From Pseudomonadota bacterium (GTDB lineage Bacteria > Pseudomonadota > Gammaproteobacteria > Acidiferrobacterales > Acidiferrobacteraceae), in assembly GCA_021794595.1 (NCBI GenBank), contig JAJYQN010000011.1:1-41105 (forward strand): 41,105 nucleotides of DNA, in the 5' to 3' direction. Both the position numbers and the translations under genes were made by a program. The notes under the pieces were generated by a model, which made no database searches, was not told the DNA's origin, and saw only the letters and a list, made by a program, of their open reading frames with translations. How positions within the stretch are numbered: the first letter of the stretch is position 1; each line of letters opens with the position of its first letter. Of the stretch, positions 1 through 41,105 are shown in pieces.

Positions 1-44
1 AAAAAGACGGGGCATGACGTTAACAACGACGAAAAGCCGCGCGC

Positions 45-647
45 TTAATTTAATTCCTTATAAAAGTCCTTTGCGATCCAAGTGCCGCTCGCGCGCTTGG
101 TGCGCGGGCCATCGGGTGGGATCTGGGGGTTTTGTTCTACCCGTTCCTGCGCGATTTTGGTATCGAGCCAGTCCAGAAAGCACGGCTTACGCTCGGCGCT
201 GCCCACATAATCAAACTCCGACTGCTGATCTAGGGACAAGGCCTGATACGCCGCGGCCTCTTCCGGGGAACTGAGCGCCCTACGGTGATGACCGGATTTG
301 TAGTGCGCGAGGCGTTCGCGATACTCCAGCACCTTCTGTTCGACCCTCTCGCGGGGGATCTTGTAGTGCTTCGCGAGATCATCCAACGCCCAGGCGTAAG
401 CCTGCGCAATGACCTCGAGATTCGCGGCATCTGCGAGAAACTGATTCCGTTCAAATCTAAGTTTCTCATCTAGCCTATCGATCTCAGCCTGATTACGGGC
501 GGCCTCGGCCAGATTGCGCTGGCGCAACGCGGCACGCTCCGCGTTCGCCTGCTTTACTTTTTCTCGCTGCCATTGGTCTCGGCCCCAGCCGATGGCCTGG
601 CCCATGAGATTGCCGAAGTTGCCGGGGTTATTCGGATCGGTTGCCAT
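45..647 (-). CDS. Hypothetical coiled-coil protein of the mobile element
   Basis: Encodes about 200 residues. I chose the start at 647 (MATDPNN) because a GGAGG ribosome binding site lies about ten bases upstream; a longer reading frame to 761 has no such signal and would run through the promoter. Residues about 30-90 are rich in Ala, Glu, Arg, Gln and Asn with heptad-like spacing and read as a coiled coil. The C-terminal half is charged and holds several Tyr and Trp. There is no signal peptide, membrane segment or recognisable catalytic motif. I do not recognise the family. Its promoter region carries the 15-bp motif found before the element's conjugation operons, so it probably belongs to the same regulon although it lies about 10 kb from them. 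Confidence 0.7.
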   Translation of the reverse strand: MATDPNNPGNFGNLMGQAIGWGRDQWQREKVKQANAERAALRQRNLAEAARNQAEIDRLDEKLRFERNQFLADAANLEVIAQAYAWALDDLAKHYKIPRERVEQKVLEYRERLAHYKSGHHRRALSSPEEAAAYQALSLDQQSEFDYVGSAERKPCFLDWLDTKIAQERVEQNPQIPPDGPRTKRASGTWIAKDFYKELN

Positions 648-679
648 CGCTGCATACCCTCCATCGCGGAAAGGAGACT

Positions 680-694
680 CTTGTATACTAGACC
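680..694 (-). promoter_or_regulatory. Element promoter motif, copy a (before the coiled-coil gene)
   Basis: Plus-strand CTTGTATACTAGACC. Read on the minus strand it contains a -10-like TATACA (682-687), 35 bases before the start codon at 647. It matches the consensus RTTRTATMCTAKACC built from six copies in this window. No clear -35 box at 16-18 bp was seen, unlike copies b and f, which could mean dependence on an activator. Confidence 0.5.
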
Positions 695-787
695 GGGTGG
701 GGGGAAAAGGCAAAGGCGGTGTGTTGGCGCACTCGGCGCCACGCCATACCACGGAAATCACGTCCTTTATCGCGCTATAGTACCGCC

Positions 788-1216
788 ATGCACCCTCCTC
801 TTCGTACCCAACTCGTCCAAGCCGCGCTTGCGTGGCAGCAAAGTACCGGTGTGGCGCCCGCGATCACCGCAGCGCTTTCGGAATATGATGCGGCGCACCT
901 CCTAGGTATGACGGATGAGGATTATCGCCGTTGCCGGATGGGCCAAACGGCTGTTACACAAGGCGCTGACTTTGCTTGGCAAGGCCTGCGCTATCAAGTC
1001 AAAGCGAACCGACCCAGCGGCTCGCCCGGGAGCCGTGTCACTCTGGTTCCAAAAGCTCGCAATTACGACTGGGACTCGTTGATCTGGGTTCTGTATGATA
1101 GGTTCTACGTAGTGCAGGAGGCGTGGTCGTGGGAGGTTGCTATGTACCGCGCAGCCTTTCATGCTATGAAACGCTTGTCCCCCGACGACTATCGTCGCGG
1201 AACGCGGCTGACATAG
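788..1216 (+). CDS. Small PD-(D/E)XK-like protein, possible nuclease
   Basis: Encodes 142 residues, read from ATG 788 (MHPPLRTQL); upstream in-frame sequence belongs to the intergenic region. The middle contains GADFAWQGLRYQVKANRPSG, an Asp followed by a strand ending in Gln-x-Lys, then a further Trp/Tyr-rich strand (DWDSLIWVLYD). This D...QxK layout is typical of minimal PD-(D/E)XK restriction-like folds, where Q can replace the usual Glu. The N-terminal half has a short helical region with an Asp/Glu/Arg cluster. It is transcribed divergently from the preceding coiled-coil gene and followed by an Mrr-like nuclease gene in the same direction, so a role in defence is plausible but inferred. 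The ribosome binding site is weak. Confidence 0.55.
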   Translation: MHPPLRTQLVQAALAWQQSTGVAPAITAALSEYDAAHLLGMTDEDYRRCRMGQTAVTQGADFAWQGLRYQVKANRPSGSPGSRVTLVPKARNYDWDSLIWVLYDRFYVVQEAWSWEVAMYRAAFHAMKRLSPDDYRRGTRLT

Positions 1217-1372
1217 GAAACATTCCAGTGTCCTGCTGCCGATCAGCAAGACCAGCATCGAATCAGCAGTGCGCCTCCTTACCTCACGCACGGCAGCGAA
1301 GGAATAAGACACAAATGGCCTTGGCCGAAAGACCAAAACAGCCTTTTAGGTCAACAATATAACAGAGGTTAA

Positions 1373-2563
1373 ATGTCTGAGAGTCCCTTAAATGCTGCAC
1401 TTCGGCACTTTGAAGCCGCGGAGGCAAATCTTATCAAGGCCGAAAAGCTCCTGGCTGATATCGAGGCTGCCATACCAAAAGGCATAGCCTTCGGTGAAAA
1501 TCCTGACTACGAATCTAACTGCCGGAACTTTGATGCCCTGATTGCCGCGCTTCCCAAGATTGGCGGATGGAAGCCGGAAATCACTCTCATGGAGTTGGAT
1601 GAAATTGCACAAAACCGATTGGATGCGCAGGAGGTCGGTGAAATCGAATGCATTGTGTCCGTCGAGCGCCAGATTGGGGAACCATTGCGGTTACTTCGAG
1701 AATATCGCTATCGCTTGAATCAGAAACGGCGCGAGCTTATCCGGGACACGCTCATAGAGCTCGTTGACGCTATTGACGCAAACCTTCGCAATCTCAGCAA
1801 ACTGCTGGAAGGTGACGAACCGTCGAATGAGGTTGTTACTGATGAAGAATTTGAGCAGTTAAAGGAAAATGTAGCCCAAATTGCAACGCTTCTAGGCAGC
1901 AGTGTTGCTAAGCCCGCCCGCTGGTCCGATCTTCATCGACACATGCATTTTGGAATGCTTGGCGATCTCCACGACATCATTGAGCACGACTGGCCAAGCG
2001 TCAAAGGCGGTTTGCGTAAGTCTATGTACGGCGAAAAGGAGCCGGTCCCAGTGGAAGTCGAGGACCTAGGTGCCTTAGTAAGCGCGAAGCCGAGAGGTCC
2101 GGTGGCAACAAGACTCAAGTGGGAAAGCCTAACCGACGAAGAATTTGAACGTCTGATTTTTGTTCTTATCTCGTCTGAGAGCGGCTACGAAAATCCAGAA
2201 TGGTTAATGAAAACCAATGCCCCTGACCGTGGACGCGATCTATCCGTGTATCGTGTTTATGCTGACCCATTGGGTGGGACACTTAGGCAACGGGTCATTA
2301 TTCAGTGCAAACATTGGCAGTCCAAGAGCATTGCACCAGCCAATATAGCGGTGCTTAAGGAACAAATGAAGCTTTGGGAGCCACCCAGAGTCGACATTCA
2401 CGTTATCGCAACCTCGGGGCGGTTTACATCGGATGCGGTTGCGGTCGTAGAAAAGCACAACCAATCCGATAGTGCCCTGCGAATTGAGATGTGGCCTGAA
2501 AGTCATTTGGAGCGCCTCCTTGCAAGCAGACCCGCTATTATTGCCGAGTTTGGGCTTCGATAA
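1373..2563 (+). CDS. Mrr-like restriction endonuclease domain protein
   Basis: Encodes 396 residues. The first 230 or so are helical and charged, with no known domain that I recognise. The C-terminal part (from about residue 240) begins with a W-x2-L-x3-EFERL helix, followed by APDRGRDLSVYR and VIIQCKHW. This is the E...D(x)n-QxK arrangement of the Mrr catalytic domain (PD-(D/E)XK fold), which cuts DNA, often modified DNA. A later segment (IHVIATSGRFTSDA) matches the usual strand after the active site. The gene ends just before an attC-like site and its ATG overlaps a perfect GTTRRRY heptamer (1368-1374), so it looks like an integron gene cassette. The N-terminal domain probably senses or binds a target; this is inference. 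Confidence 0.75.
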   Translation: MSESPLNAALRHFEAAEANLIKAEKLLADIEAAIPKGIAFGENPDYESNCRNFDALIAALPKIGGWKPEITLMELDEIAQNRLDAQEVGEIECIVSVERQIGEPLRLLREYRYRLNQKRRELIRDTLIELVDAIDANLRNLSKLLEGDEPSNEVVTDEEFEQLKENVAQIATLLGSSVAKPARWSDLHRHMHFGMLGDLHDIIEHDWPSVKGGLRKSMYGEKEPVPVEVEDLGALVSAKPRGPVATRLKWESLTDEEFERLIFVLISSESGYENPEWLMKTNAPDRGRDLSVYRVYADPLGGTLRQRVIIQCKHWQSKSIAPANIAVLKEQMKLWEPPRVDIHVIATSGRFTSDAVAVVEKHNQSDSALRIEMWPESHLERLLASRPAIIAEFGLR

Positions 2564-2569
2564 ACGGCA

Positions 2570-2650
2570 ACATAACAAGCGCGTTGAGTCGGACTCGCTA
2601 CGTCGGCGCTTCGCGCCGCCTCCGCTCACCGCTCACGCGCAGCGTTAGAG
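2570..2650 (+). other. Integron attC-like recombination site
   Basis: Lies immediately 3' of the Mrr-like gene. It begins TAACAAGCGCGTTGAG and TCGGAC and ends CTCACGCGC then AGCGTTAG. The outer arms TAAC/GTTA and the inner arms GCGCG(T)TGAG/CTCACGCGC pair, leaving an unpaired T as expected for the extrahelical base of attC sites; the centre folds into a GGCGC-ttc-GCGCC hairpin (about 2612-2625). The order of elements matches known attC sites, but the outer heptamers deviate at one position each (ACATAAC and GTTAGAG against RYYYAAC and GTTRRRY). No integrase gene is in the window. Confidence 0.7.
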
Positions 2651-2658
2651 CGCTCCGT

Positions 2659-3054
2659 ATGCGATTGCGGCTCCGTCTTGTCGCCTGCCTGCTAGTTGCC
2701 TGCGCTTCGTCGGCTGCCTACGCAGAGTGCCGAGGCTATGCGGGCCCAGGGGGCGCTTGCTATGCGGGCCCTGGCGGTGGTCTTTATGCGGGACCGGGTG
2801 GAGGCTTGTACGAAGGGCCGGGCGGCGGTCTTTACGCGGGCCCGGGGGGTGGCCTTTACGCGGGCCCCGGTGGTGGAATGTACGCCGGACCCGGAGGCGG
2901 TCTTTACGCTGGACCGGGCGGAGGCCTTTATTCAGGACCCGGTGGAGGGATTTATGCCGGACCACCAACAAAGGATGGCTACAAAGGCCCATGGGGTCCG
3001 TGCATCACCGGCGCGCTAGGACGCGACTGGTCGCTGAAACATTGCCCACAATGA
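2659..3054 (+). CDS. Secreted YAGPGGGL octapeptide-repeat protein
   Basis: Encodes 131 residues from ATG 2659. Residues 1-22 form a clear Sec signal peptide (Arg-rich start, LVACLLVACASSAAYA, cleavage before Glu). The mature protein is about ten copies of an eight-residue unit, YAGPGGGL, with variants YEGPGGGL, YSGPGGGI and YAGPGGGM, followed by a short non-repeat tail. It has four Cys, two before or at the first repeat and two in the tail, which could close the repeat rod by disulphides. Low-complexity Gly/Pro/Tyr repeats of this type suggest an exported structural or surface-binding protein; no function is established. The start codon lies 8 bp after the attC-like site, the position expected of a following gene cassette. 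Confidence 0.7.
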   Translation: MRLRLRLVACLLVACASSAAYAECRGYAGPGGACYAGPGGGLYAGPGGGLYEGPGGGLYAGPGGGLYAGPGGGMYAGPGGGLYAGPGGGLYSGPGGGIYAGPPTKDGYKGPWGPCITGALGRDWSLKHCPQ

Positions 3055-3541
3055 TCCGGATCCCCTGCTCTAACAACATACTCCGGCAATGTTAAAGTGC
3101 ATGCAGTTCTCCACTCCACATTCCGAAATTGTGTTTGAGATTCCCGATGCGTGACTTCGGGAAGGAAATGCCATTGGCTTTTCACCAACCACGCGCGCGT
3201 ACCTCTTCGAACCAGATCCGCGTTGGCCCATTATCTGGAACACCATCACTGGATCCGGCGAGAGGGGAAAACCCGACGCGTGCACGTGACTGTACGAGGC
3301 GAGCGTAGCCTCCGGGAAGTGTTCGGCCTCCATTGGCCGGGGTAAGTATACTGATCCTTCGAACGAAATCCTCGTGCGCTCGCACGCGGACGCGCACAAC
3401 CGGATGCATGCGACGGAAGAACAGGCGCGCTCCGCAATACAAGCGCCCACTGATTCCGACTCATAGCGCTCATTCATGGCGACGGGCCATGGTCGCCTCA
3501 CAAAGCTGACGGGGGGAGAACACAGCTTTGCGGGGAGCGGT
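3055..3541. other. Intergenic stretch without a convincing gene
   Basis: Several short overlapping frames exist on both strands, but none has a ribosome binding site, a domain motif or consistent codon use; the longest, on the minus strand, overlaps the end of the next gene. At 3073-3093 a small inverted repeat TAACA...TGTTA is present, too short to be an attC site. I see nothing else. Confidence 0.5.
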
Positions 3542-4141
3542 CTACAAGATGCCGTTATACTGAATCGCAGCGGAATCGATCCCGACGTCCAATCGCATCG
3601 CATTTAGAAGCGTCAGGGCGTGCTTTCGCACCTCTGACCACTTGTAGGATTCTTGAGTGTTAAGCACCTGAATAAGATAGTCGAATAAATTGTCGCATGC
3701 ATCCATAACAGTCTGGGGCGCGAGCATTACAAGGTACCCGTAAGCCCGCATGCGACCGCGATTGAATCGATCCCAACGCTCATTTCTATCGACTTGAGGA
3801 AGCTCGCCGAATGTGAATAACAGATCTAAGTCACCCAAGATTTCGGTTACCACATCGACCACTAGCCGATAAATTTGCAGCTTGTCGTCGTGACCGCGGA
3901 GATGCTTATGCTTGAAGATTTCAAGGCCGCTATGTATCTTTTGCAATTCCTCGTCGCTTGACCGCCGCAATTCCGCCCGGAGCTTTTCCAGCTCCAGCGC
4001 GTGCCCCGCCCGCTCCTTTTCCATAAAGCGGTCAGCCCATAGCTTGCCGAGTTGTGACGACGCAAAAGTGACGATGATGCCTCCGCCGCCGACGGAGGCA
4101 ATGGTTGCCGTGACGATCTTCCCAACATCACTCCAATTCAC
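3542..4141 (-). CDS. Hypothetical membrane-anchored coiled-coil protein
   Basis: Encodes 199 residues. The N-terminus has one hydrophobic, Gly-rich segment (IVTATIASVGGGGIIVTF, about residues 9-26), which should be a membrane anchor, followed by a charged coiled coil (about 35-75: MEKERAGHALELEKLRAELR). The rest is helical with no catalytic motif I can name. Proteins with this short-anchor plus coiled-coil layout are frequent among uncharacterised genes of mobile elements. It stands alone, about 80 bp downstream of the DUF2130 gene on the same strand. Function unknown. Confidence 0.6.
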   Translation of the reverse strand: MNWSDVGKIVTATIASVGGGGIIVTFASSQLGKLWADRFMEKERAGHALELEKLRAELRRSSDEELQKIHSGLEIFKHKHLRGHDDKLQIYRLVVDVVTEILGDLDLLFTFGELPQVDRNERWDRFNRGRMRAYGYLVMLAPQTVMDACDNLFDYLIQVLNTQESYKWSEVRKHALTLLNAMRLDVGIDSAAIQYNGIL

Positions 4142-4224
4142 GCGGCGCCCCCCTATCTCTGTTGCTACGAGTCCGCAGACTTCGTCGAGGGTTGGGGTAT
4201 TGTGTGGCGCTCCTGCCTGCGTCT

Positions 4225-5526
4225 TTAGTCACGATTAGCCCCGCCGCTTTCTTCGTCCGGTCCCGGCAACGCGACTAGGCTCAATCCCTCTATCTCCTGC
4301 AATGTCTTTCCGGCTATGCCCTGCAGATCACCGTACATACCCACCGTGGCGCCCATTACACGCTCGATCTGCTCTTCGCGTTTGGCCCATTGCTTCATGA
4401 TGGCTTTGCGCTCCTTATCCAGGTCTTCCTGCATGGATGTGAAGGCCTCCACGATCGCTTCCACACGGTGCCGAAACCGGGGACCGGTCAGATATTGATA
4501 CACCATCTCCGTCTTAGTCTGCTGACCTTCGTTGACCTGTCGAGCCATGCTGACTTCCATCAACGAATGACGCATCACCGTGGCCACCGCCAGCGCTGCC
4601 CGCGGACTCGTGACCCAGACACCATCAATAACATCAAAGGTTTCGACGCCCTTCGGAAGAACCTGGCTCACAAGAATCGATATCTCCGCTTTGGCGGTTC
4701 GTTGATCATCACGGAGCTTAGCGAGCCAACCATCGCTCCAATTCTTGGTGCGCTTCGACTCCCAGAGGATGGCGCCACTCGGTTGGCCCGTCGGACTGAT
4801 GACCCTCTGCAGCACATCGCCGCCAAACTCACCTTTCGCCACGGGCTCAATCGAATCCAACGGGAACTTCACGCGTAACAGGTTTTCCAGATCCATCTCC
4901 TGCACTTCGCCTTGCAACTGCTGGGACCCCTGCTCGGCCCGACGCTTGAGATCCTCGATCTGTTTCTGCATCGCGAGAATGGTTTGTTCCTTTTCCATCA
5001 CCTTGAGTTTCTGTTCGTCCTCGGCCTCTTTCTTGGCTTCTTGCCGAGTCGCGGCCAGACCCTCCTGTATGCGCTTCTGGACGGTCAGTTCCAATTCCCG
5101 CTTGGCATCGTCTAGCTCGCGTTGCTTTCTTATCAGATCGGCCTGCGCCTTTTGCGCCTCCGCCAGTTTTACATCACGTACCTTGAGGACTTCCTGCAGT
5201 TCCGCCAACTCGTGCACTTTCGCGTCGAGCTCCGCGGCACTGGCAAGCTTGGCTTTCTTGGCCTCCTCGGCCATGATGCGGGCGCGCTCAGTCTTCAGTT
5301 CGGCGGCTACCTGGTCGGCAACCTGGCTATCGAGGGTGCGTTTCGCCTCCAAGAGCTGCTTTTCTTTCTCGTGGATACCCTGCTCACGCTGGGCCACTTC
5401 TGCGTCTTTTTGCAGGAGCTGCTGCTCATACTGCTGACGTGTGGCGGCAATGAGCGGTGCTGCGAGCGACTCCGTCAACCGAACTTCGGTTTGGCAATTC
5501 GGACATATGATTGTTGGTTCTGTCAT
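4225..5526 (-). CDS. DUF2130 family coiled-coil protein
   Basis: Encodes about 433 residues if read from ATG 5526 (MTEPTIICPNCQ); a GTG at 5562 would add 12. The N-terminus carries a Cys-x2-Cys half zinc ribbon (IICPNCQTEV) followed by LTESLAAPLI, then a long Glu/Lys/Gln-rich coiled coil to about residue 215. The C-terminal half (from EMDLENLLRVKFPLDSIEPV) is the conserved DUF2130 domain, including GAILWESKRTKNWSDGW, where E-S-K-x-T-K-N-W resembles the E-x-K end of a PD-(D/E)XK core. The family is widespread near restriction and defence genes, and its biochemical role is not established as far as I know. The helicase gene downstream is on the same strand but 200 bp away, so a shared transcript is not assured. 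Confidence 0.8.
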   Translation of the reverse strand: MTEPTIICPNCQTEVRLTESLAAPLIAATRQQYEQQLLQKDAEVAQREQGIHEKEKQLLEAKRTLDSQVADQVAAELKTERARIMAEEAKKAKLASAAELDAKVHELAELQEVLKVRDVKLAEAQKAQADLIRKQRELDDAKRELELTVQKRIQEGLAATRQEAKKEAEDEQKLKVMEKEQTILAMQKQIEDLKRRAEQGSQQLQGEVQEMDLENLLRVKFPLDSIEPVAKGEFGGDVLQRVISPTGQPSGAILWESKRTKNWSDGWLAKLRDDQRTAKAEISILVSQVLPKGVETFDVIDGVWVTSPRAALAVATVMRHSLMEVSMARQVNEGQQTKTEMVYQYLTGPRFRHRVEAIVEAFTSMQEDLDKERKAIMKQWAKREEQIERVMGATVGMYGDLQGIAGKTLQEIEGLSLVALPGPDEESGGANRD

Positions 5527-5766
5527 TGCCGCCCCCATGTATGCGACTTTTTTCTCTTTCACATTAGATGGTTTGTGTCGAGACCCCGCATCACCGTTTA
5601 CAAGCGCGCCGCCTCGGCACCGCGTCGCAAATACGGTACCTGCAGCGATGAGTCACACTCGCTACGATAAGCCTCACCGGCAATCTAGAGGGCGCCATAA
5701 CCGAGCGCTTCCGGCCGGGTGGGAGCGGCGTCTTCGGCGACGGATTCGGCAAATAAAGCCATGTTT

Positions 5767-8700
5767 TTAGCGCCGCTCACCAGATAACAACTCCCACACG
5801 TACTTGTAATCTGCTCCGGACAAATGAGTCTCGGTAGATCGTGCTCGCTCCCAGCCTACTGCATCTAATTCTTTAAGGAAACGTCGAGCTTGTTGCACAC
5901 CGACCTCCGAAATACTCTCGCCAACGCTGGTCCGGAATTCATCACCCAATCTCTCTGCTATGCTGCGAGGTACAGAGTTCATTCGCATCAATACCGCTTC
6001 CTCCGTTTTGACTCCGTGATAAACCATGGCGGGGAGTATATTGATACGGCGGCGATCGGCTGCCGGAAGCGACTCAAAGTCGATGCCAGATAGGCGGCTC
6101 AAGGCTGAAAGCCCCCAAGTCCCAGAGTTCACTAAATTCCGATATATCGCCTTGCAAGCCTCTGTAAGCGCCTTAGTTTGATTCTGGTCACCTTGGAAAA
6201 AATCCCGGGCAATTTCGTGAATGCTCTTGCCTCCAACCCACGCCTTTGTGATTTCGGCTATATACTGGTTTTCATTGCCCTGGCCTCCAAGGTCCTTCAG
6301 CGATTCCGCCAATTGGGGAACCCGGAGCATAACCCCGAACAAGTCAGCCATTCCCGTGCTCTTCCCAAACAGACTTTCAGGTGACCAATCGGCCGTGGTC
6401 AGCTTCCACTCCAACTGCCCCATCCCAACCAACGCTTTGCTTACACCTTCTGGAGAAAATCCGGTCATATCGGCAAGTTCCGCAATACCTGGGCTTTCAG
6501 CGAGACGCCGAGCGTAGTTCTTAGTCGCCTCCAATAGCTTGTCGGCCTTCGCTTTCCCCGCGGGGGAGCTCCGAAGCAAACCGTATCCGAAGGTATTCCG
6601 TAACAATTGTTCCGTATCTGCCAATACAGCGTCCAAGTTTTTCTTCTCACTCCACAGGTGGGCAACATAACAGCGAAAATCGTCCCACTGTTCTCCCTGG
6701 ATAACAGAATCTAGATCGTTCAGACGCCCCATCAGCTCTAGCTCGTTCAATAAATTCACCAACCGGGAGACCAACTCTCCTGTAGCCCGGCTCACATACT
6801 CGATTATTTCCTCGGGTTTATCGCCAGCAGCTAACCCAACCACGCCGACGCTATCGTGGTTCATTCGCCCGGCACGGCCTGCCAAGTTCCAGAAATCGCG
6901 AGGCAACATCTCCTTTGACCGGTATCCCTGCGGCACAAAGCGAGAAGCGAGGAATACAGAGGAAACCGGGAAATTGACTCCCTGGGCTATCGTCGTGGTT
7001 GCACACAGAACGCGCAGCTTCCCTTCTTCCGCCAACCATTCGATCAACGCACGGACCTCATCCGAAAGCCCAGCATGGTGCATGCCAACACCGCGAACCA
7101 ACATTTCGACTAACTCAAAGTCCGGACTGACTTCTGTTTTCAGAAAATCCTGGACCAATTGAATCTCATTAGGGACTGGAGACAACGGGGCAAACGTCTC
7201 ACAGATCTGACGCGCCATAGTCCAGACTGAATTGATATTGTGGGCTACGGCGATACTCGTACCTCGACTTGAGAATACGGTTGCCATGGCGGCAGTTTGT
7301 AAGCTCTTGTTAAGCTTAGACTTAGTCACCTTGAGCGGCCTCACGCCACCGACCTTATGCGTGCCATCCAGATGAATCGTGCGAGGCGTGGTCGTGAGAG
7401 TCTTATACATCAACTGCCAGCCACCCCTAACAGAAATATCTTCCTCAGCCTGATATATCCCCACAATACGTTCATTCGGCTTCCAGGGGGTTGTGCCAAA
7501 ACTGATGGCCCGTCCAGCGTTCACGTCTTGTGCCAGCCATTGAGCAAGCGTCTCAGCTTTTTCGACATAAGGCATGAGAAGCAAAAAGTTGGCCGACGTG
7601 CAACCACGCTTGATGGTGGCCAACAACAGTTCGATCCGAAGACCTCGCGTCTCGTCCTCAATATTGTGAGCCTCATCCATGACCACCAAGGCTAAAGGCC
7701 GAGGCACCTTATTATTCCGGATCACCAATTGTAGTTTTTCCGGGGTCGCGACAAGAACATCGAAAGAACTTCCATTGCTCGTTTTTGTGAGCAGGTCTTC
7801 CTCAAATGCATCGATCTCCACTGCGCCAGTCAGTTGTTCAACTTGTACTCCAATAGGTTCGAAGTCCCGCCGTAGGCGCCGGGTAATCTGAGCGGTCAGC
7901 GCACGTGTAGGTGCAACATAGGCAACCCAGCCCTTTTCGGCATCGAACTGATTAAGCGCCTGCAAAATCCGGAACTGCGCCAGTAGTGTTTTCCCACCAG
8001 ATGTGGGCATATCGACCACAACTGCTGTAGCCGCCTGATCGAGGAGCCCCTGTTCCTGCAGAGCAGCGCGCTGGGGAGGTAGCAACTCAAACATGGCCTG
8101 CTGCTTGGTAACCTCACGTACAAATCTCGTGACGCGGGAATTCACAGCGCGGGCCACCCACCAGACCGAACCAGAAACCATTTGACGTGCCGTCGCATGA
8201 AGCCAGCGCGCCAGCACTTCCAGCTGCGCATCCGCGCTCGCCGTGGCGGCGTCGATCGCTGCCTCGAAATGCTTGTCCAGCAAAGATGCGATGCCTGCCG
8301 GTTCTCCTTGCAACATATACTTGGCGAGCAATTCGGTACCTTTCGCCCAGTGATACAGGCTGATCAACCGTAGGGCCATGACACGATCTTCAGTATTCGA
8401 GCCGCTGTCCAATACACCTGATTCGTAGGTCTTCTGGTCTTCCCGAAGCCCGGCAATGATCTCCCGGACCCGGTCTAGGTCGTCCCAACGCTTCTTGCGA
8501 AAAAGCCGGACCCAGCACTCAAACAGACGATAGGTCAGACGGTGGTGCCATGTGGCGTCAGCAGCGGATGGAACCTGAATTGCCTCCTGATTCTCGTTGT
8601 ACCAGCGCCGCAAGTCCGACCAACGGTCTCCACAGTAGGCGAGTGCCGACAGGTGGAGGATGTGCAAAATCCGCTCATCCTCTTTTTCTGGTAGATCGAA

Positions 8701-9012
8701 CAAACGACGAATTTCAAAGGTCCGCCAAGCACCAGCCGCACATTGCTCGCGCAACTCTTTCGCCTCGGCGGAGAAATTGAGAAAGGCGCCCAATCCTTCT
8801 ATCGCGGCCATTTCATATGCCATGGCTAAACGGCGGAGCAGGTCATGTTCTAGGTCGCTTTCTGGAAAATCAATCTGCATCTGCTGACCGACCGCTTTCT
8901 TGACCAGCCAAGTACTTACGATGCTCAGGCCACGGTCACGTTCAGTCTCGCCGACGGCAAGAACGGCCCAATGCTCGTCCACCAGATGAAGGGAAGCATG
9001 GGTCACGTTCAT
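5767..9012 (-). CDS. hamB: Hachiman-like defence helicase (HamB-like, Ski2-type SF2)
   Basis: Encodes 1081 residues. After a helical N-terminal region of about 320 residues come the SF2 helicase motifs: Walker A MPTSGGKT (about 335-342), motif Ia VAPTRAL, motif II DEAH (about 446-449), a motif IV-V region with GVGMHHAGLS and CATTTIAQGVNFP (about 642-682), and motif VI AGRAGR (about 711-716). HHAGL together with TTTIAQGVN is the signature of Ski2-like helicases, the type found in HamB. The C-terminal 350 residues are helical, as in winged-helix and ratchet domains. Its start overlaps the end of the HamA-like gene by 4 bp (ATGA). In the Hachiman antiphage system HamB senses and travels on DNA and releases HamA nuclease activity. 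The assignment to Hachiman rests on this pairing; a different helicase-nuclease system is possible. Confidence 0.7.
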   Translation of the reverse strand: MNVTHASLHLVDEHWAVLAVGETERDRGLSIVSTWLVKKAVGQQMQIDFPESDLEHDLLRRLAMAYEMAAIEGLGAFLNFSAEAKELREQCAAGAWRTFEIRRLFDLPEKEDERILHILHLSALAYCGDRWSDLRRWYNENQEAIQVPSAADATWHHRLTYRLFECWVRLFRKKRWDDLDRVREIIAGLREDQKTYESGVLDSGSNTEDRVMALRLISLYHWAKGTELLAKYMLQGEPAGIASLLDKHFEAAIDAATASADAQLEVLARWLHATARQMVSGSVWWVARAVNSRVTRFVREVTKQQAMFELLPPQRAALQEQGLLDQAATAVVVDMPTSGGKTLLAQFRILQALNQFDAEKGWVAYVAPTRALTAQITRRLRRDFEPIGVQVEQLTGAVEIDAFEEDLLTKTSNGSSFDVLVATPEKLQLVIRNNKVPRPLALVVMDEAHNIEDETRGLRIELLLATIKRGCTSANFLLLMPYVEKAETLAQWLAQDVNAGRAISFGTTPWKPNERIVGIYQAEEDISVRGGWQLMYKTLTTTPRTIHLDGTHKVGGVRPLKVTKSKLNKSLQTAAMATVFSSRGTSIAVAHNINSVWTMARQICETFAPLSPVPNEIQLVQDFLKTEVSPDFELVEMLVRGVGMHHAGLSDEVRALIEWLAEEGKLRVLCATTTIAQGVNFPVSSVFLASRFVPQGYRSKEMLPRDFWNLAGRAGRMNHDSVGVVGLAAGDKPEEIIEYVSRATGELVSRLVNLLNELELMGRLNDLDSVIQGEQWDDFRCYVAHLWSEKKNLDAVLADTEQLLRNTFGYGLLRSSPAGKAKADKLLEATKNYARRLAESPGIAELADMTGFSPEGVSKALVGMGQLEWKLTTADWSPESLFGKSTGMADLFGVMLRVPQLAESLKDLGGQGNENQYIAEITKAWVGGKSIHEIARDFFQGDQNQTKALTEACKAIYRNLVNSGTWGLSALSRLSGIDFESLPAADRRRINILPAMVYHGVKTEEAVLMRMNSVPRSIAERLGDEFRTSVGESISEVGVQQARRFLKELDAVGWERARSTETHLSGADYKYVWELLSGERR

Positions 9013-9806
9013 ACGTCATCCCCTGTCCGCGAATTCATCACTTTTTCACTGAATGTGGCGATACTCCGATCAGGGAGATAAATGGCCATTATTTCTATGG
9101 CCATAGCGGCAGGACAACCCATTCCGAGCTTGTTCACCCGCGATCTAAGGTCATCCTGATGGGGCGGCACATCACGAATTAACAACCCAAAAATCCGGAC
9201 ATCCGTGTGATTTGCAATGTATTGTTTAGTTGCGTTTTTAAACTGTTCTTGCCACAGGGTGTTACTTGCGCGGTATCCAAGATATTTCACCAACTGATCA
9301 CGTAAAAATGCCTTGTCCCGCAGGGACTCAAGTTGCTGCTTCAAGCCGGTTGGACCGTACGTCGCTCCGGGCGGATAGTTGCCGTCACTTGATGTTTTCA
9401 CCTCGCCAAAAGCGAAGCGATCTGTTTCTCCGTCTCGCTGGAAGCCAACAAGATCGGCCCCGGGCAGACTGGAGCCGGATTTTCGCTCGTCCCGTCCGTC
9501 CGGCCAAGGGAAATGACAGGCTCGATGATGGACAAGGTAGGACTCTGCCAGAGCTTCGCCCACGCGCCAGTTTTCCGGTGCCTTGGAATTCTGCAATACC
9601 CGTCGGACTGCTGCCTGATCAAATTCGGTTTCGGACAACCCATCAAGCAGCGTATTCAGATCGGCCTTCCCAGCATCATCGAACACCGCTTCAGACACCG
9701 GTCCGGATAAAGCCGTATCCAGCTCATCAACCGTCCAAGAGAAACCGCAGCCAATAACCGGTGCGGTCCCGAGACTGTATTTGATTGTCCCCACAGCCAC
9801 TGTCAT
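9009..9806 (-). CDS. hamA: HamA-like PD-(D/E)XK effector nuclease (DUF1837-like)
   Basis: Encodes 265 residues. A helix with Glu (NWRVGEALAESYLVHH, about residues 80-95) is followed by SSLPGADLVGFQRDG and FAFGEVKTSS. This gives the E...GxD...GExK order of a PD-(D/E)XK nuclease; D of GAD and E/K of GEVK are the likely catalytic residues. This layout and the length match DUF1837/HamA, the effector of Hachiman, although the sequence looks divergent. It is translationally coupled at both ends: its ATG overlaps the stop of the decayed methyltransferase (ATGA, 9803-9806), and its stop overlaps the start of the helicase (ATGA, 9009-9012). The expected role is DNA cleavage held in check by the helicase until infection. 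Confidence 0.65.
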   Translation of the reverse strand: MTVAVGTIKYSLGTAPVIGCGFSWTVDELDTALSGPVSEAVFDDAGKADLNTLLDGLSETEFDQAAVRRVLQNSKAPENWRVGEALAESYLVHHRACHFPWPDGRDERKSGSSLPGADLVGFQRDGETDRFAFGEVKTSSDGNYPPGATYGPTGLKQQLESLRDKAFLRDQLVKYLGYRASNTLWQEQFKNATKQYIANHTDVRIFGLLIRDVPPHQDDLRSRVNKLGMGCPAAMAIEIMAIYLPDRSIATFSEKVMNSRTGDDV

Positions 9807-10350
9807 TGCGCTACCTCTACCGGCATGGCAATGTTGGGAATGCGTAGCTCATCGGACACGTGCTTTAAAGACAGCGCGGCACGCATCATGGATGATTGGT
9901 CCGGCGATAGATAAAGACGGGCGTTCCCAGTTGCAAATTCTTTCTGAGCTCGCCGGCTAGCAATTCAATTGAAACATATCTTGCTACCCTGAGAACCGAA
10001 TATTTACTCGGATACTCCCAAACAATCCTGGCCCGTCCACCCGAACAATTAGTCTTATTGACACTTATATTCGGCGTCCCGCCTCCCGGACCGGTTTCTT
10101 TAACGGTGTGTTCACTGTTCGTAAGCGCGCAGCTCTCCAAACTCAACTCCAAATAAACTCCCTCGACATTCATCGCATTTGGGCACGAGCCACCAAGCTC
10201 GGTTAGTCTATCTACTGCTACTTGCAGAAAAGCGCATTTGCCAAACCCAGGCTCTAATACGCGCTCATCACATGAATGAATTGCCCACTTAACAAGAAGT
10301 GAAGCAAGAATATTGGGTGGGTAGTACGCACCCAACCTCCTTTTTGTAAG
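9803..10350 (-). pseudogene. Decayed N6-adenine DNA methyltransferase
   Basis: One frame (to stop 9886) begins TKRRLGAYYPPNILASLLVKW and continues CDERVLEPGFGKCAFL, the classic opening of N6-adenine methyltransferases (GxYYTP, then SAM motif I). The frame stays open upstream to about 10434 but offers no ATG or GTG, only a TTG at 10335. Near 9955 the frame breaks: a second frame continues FATGNARLYLSPDQSS, ALSLKHVSDELRIP and ends VEVAQ at 9803, overlapping hamA by ATGA. That overlap shows which frame was the original C-terminus. The catalytic NPPY motif is absent and the total is only about 180 residues, so a large internal part is missing. It most likely once formed an operon with the HamA/HamB pair. 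Confidence 0.6.
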
Positions 10351-10539
10351 CGGGGGATTGGAAACAGAAATAAACGTTGCGTTATTCAGCGAGGCCTTCA
10401 GGCTGTCCCCCTGGCTTGCAAAGCAAGCGACTTAAATTGATCGCCCCATACGGACATATCATTAACTCACCTGGTGCCTTAGCCAAACTCAGTGCCTTTA
10501 TAAGGTAAGGGTGCACTTTTCGTTAATCATGCGCACACA
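10351..10539. other. Short intergenic stretch between defence island and element body
   Basis: Holds only the start-less extension of the methyltransferase frame and a small hairpin, GCTTGC-aaa-GCAAGC at about 10414-10428. No gene or promoter was recognised. The boundary between the defence island and the hipBA region falls here, but I see no attachment-site repeat. Confidence 0.4.
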
Positions 10540-11853
10540 TTAAACCACACCCGCCCGCGGTTTCGCTTGGGAATCGACTGAAGCCCCCGTGAGCGCCGCC
10601 AGTCGCTCGATCGGCACGGCTTGGTGCAGTACGCGACGATCCGCCTCGGAGACGCTGCACTCCTTGAAGATGCGATCGCCATGTTGGGCCATACCGGCCC
10701 AGGTCGCATAAATCAGGGCCTGCACCTCCTGTAGGGGCCGATTCATCAACCGGGCCACCGCCGGCACCAGATGCGGCGTCAGGGCCTGTGTGGGATTGGC
10801 AAAGCCGCACAAACGAGTCGCAAAATCCACGTTGCCCGCCACGGGGACGAGATCGTAAGCGGGCGTCAGATGCCAGGCGTTGCGCGCATCGAGCAGCATC
10901 TCGAAATTCCCCATATGATTATCCGCGACCCCGACGCCGGCCATGAAGGCCAAGCGCCGAATCAATTCATCCTGATCACTCCCCTCTACGCCGACGGCCT
11001 TTAGGGCGCGGTCGATATCCCGAAAATCGGCCGTAGACCCATACGCCCCAGTGTTATCGATGCCGGTCAAAGTTTTCAGGCTGATCCGATGCGCGCGATG
11101 CGTGCTCGATCGGTCATAGCGGCTCACCAACAACACCTCCTCGCCGGATTCCGGAAGCATAATGACCCGACTCTCAGGAACCGATAACCCCGCCTCGGCC
11201 GCAAGCCGCAGGCTCGCATGCTCAACCCGCGCCAGACTCTGGTACGGATCGTCGGGCATATTGAATTTTGCGATCCAGTAGCGCCCCTCCAGGTGCACGG
11301 CGGCCTTAGGGCGGGCCCCGCCGATACTGGTCAAGCCATAAAAATTGCGCTTATCCAGTAATTGGGACAATTCTCGCAGCTGGAAACGAATCATGCGCTC
11401 CCGCACGACCTCCAGATATGACATGCCGTCGATATACCGCTCCGGTGTCTCATGATGCGCGGTCTCAAACAGCAGTCCGGACTGCACGCGCGTCCCAAAC
11501 CAGGCAAGCTTGGCGAGATCATCAAACCGGCCAAACGCCGGAAAGTGGCGCGTCAACAAGCTCAAACCGAAATGGCCCGGCAGCATGTCGCGAAAGACCC
11601 CAAAGAGCGCCTCACCGTTTTCCGGCATGAACTGCGCCCCCGGCGGCTTGCCCCGGTAGTCGAGATGCAGAGGATCGAGGGGCGGGCCGTCATAATCCGG
11701 AAAATACGTAAACCGCCTCCGGGCGTGACCCTGCGCCGACAGGTAGCCCACCGGTACCCAACGCCGCCCTCTCGCATCCGGGGCCCGAAGGGGATCCCAG
11801 AGGCTGACGGTGAGGCCTTCCACCGCTTCCACGGGGCGGACCGGAGGGCTCAC
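10540..11853 (-). CDS. hipA: HipA family serine/threonine kinase toxin
   Basis: Encodes 437 residues from GTG 11853, chosen because GTGA overlaps the stop of hipB; a longer frame into hipB is an artefact. The N-terminal part (about 1-110) is the HipA subdomain 1 (LTVSLWDPLRA ... LPGHFGLSLL). The kinase core follows with a Gly-rich segment LTSIGGARPKAAV, a Lys-bearing strand YWIAKFNMP, the catalytic loop GVADNHMGNFEML (Asp and Asn conserved; the frequent Lys before Asn is Gly here) and AYDLVPV, which supplies the metal-binding Asp. HipA kinases phosphorylate glutamyl-tRNA synthetase or related targets and halt growth. Paired with hipB upstream, it is probably an addiction module stabilising the element. 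Confidence 0.85.
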   Translation of the reverse strand: MSPPVRPVEAVEGLTVSLWDPLRAPDARGRRWVPVGYLSAQGHARRRFTYFPDYDGPPLDPLHLDYRGKPPGAQFMPENGEALFGVFRDMLPGHFGLSLLTRHFPAFGRFDDLAKLAWFGTRVQSGLLFETAHHETPERYIDGMSYLEVVRERMIRFQLRELSQLLDKRNFYGLTSIGGARPKAAVHLEGRYWIAKFNMPDDPYQSLARVEHASLRLAAEAGLSVPESRVIMLPESGEEVLLVSRYDRSSTHRAHRISLKTLTGIDNTGAYGSTADFRDIDRALKAVGVEGSDQDELIRRLAFMAGVGVADNHMGNFEMLLDARNAWHLTPAYDLVPVAGNVDFATRLCGFANPTQALTPHLVPAVARLMNRPLQEVQALIYATWAGMAQHGDRIFKECSVSEADRRVLHQAVPIERLAALTGASVDSQAKPRAGVV

Positions 11854-12335
11854 GAGAGTTTGGGGCCAGATAAGGTAAAAAGATCGTCGAGATCCGGGCC
11901 GCCATCGTCTACGGCCTTGCCTTCGTTGGGGATGTGGTTTTTTCCTCTCTGAATGATGGTCGCGGTGGCGGCCTCGAGATCCTTCACGGCATCCCCATCC
12001 ATCCGTGTCTGCCAATCCTGATGCGCGGCGTACGCACGCGCCGCGTCATAACGAGCAATTGCCTCGCCCGGATCGGCCGCCTCGCGCACTGCGTCCAATA
12101 CGGTCAGATTCTGGGTCTTGTCCCGATAGAGTCGACGCCAGGCGTTTGCCCAATAGCCTATGGGGATGCGGGGATCCCCGGACTCCATGCGCACGTAGGT
12201 GCTCCGCGACACCCCCAGCCGTTTGGCCATCTCGGCCTGCGTACAGCGCAACAACTGTTGCCGATAGATCTTGAGCGACTGGCCGAGACTCTCTAAAACC
12301 CGCTCGCTATCGCCTTCCCCCACTCCTGACACCAT
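11850..12335 (-). CDS. hipB: HipB-like antitoxin with XRE-type helix-turn-helix
   Basis: Encodes 161 residues from ATG 12335 (MVSGVGEG); the longer frame to 12605 runs into the preceding gene. Residues about 15-70 form an XRE helix-turn-helix: SLGQSLKIYRQQLLRCTQAEMAKRLGVSRSTYVRMESGDP. The C-terminal half (AVREAADPGEAIARYDAARAYA onward) is longer than in E. coli HipB and acidic at the end. It should bind its own promoter and neutralise HipA. The two genes overlap by 4 bp (GTGA). The upstream 110 bp carries an inverted repeat and direct repeats suited to autoregulation. Confidence 0.75.
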   Translation of the reverse strand: MVSGVGEGDSERVLESLGQSLKIYRQQLLRCTQAEMAKRLGVSRSTYVRMESGDPRIPIGYWANAWRRLYRDKTQNLTVLDAVREAADPGEAIARYDAARAYAAHQDWQTRMDGDAVKDLEAATATIIQRGKNHIPNEGKAVDDGGPDLDDLFTLSGPKLS

Positions 12336-12375
12336 CGCATCATTCCTGAAACCTGATCTTGTCAGTGTAGCCCAG

Positions 12376-12415
12376 GAGAAACAATTATGCGAGATAATGC
12401 GAAGTGGTGTTTCTC
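12376..12415. promoter_or_regulatory. Candidate HipB operator
   Basis: Between the polyvalent gene and hipB. Perfect 8-bp inverted repeats GAGAAACA (12376-12383) and TGTTTCTC (12408-12415) enclose two direct copies of ATGCGA (12387-12392 and 12397-12402), spaced one helical turn apart. A minus-strand CATAAT (within 12383-12392) could be the -10 box of hipBA, so binding here would block transcription. This is a sequence-based inference. Confidence 0.55.
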
Positions 12416-12445
12416 GTGAGACATGCGCCCAGGGATACGAGCCGG

Positions 12446-15385
12446 TCATAGGGTCGCGGCGGCGGCCACGGGTGCGCACATCGGTTGAGTTATGACCGGA
12501 ACGGGGCGTGCGGACAGTTCCCCGCGCAGCTGCTCGCAGAGCGCGCATGCGGCGTGGGTGATGTGCTGGCGCTCGGCGCCCTCGGGATTGGGGGAAGCGC
12601 GCCACTTATCATCCGTAAACTCGTTCGGCGCACTGAACCGGCTCGCGAAATCATTGACGATACCAAGTGTGGCCATACGATCATGCAGAACGGCCGAGAA
12701 GCCGCGCGCAAACATCTCGTGCGGGCTACTCCAATACCCCGTTTGACGATTCGTATCGAGATGCAGGGCCGAACGATAGAAGTGGGTAAATTGGCCCTCG
12801 CGCTCCAGGGTGCCCAATTTTTTCCAGAGGGCGCGAAACGCCGGGTAGGGAAAGCCGGGCTGGCCTGCCCGGCGCTCCCGCAGAAAACCGGACAAGGCCT
12901 TTTCGATCGCGGGTGTCCAGGTGCCGGCCGCGGGGTGTTGGCTCACCCAATTCCGGCAGGACGCCACCCCCACTTCGGGGTTGTAGAGCCAGCGGCCCCC
13001 GCGCGACTGACAAAAAATACCGGCAAAGGTGGACGGACTTGGCCCTACCCCCGCCATCAAGGGAATCACCGCCTCGCGGACCCAGGCGCTGACTACCTGG
13101 GCCGCCTCTGGCGGCGTCAAAGCTCCTGTCGGCGCCAGCAAATGGGACTCGAGCATCTGCGTCACGAAACGATCCGGCACGGTCTCTGCAGAGGCCACCT
13201 GACTTCGTCGACGCAGAGTGTCCTGAAACTCCTTTAACAAGCGCATCGCGGGATCGGGTGTTGTGGAATCAGCATTGTGGGCCGCATGGCCTATGCGTCG
13301 GGTCGTGGCCAGAACCGGGGAACCGGGTTCGGCGCGATAGACCAGCCAATGATCGAGCGCATGCGACCATTCATGTGCCAGCGTCCCGGCGCCCATCGTC
13401 TTGGTCAGATTGATCACCCGGCGAGCGGGTTCATAATGGGCCGCGGCGTTGCCCCCACGCCCCCGCGCGCCTAAGGCGAGCGCGAGCTGACCATGAAAAC
13501 CCATGGCCTCGGTGGGAACATCCAAAGCTGCGGCCATGTCGGACAAGCTGTCGAAGGCAAGATCGAGCATGGCCTGCCGATCGGCATCCTTGACCCAATT
13601 GCCATACTCGATGGCCCGTAGTCCAAAGGTCTCCGCGAGATACGCCTCGGTCACCGGACCCGCACGACGCACGGGGCCCGTTCGTGCCAATTTCGTAAAC
13701 CGCGGGGACGGGATGAGCCTCTTCGGCAACCCCTGACCGATCATGGCATCCGGCGCCGGCTCCGTCGTCTCGACACTTTCAGACGGCAGATCGCTGGTAT
13801 TCTGGGGGTCCGACTTCACGGGAGAGGTAGCGACCTCGATCCGCAACCGCAAGGCCTCCGTTTCCTCCAACCGTTGGGCGAGATCGCTCAGACAGATCAG
13901 GCGCAATACCAGATCCTGCCAAGTATATATCGACAAGGGCCACACGCGGGCGCTGTCCAAGGACCGCGAGGGCGATTGACCGGCAACACGGGTCCAGAGG
14001 GTATACGCCTCCTCACGCGCGGCGCGAAGAGTCTGCGGAGACACGCTCTCCGACTCCCAAGCGCCCCTGAGCGGCGCGAGCGCGCCATGATCGGCCACCG
14101 ATTGCCACAGGCGCGCGAGCGGGGCGCGCATCGCGGCCAAGGTGTCTGGCGCCTCGGTCGGGGGCACTTCTTGTATCAGACGCGTAAGATCCTCGTCACG
14201 CCCCACCCACTGCGCAATATCCAACGCGTCCCACGACTGGGCGAGATTATAATGACCGAAGAAACGGTACGATGGCGATCGATGCCACTCATCCTGATGG
14301 CGGCGATCCCGCTCCACACACCGAATCATGTCCTCAAGGGTGATCCAGGATTGCACCTGATCTCTTAAGTGACCCACCAAATGGGGATAGTAAAAAGCGG
14401 CGGCCGCCAACACCTGCGCCTTACCGGTATCGCTCTGAAACCGGCTATGCGCTGTCCGTTTGACCGACGCGAGATTGGCGGGCGATGTCGCAACAGCAAG
14501 CCGGATAGCTTCGCGGGCCAACCACACGAGCGGCTGCCCACCCGCTGCGAAAAACGCCGCCCGCTCCTCAGAATTCGGCTCCGGCCAAAATTGTTCCCGG
14601 CGCACCTTTTTGGCCGTCTCCCGCACCAGGGGCAGCACGGTTTGTGCCCGCTCCACCCAATCCTGCGGTGAATCAGGCAACGAAAACCGCCCACCCGCCG
14701 TATCCTTGCGCGCACCGCCAATCTTCTCCCCAAAATCTGCCCGATCGGACAACGTCGTTGCCGGAAGCGGCGGCGGGACCGCCACGAAATCGTCGTCGAC
14801 TACGACATGATCCCTATCCTGAGCCATTTGGGGTAAAACCCAGTGACCGCCGTTGCGCGGCTCTCCACAGAGCCAGGCGGCGCCGGTGGCCTCAGCACGG
14901 GTCACAAGCTCAAACTGATCACTGTAGCGCGATGCCGTTTCTGGGGTCTGCGTCCACAGTTCGTAGGGCGCCTGCCCGTAACGCGAAGGCACGGCCGCCA
15001 GACGCGACACCGGTGCATCGCTCACGCGCCACAGCCATTGCGCGGTCGGTCCCTGGGCGGGACGATCACGCCACCAGGGACCTTGCACTAAACTCTCGAC
15101 GGGGCGGATTACAGCCGCTGGCAAGATCCGCAAAAACGCAGCACTGGAGGGAACTTTGAGGCCCGTCCAGGAGGCCATCACGCCCTCGGGAAGATCGGCC
15201 TGAATTTCCGCCCCCCATTCGTCCGCCAAAAGCATGAGCGCCTCCTGCGCGATAGTTTTCTCGCGAGCCGTCATCGGCCCTATGGGCATCAAACGAAAAC
15301 GGTATTGGCGGGGCTCAGTGTCAGGTAACGCCTCGATCCAGCAGGCAAGGCGATAGTGCGCGAGATCCGGCCAGAAGCGCTCCAT
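12446..15385 (-). CDS. Large polyvalent protein with LPD1-type HExxH metallopeptidase domain
   Basis: Encodes 979 residues. The first half is Trp- and Arg-rich with no motif I recognise. From about residue 590, TEAYLAETFGLRAIEYGNWV begins the large polyvalent protein-associated domain LPD1: AMLDLAFDSLSDMAAAL, GFHGQLALALGARG, and GAGTLAHEWSHALDHW, where HEWSH (about residue 668) is a zinc HExxH site. A second conserved block near the C-terminus (GYWSSPHEMFARGF) contains a Glu likely to complete the zinc site. LPD1 proteins occur on phages and conjugative elements, where polyvalent proteins are thought to enter the recipient with the DNA. The 119-residue gene upstream overlaps its start by one base. 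It shares promoter motif copy b through that gene. Confidence 0.75.
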   Translation of the reverse strand: MERFWPDLAHYRLACWIEALPDTEPRQYRFRLMPIGPMTAREKTIAQEALMLLADEWGAEIQADLPEGVMASWTGLKVPSSAAFLRILPAAVIRPVESLVQGPWWRDRPAQGPTAQWLWRVSDAPVSRLAAVPSRYGQAPYELWTQTPETASRYSDQFELVTRAEATGAAWLCGEPRNGGHWVLPQMAQDRDHVVVDDDFVAVPPPLPATTLSDRADFGEKIGGARKDTAGGRFSLPDSPQDWVERAQTVLPLVRETAKKVRREQFWPEPNSEERAAFFAAGGQPLVWLAREAIRLAVATSPANLASVKRTAHSRFQSDTGKAQVLAAAAFYYPHLVGHLRDQVQSWITLEDMIRCVERDRRHQDEWHRSPSYRFFGHYNLAQSWDALDIAQWVGRDEDLTRLIQEVPPTEAPDTLAAMRAPLARLWQSVADHGALAPLRGAWESESVSPQTLRAAREEAYTLWTRVAGQSPSRSLDSARVWPLSIYTWQDLVLRLICLSDLAQRLEETEALRLRIEVATSPVKSDPQNTSDLPSESVETTEPAPDAMIGQGLPKRLIPSPRFTKLARTGPVRRAGPVTEAYLAETFGLRAIEYGNWVKDADRQAMLDLAFDSLSDMAAALDVPTEAMGFHGQLALALGARGRGGNAAAHYEPARRVINLTKTMGAGTLAHEWSHALDHWLVYRAEPGSPVLATTRRIGHAAHNADSTTPDPAMRLLKEFQDTLRRRSQVASAETVPDRFVTQMLESHLLAPTGALTPPEAAQVVSAWVREAVIPLMAGVGPSPSTFAGIFCQSRGGRWLYNPEVGVASCRNWVSQHPAAGTWTPAIEKALSGFLRERRAGQPGFPYPAFRALWKKLGTLEREGQFTHFYRSALHLDTNRQTGYWSSPHEMFARGFSAVLHDRMATLGIVNDFASRFSAPNEFTDDKWRASPNPEGAERQHITHAACALCEQLRGELSARPVPVITQPMCAPVAAAATL

Positions 15386-15744
15386 CAGAGCTCCTCCCCC
15401 GCATCCACGCCTTCTTCAAGAATCGGTGCGAGCGGTTTGTCTTCGCGGGTCGCCACCCCGAGTGCTGCCACAAATCGGGCAAACGTCGCCTCTTTGTCGC
15501 CCGTTGTGAGCGCGTAATGATCGGCCGCCCGCGCCCGAGAGATCGATCCGTCGGGCGCAAAGGCGAACGCCCAATCCGGCGACTCGATCGTCAATAAAAA
15601 GGGACCCTCGAGCGGGTCGTAGGCGATCTGCGCCCATACACAACCGCCATCACGGATATAAGGCGCGCCCCACAGGCAGGGAGCATCCCCACAGGCCATG
15701 CCGTTCGGACGTTTCAGTTGGGTAACACGGTCTTGGAGTGTCAT
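15385..15744 (-). CDS. Hypothetical protein leading the polyvalent operon
   Basis: Encodes 119 residues. It contains a small Cys cluster (GMACGDAPCLWG) and a Trp/Tyr-rich middle (CVWAQIAYDPLEGPFLLTIESPDW) that reads as a beta-rich fold. It has no membrane segment or known motif. Its stop and the ATG of the polyvalent gene overlap (TGATG), so the two are translationally coupled and may work together. A weak GAGAGA stands before the ATG. Expression should come from promoter copy b. Confidence 0.6.
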   Translation of the reverse strand: MTLQDRVTQLKRPNGMACGDAPCLWGAPYIRDGGCVWAQIAYDPLEGPFLLTIESPDWAFAFAPDGSISRARAADHYALTTGDKEATFARFVAALGVATREDKPLAPILEEGVDAGEEL

Positions 15745-15788
15745 GCCGTCATCTCTCGCAGTCGTTCTATGGCACGGATAGATATGAT

Positions 15789-15816
15789 GTTATATCCTAT
15801 ACACACTTTCCGTCAA
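15789..15816 (-). promoter_or_regulatory. Element promoter motif, copy b, with -35 box
   Basis: Plus-strand GTTATATCCTATACA (15789-15803). On the minus strand this gives -10 TATAAC (15789-15794), a 16-bp spacer and -35 TTGACG (15811-15816), about 45 bases before the start at 15744. The spacing is one base short of optimal. The site also lies just upstream of the plus-strand gene at 15839, so a regulator bound here could affect both directions. Confidence 0.65.
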
Positions 15817-15838
15817 ACCATAAAAAAGGACCAGAGCC

Positions 15839-16180
15839 ATGACGAACCCTGACAACGAAACCCACGTGACGATCCCTTATCGCATACGACCGGACCACCG
15901 GTCGCTTTCCGTGGGCAACCTTACGCTCATGCGCCCGCAGCAATCTGGCACCGGCATTGTTGTCGTGGAAGGCTACATGGATGTCACCGACATCATCGAG
16001 CAAGCCTTTCGCATCACACCGTCGGACTCCTACCACCCACATGGTCCTGCCCGCACACAACACGTGCGGGAGCATGTGATGACCCTCTATGTACCGGAAT
16101 TCGCAGTTCGCTCTTTTGCGGAGGCGGTGATGCGGGACGTCAAGACTCAAAAGGTAAACCCTAGCTATAAAACAATATAG
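15839..16180 (+). CDS. Hypothetical small soluble protein
   Basis: Encodes 113 residues, with an AAGGA ribosome binding site about nine bases before the ATG. It is the only plus-strand gene recognised within the element body. The sequence is rich in His, Val and Thr, has no signal peptide or membrane segment, and includes GTGIVVVEGYMDVTDIIEQAF, which reads as a beta strand followed by a helix. I do not recognise the family. It diverges from the polyvalent operon across a 94-bp region containing promoter motif copy b. Its stop codon lies within an AT-rich hairpin. Confidence 0.6.
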   Translation: MTNPDNETHVTIPYRIRPDHRSLSVGNLTLMRPQQSGTGIVVVEGYMDVTDIIEQAFRITPSDSYHPHGPARTQHVREHVMTLYVPEFAVRSFAEAVMRDVKTQKVNPSYKTI

Positions 16181-16182
16181 CT
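16163..16182 (+). terminator. AT-rich hairpin over the stop codon
   Basis: AGCTATA-aaacaa-TATAGCT is a perfect 7-bp stem with a six-base loop; the TAG stop (16178-16180) sits in the 3' arm. An outer CCTAG/CTAGG pair (16160-16164, 16186-16190) competes with or extends it. There is no T-run, so it is a weak terminator candidate or a stability element. Confidence 0.35.
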
Positions 16183-16348
16183 GTACTAGGCAGCAGTTGG
16201 CGCTAGCAACGGTTATGCCGGGCCGTACATGCCATGTAATATTGGATGTAACAACTGATGACATGATCGTGATTCGATATATTGCAGGTAACGCTACCGC
16301 CCTGTTCCCAAACATAACACCTGGGGGCGAACTACTTGCCGCGCTATG

Positions 16349-17008
16349 TTAGTCATTGCGCCTGGCTTCTTCAGGAAGATTGACTTTGCCCAACTTAACA
16401 AAATCAAGCATAATTAATACGCGCCGATAATGGGCAACCAGAAGCTTCAAACTCACTTCTGGATTGCCCGTCTGATTATGCAGATCCGCTAAATTGTGAA
16501 ACCCTAAATTCTTTGCGAGATTGTCGAATAGACCCATCATGGCCTCGGAATTGGCCTTGGTATGTTTAGTATTTTGTAGATTGTTCTTTTGACGATGGGT
16601 ATCGAGATCTGATAATGTTTTTTGAATTAAACTGTAAGTTTTGACCGCAAGCGAAGCCGTTCCGAGCAGCACGCTAATAGACTTAGCAACCTGAATTGCG
16701 ACATCTGGATTGAGAACAAGATCAAGCCAGCCAGGAGAGGATTTCTGTATTGAGTAAATCTTTGGCCGATCTGGAGCAGGAACTTGATTTTGGAGAACCT
16801 TATAGATGTTGACGACACTATACCCTCCATTCCATGGGTACTCCTCTAGCCTCATTTTTATCCTTTTACGATCTATGGGATCGAGTTCTGAATCGAAACA
16901 GTAGATGAACGCATAGACCTGAGAAAACGCGTGGGGAAACGTATAAAGATCAGTAAGCTTCCAATCGCCATCAAGTAACACACGATAGATATTGTTCCCA
17001 TGCGGCAC
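16349..17008 (-). CDS. Hypothetical protein displaced from its promoter by an IS
   Basis: Encodes 219 residues from GTG 17008, supported by AGGAG about seven bases upstream. The N-terminal part (LLDGDWKLTDLYTFPHAFSQVYAF and YPWNGGYSVVNIYKVL) is a compact alpha/beta region; residues about 112-132 (VAKSISVLLGTASLAVKTY) form one amphipathic to hydrophobic segment that may insert in a membrane; the C-terminal third (GNPEVSLKLLVAHYRRVLIM) is helical. Base composition is clearly more AT-rich than the neighbouring genes, which suggests a separate origin. I do not recognise the family. The IS5-family element begins 21 bp upstream of the start codon, so the native promoter lies on the far side of the IS. 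Confidence 0.6.
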   Translation of the reverse strand: MPHGNNIYRVLLDGDWKLTDLYTFPHAFSQVYAFIYCFDSELDPIDRKRIKMRLEEYPWNGGYSVVNIYKVLQNQVPAPDRPKIYSIQKSSPGWLDLVLNPDVAIQVAKSISVLLGTASLAVKTYSLIQKTLSDLDTHRQKNNLQNTKHTKANSEAMMGLFDNLAKNLGFHNLADLHNQTGNPEVSLKLLVAHYRRVLIMLDFVKLGKVNLPEEARRND

Positions 17009-17028
17009 GAGCCTTCTCCTATAACTAA

Positions 17029-18216
17029 GGCACGTCTGAACTAAACCCTCGCTTCAACAAGTACAGGATGCCGGAACGGCGTTCGGGCGAGGCGGGAAGG
17101 AAAAACGCAGCATCTCGCGCCCCGATTGGCTTTGTTTCGTCGTTCGGGAGGCCTTTTGTGGCCGGCAACCCGATTTCCGAACGGACTACGCCCTCATGGG
17201 TCGCAAGAGCCGTCGGCGAACAAGGTACAGGTTGGCCAACGCACAGGTGACAAAGAGCCGGTGGGCATTCTTCTCAAGGCCTCGATAACGGACCTTGGTG
17301 AAATGGAAGACGCCCTTAATGACGCCGAAGACATGTTCGACGCGGCTGCGGATCTGGGACTTCACGCGATTCTTGGCGCGCTCCGCCTCATTCACGACCC
17401 CCTTATACCGATAGCGGCGGTTCGTGAGGGCCCGCGCTTGGGGGGCGTGTTGCCAAAGGACATCGGTCTGGCCTTGATACGCCGAGTCACCCCACACCCG
17501 GGTCTCGTCGCCATGAAGGAGATCGGGCAGGACCGTAGCGTCATGGACGTGGGCGGCGGTGGCCACGACGGCGTGAATCACCTTGGTCTTGCTGTCGACC
17601 CCGATATGCGCCTTCATGCCGAAGTACCACTGATTCCCCTTCTTAGTCTGGTGCATGTCCGGATCGCGTTTCCCCTCCTTGTTCTTGGTCGATGAGGGCG
17701 CATTGATGATGGTGGCGTCGACGATCGTGCCCTGACTGACCTTGACGCCTTGGGACTCGAGGTGACGGTGGACTTCCTGGAAGAGCTTCTTCCCCAGGTG
17801 GTGTTTCTCGAGGAGATGGCGGAACTTCAAGATGGTGGTCTCATCCGGCACCGGCTCCCGGCCCAGATCGATGCCCACGAACCGACACATGGAGACCGAT
17901 TCGTACAAGGCTTCTTCCGCCCCTGGATCCGAGAGATTGAACCACTGCTGGAGGAAATAGATTCGTAGCATGCGCTCAAGCCCCACCGGGGGCCTGCCGT
18001 TCTCGCCCTGGGGATAATAGGGCGCAATGACCGCGCAAAGATCCTGCCAGGGCACCACTTTCTCCATATCGTCAAGAAATCGCTCGCGACGGGTGGGCTT
18101 CCTGTAGGTCTCGAAGGTACCGGTGGCTAAGGTGAGTTGGCGCATGCGTTTTTTCCCTTTGAACTGGCGCCATTATACCATAACAGCTTGTGTATAGGGA
18201 CTAAATCAGAGGTGCC
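17029..18216 (-). mobile_element. Intact IS5-family insertion sequence (1188 bp)
   Basis: Both ends carry imperfect terminal inverted repeats beginning GGCAC and continuing TCTGA (left GGCACGTCTGAACTAAACCC, right end read inward GGCACCTCTGATTTAGTCCC). The element is flanked on both sides by the tetranucleotide CTAA (17025-17028 and 18217-18220), the target duplication typical of the IS5 group. One transposase frame fills most of it. The complete ends and duplication suggest fairly recent insertion. Confidence 0.85.
17186..18145 (-). CDS. IS5-family DDE transposase
   Basis: Encodes 319 residues in a single uninterrupted frame. Family features in order: the N-terminal region PPVGLERMLRIYFLQQWFNL, then VPDETTILKFRHLLEKH; the first catalytic Asp in GTIVDATIINAPSSTK; the MHQTKKGNQWYFGMKAHIGVD block; the second Asp in RVWGDSAYQG; and the Glu in RSRVEHVFGVIKG. 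These are the hallmarks of the IS5 subgroup. It catalyses cut-and-paste transposition of the surrounding element. The frame appears intact, so the element may be active. Confidence 0.92.
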   Translation of the reverse strand: MRQLTLATGTFETYRKPTRRERFLDDMEKVVPWQDLCAVIAPYYPQGENGRPPVGLERMLRIYFLQQWFNLSDPGAEEALYESVSMCRFVGIDLGREPVPDETTILKFRHLLEKHHLGKKLFQEVHRHLESQGVKVSQGTIVDATIINAPSSTKNKEGKRDPDMHQTKKGNQWYFGMKAHIGVDSKTKVIHAVVATAAHVHDATVLPDLLHGDETRVWGDSAYQGQTDVLWQHAPQARALTNRRYRYKGVVNEAERAKNRVKSQIRSRVEHVFGVIKGVFHFTKVRYRGLEKNAHRLFVTCALANLYLVRRRLLRPMRA

Positions 18217-18220
18217 CTAA

Positions 18221-18595
18221 TCACGATTAGACTACCTATAGACCCGTCGCAATTTAACTCTCGAGCCTTCTTTTCAGTAGCTATAGCAAAACAATCGAGG
18301 CATTGGCAACTCTTTTCGCATCAATATCCATACGAGACGGCGTTCACAGCCGTGATGGCGCTCCCCGTGGGACTTTTCCTCGGTTTCAGTGCCCTGTTAC
18401 GGGACTCTTTCCATGTTTCGCGTGGCTATTGCGGGATTTTTCTCCGGTTTTGTGCTCGACGTCAACTACCTTGTCCGGTCGTGTTGCCTCATCAGGAAAC
18501 GTTATCAGGGGTGGGTGTCTTGTTTTGCAAATTGGCGGCCGTCAGCCTTGCTGAATAACCTTAGATGACCACACATCATCCGGTACCAACACCGG
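18221..18595. repeat. Gene-free stretch with three 32-bp-spaced direct repeats
   Basis: No supported gene. Three related 22-bp units start at 18366, 18398 and 18430, exactly 32 bp apart: core GGGACTTTTCCTCGGTTT, GGGACTCTTTCCATGTTT and GGGATTTTTCTCCGGTTT. The period is not a multiple of three, so it is not protein repetition. A weaker fourth unit may begin at 18462. The layout (near three helical turns) resembles protein-binding iterons. A palindrome CTAAT-cacg-ATTAG lies at 18217-18229. Confidence 0.5.
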
Positions 18596-19405
18596 CTAGG
18601 GTCGCGGCGGCGGCAGCATAAACGTCTCGGGCGCGGAATCGCGCGCCCTAACCGATGCGTTCTTTCGGGGTGCGAGGCGCGCAAGCAACCCCTGGATAAT
18701 CCGTTGCAGGGCCGCGATCCGCTCCTGAATCCGTTCCAGGATCTTCTTTTGATCGGGCACACCCTCGAGCGAAGCCCGCGTCAAGGTATTGAGACGCTGA
18801 ATATGATCGAGCCCCCTAGCCGCGGTCTGAGGCGACCCCATCTTGCCAAACCGCCACGCATGGCTCCCCGACTGACGGGCAGACCGGTGAAAGGCGCGGG
18901 ATAGGGTATGAATACGACGCAGCCGCGCTTCGGCCGTAGGTCCCGTGGGGTCGGCCCGAAAAGCGCTTGCCAGTTGGGCGATCTCGGACTGTACCGCAGT
19001 CGCGCCGGCCAGATGATGCGCGAGCAGGGCCATTCGGCGCTCGGGCCGTGGCGCTCGGGCCGGCCTCGTTTTGTGGACTGCCGCAGATGGTGTGGGTCGC
19101 GGGAAGTGCGGCAACGCAAACCCTCGCCCAGACGCCCCGCCCTCCTCTTTGGCTGGCACTGCGGATCTTGACGAGCCCTGTCCGGCTGGTGACTCCGGGA
19201 CGGGTGCATCCTTTGACCCCCACGCGGGACAGTCAGCCTGATAGGCGCGCGTCAGGTCCGCCAGATATTCTTGCGTGGTGCGGGGCGTCGTCTTACCGTT
19301 CCACACAACCGTTTTCACCTCTTGCGCAGGCAACGGCTTCTGGAAGGCTTCACTGGGAGGCGCTTCCCACGGGGCTGCGGCCTCATTCTGCTCAGGATCT
19401 TCCAT
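18596..19405 (-). CDS. Hypothetical element protein, Pro/Ala-rich with helical C-terminus
   Basis: Encodes 269 residues from ATG 19405, with AGGAG seven bases upstream. Residues 1-120 are disordered, rich in Pro, Ala, Glu and Arg; residues about 125-250 are helical (MALLAHHLAGATAVQSEIAQLASAF and KKILERIQERIAALQRIIQGLLARL), the last part being a likely coiled coil. No signal peptide or catalytic motif is visible. It stands in its own transcription unit under promoter motif copy c, between the repeat region and the AbiEii-like gene. A basic, partly disordered soluble protein at this place could be a DNA-transfer accessory protein, but that is only a guess. Confidence 0.6.
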   Translation of the reverse strand: MEDPEQNEAAAPWEAPPSEAFQKPLPAQEVKTVVWNGKTTPRTTQEYLADLTRAYQADCPAWGSKDAPVPESPAGQGSSRSAVPAKEEGGASGRGFALPHFPRPTPSAAVHKTRPARAPRPERRMALLAHHLAGATAVQSEIAQLASAFRADPTGPTAEARLRRIHTLSRAFHRSARQSGSHAWRFGKMGSPQTAARGLDHIQRLNTLTRASLEGVPDQKKILERIQERIAALQRIIQGLLARLAPRKNASVRARDSAPETFMLPPPRP

Positions 19406-19440
19406 AGTGCGACTCCTTATATGGGACGGATATTAACTCT

Positions 19441-19470
19441 ATTGTATACTGCCTTTAGAGACCGCAGCAA
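19441..19470 (-). promoter_or_regulatory. Element promoter motif, copy c, with -35 box
   Basis: Plus-strand ATTGTATACTGCCTT (19441-19455). On the minus strand the -10 is TATACA (19443-19448), the spacer 16 bp and the -35 TTGCTG (19465-19470), about 38 bases before the start at 19405. The right part of the motif (GCCTT) departs from the AKACC of other copies. Confidence 0.5.
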
Positions 19471-19539
19471 AGCCGGGTGTGTCTTTCATTCCATTTGGCG
19501 TCGACGCTTAGGTGCGCAACAAGTTGCAGGCGAAACGAT

Positions 19540-20295
19540 TTAGGGCGAGGGGGTCTGTGGTCCCTCATGCCTTTGGAAAGGCTTGGTCGATTTTTGAGGT
19601 TCGAGGGTGATTGTCTGATAGATAGACAGTCGTTCGTGGGCCCATGCCAAGGCGTCCTCCAGGGCCGGCTTTATCGGTGCTGCAATCGCCGCCCATTCCC
19701 GCTGCGTGGCGGGCGAAGTGCTTAACCGTTCCAGCGCTGCCCTAATGTCATCAAACCGAGTTTTCAATAAACCCGCCAGGCGATCCCTGGGAACGCTCTG
19801 GGGAAGATGCTGTTCAATAAACATCCAATCAAACACATCCCGAGAGGTCAACGCCCACCCTCGGTAAAACAGCTTCTTAGCAAGCACCTCGGCTACGGGC
19901 TCAAGCGCAAAACGTGTATCTGGATGGGACTCTGCCGGCAAACCCAACAAAGACATACCCACAATAAAATCAATCTCTCCGTCTGGCAAACGGAGCTTAA
20001 TGACATTGGCCTCTTCACTGTACCCGGAAATGACACCCTCAAATCGGTCATTCAGGCGCGGCGAGAGATAACCAATCCATTGGGGGTCGCGAATAAAAAG
20101 GTCTATGTCATGACTGATGCGATGCTGAAGGGCCAGCATGAGGCGCGTCCCGCCGCCTAAAAGCGGCGACATGCGGGTACCTGCCTGGGCCTCCGCATCC
20201 ACAACCAGCGTATGAGCAAAGGCGGCTAGTCGCCGCCAAGAGCCCTGTTGACACCAGTCCGCGACATCGGGGACGGGCTGCGCTGGATTAATCAT
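19540..20295 (-). CDS. AbiEii/AbiGii-type nucleotidyltransferase toxin
   Basis: Encodes 251 residues from ATG 20295 (MINPAQPVPDVADW); a longer frame upstream overlaps the partner gene. LLGGGTRLMLALQHRISHDIDLFI holds the Gly-Gly-Gly motif and the His-Asp-x-Asp metal site of the AbiEii nucleotidyltransferase superfamily; a third acidic position lies in GEIDFIVGM. Further conserved blocks are ALEPVAEVLAKKLFYRG and SRDVFDWMFI, where the Lys and Asp are typical of the family. Such proteins act as toxins in type IV toxin-antitoxin pairs, modifying tRNA or other targets with nucleotides. Its partner overlaps it by 8 bp, but does not look like the usual AbiEi antitoxin. Confidence 0.8.
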   Translation of the reverse strand: MINPAQPVPDVADWCQQGSWRRLAAFAHTLVVDAEAQAGTRMSPLLGGGTRLMLALQHRISHDIDLFIRDPQWIGYLSPRLNDRFEGVISGYSEEANVIKLRLPDGEIDFIVGMSLLGLPAESHPDTRFALEPVAEVLAKKLFYRGWALTSRDVFDWMFIEQHLPQSVPRDRLAGLLKTRFDDIRAALERLSTSPATQREWAAIAAPIKPALEDALAWAHERLSIYQTITLEPQKSTKPFQRHEGPQTPSP

Positions 20296-20608
20296 CAGGC
20301 GTCCTCGCTTGCTGAACAAGAGTTTCCCATGCGGCGATACGCGCTGACCCCAAGGCGACGCTTTCATGATAAAGCGAGAAAAGTGCGGGCATCCCGGCAT
20401 GAACCTCTCGTCCGGCACGCAAGATCAAGGCCGGCCCATGCTCCTGAAAAAGGCGAGACACAATCGCCTGGCCTGTCGTGTTCGGAACCGAGGCCACCGT
20501 CCCGGAAACCAGCGCCCGCTCGATATCCTCCGGGGTCACAATGGGGCCGTAAGGAGCATTCAAATGTGTGGCGATCAGCGCACAGGATGGTAGGGTTTGC
20601 ATGGACAT
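20288..20608 (-). CDS. Small partner of the AbiEii-like gene, possible antitoxin
   Basis: Encodes about 106 residues from ATG 20608, chosen because AGGGGA lies nine bases upstream; a GTG at 20635 would sit inside the promoter. It reads MSMQTLPSCALIATHLNAPYGPIVTPEDI ... SLYHESVALGSARIAAW. It is too short for AbiEi and shows no clear winged helix. The 8-bp overlap with the nucleotidyltransferase gene shows translational coupling in the order small gene then toxin, the common order for antitoxin and toxin. Function is inferred from position alone. Confidence 0.55.
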   Translation of the reverse strand: MSMQTLPSCALIATHLNAPYGPIVTPEDIERALVSGTVASVPNTTGQAIVSRLFQEHGPALILRAGREVHAGMPALFSLYHESVALGSARIAAWETLVQQARTPDD

Positions 20609-20626
20609 AGAGAATAATCCCCTTGA

Positions 20627-20662
20627 TATAGGCACTATACCGCGCCGATCATGGCCTTACAA
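20627..20662 (-). promoter_or_regulatory. Element promoter motif, copy d, with -35 box
   Basis: Plus-strand TATAGGCACTATACC (20627-20641) shares the CTATACC end of the motif but departs at the other end. On the minus strand a -10 TATAGT (20634-20639), a 17-bp spacer and -35 TTGTAA (20657-20662) form a good sigma70 promoter, with transcription starting shortly before the ribosome binding site of the gene at 20608. Confidence 0.45.
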
Positions 20663-20707
20663 ACGGAGATCCTGCGGTATTTAACTCAAGTCAGACACGA
20701 GCTTTAT

Positions 20708-20757
20708 GGTTAGTGACGGTGATGATTCAGGGCCTGTCATCGCGAAAATTACTAACC
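20708..20757. other. Nested inverted repeat after dotL
   Basis: Outer arms GGTTAGT (20708-20714) and ACTAACC (20751-20757) pair, and inner arms GATGA (20721-20725) and TCATC (20737-20741) pair within them, around a GC-rich loop. It lies between the stop of dotL (20772) and the next promoter. There is no T-run, so it is an mRNA 3'-end structure, protein site or transfer-origin candidate rather than a simple terminator. Confidence 0.35.
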
Positions 20758-20771
20758 GGTACCCATTTTCC

Positions 20772-23264
20772 TCATATCTCCGTCTCATGAGACTGTAACG
20801 CCTCACGCAGCCGCCGCTCGATCTCATCCAAGTCCTGGTCATCATCCGGCCCGCGTGGGCGATCGAGATCCGCGGGATAGGCCGCGCGAAACATGGAGTG
20901 TTCTTGCATCTGCTGATGGACCTCAGGCGTCAACCCGGATTCCATGCCGAGCGCATCTGCCAACGCGTTGACCGAACGCCGGGTTAAGTCGTCAAGCGGC
21001 GGGCCCGAAGCCCTGGTGCCCGTCGCGCTCGCCCCATCCGCCCCCGCTTCTGCGGGTACGGATTCCTCCCCGCCCGCCTCGCTGGCCCCTCGGTCGATAG
21101 TGCCCAGTTCACCACCGTCTCCCTCTTGACCCAGAAACGCTAGGTCCTCCTCTTCAAACTGGGGTCCATGATCCTCGCCTCCTTCGTCGGGGATGAGTGC
21201 AGGAGGCTCGGGGCGCGGTACAGCCCCCGACCCCCCGCCCGAGCGACCAGCTTGTTGGCCTTGGGTTCCGCGCTGCCAGGCCGCCACGGCTATCAGCAAG
21301 GCCTCCGCGGGGTCCCGGTCCGGCGCACCCGCCTGCCCCAAGGCCGCGACAAAATGCGCATCCTCCGGGGACAGCAGGGCGGAGGGATCCGTTGCGGACG
21401 GCGAGGCGGCGCCCTCGGTCCCGCCCAGGGTCCCATTCTGCACGTCCTCTCGGCGTTCAAAGCGAATCGCGACCCCGTGATTCAGGCGCATGGTTTGGGG
21501 CAGGGTCACATTGGCATGAAAGAAGATCATCCGAATCAGGCGATGCTGCCACAACACATGGGCCTCACCCTCGATCTGTCGGCGGATATCCATGACGTGG
21601 ATGCGCGACTCCTTTTGGAGACTCGCAGAGCCGGTGCCGACGGCCTGGCCCACGGCATTGATGTCGTAGGACGACTCGCGTGTGACATCGATCTGGCCGC
21701 CAATTTTCTGAAAAAGATCCATCGTATCCGATGCGTCCTCGACCGCCATGGCGATTTTCGTTCGGGTATTGTCGATAATCTGTTTGACCTCGACGTCGCC
21801 GCCCGTGGGATTCAGGACCTTAAATCCTGCCAATCCCTGGCCCGCAAACACCGCGCCAAACCCGAGACCGCGGGCCTGCGCGGCCGCCACCGCGAACCCC
21901 GGTGCGGCCATGTACCCGTACTCATCAAAAATACCGATCGTGGGGATGTTGGAGGCGGACGGCAACGATTCCAGGACTTCTTCTCGCGACCCTTCGAGCC
22001 GGAACCCCAAGCCCAAGGCCATAGTCCCTTTGAGGCTCGCCAGATTGAGCTTACCGATCTGACCCAGATCATCAAGAGACTTCTCCATCGCCGGCAGAAG
22101 GACCACCAGGATCCGGCGATTTAAGACGACATCCGGAAAATCCACTTCGGCATGCGCGTCCCCATAGATATGCCCATAGGAATCCGCGAGCGTCCCCAAC
22201 GGTCGGGTCCAGTACATCTGCGCATAACCAAACTGCTCGCTCACCGTGTTCCCTTGTTCGGCCAGCGGCACCCCTTCTTTCCAACCCGGGATCTTGCGCA
22301 GATATTCCTCGATCTGGGTGCGCGCACGGGCGCTCAACTGTCCATAGCTCCCATCGACCAGTTTTTTGAATTCGGCTAATCCCAGCAAAGCGCGAATATT
22401 ATGGGCCGAAATCGGCCGTCCAAAACGGTTGCGCAGATCCACCAACCCCGCGAGAAGCGCCCCCATGATGGCGATGGCGCGCTCCCGAAAGACCCCACCC
22501 TCGCCGCCGCTCGCCGGCATCAAGGCGACAAAGATCTGCAAGATGCCATCGGCGTTGCCGACCGCAAACGGCATGGCGGTGTTCGAGATCCGCCCGATGC
22601 CCCGTGCAAATTCCCGATCCAAGGGATCTTCTGGTTCCCCGGCTGCCTCCTCGGACCCCGTGCCGGGCGACAGACCACCGGTGATGTAATTGATCGCGAG
22701 CAGATCGTCGATACGACCGGTCAAGGAGGCGAGCGCCGTGATCTGCCACAAGAGCTTGAATGTCGCCTTCGCGTCGGCATAGATACAACCCCCGCCCACC
22801 CCCAAGGCATTGGCGACCAGACCCAGGAGGGCCTCGGTTTTGCCGGCACCCGTCACCCCCAGCAACAGCATATGGCGCAGGATATCTTCGGTGCCGGTCC
22901 ACACCTGCTTGCGGGTACCGGCTTCATAACCCAACAAAAAATCCCCACGCGCGCGAAATAAACCCCCCAAGACCCCAGGCTTGCGATCATGAGGGTCCCG
23001 CAACCCCGAGTCCCGCGGGAGGCGCATGGGCAGCACCGCCGGACGCATCAGGACGATCAGCGCCGGAAGGAGGCCGCCTGCCACGAGCAACGGAAGAAGA
23101 ATCACCGGCAACACGACCATGCCGGCGGCCGCCAAGGCCGCGAGTCCAGCCAGCAACCGCCGATCCTCGAGAACATCCGCGATCTGGGTGGTGAGCGGCC
23201 GATGATCGTGAACACCCCGGAGGCCGTCAGCCGTAACCGCCGCCCCCTGCAGCTTTTCCGTCAT
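20772..23264 (-). CDS. dotL: Type IV coupling ATPase, DotL/IcmO family (TrbC of IncI)
   Basis: Encodes 830 residues from ATG 23264, which overlaps the preceding small gene by ATGA; a longer frame is an artefact. Two membrane segments lie at about 36-52 and 53-75. Walker A is GVTGAGKTEALL (about 136-147) and Walker B IPTIGIFDEYGYM (about 441-452), with further conserved blocks GCIYADAKATFKLLW and VLWQHRLIRMIFFHANV. The C-terminal 200 residues are acidic and disordered with repeated Glu-Asp runs, the region where DotL binds adaptors. It should recruit the DNA-protein substrate to the I-type secretion channel with DotM and DotN, which are encoded nearby. It is the last gene of a long operon. Confidence 0.85.
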   Translation of the reverse strand: MTEKLQGAAVTADGLRGVHDHRPLTTQIADVLEDRRLLAGLAALAAAGMVVLPVILLPLLVAGGLLPALIVLMRPAVLPMRLPRDSGLRDPHDRKPGVLGGLFRARGDFLLGYEAGTRKQVWTGTEDILRHMLLLGVTGAGKTEALLGLVANALGVGGGCIYADAKATFKLLWQITALASLTGRIDDLLAINYITGGLSPGTGSEEAAGEPEDPLDREFARGIGRISNTAMPFAVGNADGILQIFVALMPASGGEGGVFRERAIAIMGALLAGLVDLRNRFGRPISAHNIRALLGLAEFKKLVDGSYGQLSARARTQIEEYLRKIPGWKEGVPLAEQGNTVSEQFGYAQMYWTRPLGTLADSYGHIYGDAHAEVDFPDVVLNRRILVVLLPAMEKSLDDLGQIGKLNLASLKGTMALGLGFRLEGSREEVLESLPSASNIPTIGIFDEYGYMAAPGFAVAAAQARGLGFGAVFAGQGLAGFKVLNPTGGDVEVKQIIDNTRTKIAMAVEDASDTMDLFQKIGGQIDVTRESSYDINAVGQAVGTGSASLQKESRIHVMDIRRQIEGEAHVLWQHRLIRMIFFHANVTLPQTMRLNHGVAIRFERREDVQNGTLGGTEGAASPSATDPSALLSPEDAHFVAALGQAGAPDRDPAEALLIAVAAWQRGTQGQQAGRSGGGSGAVPRPEPPALIPDEGGEDHGPQFEEEDLAFLGQEGDGGELGTIDRGASEAGGEESVPAEAGADGASATGTRASGPPLDDLTRRSVNALADALGMESGLTPEVHQQMQEHSMFRAAYPADLDRPRGPDDDQDLDEIERRLREALQSHETEI

Positions 23265-23497
23265 GGAGTCGGGCTCGAGGAAGCCCTGAGGGCTTGTAAC
23301 CACCGTGGGACAGAGGGGTGGGGCGTGGCGTGCGCTGGCAAGCCCACTGCCGCGGACGATGGCATGGAGGCAGGAGGACTGGCACCCGCATGACCGAGAA
23401 GCCAGCCCCCGCAAAACACCACGACGAACCCCACGATCCTCAAGCGCCGAACCCAACGGCCTTCGATCTGCGCCATCGGTCGTGAATCGATCGTCAT
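23261..23497 (-). CDS. Small single-span membrane protein in the dotL operon
   Basis: Encodes 78 residues, MTIDSRPMAQIEGRWVRRL followed by one membrane segment (IVGFVVVFCGGWLLG, about residues 22-36) and a Pro/Ser/Ala-rich tail that would lie in the periplasm by the positive-inside rule. Its start overlaps icmT (ATGA, 23494-23497) and its stop overlaps dotL (ATGA, 23261-23264), so it is certainly translated with both. I do not recognise a homologue. Its position suggests a small subunit or stabiliser of the coupling complex. Confidence 0.65.
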   Translation of the reverse strand: MTIDSRPMAQIEGRWVRRLRIVGFVVVFCGGWLLGHAGASPPASMPSSAAVGLPAHATPHPSVPRWLQALRASSSPTP

Positions 23498-23811
23498 ATC
23501 TCCTCCTCGTCCTGATCGACAATCCAAAACGCCCCGCGCGCCGGGATCTGATCCCAAAACGGATCCGCCGGGCCTGAGACGAAACGCCCGTGCACAAGCC
23601 AATCCAGTACGCGCCCCCACGCCACCCCGGGGTCGAACCCCATCCGTGCCAGAATCGCGAACAGAAGAGTGGCCAGCAAACACACCAAAGCCAGCACCCA
23701 GGACGTAAAGTGCATGATAAAAAAGAGCCAGGGGAAGACGGCGCGCGCATCGACGCCAAACACCTGAGGCGTCAGGCCGCCATCCCGCCAGTTCTCCGGG
23801 GCCTTATTCAT
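23494..23811 (-). CDS. icmT: IcmT/TraK-like inner-membrane protein of the I-type secretion system
   Basis: Encodes 105 residues from ATG 23811. The N-terminus NWRDGGLTPQVFGVDARAVFPWLFF matches the IcmT signature (WRDxxxxPxxFGIDARAxxP), followed by a hydrophobic stretch (IMHFTSWVLALVCLLATLLFAILA) that crosses the membrane, then a short domain and an acidic end. IcmT is a small component of Dot/Icm-type and IncI conjugation machines, essential for transfer in the systems where it was tested. Both ends overlap neighbouring genes by ATGA. Confidence 0.8.
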   Translation of the reverse strand: MNKAPENWRDGGLTPQVFGVDARAVFPWLFFIMHFTSWVLALVCLLATLLFAILARMGFDPGVAWGRVLDWLVHGRFVSGPADPFWDQIPARGAFWIVDQDEEEI

Positions 23812-24953
23812 CCTCCCTCCTTGTTTCCCGTCGCCACCGCTTCCCACAGACCGTCCACGGCGGCGGTGAGGATAGGCGTCTCACACCGGACATTGGTAAT
23901 GACCTCGGCTTTGTAGTGACTATGGGCGGCCGCCGCCTCGGCCAGGACCCGCTTGGCGCGCAATTTTTCGTTAGGAAGAGGAGGCGCCATCTGATGGAGC
24001 GCATACCACAAGGCGCGGTCGGCAGGCTTTAGCCACAAAAACCGTGACGGCGGGATCATGCCCTTACGACGGCCCTCGTTGAGGGCCCGCATCAAGACCG
24101 TGGTCGACCAGGCGTGATGCTTGAAAAGCGAGACAAAAAACGCACGATAATCGGGGTGGGCGATCACCCGACTGACCTCACGACCGCCTTGAGGTAACAC
24201 CAACATGGCAGGCCTCGTGCCCTCGCTTTCGCGAAACCCGCGCGACAAAGCATCGAGCAAGCGATCCCCGGCGCGTCCGGGACCGTCGCCCTGCACAAAT
24301 AAAGCGCAGACCGCGAGCAGGGCCTGTTCATGAAAGAGCAGATCCGCCTCCTCCCGCACCACACGTCCTAGGGCCGGACGCAGTGCGGCTTCCCATTGCG
24401 CGCGGAGTAACGGGGTCAACGCCGTGGGCCAGGGTGCCCCCACCCCCATAAGCCCCTCACAATAGGCGCGCGGTGTCTGCGCCTGTGCCCATGGGCCGGA
24501 ATCACTCGGCGTTTCCGTCAATCGCCCGGCCCGCATGGCGCACGCAGCGGGGTACGCTGACGGGAAGTTCTGTGCGTGCCGCCACAGCAGCCCCTTGAGA
24601 TCCAAAGTCGCGCGAAGAGGCCGAGCCGGATCATGGAACAGTAAGCGCGCAGCCCATAAGCCCATGAGCGGCGCCAGCACCCAGCGCCAGGCCGCACCCA
24701 TCCACCGCCAAAGGACGGTCAGAGGCAGGGCGCGATAATCGCGAAGAAGCTGCAGATAATGCGTCCGGGCACCCGGCAGATGCAGACGAGCCGCGGTATA
24801 GAGCGACCACGCCGTAACACGTATCGTCGTGATGCGTACGGTCGCCCACTCGGCGTAGACAAATACACCCCCCGCCAGCAGCAGCAACCCGATCAGCGAC
24901 AGGACCTCTTCGAGCGAAACGGAGCTCCCCGCCGCACCCCTTTTAGTGGCCAT
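23808..24953 (-). CDS. dotM: DotM/IcmP-like coupling complex protein (TrbA of IncI)
   Basis: Encodes 381 residues. Membrane segments lie at about 14-36 (VLSLIGLLLLAGGVFVYAEWA) and about 78-105. The C-terminal domain carries the DotM signature: HHAWSTTVLMRALNEGRRKGMIPPSRFLWLKP, then DRALWYALHQMA and AAAHSHYKAE. DotM forms the coupling complex with DotL and holds charged patches that bind substrate signals. It overlaps the lytic transglycosylase gene upstream by 11 bp and icmT downstream by 4 bp (ATGA). Confidence 0.85.
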   Translation of the reverse strand: MATKRGAAGSSVSLEEVLSLIGLLLLAGGVFVYAEWATVRITTIRVTAWSLYTAARLHLPGARTHYLQLLRDYRALPLTVLWRWMGAAWRWVLAPLMGLWAARLLFHDPARPLRATLDLKGLLWRHAQNFPSAYPAACAMRAGRLTETPSDSGPWAQAQTPRAYCEGLMGVGAPWPTALTPLLRAQWEAALRPALGRVVREEADLLFHEQALLAVCALFVQGDGPGRAGDRLLDALSRGFRESEGTRPAMLVLPQGGREVSRVIAHPDYRAFFVSLFKHHAWSTTVLMRALNEGRRKGMIPPSRFLWLKPADRALWYALHQMAPPLPNEKLRAKRVLAEAAAAHSHYKAEVITNVRCETPILTAAVDGLWEAVATGNKEGG

Positions 24954-25485
24954 CGAGAACCCCCCATTGCGCCCCCAAACGCTTCAGGAGTTGGTCGCGG
25001 TACGCATGCGCCAAGGAAGGCGTTGTCGAATGATACCAACCGATTGCCCGCCACAGATTTCCGTCCGCCCGCAGACGTTTCATTGCCAAAATGCCTCCGG
25101 CCACTGCGACGTTCAAGCAACCATTATCGGCAAGCATACGGCCCGTGATTCCTAAGGGCTGCAACACAGGCAGCCAAACGCTATTGATCTGCATAGGGCC
25201 ATAATCGGCCGTACCGTTCGGATCCGGTACGATCTGTCCCGGCGCCCCACCCTCATTGGCCCAAATCGCAGGCAACACCAAAGGCGGGAAGCCAAAATGC
25301 CGAGCAACAACCGCAAAGCAGGCCGGTGTGGGGGCCGTCACCGGATAGGGCCGACGCGGGAAGGCATGCGATAAGCCCGGCACGGCGCCGACAACGATCA
25401 CCACCATCCCCGCCAACACGGAGGATAGACGTCCTGTTCTATACTTTCCACTGGCCACCTTTTTTGCGGGTATGCACATGGCCAT
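24943..25485 (-). CDS. Lytic transglycosylase (VirB1-like, SLT domain)
   Basis: Encodes up to 180 residues; the second Met (25479) has better spacing to AAGGGG than the first. A hydrophobic segment at about 22-42 (SVLAGMVVIVVGAVPGLSHA) works as signal peptide or anchor. The SLT domain follows: CFAVVARHFGFPPLVLPAIWANEGG with the catalytic Glu, DYGPMQINSVWLP with the conserved Gly-Pro-Met-Gln-Ile-Asn, NVAVAGGILAMKRL, and AIGWYHS. It opens peptidoglycan locally so that the secretion apparatus can be assembled. Position in the dotM-dotL operon supports that role. Confidence 0.85.
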   Translation of the reverse strand: MAMCIPAKKVASGKYRTGRLSSVLAGMVVIVVGAVPGLSHAFPRRPYPVTAPTPACFAVVARHFGFPPLVLPAIWANEGGAPGQIVPDPNGTADYGPMQINSVWLPVLQPLGITGRMLADNGCLNVAVAGGILAMKRLRADGNLWRAIGWYHSTTPSLAHAYRDQLLKRLGAQWGVLDGH

Positions 25486-25489
25486 CCCC

Positions 25490-26149
25490 TTATCGTCCCG
25501 TCAGAGGCGCGACGGTGCGGTCGGCATCTTCCGAACGCACCTCGACCAGGGCCTCGGGACGGATCGCCCACGCATAGGCCGGAATCATGTCTGGGGGATT
25601 GCTGTCGTTTTGGGACGTAACCCGGATCGATTGCGCCGTTCCCGGGAAAACGATCAGATCCAACGAGGTCCCCAGCCACTCCTCGATTGCCGGCAGCCTG
25701 CGTTCAATATGCGTGGGGCGCAGGGCCTTGATAATCGCCGGCACCGTCAGATTGAGGCGCACGGTACTTCCTGTGGCGTATTTCTGCGGTACCCCCAGGA
25801 TCGGCAAGATACCCTCTGCCAATGGCAGCCGCATATGGCGCAGATCCAACCACCGTCTCCGAGGGTAATCCTCGCGTTCGAATACGACCCGGTAGCGCTC
25901 CCCCGTGGTATCGACATAGGTTGCGGTCACCGGAAAGATGCGCTCACCGTGGGTAGTGGCCAATCGTGTTTCCTCGCCAAACACAGGGCGCGCAAGACGA
26001 CCGAAAAATGCGATCAGCCCGCGTTCGGGCGCCGCACCCACCAACAAAGGATTGCGCACCACCAAGGTCTTATCCCCCTGATCGACGCCCACAAAACGCA
26101 TCCCTACTCGTAGGGGGAGAGGCACTTTTGCCGCGGGGGCCTTAGCCAT
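25490..26149 (-). CDS. Unidentified protein of the conjugation operon
   Basis: Encodes 219 residues without signal peptide or membrane segments. It is rich in beta-type sequence and Arg (RLPAIEEWLGTSLDLIVFPG, RVVFEREDYPRRRWLDLRHM). It overlaps the upstream gene by 8 bp and is followed after 4 bp by the lytic transglycosylase. In size and place it could be a cytoplasmic or peripheral secretion protein specific to this branch of I-type systems, but no named family was recognised. Confidence 0.6.
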   Translation of the reverse strand: MAKAPAAKVPLPLRVGMRFVGVDQGDKTLVVRNPLLVGAAPERGLIAFFGRLARPVFGEETRLATTHGERIFPVTATYVDTTGERYRVVFEREDYPRRRWLDLRHMRLPLAEGILPILGVPQKYATGSTVRLNLTVPAIIKALRPTHIERRLPAIEEWLGTSLDLIVFPGTAQSIRVTSQNDSNPPDMIPAYAWAIRPEALVEVRSEDADRTVAPLTGR

Positions 26150-26828
26150 GCGGTTTCCTCCGGTTCACGGCGCCCTTGGCCTTTGGGGCACGTTTCCCAC
26201 GCGTCGCGGCGCGGGCCTCTGTCTTCTGGGGTTTTGTGGCCTTAGGGGCCGGAGTGCGATTCCGTTTGCGTTGAGCGCTCGGACGCCAGGTCCCCGCATC
26301 ACTGACAAAAGAGAGTTCTCGAACGTGCATTTCCGCTTCCGCAAAGGCCTCCAGGTTCTTCAGGGCCTCTACTGGTCCCCGGACACGGATGTCCTGGGAA
26401 ATGGCGAACAAGAGACGTGCCATCAGGGCAGTGGGCTGGATGTAGGGCTGAAAGGCCTGGGTTGGAAAGGTCGCATTGCGCCCCAGGAGCAAGGCGAAAC
26501 GCCGTTTACTGACACGCAAGTTGTCCTCCTCACACCCGGCATTGAGCTGCTCAAATACCTCCTTGGGGTGTGGGGCGGGTGGAATCAGCTGTCGGGCAAT
26601 GTCCGGAAAACGCAAGTAGTAACGCGTCAGGAGCGCCAAGGCGGGATCCGCCACGGAGGTGCGTCCGCTAGGCGCGGTCACGGTACGTCGCGCAGCCCCC
26701 CGCCCCAGACCCATCAGGTAATACAGATCCATGGTGCTCACACCCAGCACGTTCTGAAGATAATCCAGAACCGCCGGTTTGATTTCCTCGTCAGCGGGCC
26801 ATCCGGGCGACGGAGGAGATTTTGTCAT
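26142..26828 (-). CDS. Unidentified protein with helix-turn-helix-like N-terminus
   Basis: Encodes 228 residues. Residues about 15-75 (VLDYLQNVLGVSTMDLYYLMGLGRGAARRTV ... ADPALALLTRYYLRFPDI) look like a degenerate XRE helix-turn-helix of the kind seen in mobile-element proteins. The middle is helical, and the last 45 residues are extremely basic (Lys/Arg/Ala/Pro tail), which suggests nucleic-acid binding. It starts within the stop of the HEPN gene (ATGA, 26825-26828). It could regulate the operon or act as a DNA-binding transfer factor; both are inference. Confidence 0.6.
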   Translation of the reverse strand: MTKSPPSPGWPADEEIKPAVLDYLQNVLGVSTMDLYYLMGLGRGAARRTVTAPSGRTSVADPALALLTRYYLRFPDIARQLIPPAPHPKEVFEQLNAGCEEDNLRVSKRRFALLLGRNATFPTQAFQPYIQPTALMARLLFAISQDIRVRGPVEALKNLEAFAEAEMHVRELSFVSDAGTWRPSAQRKRNRTPAPKATKPQKTEARAATRGKRAPKAKGAVNRRKPHG

Positions 26829-27256
26829 GGTGTCATTCCGTGGTTGTTATTATTCGAGTCCTTCGGCATGAAGTGGGCTCGCATGGTGGTCACGAAGGCT
26901 TCGGCTTGTTTTACCATCTCCTCCGCATCGCCCCGCTCCACGGAGTCGCCCGTGTAATCGGCAACCAAACGGATTTCCTCCGCGCGGTTCAAAAGTCGCC
27001 CCATGTCTTTGGAGATCGGCCCGTTCTTGATCAGATGGTCACCAAAGGCACTGATAAGACCGCGGTGGGTCTTGCCAATGTCAGGCTTAACAGGAGCGTT
27101 GGAGGCCAGTAAGGCCGCACGAGCTGCGTCGAACATGGCGTAGTAGGCGCGATTGCAGGCGCCGTCCACATCGCCAAAATCGAGCAGAGCGCGAGCCGAC
27201 GCACAGGCTTGATCCGCTTTAGTCATCAAAATTTGCGGCGTCAATACACCGTTCAC
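26825..27256 (-). CDS. HEPN-domain protein (UPF0332-like), partner of MNT
   Basis: Encodes 143 residues from GTG 27256, chosen because GTGA overlaps the stop of the MNT gene. The central motif NRAYYAMFDAARAALL is the conserved HEPN helix (R-x-Y-Y-A-x-F-x-A-A), followed by THRGLISAFGDHLIKNG and EIRLVADY. The position that is His in many HEPN nucleases is Asp here (AMFDA). In MNT-HEPN modules the HEPN protein is a ribonuclease toxin or a structural partner, and the MNT protein neutralises it by nucleotidylation. Here the pair heads the conjugation operon rather than standing alone. Confidence 0.75.
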   Translation of the reverse strand: MNGVLTPQILMTKADQACASARALLDFGDVDGACNRAYYAMFDAARAALLASNAPVKPDIGKTHRGLISAFGDHLIKNGPISKDMGRLLNRAEEIRLVADYTGDSVERGDAEEMVKQAEAFVTTMRAHFMPKDSNNNNHGMTP

Positions 27257-27594
27257 AGACGAACCCCCTCTTGGGCGATATTCCGGAGCAAGGCGGGATT
27301 GGAATAGCTCTCCGGGTGCTCCCATTCGTCAAGCCATATCGGCAGCGGCGAGATGGCGATGCCGGTTTCCAGCAGCACATCGTAAGCCACATCCGCCATC
27401 GTGAGCTTGGTTGGCAAGAATCGTTGATGCACACCACTTAGGAGGACTGCGACATCGGCATCGCTATCCGGGTGGTGCGTGCCACGCGCGCGACTGCCAT
27501 AGACAATGGCGCCCGCCATCTCGTAGCGACTGGCTATCAAGGCGAGAAAGCGTCGGACGGCCGCTTCTGTATTTGGGTCAAGGCGCTTCTCCAT
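27253..27594 (-). CDS. MNT-domain nucleotidyltransferase (MntA-like antitoxin)
   Basis: Encodes 113 residues from ATG 27594, eight bases after GGAAGG; GTG 27600 is a less well spaced alternative. The motif GAIVYGSRARGTHHPDSDADVAVLL is the minimal nucleotidyltransferase signature: Gly-Ser, then Asp-x-Asp metal ligands. The remainder is VAYDVLLETGIAISPLPIWLDEW and a short tail. Family members act on the HEPN partner by adding AMP near the active site. It is the first gene of the long operon under promoter copy e. Confidence 0.8.
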   Translation of the reverse strand: MEKRLDPNTEAAVRRFLALIASRYEMAGAIVYGSRARGTHHPDSDADVAVLLSGVHQRFLPTKLTMADVAYDVLLETGIAISPLPIWLDEWEHPESYSNPALLRNIAQEGVRL

Positions 27595-27627
27595 TTCCAC
27601 ACCCTTCCTTGTCGGTGTTTTATAGAC

Positions 27628-27642
27628 ATTCTATCCTATACC
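27628..27642 (-). promoter_or_regulatory. Element promoter motif, copy e (before the MNT-HEPN-dotM-dotL operon)
   Basis: Plus-strand ATTCTATCCTATACC matches the consensus at nearly all positions. On the minus strand it gives a -10 TAGAAT (27628-27633), 34 bases before the start codon at 27594. No good -35 box was found at 16-18 bp. The site lies between the stop of the topoisomerase gene (27660) and the MNT gene, so the two conjugation operons may be partly independent. Confidence 0.55.
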
Positions 27643-27659
27643 GAAACCGCATGCATCCT

Positions 27660-29774
27660 CTACTCCGGCCTCGACCCGGCCGGGGATCGCGTTCGAACCG
27701 ATCGTGCGGCCTTCGGACGGCTCGCTTTCTGAGGCTTGGGAGGCGCAGGCTTTGCAAACGGTTCCCCCGGCACCCCATTATGATCGGCCAGTAAGGCATG
27801 GGGGTGGGCCCGCTCGGAGCAGACCCAAAAATACACGCCGGCCTTTTTCTGGCTCGCCATGCGTCCGATCTGTCCTGGGCATCCTGCCACGGTACAGGGC
27901 CTTTGGGGACCCAATGCCGCAGGGGATGTCCGGGAGGGGGATTGCGCACTCGAACGGACGGTGAGACCGCCCTCGACCTGGGACAGCTGATCTTTGACCA
28001 TTTTTCGAATCGCCGCCTCGAAACGGACCGGGTCTAGCTTGCCCTCTGCTATGCCGCTCAAAGCGTCCTCCCACCGGGCGGTCGTCACGGGGTCGGTGAG
28101 ATCGGCGGGCAGTGCCGCGATCAGGGCGCGGCCCGTGGGTGTCGAGATCAGCGGCTTCCCTTTACGGTCGAGGAATCCCCGCTTGACCAGGGTTTCCAGC
28201 ACGTGGGCCCGGGTGGCCTCGGTACCGATCCCGCTCGTCTCCTTCAACTTCGCCTTGGCTTGCTCGTCCGTCACGTACTTATGGACATGGCTCATCGCCT
28301 CGATAAGCGTCCCGTCTGTGAACCGCGGTGGCGGTTTAGTCCGTTTGGCCTGCACCTCGCCCCGCAACCCTTCGACGCCATTCCCCGTGGCCATGACGGG
28401 CAGCGTGACTACGGGTTCCTCATGGCCGGTTTCCTCGCCGTCTCCCCGCCCAGAGCGTAACGCCCTCCAACCCCGATCCATTTCCGTGCGGCCCGATGCC
28501 GTCCACGCCTCCCCGCCGACCTCCACCGTCACCGCAATCGCCTTGTACAAGTGATCCGGTAGAAAGAGCGCGGCGTAGGATTGCCAGATGAGATCGTAAA
28601 CTTTCCGCTCGACATCCGACAGCCCGGACGCCTTCTGTCCCGTGGGAATGATGGCGTGATGCGCCGTCACCTTAGCGGTATTCCACGCCGCATGCTTTTG
28701 GTGAGACGACACGCGACTTCGTACGTCCTCGGGGATCGGCAGATGGGACAGAATGGCAGCCGCATCGCCATGCTGCTCCTCGGGCACATACCGGCAATCC
28801 GTACGAGGGTAGGTCGTGACCTTCTTCTCATACAACGCCTGGCAGGCCTCCAGCACCGCGTTGGCGCTGAACCCCCATTGGGCAGACGCCGCCTTCTGGA
28901 GCGATGACAGCGAAAACGGCAGCAGGGCCGACTCCCGAGTGTCCTTACTCTCGTAACGCACGACTTGCCCCGCACCCATCGCCTTCCGGGCGATCCGGTC
29001 CGCGAGCGCCCGGTCGACCAACCGGCCCTCTTCATCGAATCCGGCGCCGTCTGGGGAGGCCGGTTTCCACTTAGCTAAAAAGGTTCCGTTCGGATGCTGG
29101 CAATGGATCAGGACCTCGCAATAATCCCGCGGCTTGAACTGCTCGATCTCGAGATCACGGCGGACGACCAAGGCCAACGTCGGTGTCTGCACGCGCCCGA
29201 CCGACAATAAGCCGTGATTGACAAGGGTCCAGGCGCGGGTCAAGTTCATGCCCACCAACCAATCCGCCCGGGCGCGGGCCTCAGCGGCCTGGCTGAGTGG
29301 ATGATAGTCACGATTGTCCTTCAAGTGCGCGAAGGCCTTCTGGACGGATGTCGCATCCAGGGACGCGAGCCACACCCGCTGCACGGGCCCCTTGTACCCG
29401 CAGTAATCCAGGATCTCATCGATCAGCAGCTGCCCTTCCCGATCCGGGTCGCCAGCATTCACCACCAGCGTGGTCTGTTTGAGCAAGTCCTTGATGATCG
29501 TGAGCTGGGCCTTGGCATCGGTTTTCGGATGCTTGATCCATTTCTCCGGGAAAATGGGCAGATCCTCCAACCGCCACACCTTTCTCCCCGTCTTGGGGTT
29601 CACGGGCACGCCGGCGGGAAGATACCCATCCGGTTCGTCCTGCTCGAGGAGATGCCCGAAGGCGTTCGTGATGGTATAACCGCGCGCCTCCAACACTACC
29701 CCGCGACGGGCACCGCCCAATCCTTCGGCAATCGCCTTCGCGAGCGACGGTTTCTCCGCAATGATCAATTTCAT
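27660..29774 (-). CDS. topB: DNA topoisomerase III (type IA, TraE/TopB-like)
   Basis: Encodes 704 residues from ATG 29774 (MKLIIAEKPSLAKAIAEGLG); the longer frame upstream lies within another gene. TOPRIM residues: Glu7 and GDPDREG (about 108-114). The strand-passage region ARADWLVGMNLTRAWT and SVGRVQTPTLALVV is intact. The active-site Tyr is about residue 322 in KKVTTYPRTDCRYVP. The GIGTEATRAHVLETL block is present. The C-terminus holds a degenerate Cys cluster (CTVAGCPGQIG) and a basic tail. Such enzymes on conjugative elements help to resolve DNA during transfer or replication. It overlaps the preceding gene by ATGA and is last in the dotF operon. Confidence 0.92.
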   Translation of the reverse strand: MKLIIAEKPSLAKAIAEGLGGARRGVVLEARGYTITNAFGHLLEQDEPDGYLPAGVPVNPKTGRKVWRLEDLPIFPEKWIKHPKTDAKAQLTIIKDLLKQTTLVVNAGDPDREGQLLIDEILDYCGYKGPVQRVWLASLDATSVQKAFAHLKDNRDYHPLSQAAEARARADWLVGMNLTRAWTLVNHGLLSVGRVQTPTLALVVRRDLEIEQFKPRDYCEVLIHCQHPNGTFLAKWKPASPDGAGFDEEGRLVDRALADRIARKAMGAGQVVRYESKDTRESALLPFSLSSLQKAASAQWGFSANAVLEACQALYEKKVTTYPRTDCRYVPEEQHGDAAAILSHLPIPEDVRSRVSSHQKHAAWNTAKVTAHHAIIPTGQKASGLSDVERKVYDLIWQSYAALFLPDHLYKAIAVTVEVGGEAWTASGRTEMDRGWRALRSGRGDGEETGHEEPVVTLPVMATGNGVEGLRGEVQAKRTKPPPRFTDGTLIEAMSHVHKYVTDEQAKAKLKETSGIGTEATRAHVLETLVKRGFLDRKGKPLISTPTGRALIAALPADLTDPVTTARWEDALSGIAEGKLDPVRFEAAIRKMVKDQLSQVEGGLTVRSSAQSPSRTSPAALGPQRPCTVAGCPGQIGRMASQKKAGVYFWVCSERAHPHALLADHNGVPGEPFAKPAPPKPQKASRPKAARSVRTRSPAGSRPE

Positions 29775-31405
29775 CCCAAAGCCCTCCGTTCTTCCTGTGA
29801 TAATCGCAAGACCACGGATTGCACCTGTCCCCCTGCGTGGGTTTGGCAGAGGCTCATCAAGGTCGTCTGGACCTGCGTTCGCACCGTGGGTGTCAAGCCC
29901 TTTAAGAGGCGTTGCGCCGATCCCACCAGTCCTTCTAAAGATCGATCGGATCGCACACGCATTTCCCAGAAAGCCAGATGGTCCGCCCACGACACCGATC
30001 CGGGCGTCAAGGTAAACGCGGCGGCCACCGCGATAATGGCCTGATCTGGCGTCAAACGTGCCAGCAGGTCCTGTACGGCCTGGGACTCCCCAGCAGTGGC
30101 CGTGAGCCCCAGGGCATCGACCGTTTGCGCAAGCAGGGGCCCCGCCAACCGCAAACCCGCCGCCCATCGCGTCAAAGGCGCGATCCCGCCCACCTCGACC
30201 GCTCCTGGACACAAGGGCGTACCACGGGGCAAGAATCCGCTTTGTAAGGCCGCCGTGTGGAGTGCCTCCTCCTCATCGTCGAAGAGGTCTTTCAGCGTCA
30301 ACCAGACATTGCCCAGGTAGAACCCAAAAAGCGGTGCGGGGCGCTTTAAGGTCTCGCTCACCGCTTTCGACAGGGCCAAACCGGCGAAGAACGTATGCGA
30401 CCGATCGATCCCACGGAGCCACAGCAAGCCCGGCGTGGGGCGGCCCTTATGGTCGCGCCCCAGGGCTTGGCGGGTCGCCAAAAGGGCCACACTAGCGCTC
30501 AACGCGCCATCCCGCAAAAGATGCGGCGCGTCTGCCGGGATGATCTCCTGATCCTCGGCCTGCCAGGCACCGCGCATGACCTCGACCTGGGCGCCGATCC
30601 CGATCAACAGGGCCAGTTCCGGCAAGGCAAACCATTCGCGCAACCCGGCCTTGGCGCCGGACCCCAGAACCACGAGTTTGGCGACTCGCTCGGGGAGTTC
30701 GACCTGCGCACGCACCAACAACGGCTTCTGAAGGGTTAAGAGCTCCTCGCGGGTGATATGGGGTGTCAGCCGCACCGCCCGCCAGTTCCCGCGGGGATAC
30801 GCAATCGGTTCATCGTGGTAACAGACCAGGTGCTGCGCGACCAGGGCATAAGGCAAAGCGAAGGCCCGCACCATGGCCCCTTGAGGAAAGCGCTCTGCCG
30901 TTTTGGAAAAATACTCCGCCTCATCTTTCACCAATCGCCGCAAAGCGGTCGTGACCCGTACGGAGGGACCACTGCGGGCGGCACTCAAAACTTGTTTGAC
31001 ATACGACGCGCACCCCAATGGCACCTGGGTCACGAGCGGCACGCGCGCGGCAAAGAGTGCCGCCCATGTGGCCGCGGTTTCCGGGTCTCTGGCCCTGGCA
31101 AAGGTTTTGCTCACGCCGCGATCCCGCGCTTCGGCCGCGGTGAGAGCCATCATCGTGATTCCCCAGCCCTCGAGAATCTGCGCCATATGCGGGCCAAAGG
31201 TGTTTTCCGCGAGGAACCGGGACGGGAGCGATAAGGTACTCAGCACCCGCTCATCCGCATTGGTCCACCAAATGATGTCGGGCGCGGTCAGGAGACCACT
31301 GAAGGACTCCACACGGACGGCCGCCGATCCGGCGAGCGCCGCCCAACCGGCCACTGCGCGATTGTCGGGATGATCGAGCAACACAGCGCCGACGCGCGCT
31401 GTCAC
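29771..31405 (-). CDS. Unidentified 544-residue protein between dotN and topoisomerase III
   Basis: Encodes 544 residues from GTG 31405, which overlaps the dotN stop (GTGA, 31402-31405). The protein is soluble, Ala/Leu-rich and helical, and carries no Walker, HNH, HUH or relaxase motif that I can see. Recurrent features are a TAPDIIWWTNADERVLSTLSL segment, FPQGAMVRAFALPYALVAQHL, and a C-terminal LARLTPDQAIIAVAAAFTLTP region. Coupling by GTGA on one side and ATGA on the other shows co-translation with a coupling adaptor and a DNA topoisomerase. It may be a DNA-processing or substrate adaptor protein of this branch of I-type elements; the family is unknown to me. Confidence 0.65.
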   Translation of the reverse strand: MTARVGAVLLDHPDNRAVAGWAALAGSAAVRVESFSGLLTAPDIIWWTNADERVLSTLSLPSRFLAENTFGPHMAQILEGWGITMMALTAAEARDRGVSKTFARARDPETAATWAALFAARVPLVTQVPLGCASYVKQVLSAARSGPSVRVTTALRRLVKDEAEYFSKTAERFPQGAMVRAFALPYALVAQHLVCYHDEPIAYPRGNWRAVRLTPHITREELLTLQKPLLVRAQVELPERVAKLVVLGSGAKAGLREWFALPELALLIGIGAQVEVMRGAWQAEDQEIIPADAPHLLRDGALSASVALLATRQALGRDHKGRPTPGLLWLRGIDRSHTFFAGLALSKAVSETLKRPAPLFGFYLGNVWLTLKDLFDDEEEALHTAALQSGFLPRGTPLCPGAVEVGGIAPLTRWAAGLRLAGPLLAQTVDALGLTATAGESQAVQDLLARLTPDQAIIAVAAAFTLTPGSVSWADHLAFWEMRVRSDRSLEGLVGSAQRLLKGLTPTVRTQVQTTLMSLCQTHAGGQVQSVVLRLSQEERRALG

Positions 31406-32082
31406 GGCGCCTCCGCGAGAAACCGCGTGATGCGCCCGGGCGTCCAGCGAGACGCCAAAGCTTGTGACCAATGACGTAAGGCGTTGCGATACGCAGGCGC
31501 TTCGAGATGGGGGACTAAGAGCAATTGGGAGAGCCCCATTTGCAGACGTTGCACGCGCCCCGTGTCCTGCTTCTGCAGGGCCTCCCGCAGGGCATTGGCG
31601 ATCGCGGCGCCATCGGCCCAGGCCTGGTAATCGGGACCTGCCATGAGCGCCGCTCCCTGCTCGATCCAGTCCCGCACGGCCGAAGCCGCCGCCTGACAGT
31701 GCGGATCCGCCTGAAAGCTTTCAGCCCACAACAGGAGCAGGAGGCGATGCAAGGCGCGCTGGGTGAGACCACGCGCCGGCACGAAGAATCCGCGCCCTTG
31801 CCCATGCGCCAGACCGAAATGGAAGACCGCATGGCAAAAGGGGCAGACCGTCACGAGATTGCCGAGATCATTGTGGCCATGATCGTTATCCCGGTGGTGG
31901 ATCTCGAAATATCCGGTGCGTCCCGATTGCGCCTGCGTCATCAGACCACAGCCCTGACATACCCCTTGATCACGCTCGAAAGCCAATAGTCGTACAGCCT
32001 GAAAGGCACGATCGGCCTGATCGTGATCCGGGTCCTCCTCACGGAAGGCCCCGGGTTTCACGGAGAGCACGAGATCGATCAT
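31402..32082 (-). CDS. dotN: DotN/IcmJ-like coupling adaptor with HNH-type zinc fold
   Basis: Encodes 226 residues. The start MIDLVLSVKPGAFREED matches the IcmJ N-terminus (LxLSVKPG). A zinc/HNH fold follows: FERDQGVCQGCG (Cys-x2-Cys, about residues 42-45), FEIHHRDNDHGHNDLGNLVTV, and CPFCHAVFHFG. DotN is an adaptor of the DotL coupling protein in Legionella, with an HNH-like zinc fold. Here the HNH residues His-His and Asn-Leu look better kept than in Legionella IcmJ as I remember it, so nuclease activity cannot be excluded. The gene follows dotP with 3 bp between, and overlaps the 544-residue gene. Confidence 0.75.
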   Translation of the reverse strand: MIDLVLSVKPGAFREEDPDHDQADRAFQAVRLLAFERDQGVCQGCGLMTQAQSGRTGYFEIHHRDNDHGHNDLGNLVTVCPFCHAVFHFGLAHGQGRGFFVPARGLTQRALHRLLLLLWAESFQADPHCQAAASAVRDWIEQGAALMAGPDYQAWADGAAIANALREALQKQDTGRVQRLQMGLSQLLLVPHLEAPAYRNALRHWSQALASRWTPGRITRFLAEAP

Positions 32083-32085
32083 CGC

Positions 32086-32472
32086 TCAGGTGTAAATGGC
32101 ATTCACGAACATCATCAATGCCACACCGATCGACGCCAATAACGCGCCCGCCGCAATATATTTTAAGGCCGAGACGTGATGGTTCTCGCCCTGCGAGCGT
32201 TCCTTGGTGAACTTGATAATCCCGGTCATCATCAAGATGATGCCCAGCAAGGTACCCACATCGATGACCACCCCCTTGACGAGCAGGATCGTCGTATCGG
32301 CGCCGGCCAGCGCGGTATTGAGATTCACACCGCCACCGGGCGTGACACCCGAGTTGCCGACCCCGCCATAACCGCCGGAACCCCCACCAAAACTGTAAGC
32401 CAATGCCGAGGGCGCCCACATCCACAAACCCACCAGCGCCAGAACATGGCGTACGCGTTGCTTCATCTTCAT
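32086..32472 (-). CDS. dotP: DotP/IcmD-like small membrane protein (TraQ-like)
   Basis: Encodes 128 residues. There is a signal peptide (VLALVGLWMWAPSALA, cut near residue 25), a Gly-rich mature start (YSFGGGSGGYGGVG), and two membrane segments at about 60-85 (ILLVKGVVIDVGTLLGIILMM) and about 103-125 (YIAAGALLASIGVALMMFV). Size, signal and the two-span layout match IcmD/DotP of I-type systems. A GGAGG precedes the ATG. Assignment to DotP rather than DotE rests on the size, signal peptide and place next to dotE. Confidence 0.65.
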   Translation of the reverse strand: MKMKQRVRHVLALVGLWMWAPSALAYSFGGGSGGYGGVGNSGVTPGGGVNLNTALAGADTTILLVKGVVIDVGTLLGIILMMTGIIKFTKERSQGENHHVSALKYIAAGALLASIGVALMMFVNAIYT

Positions 32473-32514
32473 ATATCCCTCCTCAGGAAAAAATGGACTT
32501 CGTGTGTTTCCCGC

Positions 32515-33048
32515 TCACAAGAAACTTGTCGTCAACGAGGCGAGCGTGGCCCCGATATTGGCGGCCAAGGCCCCGGCCACCACGAAGGTAAGGCCCGTCC
32601 AGAACGGATGGCGCTCCTGCCCACCGCCTTCGGCCACCGAACGCCAGACATACAGTCCGCGAATGAAGGCAAACCACCCCAGCAACACGATGAGATTGGT
32701 CAAGGCCTGTTGCACGGCCTGCGCCATGGGCACACTGGCGCTGACGGGCGAAATCGACCCATACCCATTGAACGTCGGACCGAAAAACGAGTGGGACACC
32801 ATGGCCATGGACATCGCGATCGACGACAACATGGCGCCGAAATACAACCCGCCGATCACACCGCCCCATGAATCCCGGCCGCCTGACTGACCGACGCGGG
32901 TCGCCTTGACTATGGCGTGTAGTACCAGCATAAGGCCCACCAAGCCACAGGCATCTGGCACGATGCGTAAAAGCGAATCGGCCACATTGCCAATCGCCAT
33001 CCATGCGGTGGCACTCGAAGCCGGGCCCGTATAAGCGGAAATCGTCAT
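32515..33048 (-). CDS. dotE: DotE/IcmC-like polytopic membrane protein (TraR-like)
   Basis: Encodes 177 residues with four membrane segments: about 28-45 (IVPDACGLVGLMLVLHAIV), 63-85, 112-130 (ALTNLIVLLGWFAFIRGLY) and 150-170 (FWTGLTFVVAGALAANIGATL). The end RHPFWTGLTFVVAGALAANI matches the C-terminus of the IcmC/DotE/DotV family. It is an inner-membrane component of the I-type channel. It lies 6 bp downstream of dotF and 42 bp upstream of dotP in one operon. Confidence 0.7.
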   Translation of the reverse strand: MTISAYTGPASSATAWMAIGNVADSLLRIVPDACGLVGLMLVLHAIVKATRVGQSGGRDSWGGVIGGLYFGAMLSSIAMSMAMVSHSFFGPTFNGYGSISPVSASVPMAQAVQQALTNLIVLLGWFAFIRGLYVWRSVAEGGGQERHPFWTGLTFVVAGALAANIGATLASLTTSFL

Positions 33049-33054
33049 GGGTTC

Positions 33055-34401
33055 TCAGGGTCCCGCCTCCCGGAGATGCGCCCCGTTGCTCAAAACCAGC
33101 AATGGGGGATTGGCCTGTATGGACCGTACGGACAGTTTCGGCGTCCCCGGAATCGGGTTACCCCGGAAGATCCGCACCAGCGCGCCATTAGGCACCTCAA
33201 TCCAGGCAGCATGACCAATGATGCCGACCAATTGCACCGGGGGAACCAACGGCTTCGGTTTGGGTTTAGGCTTGGGCGAAGCCAGAGGACGCACGGTGAT
33301 ACGCGGCGCATGGTGGACAAGCCAGGTGAGGTGCGCAATCTCCCGGCCCTGCCGGGCGATCACCACGGCGTCCCGGACGGATGTCGTCTGTTCTCTCTGG
33401 ATCGCAGCGGCGAGCGCACTCTCTTTTCGGGTGATCTGCCCCACAAGAAATGTGATCCCCTGGAATGAGCGCTCGAGACGGGCCAGTTGGCTGGCGATCG
33501 AGCGCGAAGCGGCCGGGGCCGGTGACGGCGTTACCGCGGGCGAACTTGAGGCGAAAAGGGATCCCGCAGCTGCGGTTGTCGATACCGCCGCTGTGTCATT
33601 CTGCGGTGAAGAGACAGGATTCGGTGCGGACCCTGGCGTGCCGAACGCGGCCGTAGGCGACAGAGGCGTCGACGCCGGCGGTTGCAGCGATTCACCAGGC
33701 ATCCCCCGCGCGCCCTGGGGTGTCGCCGGAGCGGTGGGCTGGCGTGGGGGTAGCGGCGTATTCGTCACACCCGGTGGCGCCGGCAAGGGATGGATCATCG
33801 GTTCGCGTGGGGGCTGGGCGCTTTTCAGAAAAGCCACCGTCCCGGCGCCCGCCAATAGCGTCACGGCACCGGCAATCACCGCCACCAAGGGCCAGGACAA
33901 ACGGCGGGGCTGCGCGGTTACGGACTCCGTCACACGCGGACCGGAGACACCAGGCCCGCGTTCTTGCTCCCCCTCCTCTTCGTCCACCGGGCCCCTATCG
34001 GCCACTTCAGGAGAGGGAATGATCTTTTGCGGCGCCCGCACGCTCTGCGCAGAACGCCCGGGTACTGCGGGCGCAGGCCCCTTGGGTGCAGCGGATTTCA
34101 CGGGGGCAAGGGAAACCGGGGCCACGGGAGACAGTCGAGTCTGGGCCGACTGATGAGACCCCGTGAAATCCGTCTGGGTATCAGCGAGACTGACCCCCTC
34201 TTCTTCGTCTGGCGGAATTTCCGCTTCGGCTGCGGCAAAACGCGGGGGCGGCACCCCCTCTGCGGGAAGCGCCTCCTCCAACGCTTCACCATCGAGATCC
34301 GCATTGTACTGATCTGCGAACCCCGCGATCTCCATACGGTCATTCTCTTCGTCTTCGCCTGGGAGCTTGGCACCCAGAGTCTGCCACGGGTCTGCCACCA
34401 T
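33055..34401 (-). CDS. dotF: DotF/IcmG-like inner-membrane protein (TraP-like)
   Basis: Encodes 448 residues. An acidic cytoplasmic N-terminus (about 1-165) is followed by one membrane segment (LVAVIAGAVTLLAGAGTVAFL, about 172-192), a long Pro/Ser/Thr/Ala-rich linker, a coiled coil (about 305-365: SQLARLERSFQGITFLVGQI) and a compact beta domain with VQLVGIIGHAAWIEVPNGAL and IFRGNPIPGTPKLSV. The order is that of DotF/IcmG, which links the inner membrane to the core and regulates secretion. It is longer than Legionella DotF because of the linker. It is the first gene of its operon, behind promoter copy f. A generic TonB- or VirB10-like protein is a less likely reading. Confidence 0.7.
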   Translation of the reverse strand: MVADPWQTLGAKLPGEDEENDRMEIAGFADQYNADLDGEALEEALPAEGVPPPRFAAAEAEIPPDEEEGVSLADTQTDFTGSHQSAQTRLSPVAPVSLAPVKSAAPKGPAPAVPGRSAQSVRAPQKIIPSPEVADRGPVDEEEGEQERGPGVSGPRVTESVTAQPRRLSWPLVAVIAGAVTLLAGAGTVAFLKSAQPPREPMIHPLPAPPGVTNTPLPPRQPTAPATPQGARGMPGESLQPPASTPLSPTAAFGTPGSAPNPVSSPQNDTAAVSTTAAAGSLFASSSPAVTPSPAPAASRSIASQLARLERSFQGITFLVGQITRKESALAAAIQREQTTSVRDAVVIARQGREIAHLTWLVHHAPRITVRPLASPKPKPKPKPLVPPVQLVGIIGHAAWIEVPNGALVRIFRGNPIPGTPKLSVRSIQANPPLLVLSNGAHLREAGP

Positions 34402-34432
34402 CAGTCTTTCACCGTGAAGGGATATACGGTGT

Positions 34433-34462
34433 GTTATATCCTAGACCATATGGGCCAGTCAA
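34433..34462 (-). promoter_or_regulatory. Element promoter motif, copy f, with -35 box (dotF operon)
   Basis: Plus-strand GTTATATCCTAGACC (34433-34447). On the minus strand: -35 TTGACT (34457-34462), an 18-bp spacer and -10 TATAAC (34433-34438), 32 bases before the dotF start. It is among the best copies. A partial second copy, GTTATATACC, lies at about 34476-34485, one possible additional binding site about four helical turns away. Confidence 0.65.
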
Positions 34463-34666
34463 GGATTAACAAGATGTTATATACCACATGATAGGGATGC
34501 AGCTGCTGATGGGGCGCCAGGAAGGAGATAAGCGCCTACATGGGCGGAGGACAGGGCTCGGGGCGTGCGCTTAGCTCGAGAACGTCGGGGTGTCGGGGTT
34601 TCGGCGGGCAACCGCCCGCTTCCGCTCTTGCGCTTGCCGGGCCTCAGCGACCAGCGTCATCGCAAT

Positions 34667-35152
34667 TTAGCCCGGCACTGGGGGTGTCGCCGCTTGCTTC
34701 GATAGCGCCTGAAAGTTGACCGTGGGCAATTGATAAGGCCCCCAAGGACCTCGGCTAGTCATTATCAATATCATTTCCCTTGCGGATGAGTAGAGAATTG
34801 ATGTCCCATTAATACGAAGAAGTTTCTCTTTATTAGGGAGCGATGAGTCCAACACGGAAAACTGTCCGACCACCTGAAATGCCACATCGTACGGAAGCGT
34901 TCCCGTCCCATCAGGCGCCCGTAGACTACCAATCTCTAACGTCACTTGGTATTTATTCTCGACACCTTCCACAGGCCCCACTCCTGCCTGAGTCTGCATA
35001 TTGACCGTCGGTGCAATCGACTCTGGTTTGTGTCCAAAATTCGTTTCGACACGCAATTTAGAAAAGACGTACTGATCAAGTTGAAGTGGCCCATAAAGAA
35101 ATGGGTATCCGGAATTTCGTGTTGATACTGGCCTAGAGATCGCCGCTTTCAA
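34667..35152 (-). CDS. SecB-like export chaperone
   Basis: Encodes 161 residues if read from TTG 35152, the first possible start after an in-frame stop; the codon lies inside the preceding TetR gene (20-bp overlap). The SecB fold is recognisable from GPLQLDQYVFSKLRVETNFGH, through KYQVTLEIGSL and YDVAFQVVGQFSVLD, to INGTSILYSSAREMILIMTSRGPWGPYQLPTVNF, a very well conserved SecB-like block. Solitary SecB-like proteins often serve as chaperones for antitoxins or for specific secreted proteins. Here it forms a two-gene unit with the regulator. The IS inside that regulator should cut its normal transcription. No strong ribosome binding site precedes the TTG, so it probably depended on coupling. 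Confidence 0.7.
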   Translation of the reverse strand: MKAAISRPVSTRNSGYPFLYGPLQLDQYVFSKLRVETNFGHKPESIAPTVNMQTQAGVGPVEGVENKYQVTLEIGSLRAPDGTGTLPYDVAFQVVGQFSVLDSSLPNKEKLLRINGTSILYSSAREMILIMTSRGPWGPYQLPTVNFQALSKQAATPPVPG

Positions 35153-35747
35153 TTAAGGAGGTCAATGTTGATATCCGAGCGCCATAATGGGTTTCCTGTT
35201 CGATGTCTATGCTCCTTGAGAAGGTTTTGTACGCGAACATCGAGTCCTCCATCGTCGCCCCCCGCTTGGGATATTTGGGCTTCTTGATGGCATGCACACC
35301 TTCGGTGAAGAGGATCTTTGCCCGAAGCGCCTCGAAACTATACCACACCTCATCAAGATACTGTGGCAACGGATTTTTCAGAATTCCGTCCAAGCGCAAC
35401 GAAATCAACCGAATGGGTCCTCCGAATAAGCAGGTGGCCGCTATCAATGGATCCATGCGTCTCACCTCGCCCGTTGCCATGCCGGCGCCGACCATCGCCC
35501 GCATCTGGGTGAACGGCCGTGACGAACAGACCGGCATTTCCCCCGGCATGAATTCCTGATGCTGGGCGTGCAGCATATACATCATCACTGCTGGCTCTTC
35601 CTCCGCCATTTTGAAGAGCAACTCCACCACTGCTCGGCAACGGTCATGAGTAGTTTTGTGCGCGCCTTCGATGGTATCGAAGGCTGCGCCCATACGCGTC
35701 ACGAGTTGGTCGAACAAGGCCTTGGCGATGCCTTCTTTATCCTTGAA

Positions 35748-37243
35748 CCCAGATTTTCCATTAGGCCCCATTCCTAATGGAAGCCATTAGTGTAAGCTGT
35801 TGAGTTCGTTACGGTTCAGGGGTAAATTTGAGCGGCAGGTCGCGGCACTTTTTCTGTACGGAGGGTGCATGGGGTTTGAACTCCGATTTACCGATAAAGA
35901 AATCACGGCCTGGGGCGGCATGGGCCTGATGAAACGGATGCTCGATCATCTCGATTTTGATGGCGCCCTACAGGGAAGCGGTCTTCCCCAACCGGGCAGT
36001 AACCGGGGTTATCGCCCCGAGCAATTGATAACCCAGTTCATGCTCTCCATTTGGTGTGGCGCCAATCGCTTTGAGCATGGGGAAGTCACCCGTCACGACC
36101 CAGTCTTGAAGCGTCTGTTTGGCTTTTCCCGCATGGCGAATTTCAAAGCAGTGATGCGGCTTTTTCGAAAGTTCTCACAAGAGATAAACGAAGAGGTCTT
36201 CGGGGCTTTATATCGGTGGCTGTTTGCGCAAATCGCCGTGGATGGGTTGACGTTGGATTTGGACTCTACGGTTATGACACGCTACGGGACCCAGGAGGGT
36301 GCCGTCCGAGGTTACAACCCCAGCAAGCGGGGACGGGCCTCCCATCACCCCCTGATGGCCTTCATCTCGGATGTACGCATGATCGCCAATTGCTGGCTGC
36401 GTCCCGGCAACAGTCACACCGCCAACAATGTCTCGGCGTTTCTCGATAACACCCTCGAGAATCTCGGGGGCAAACATATAGCCCTCCTGCGCGCCGACAG
36501 CGGTTTCTGCGATCAGGCCTTTTTGCAGGAATTGGAGCAGAAAGAGCTCCACCACATCATCGCCCTGCGCTTGAATCAACCCCTCCAGCGGGCCTTGGTC
36601 GAATCTTCCGGCTGGTGGATGCTTGATGACGGCATCGATCTCGTGAGCATCGATTATCAGGCCCCGGGCTGGTCCCGGCCGCGACGCGTGGTGGGGATCC
36701 GGCAACATCTTACGCGCCGCGCGGACGCGAAAGGCAAGATGCTCTCGCTCTTTGCAGACGACCCTCGGTGGGGTCAGTATCGATTCGCCGCCCTGGTGAC
36801 CGATTTGGATCTCCCCGCCATTGAGATCTGGCGCCTCTATCGCGGCCGTGCCGACTGTGAGAATCGAATCAAGGAATTAAAGTACGACTTCGCTGCTGAC
36901 AGCTTTTGTTTGGATGATTTCTGGGCTACCGAGGCCTCTCTCAACACCGCCCTTCTGGCCTACAACCTGATGAGTCTCTTCCGCCAGGCCGTGCTGCGGG
37001 CGAGTGTCCTAGAAAGTGGCGGCAAAGATGTCCAGCACACCTTGAAGACCCTTCGCTACAAACTCTTTGCCAAGGCCGGCTACACCACCACTGAAGGCCG
37101 TAAGGACATCTTGAAGCTCGCGATCGCCATGCGCCAACGGCAATGGATGGAGGGCCTTTGGGACCGGTCCAGGACCTTACTCTCTGCCCGTCCGTTTTGC
37201 GCCCACGTTTTCCTCGGCGTAGGGGCCTAATGGAAAATCTGGG
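35748..37243 (+). mobile_element. IS1380-family insertion sequence (1496 bp)
   Basis: The ends are perfect inverted repeats of about 22 bp beginning CCCAGATTTTCCATTAGGCC. The element is flanked by TTGAA on both sides (35743-35747 and 37244-37248), a 5-bp duplication; four is more often quoted for the family. It contains one transposase gene and lies inside the TetR gene. The perfect ends and clean duplication indicate a recent, probably mobile copy. Confidence 0.88.
35869..37230 (+). CDS. IS1380-family transposase
   Basis: Encodes 453 residues from ATG 35869, preceded by GGAGGG with good spacing; in-frame extension to 35800 lacks a signal. Family blocks are DGLTLDLDSTVMTRYG (first Asp), GYNPSKRGRASHHPLMAFI, RPGNSHTANNVSAFLDN, IALLRADSGFCDQAFL (second Asp), and LYRGRADCENRIKELKYDF (Glu). 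The frame is complete, so the enzyme is probably active. Confidence 0.9.
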   Translation: MGFELRFTDKEITAWGGMGLMKRMLDHLDFDGALQGSGLPQPGSNRGYRPEQLITQFMLSIWCGANRFEHGEVTRHDPVLKRLFGFSRMANFKAVMRLFRKFSQEINEEVFGALYRWLFAQIAVDGLTLDLDSTVMTRYGTQEGAVRGYNPSKRGRASHHPLMAFISDVRMIANCWLRPGNSHTANNVSAFLDNTLENLGGKHIALLRADSGFCDQAFLQELEQKELHHIIALRLNQPLQRALVESSGWWMLDDGIDLVSIDYQAPGWSRPRRVVGIRQHLTRRADAKGKMLSLFADDPRWGQYRFAALVTDLDLPAIEIWRLYRGRADCENRIKELKYDFAADSFCLDDFWATEASLNTALLAYNLMSLFRQAVLRASVLESGGKDVQHTLKTLRYKLFAKAGYTTTEGRKDILKLAIAMRQRQWMEGLWDRSRTLLSARPFCAHVFLGVGA

Positions 37244-37446
37244 TTGAAATAATGGTAGATGGAACCGATGCTCACCTTTGCCGTCCGAGCGATGTCATGC
37301 ACCGACGTATTAAAGTAACCCTGCTCCGTGAAGAGCTGGAGTGCCGTACGCAGCACCGCTTCGCGTGGAGGGGGGGAATGCGCAACAATGATCACACTAG
37401 GACTAGACATGAACTTAGACTAGAACGAACATTCGGTTTAGTCAAG

Positions 37447-37454
37447 GACTAGTC
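37447..37454. promoter_or_regulatory. Candidate TetR operator with repeated GACTAG
   Basis: GACTAGTC is a perfect palindrome, extended by AGGACTAGTCT, about 40 bp before the TetR start at 37410. Further GACTAG copies lie at 37401-37406 and 37419-37424. On the minus strand a TTGACT (37441-37446 region) with a 17-bp spacer leads to TAGTCT, a plausible promoter. The regulator presumably repressed itself and the SecB-like gene from here. Confidence 0.45.
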
Positions 37455-37508
37455 TCTTCCAACATGGTATGAGTCTGAACGCCGAGGTCTGGGTCGATCA
37501 TTACCCCC

Positions 37509-38890
37509 ATGGTGATCGACATGAACGAACAACAGCTCAGTACGGTGGCGCAGCTACGCGCCTTTTTGAACGGTACACAGGAAGTGCGGTTTGAGCCGAT
37601 TGGCGAGGATACTGAACGCTACGCCTTCATTGCCGCGGTGCTCAAACGCCTGGGCTACCGGCAGCTTAAACGGCCAGAGAAGGGGGTCGTGATGCGCTAT
37701 CTCGGGCGCACCACCGGTTATTATTCCCGCCAGCAGCTGACCCGCTTCGTGGGCCGTGTGCTGGCGGGCGAGATCCTCGCCAAACGCTACAGGGCGCCTG
37801 AACCGGGCTTTGCCCACAAGTTCACACCCATCGATGTGGCCCTCCTGGCCGAGACCGATGCGCTGCACGGCACCCTCTCGGGACCGGCCACCAAGTGCCT
37901 CATGCAACGGGCCGTGGCGGTCTTCAGGGATACCCGTTATACACGCCTGGCTGCCATCTCGGTGGCGCATCTTTATAACCTGCGTAGGGCTCCCCCGGGG
38001 CTATGCGGTCCGTAGGCGGCGCTGGACGAAGACCCGGGGCCACAGCGTGCCGATTGCCGAGCGTCGGGCACCCGCACCCGACCACCGTCCGGGCTTCATC
38101 CGCATCGATTCCGTGCACCAGGGCGATCAGGACGGGGTGAAGGGGCTTTACCACATCAATGCCGTGGATTGCGTGACCCAGTTCGAGATCGTCGCCACCT
38201 GCGAGCGCTTAAGCGAGGCCCTACCTGCTGCCGGTGATCGAAACCCTGCTGGCGTGCTTCCCGTTTGAGATCCTCGGCTTTCACGCCGATAACGGCTCGG
38301 GGTACATCAACAAAACCGTCGCGGAACTGCTGGAGAAACTGCGGGTGGAGTTTACCAAATCCCGGCCCCGGCACAGCAATGACAACGGCTTGGCCGAGAC
38401 CAAGAACGGGGCAATCGTACGCAAGCACCTGGGGTACAGCCATATCCCGCAGTGCTTCGCCAGCGAGGTCAACGCCTTCTGCCGGGAATTCCTGAATCCC
38501 TACGTCAACTTCCACCGGCCCTGTTTCTTTGCCGAATCGGTCACGGATGCGAAGGGGAAAACCCGCAAACGCTACCGGCTGCAGGACATGATGACCCCGT
38601 ATGAGAAGCTGAAATCACTGCCGGCCGCCGGGGTCTTCCTCAAGCCTGGCATGACCTTCGGAAAACTCGATCAAACCGCCGCGGCCATGAGCGACAACGA
38701 GGCAGCAGAACGGCTGAACGAGACCAGAAAGAAGCTCTTCCAATCCATCAACCGTCGATCCAGACATGCGGCATATAATCCCGGACCCTGCCCCCTTGGG
38801 GATTCGTTCAGACTCAAACCTGAATTGGAATTGACTGGACTCCCTACCCGCAGAGCTCCATCATATAACCTACCATTGACAGAGCCATAA
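37509..38890 (+). pseudogene. Frameshifted DDE transposase with integrase catalytic core
   Basis: Three successive frames together encode one transposase. Frame one (37509 to about 38000) has a helix-turn-helix-rich N-terminus and ends at TRLAAISVAHLYNLRR. Frame two continues GYAVRRRRWTKTRG and carries the first catalytic Asp in FIRIDSVHQGDQDG. Frame three (from about 38228) has YLLPVIETLLACFPFEILGFHADNGSGYIN (second Asp) and NDNGLAETKNGAIVRKHLG (Glu). Frame changes occur at a C/G run near 37995 and at about 38220. The layout resembles IS481-type or integrase-like transposases. The last 55 residues or so are probably read-through beyond the original gene. Element ends were not recognised. Confidence 0.75.
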
Positions 38891-38931
38891 TCGCGTGATG
38901 TAGTTACGCGACCTTTGGGTGAAGGGATGTG

Positions 38932-39324
38932 ATGCGCGTTTATAAAACTCATTATCCGCGGATTCTTCTACTGGGCTGGCTTGCCTTCATTTTGCTGTGG
39001 CCGGTCCAGGGAGCGCGGGCACTCACGATAGACCACGGAGCTATGGTCATCTGTCCCTTTATGCCCGGAATGATAATGGGCGCTTCTGTGGGGGTGGGTA
39101 AACCCTCCCACCACCATCTGTGCATGAGTACGTGCCGTCACATTCAGTGCCAACATCAACTAGGTGTAAAAGCCCATCACGGTATGAGGCACATCCACCT
39201 ATACCGCATCGCTGGACGATTCACGCTATTTCAACACTTTGTAACATTCAGTCAACATCCAACACAAATCCAAGCACCACGCGCCCCTCCCCCTTATCAA
39301 CGTTTTGATCGGCTTCTAATTTAA
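38932..39324 (+). CDS. Small secreted His/Cys/Met-rich protein
   Basis: Encodes 130 residues from ATG 38932, with GAAGGG upstream. A signal peptide (ILLLGWLAFILLWPVQGARA) is followed by a stretch rich in Met, His and Cys: DHGAMVICPFMPGMIMG, HHHLCMSTCRHIQCQHQ and HHGMRHIHLY. The density of thioether, imidazole and thiol ligands suggests binding of a soft metal such as copper in the periplasm. I do not recognise the family; the last 40 residues look less constrained. The next two genes lie close behind on the same strand, though a hairpin separates them. Confidence 0.5.
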   Translation: MRVYKTHYPRILLLGWLAFILLWPVQGARALTIDHGAMVICPFMPGMIMGASVGVGKPSHHHLCMSTCRHIQCQHQLGVKAHHGMRHIHLYRIAGRFTLFQHFVTFSQHPTQIQAPRAPPPYQRFDRLLI

Positions 39325-39344
39325 CACCCTCCTCGGAACTAGGG

Positions 39345-39362
39345 GCCACTGCACGCAGTGGC
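39345..39362 (+). terminator. Hairpin between the two secreted-protein genes
   Basis: GCCACTGC-ac-GCAGTGGC is a perfect 8-bp GC-rich stem followed by AATTGTTGTTC, a weak T-rich stretch. It may partly stop transcription after the His/Cys-rich gene. It lies 21 bp after the stop codon. Confidence 0.45.
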
Positions 39363-39388
39363 AATTGTTGTTCGTCCGAGGAATTTTT

Positions 39389-39676
39389 ATGGATTATTTG
39401 CGCACTGCCGCCCATTGTGGGCACAACCTATCCCGGCTACATCGACCACACGTCCACCCTTGGGCGTTTATACAACCCCATCTGATCGCCACCAACATAC
39501 CCACCGCTATAAGGGCCCCCGCCTTATTGCGGGGTTACGACTTGCCGAATTATCCTTCATCTCATCCCTTAAGGAGGTCAGCCTATGAGCGGCTACCGAT
39601 AAATGACAACCCCACTAACCATCTGTATGGGTTCATAACAAAACTCACAAATACCTCAGGAGATACACCATGTTAA
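39389..39676 (+). CDS. Possible small protein overlapping the PG-binding gene
   Basis: Would encode 95 residues (MDYLRTAAHCGHNLSRLH ...), with GAGGAA five bases before the ATG, and ends within the first codons of the next gene (ATGTTAA overlap). It is His/Pro-rich, with no signal peptide and no recognised motif. An AAGGAGGT followed by very short frames (ATG AGC ... TAA at 39585-39602) also occurs in the region, so this may be leader sequence rather than a gene. Confidence 0.3.
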   Translation: MDYLRTAAHCGHNLSRLHRPHVHPWAFIQPHLIATNIPTAIRAPALLRGYDLPNYPSSHPLRRSAYERLPINDNPTNHLYGFITKLTNTSGDTPC

Positions 39677-40095
39677 ACAATCTACCCTTGAACACCATTA
39701 CCGTTCGCCGTACCATTTTGGCCGTAACCATTGCCGCAACGATACTTCCTGTCGCGGCGTTCGCTACCAGCACCAATGGCCCAGATGGACCGGCTATGTC
39801 TGCTATGGGCATGTACCCGAACGCAAAGGTACAGACCCAACCAACCCAATCTGTGATGAATGATCACGGAACAGACGGTGCCGCTATGGCATCTATGGGT
39901 ATGTACGCCAGCGGAATGACTCAGATCAAATCGATTCAGTCCGCTTTGAATCACAAGGACCATAGTCACCTTATGGTTAATGGCAAAATGGACAGATCGA
40001 CTCAATCGGCTCTCAAGCGATTTCAGAGGGCGCACGGTCTTGCGTCTACAGGACACGTTAATGAGCCTACACTCAAGGCGCTCGGCATTCATTAA
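39670..40095 (+). CDS. Secreted protein with peptidoglycan-binding repeat
   Basis: Encodes 141 residues from ATG 39670, with AGGAGA upstream. Residues 1-33 are a signal peptide (RTILAVTIAATILPVAAFA). Two copies of a short motif follow: DGPAMSAMGMYPNAKVQTQ and DGAAMASMGMYASGMTQI. The C-terminal 60 residues (IKSIQSALNHKDH ... MDRSTQSALKRFQRAHGLASTG ... TLKALGIH) form a PG_binding_1 fold (S-x-x-x-A-x-x-x-F-Q-x-x-x-G-L). It should be an exported cell-wall-associated protein. The Met-rich doublet is unusual. Confidence 0.75.
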   Translation: MLNNLPLNTITVRRTILAVTIAATILPVAAFATSTNGPDGPAMSAMGMYPNAKVQTQPTQSVMNDHGTDGAAMASMGMYASGMTQIKSIQSALNHKDHSHLMVNGKMDRSTQSALKRFQRAHGLASTGHVNEPTLKALGIH

Positions 40096-40483
40096 GCAGG
40101 CGTAGTCTTTTTTAGACGTCTAATCCACCGCGCCCTCTACCTGAATAACTCGGTAGGGGCGCATTTACGCGTACCATTCACCCACGTACTTATCAAATTC
40201 CTTCTTAGACAATTTAATTGACACTAATTTGTCTGTTTTGAGAACTAGACCAACCACGATTTGGGCCTAGCTCACCCCACCAACGGCGCAAGTCGAGCTC
40301 ATACCATCACTGCGCTGGTCTGCTCAACACAACATAGTGTCTGACCGAAAATACAGGCCGGGCCGATCAGACACGGGCGCGGACTGCGCAAGTCATGAAT
40401 AAGCTTAAAACGGGAAGTGAACGAGACCAAGACGTGCGTGCGTAACGCGGATTGAGCGGTTTGACTTACATAGAGTTATAGCT
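40096..40483. other. Intergenic region before the intron remnant
   Basis: Apart from the hairpin at 40130-40162 and a small GTCT-tttttt-AGAC palindrome (40104-40119), I see no gene or site in this AT-richer stretch. Confidence 0.4.
40130..40162 (+). terminator. Terminator-like hairpin after the PG-binding gene
   Basis: GCGCCC-T-CTACC pairs with GGTAG-GGGCGC around the loop TGAATAACTC, an 11-bp stem with one bulged T. It lies 35 bp after the stop codon. A T-run is absent (ATTTACG follows), so termination may be partial. Confidence 0.45.
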
Positions 40484-40846
40484 TTGGCTTACATCCCGTT
40501 CCGCACCGGTCGGTCCACCCGGGGCGCAAGCGTTAAAGCCCAGGCTGTCTTGCGGCTCAAAGGCAAAATCAGTGAAGCCTTGCGACCTCAGACCGGCGAA
40601 TGGGGGGAAATGCGCAATAAACTGAACCGCATGCGGGCCAGATGGGAAGCCTCGGCCCTTACGGAAGCTGAGCGTAAGACCTATCGGGCATTGAACGCCC
40701 ATACCCGCACGACGGTACGCCACTTCTTGCCTGCGCCACACAGTGTCCTCGTGGGGCACCCACCCCTTCACTCATGGGAAGATAAGATCTTTGAGGAATG
40801 GGGAGTGCATGAGCTGGGGGCAGTCGACGACGCCGAGCGCCGATAG
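40484..40846 (+). pseudogene. C-terminal fragment of group II intron reverse transcriptase/maturase
   Basis: Encodes up to 120 residues in which VKAQAVLRLKGKISEALRP, GEWGEMRNKLNRM, TYRALNAHTRTTVRHFL and WEDKIFEEWGVHELGA follow the order of the maturase (X) domain of bacterial group II intron proteins. The usual segment with N-Y-F/Y-G between the two helices is replaced by unrelated residues, and the reverse transcriptase domain with YADD is absent. It is a decayed fragment and is not expected to work. Confidence 0.7.
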
Positions 40847-40869
40847 CGGTGATATGAATCCAGTCGGAT

Positions 40870-40958
40870 AAGCCGGATGCGGGGAATCCGCACGTTCGGT
40901 TTGATGAGTGGGAGGTTGGAAACGGAGTCTAGGCTACCGCGCCGGCCTTCGACTCTAC
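40870..40958 (+). ncRNA. Group II intron RNA domains V and VI
   Basis: Domain V: AAGCCGGATGCGG and CCGCACGTTCGGTTT form the 34-base hairpin with the catalytic AGC triad (40871-40873) and a GGAA-type loop. Domain VI follows with a stem from GGGAGGTTGGAAACGG to CGCCGGCCTTCGACTC, including the familiar GGAAACGGAG. The intron end is near 40958. Confidence 0.7.
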
Positions 40959-41105
40959 TAAAGGATAGCGAGGGTATCTGAGGGCGCCTATGCTGAGCGT
41001 TGGGTGCTTACCGGCCTATATGCCGTGCTACCGGATACTCTCGGCTGTTGTCACATTGAGAATGGCTGCTCCACCTTCTTCTTGACCAATCCGGCGTCTT
41101 GTTGC

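Follow-up and report, generated by a model that had tools for sequence, protein, structure and literature searches.

Within the window, the whole 41,105-nucleotide stretch analyzed here, several minus-strand operons start behind a similar short sequence, which raises the question of whether this sequence is a core promoter or the operator of a bound regulator. We compared the sites with those of related elements and found that the conserved unit is longer than the 15-mer first noted.

A 22-bp dyad at promoters of a conjugative element

The initial annotation described six copies of the 15-mer RTTRTATMCTAKACC, all in one orientation. This fit held for the copy at 34433, with no mismatch, and for those at 680, 15789, and 27628, with one each, and the common orientation holds for these four; the copies at 19441 and 20627 had five mismatches each. 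At one mismatch or fewer, four matches were found in the window against 0.02 expected (0 of 100 shuffles had four), and at three or fewer there were seven against 2.9 expected, a number reached by 3 of 100 shuffles. Comparison with related elements showed that the conserved unit is a 22-bp dyad, GKATANRAY-N8-TATMC in the minus-strand reading, which covers sigma-70-type promoters from the −10 box as far as roughly +7. Its right half, TATMC, and the site at 25423 had been overlooked. Exact copies occur in the window at 15776, 19428, 25423, and 34420, with none in 100 shuffles, and a near copy lies at 27620. Because of the exact copy at 19428, the copy first noted at 19441 sits on a real site; the one at 20627, before AbiEii, was rejected, and no PWM hit was found there. 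The distance to the start codons had been described about correctly, as the 3′ end of the dyad lies 18, 25, 22, and 31 bp from the ATG at four sites. CTAKACC, taken initially as a conserved extension, is not part of the core: its promoter-strand form, GGTMTAG, is replaced in relatives by GGCATAG, TACATAG, AACAAAG, or TGCGAAG.

The operator at 34420..34441 (minus strand; GGATATAAC-N8-TATCC, exact match) has counterparts in contigs C137 and C100 and in genome G008. Its promoter has the −10 hexamer TATAAC (34433-34438) and the −35 hexamer TTGACT (34457-34462), and it heads an operon of a 448-aa membrane protein, a TraQ-like protein, and an HNH protein. The 448-aa gene (33055..34401, minus), the first of the operon, encodes a proline-rich protein with one hydrophobic stretch by eye and has a 60% identical counterpart in G008, and the TraQ-like gene (32515..33048, minus) is 90% identical there. 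A second, weaker copy of the dyad (34463..34484, minus; PWM score 15.3) is found 43 bp further upstream; its left half, GTATATAA, is kept in C137 and G008, and its right half has diverged. The operator at 27620..27641 (minus) has a weak right half (TATAA), differs by one base in G008, and has an orthologue on contig C101 of genome G005. It forms the promoter of a gene pair, first an MNT nucleotidyltransferase gene (PF01909; 27253..27594, minus) and then a HEPN gene (26825-27325), and of the transfer genes behind. The operator at 25423..25444 (minus, exact match; orthologous site G008:C2:145707) precedes a gene whose likely start, by reading, is ATG 25407, followed by a DotM-like gene and a TrbC-like coupling protein gene (20772..23759, minus).

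At 19428..19449 (minus; GTATACAAT-N8-TATCC), an exact match with counterparts in G008 and G005 lies before a 269-aa gene (18596..19405, minus). Another exact match, at 15776..15797 (minus), precedes a 119-aa gene and a gene for a 979-aa LPD1 polyvalent protein (together 12446..15744, minus); its promoter has −10 TATAAC (15789-15794) and −35 TTGACG (15811-15816), and 16 bases from the promoter core are invariant across four aligned sequences. At 680..694 (minus) there is a variant promoter, GTCTAGTATACAAG, that lacks the TATMC half; C14 and G008 have a related sequence, and membership of the 680 site in the regulon is doubtful. The proposal of one programme thus stands in part: transfer, pilus, polyvalent-protein, MNT/HEPN, and regulator genes carry the dyad and may be controlled together, but AbiEii drops out and the site at 680 is a variant only. 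A relaxed two-block scan also gave unmatched hits, one of them in the window at 16165 on the plus strand.

The element that carries these genes is an integrated conjugative element whose transfer system is of the I type (IncI/Dot-Icm-like). It contains TraQ-like, TrbC-like, DotM-like, PilS, shufflon PilV, and phage-integrase-like genes. The TraQ-like gene matched NF033883 (IncI1 TraQ) with an E value of 4e-10 and 39.9 bits, below the curated cut-off of 80, and the coupling protein matched NF041447 (TrbC) with an E value of 1e-80 and 271.9 bits, below the curated cut-off of 800. Because both scores are under the equivalog cut-offs, these proteins are considered distant relatives and not IncI1 members. 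Searches against genome contigs gave no relatives of the coupling protein. The HNH protein matched 56 of 369 genomes of the class; outside its own genome the matches were distant, with at most 42% identity among the matches listed. The polyvalent protein matched one viral contig (42% identity), on which no PWM score exceeded 8. By reading, the integration point adjoins a sequence resembling a tRNA 3′ end; ARAGORN found no tRNA gene there.

Promoter geometry and distribution of the dyad

Across 10 orthologous groups of sites, both half-sites were nearly invariant except for the K and M columns, the middle diverged, and the distance between the half-sites was fixed. In the footprint average, which excluded pairs at least 93% identical as well as C100:2885/G008:127717 and the group of site 680, the TATMC half was nearly as conserved as the left half. 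The −10 box lies within the left half, and its hexamers are ordinary (e.g., TATAAC, TACAAT, and TAGAAT). In the 10 G008 sites, the −35 positions at a spacing of 16 to 18 bp matched TTGACA at 35 of 60 bases, against a shuffle mean of 23.1, and none of 5,000 shuffles reached 35. A clear −35 is absent in 3 of the 10 groups; the boxes of the 27620, 72035, and 25423 groups are weak. Among the −35 hexamers reported initially, those at 34433 (TTGACT, spacing 18) and 15789 (TTGACG, spacing 16) were recovered, and the one at 19441 (TTGCTG, spacing 18) was recovered weakly. The conserved −35 indicates that the dyad sites are promoters, and the operator overlaps the core promoter, with the −35 upstream in most groups, as in KorA-like systems. 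A hairpin in the leader RNA was rejected on positional grounds: the left half coincides with the −10 box and so precedes the expected transcription start. The centers of the half-sites are 17 bp apart. This spacing does not correspond to whole turns of the helix, as a simple dimer would usually require, and counts against the dimeric repressor proposed below.

One element's promoters may look alike, and the left half contains the −10 hexamer, so that the sequence could be a conserved core promoter with no regulator, or could reflect use of an alternative sigma factor. We regard this as quite improbable. TATMC falls within transcribed sequence, outside any sigma contact known to us, and is almost as well conserved as the left half; in the C96:53317/G008:119949 pair, both halves are retained despite a change in the −10 hexamer. 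Wherever −35 boxes occur, they are of the sigma-70 type, and an alternative sigma regulon, with −35 and −10 elements unlike those of sigma-70, was rejected on the TTGACA match. The unusual sigma preference suggested initially is not needed, given the −35 conserved at 16 to 18 bp and the ordinary −10 hexamers.

The distribution of the dyad was examined with the exact 22-mer and with a profile. The own genome contained 12 copies of the exact 22-mer and G008 contained 8, with no match of the reversed-pattern control in either, and G005 had 4; the remaining 57 of 60 genomes had 29 in total versus 17 for the controls. In 14 genomes of the genus, the profile gave at least 31 hits, confined to three genomes (at least 17 in G000, at least 10 in G008, and 4 in G005), with 150 of 186 first-look candidates taken in G000 and 150 of 170 in G008. 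Sites from the same genomes had served to train both the PWM and the profile, and 20 of the 31 hits are training sites. The 27 hits listed for the own genome and G008 were all on element contigs, the 10 listed for G008 all within C2:71.6-160 kb, and the operators of the element in G005 were on contigs C171 and C101. With a PWM score of at least 20, 10 sites were found in the 94.6-kb G008 element (7 of the 10 in the training set) and none in 20 local shuffles. Contig C93 of G006 holds an exact 22-mer, and G010 has one at C44:10510, where no element gene was found within the surrounding 12 kb.

One operator is therefore repeated at several promoters of the element without a comparable rate elsewhere in the genome, as expected of a KorA-like regulon. 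The initial annotation had named two observations that would count against its reading, variation of CTAKACC in related elements and an equal rate of the motif before host genes; the former was found, but the latter was not. The bound regulator that it proposed is supported by a dyad confined to the element family and kept at orthologous promoters. The operator can also be used as a marker to gather scattered contigs of the family (C14, C63, C96, C100, C137, and C142).

Candidates for the proposed regulator

These data make it fairly likely that the dyad is an operator of the KorA kind, used across the whole element by a dimeric repressor that the element itself encodes; the best candidate for this repressor is an HTH_17 protein. 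Tentatively, and somewhat short of an even chance, the regulator may be this 120-aa HTH_17/excisionase-like protein. Its gene lies at the left end of the element beside an att-like site; it had no match on the window contig and is found on contigs C63 and C96. The dyad precedes the gene in three copies that are 86 to 88% identical and before two 37% identical proteins (G005 and G015). At the other 10 of 15 HTH_17 loci, one of which has almost no upstream DNA, no dyad was found before the gene with the relaxed pattern. In G001, a dyad of the relaxed form GTATA-N12-TATAC is found at two loci, over 1 kb away from the HTH_17 gene in each; at G000:C15, a weak match (12.2 bits) lies close to the gene. 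Two copies scored 27.5 and 27.2 bits against PF12728 (gathering score, 27), and the third, at 26.4, was just under; the one copy scanned against TIGR01764 (cut-off, 28.8) scored 23.2, below the cut-off, and phrog_66 was also matched weakly. No HTH_17 relative was found in plasmids or in viral contigs, and the search against genome contigs gave two distant Erythrobacter loci.

G005 counts against the HTH_17 protein: this genome has operators of the element but no close orthologue, only the 37% identical protein, in an assembly that is 93% complete in 220 contigs. G005 does have the 113-aa gene of the window (15839..16180, plus strand; 82 to 87% identical in G008, G005, and C14), which diverges from the operator at 15776 and starts about 40 bp from it, the classic position of a divergent regulator. 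Within the genus, the genomes with this gene and those with the exact 12-bp core TATAGGATRTAA are the same three, namely, G000 (two copies), G005, and G008. That this protein or another, unrecognised element protein binds the same operator is nevertheless unlikely in our assessment. The 113-aa protein had no match in Pfam, PHROGs, or NCBIfam, and at the HTH_17 loci G005:C173 and G015:C163 the operator is found in a different DNA context. Its single-sequence model, with strands and two helices, had a mean pLDDT of 45.5, too poor to judge.

Two other candidates were rejected. The G008 element has a CI-like repressor (HTH_3 plus S24) and Cro pair, and C96 has a 65% CI homologue with one stop inside the match. 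It is very improbable that this pair binds the dyad, as the CI/Cro intergenic region has its own two TAAGCATGCTTA-like palindromes and one lone TATCC but no GGATA, GTATA, or TATAC. In addition, G010 retains a 73% CI homologue, perhaps broken because of two stops inside the match, yet has no profile hit and only the single exact 22-mer. The window also holds HipB- and HipA-like genes (10540-12605), and the half-site word of the Escherichia coli HipB operator, TATCCN8GGATA, as given in the available part of its description (PMC3376134), matches that of the dyad. However, the order and spacing of the half-sites differ (GKATA-N12-TATMC versus TATCC and GGATA with an 8-bp spacer), no hipBA match was found among the genes called in the 160-kb G008 stretch, where the sites are conserved, and the 400 bp around the hipB start in the window contain one TATCC and no GGATA. 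Binding by HipB is scarcely credible.

Proposed control and relation to known systems

In at least 10 promoters of the G008 element and five in the window, the dyad overlies the −10 box and extends into the first bases of the transcript. We propose that an element-encoded dimeric protein would bind the two half-sites, 17 bp center to center, and that the dimer, covering −10 to roughly +7, would obstruct RNA polymerase at all dyad promoters, including that of its own gene. The transfer, pilus, polyvalent-protein, and accessory operons would then be kept low together and released together. Judged from the arrangement of sites, one element-encoded protein probably switches the DNA transfer machinery on and off as a unit. 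The bound protein could instead be an activator or act both ways. Several −35 boxes are weak, and the winged-HTH excisionase RdfS, from another ICE, activates certain promoters while repressing that of its own gene, according to the portion of that study available (PMC11963761). The position of the site, where a bound dimer is expected to block polymerase, points the other way, and activation is a minority reading.

A repressor of the proposed kind has precedents in KorA and ArdK (IncP-1 RK2 and IncW R388), small plasmid-encoded HTH repressors whose operator is repeated at several promoters and lies over the core promoter, as the dyad appears to do here. In the accessible parts of the sources, the KorA operator overlaps the −10 of korAp, KorA's own promoter (PMC2680271), and ArdK represses five R388 promoters (PMC9723621). 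The operators differ, GKATA-N12-TATMC here versus GTTTAGCTAAAC or TTGACA direct repeats, and the present element is integrated and has an I-type system; Pfam scans of selected element proteins gave no match to the KorA or TrbA family. The gene set resembles that of IncI1 (R64-like) plasmids with a thin pilus and shufflon, whereas here the element is integrated and the TraQ and TrbC matches are below the curated cut-offs. The control scheme thus resembles the master switches of some plasmids, and the operator site itself looks new. No description of it appeared in titles and abstract openings on ICE, MPF-I, or shufflon regulation, AlpA/excisionase proteins, or IncI1 regulators, and the literature matches listed for the motif letters all look unrelated in the text available.

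RdfS and other winged-HTH excisionase-type proteins of ICEs are close parallels to the HTH_17 candidate, which is excisionase-like by its weak PF12728, TIGR01764, and phrog_66 matches. In the available text, RdfS stands at the head of a transfer operon; this small HTH protein binds the −35/−10 region of the promoter from which it is expressed and coordinates transfer with excision, and no consensus motif is apparent there (PMC11963761). In contrast, a strict 22-bp dyad lies over at least 10 promoters here, and binding by the HTH_17 protein is putative. The small, mobile-looking loci G005:C173 and G015:C163, in otherwise different DNA, have a diverged HTH_17 copy with the same operator. A more speculative and rather unlikely extension is that an excisionase-family HTH_17 protein became the master repressor of the whole ICE family, silencing transfer, pilus, toxin-like, and polyvalent-protein operons through one strict 22-bp operator, and that the small loci with their diverged copies could read or interfere with this ICE switch. 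If the HTH_17 protein is the regulator, it would exemplify global repression by an excisionase-type protein that recognizes a strict sequence, unlike RdfS, for which no consensus emerged. For a family of conjugative elements, the dyad offers a testable single control point: the operator is resolved to single bases, and one candidate for the regulator is named.

Four sites and a putative two-block operator

The initial annotation had placed one 15-bp motif, RTTRTATMCTAKACC, before six operon starts of the integrated conjugative element. In the window, which is contig C142 in full of the 2.92-Mb, 153-contig draft genome G000, this sequence was matched without mismatch at 34433, with one mismatch at 680, 15789, and 27628, and with five at 19441 and 20627. 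At up to one mismatch, four matches were found versus 0.02 expected, and none of 100 shuffles contained four, while up to three mismatches gave a slight excess (7 versus 2.9). Because of these mismatch counts and shuffle results, the signal is real but is carried by four sites, not six. The promoter-strand reading, GGTMTAGKATAYAAY, showed no excess in G000 at up to two mismatches (20 matches versus 20 reversed controls). At up to one mismatch, it gave 13 matches in the 14 genomes of the genus, seven in G000, four in G008, and one each in G005 and G001; the reversed control gave four in total and none in G000 or G008. The exact core TATAGGATRTAA occurred in these genomes only in G000 (4), G005 (1), and G008 (2), with two reversed-control matches. 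All four G008 matches to GGTMTAGKATAYAAY lie on contig C2 at 71.6-160 kb. Judged from its genes, this contig holds an element related to that of the window, with an 82% identical coupling protein and the reverse gene order, and homologues show that G000 contigs C14, C96, C100, C137, and C63 are also parts of this element family, of which G000 has at least two copies.

The motif was then defined by aligning orthologous upstream regions. A core was kept amid diverged intergenic DNA, and 8 bp past the -10-like nonamer a second block recurred that read TATCC or TATAC. A two-block scan permitting one mismatch per block returned, alongside unmatched hits, extra sites at corresponding places in both elements (window 25423 and G008 145707; C96:10077 and G008 81694; C96:19894 and G008 91495); C96:53317 and G008 119949 also correspond. 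The refined exact pattern, GKATANRAYN8TATMC, was scanned in 60 genomes. It had 12 matches in G000, on C14, C63, C96, C100, C137, and C142, and eight in G008, all in C2:71.6-160 kb, with no reversed-control match in either genome; G005 had four, and the remaining 57 genomes together had 29 versus 17 controls. The window matches at 15776, 19428, 25423, and 34420 are all on the minus strand, and 100 shuffles gave none.

A 34-column profile trained on 20 sites returned 31 hits (E up to 10) in the 14 genomes of the genus: 17 in G000, 10 in G008, four in G005, and zero in the other 11. Eleven hits lay outside the training set, among them near copies of training sites at C100:2881, G008 159901, and G008 137055. 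A hit in G005:C112 without an adjoining element gene is probably a chance match. Among 57 genomes of the order, the hits in G000, G008, and G005 were kept, and seven others had one or two weak hits (best E, 0.039), which match chance expectation at E up to 1. With a 22-column position weight matrix (PWM), five window sites scored at least 20, as did 10 sites in the 94.6-kb G008 element, three of them outside the PWM training set, versus none in 20 local shuffles.

Two palindromes were also observed. The palindrome TGTTCCACGTGGAACA, which resembles a ParB parS site, occurs at about G008:C2 96758 (stretch L033), G010:C52 1045, and, with one base changed (TGTTCCACGTGGCACA), G000:C96 21371, in all three genomes directly adjoining a weak copy of the dyad left half (GGATATAAC or GGATACAAC). 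A large one, GGTATCGGATAT...ATATCCGATACC, at G008:C2:159470-159503 (stretch L022, 19471-19504), lies just behind a gene for a 113-aa protein and is made of the half-site word.

Promoter context and genes behind the sites

Conservation over ten orthologous groups (27 sites) had three peaks, one located 16-21 bp before the dyad, one at the GKATA/-10 block, and one at TATMC, and the 6 bp preceding TATMC were poorly conserved. The upstream peak is a -35 box, because the best hexamers at 16-18 bp in the ten G008 sites made 35/60 matches to TTGACA (shuffle mean, 23.1; 0/5000 shuffles reached 35). A clear -35 was not found in three of the ten groups (27620, 25423, and 72035). The dyad 3' end lies 18-31 bp from the ATG in four window operons. 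A transcription start about 7 bp past the -10, the usual distance, would put TATMC at about +3 to +7. By their sequence, the operator, its promoter context, its element specificity, and its conservation are evident, and the promoters are of sigma-70 type with a putative operator spanning the -10 and the start.

With operon extents taken from gene order, not transcripts, the site at 34420 precedes genes for a 448-aa protein, a TraQ-like protein, and an HNH protein, with topoisomerase III further along in the same direction. MNT/HEPN genes follow 27620, DotM-like and TrbC-like coupling protein genes follow 25423, a single gene follows 19428, and an LPD1 polyvalent protein gene follows 15776. In G008, the dyad additionally precedes the PilS/shufflon pilus genes and an HTH_17 gene. 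The 680 site is a variant and a doubtful member of the regulon; GTATACAAG is retained there and at its counterparts, in three copies, and the right half is missing. AbiEii (19540-20418) drops out of the proposed shared programme, as its upstream region has no PWM match of at least 9 bits and 20627 carries the five mismatches.

The window also contains a HipA/HipB-like module (10540-12605), which has no match among the called genes of the 160-kb G008 stretch compared, and a SecB-like protein (PF02556) adjoining a 212-aa protein without a Pfam family (34667-35771), possibly a chaperone-linked toxin-antitoxin set. A possible defence cluster (1373-2563 and 4225-9012), made up of an Mrr-type endonuclease, a DUF2130 protein, and a DEAD-box helicase of 1081 aa, has no match in that G008 stretch.

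A candidate regulator

The HTH_17 protein (120 aa; PF12728 at 26.4-27.5 bits versus a gathering score of 27) has the dyad in its own promoter in 3/3 copies (C63, C96, and G008). Its gene is the leftmost of the element, beside an att-like sequence resembling a tRNA 3' end. Two direct copies of such a sequence, 28.7 kb apart at G008:C2:42716 and 71415, suggest tandem or accreted elements. Among 371 genomes, close orthologues (86-100%) occurred only in G000 and G008. G005:C173 and G015:C163 each encode a protein 37% identical to it, in otherwise different surroundings and with a dyad upstream; the dyad of G005:C173 is GGATAGAACACATATTGTATCC, with more inverted repeats on its flanks. In the remaining 10 of 15 HTH_17 loci, no dyad was found before the gene by a relaxed pattern, and one of these (G254) has nearly no upstream DNA. 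The dyad-associated proteins share S-x-[KR]-x-[IL]-[YF]-x-L (SPKSIYHL, SARQLFNL), in the likely recognition helix and, by eye, absent from the others compared. The own-promoter dyad and common helix residues suggest that the HTH_17 protein binds the dyad. This case is not proof, because G005 has operators of the element but no close HTH_17 orthologue was found there. The next candidate for binding is the 113-aa protein, whose gene is divergent from the operator at 15776.

The G005 and G015 genes belong to a small mobile-looking locus (L106 1485-3537 from G015:C163; L107 from G005:C173) with a RelE/HTH pair and the HTH_17 gene, which has two dyads upstream of it. The pair is 89-96% identical to one within the G008 element. 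By eye, the G015 locus also encodes a replication-like protein and a small protein, part of which resembles sigma region 4.

Proposed mechanism and related systems

We infer binding, repression, the protein's identity, and the release signal. With moderate confidence, the most likely mechanism is a dimer that would occupy both half-sites and block RNA polymerase at every dyad promoter, its own included. The G008 element also carries a switch of phage type, possibly SOS-linked (C2:107284-108182; L024 7285-8183), in which a CI-like repressor (HTH_3 and peptidase S24) is divergent from a P22-Cro-like gene and two palindromes resemble TAAGCATGCTTA; CI homologues in C96 and G010 have stops inside the match. 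Speculatively, this pair, through its own palindromes, may feed a DNA-damage input upstream of the dyad switch.

RdfS binds across the -35/-10 of its own promoter and is autoregulatory, with no consensus motif apparent for it (PMC11963761); the HTH_17 candidate is of like kind, yet the dyad has a defined consensus. The KorA operator overlaps the -10 of korAp (PMC2680271); in R388, five promoters are under ArdK repression (PMC9723621). The dyad system would work like these plasmid networks, of which it is not an established member: its operator sequence and spacing differ from theirs, and no KorA/ArdK family protein was seen among the element proteins scanned. The dyad operator itself is apparently new, within a KorA/ArdK-like kind of control.
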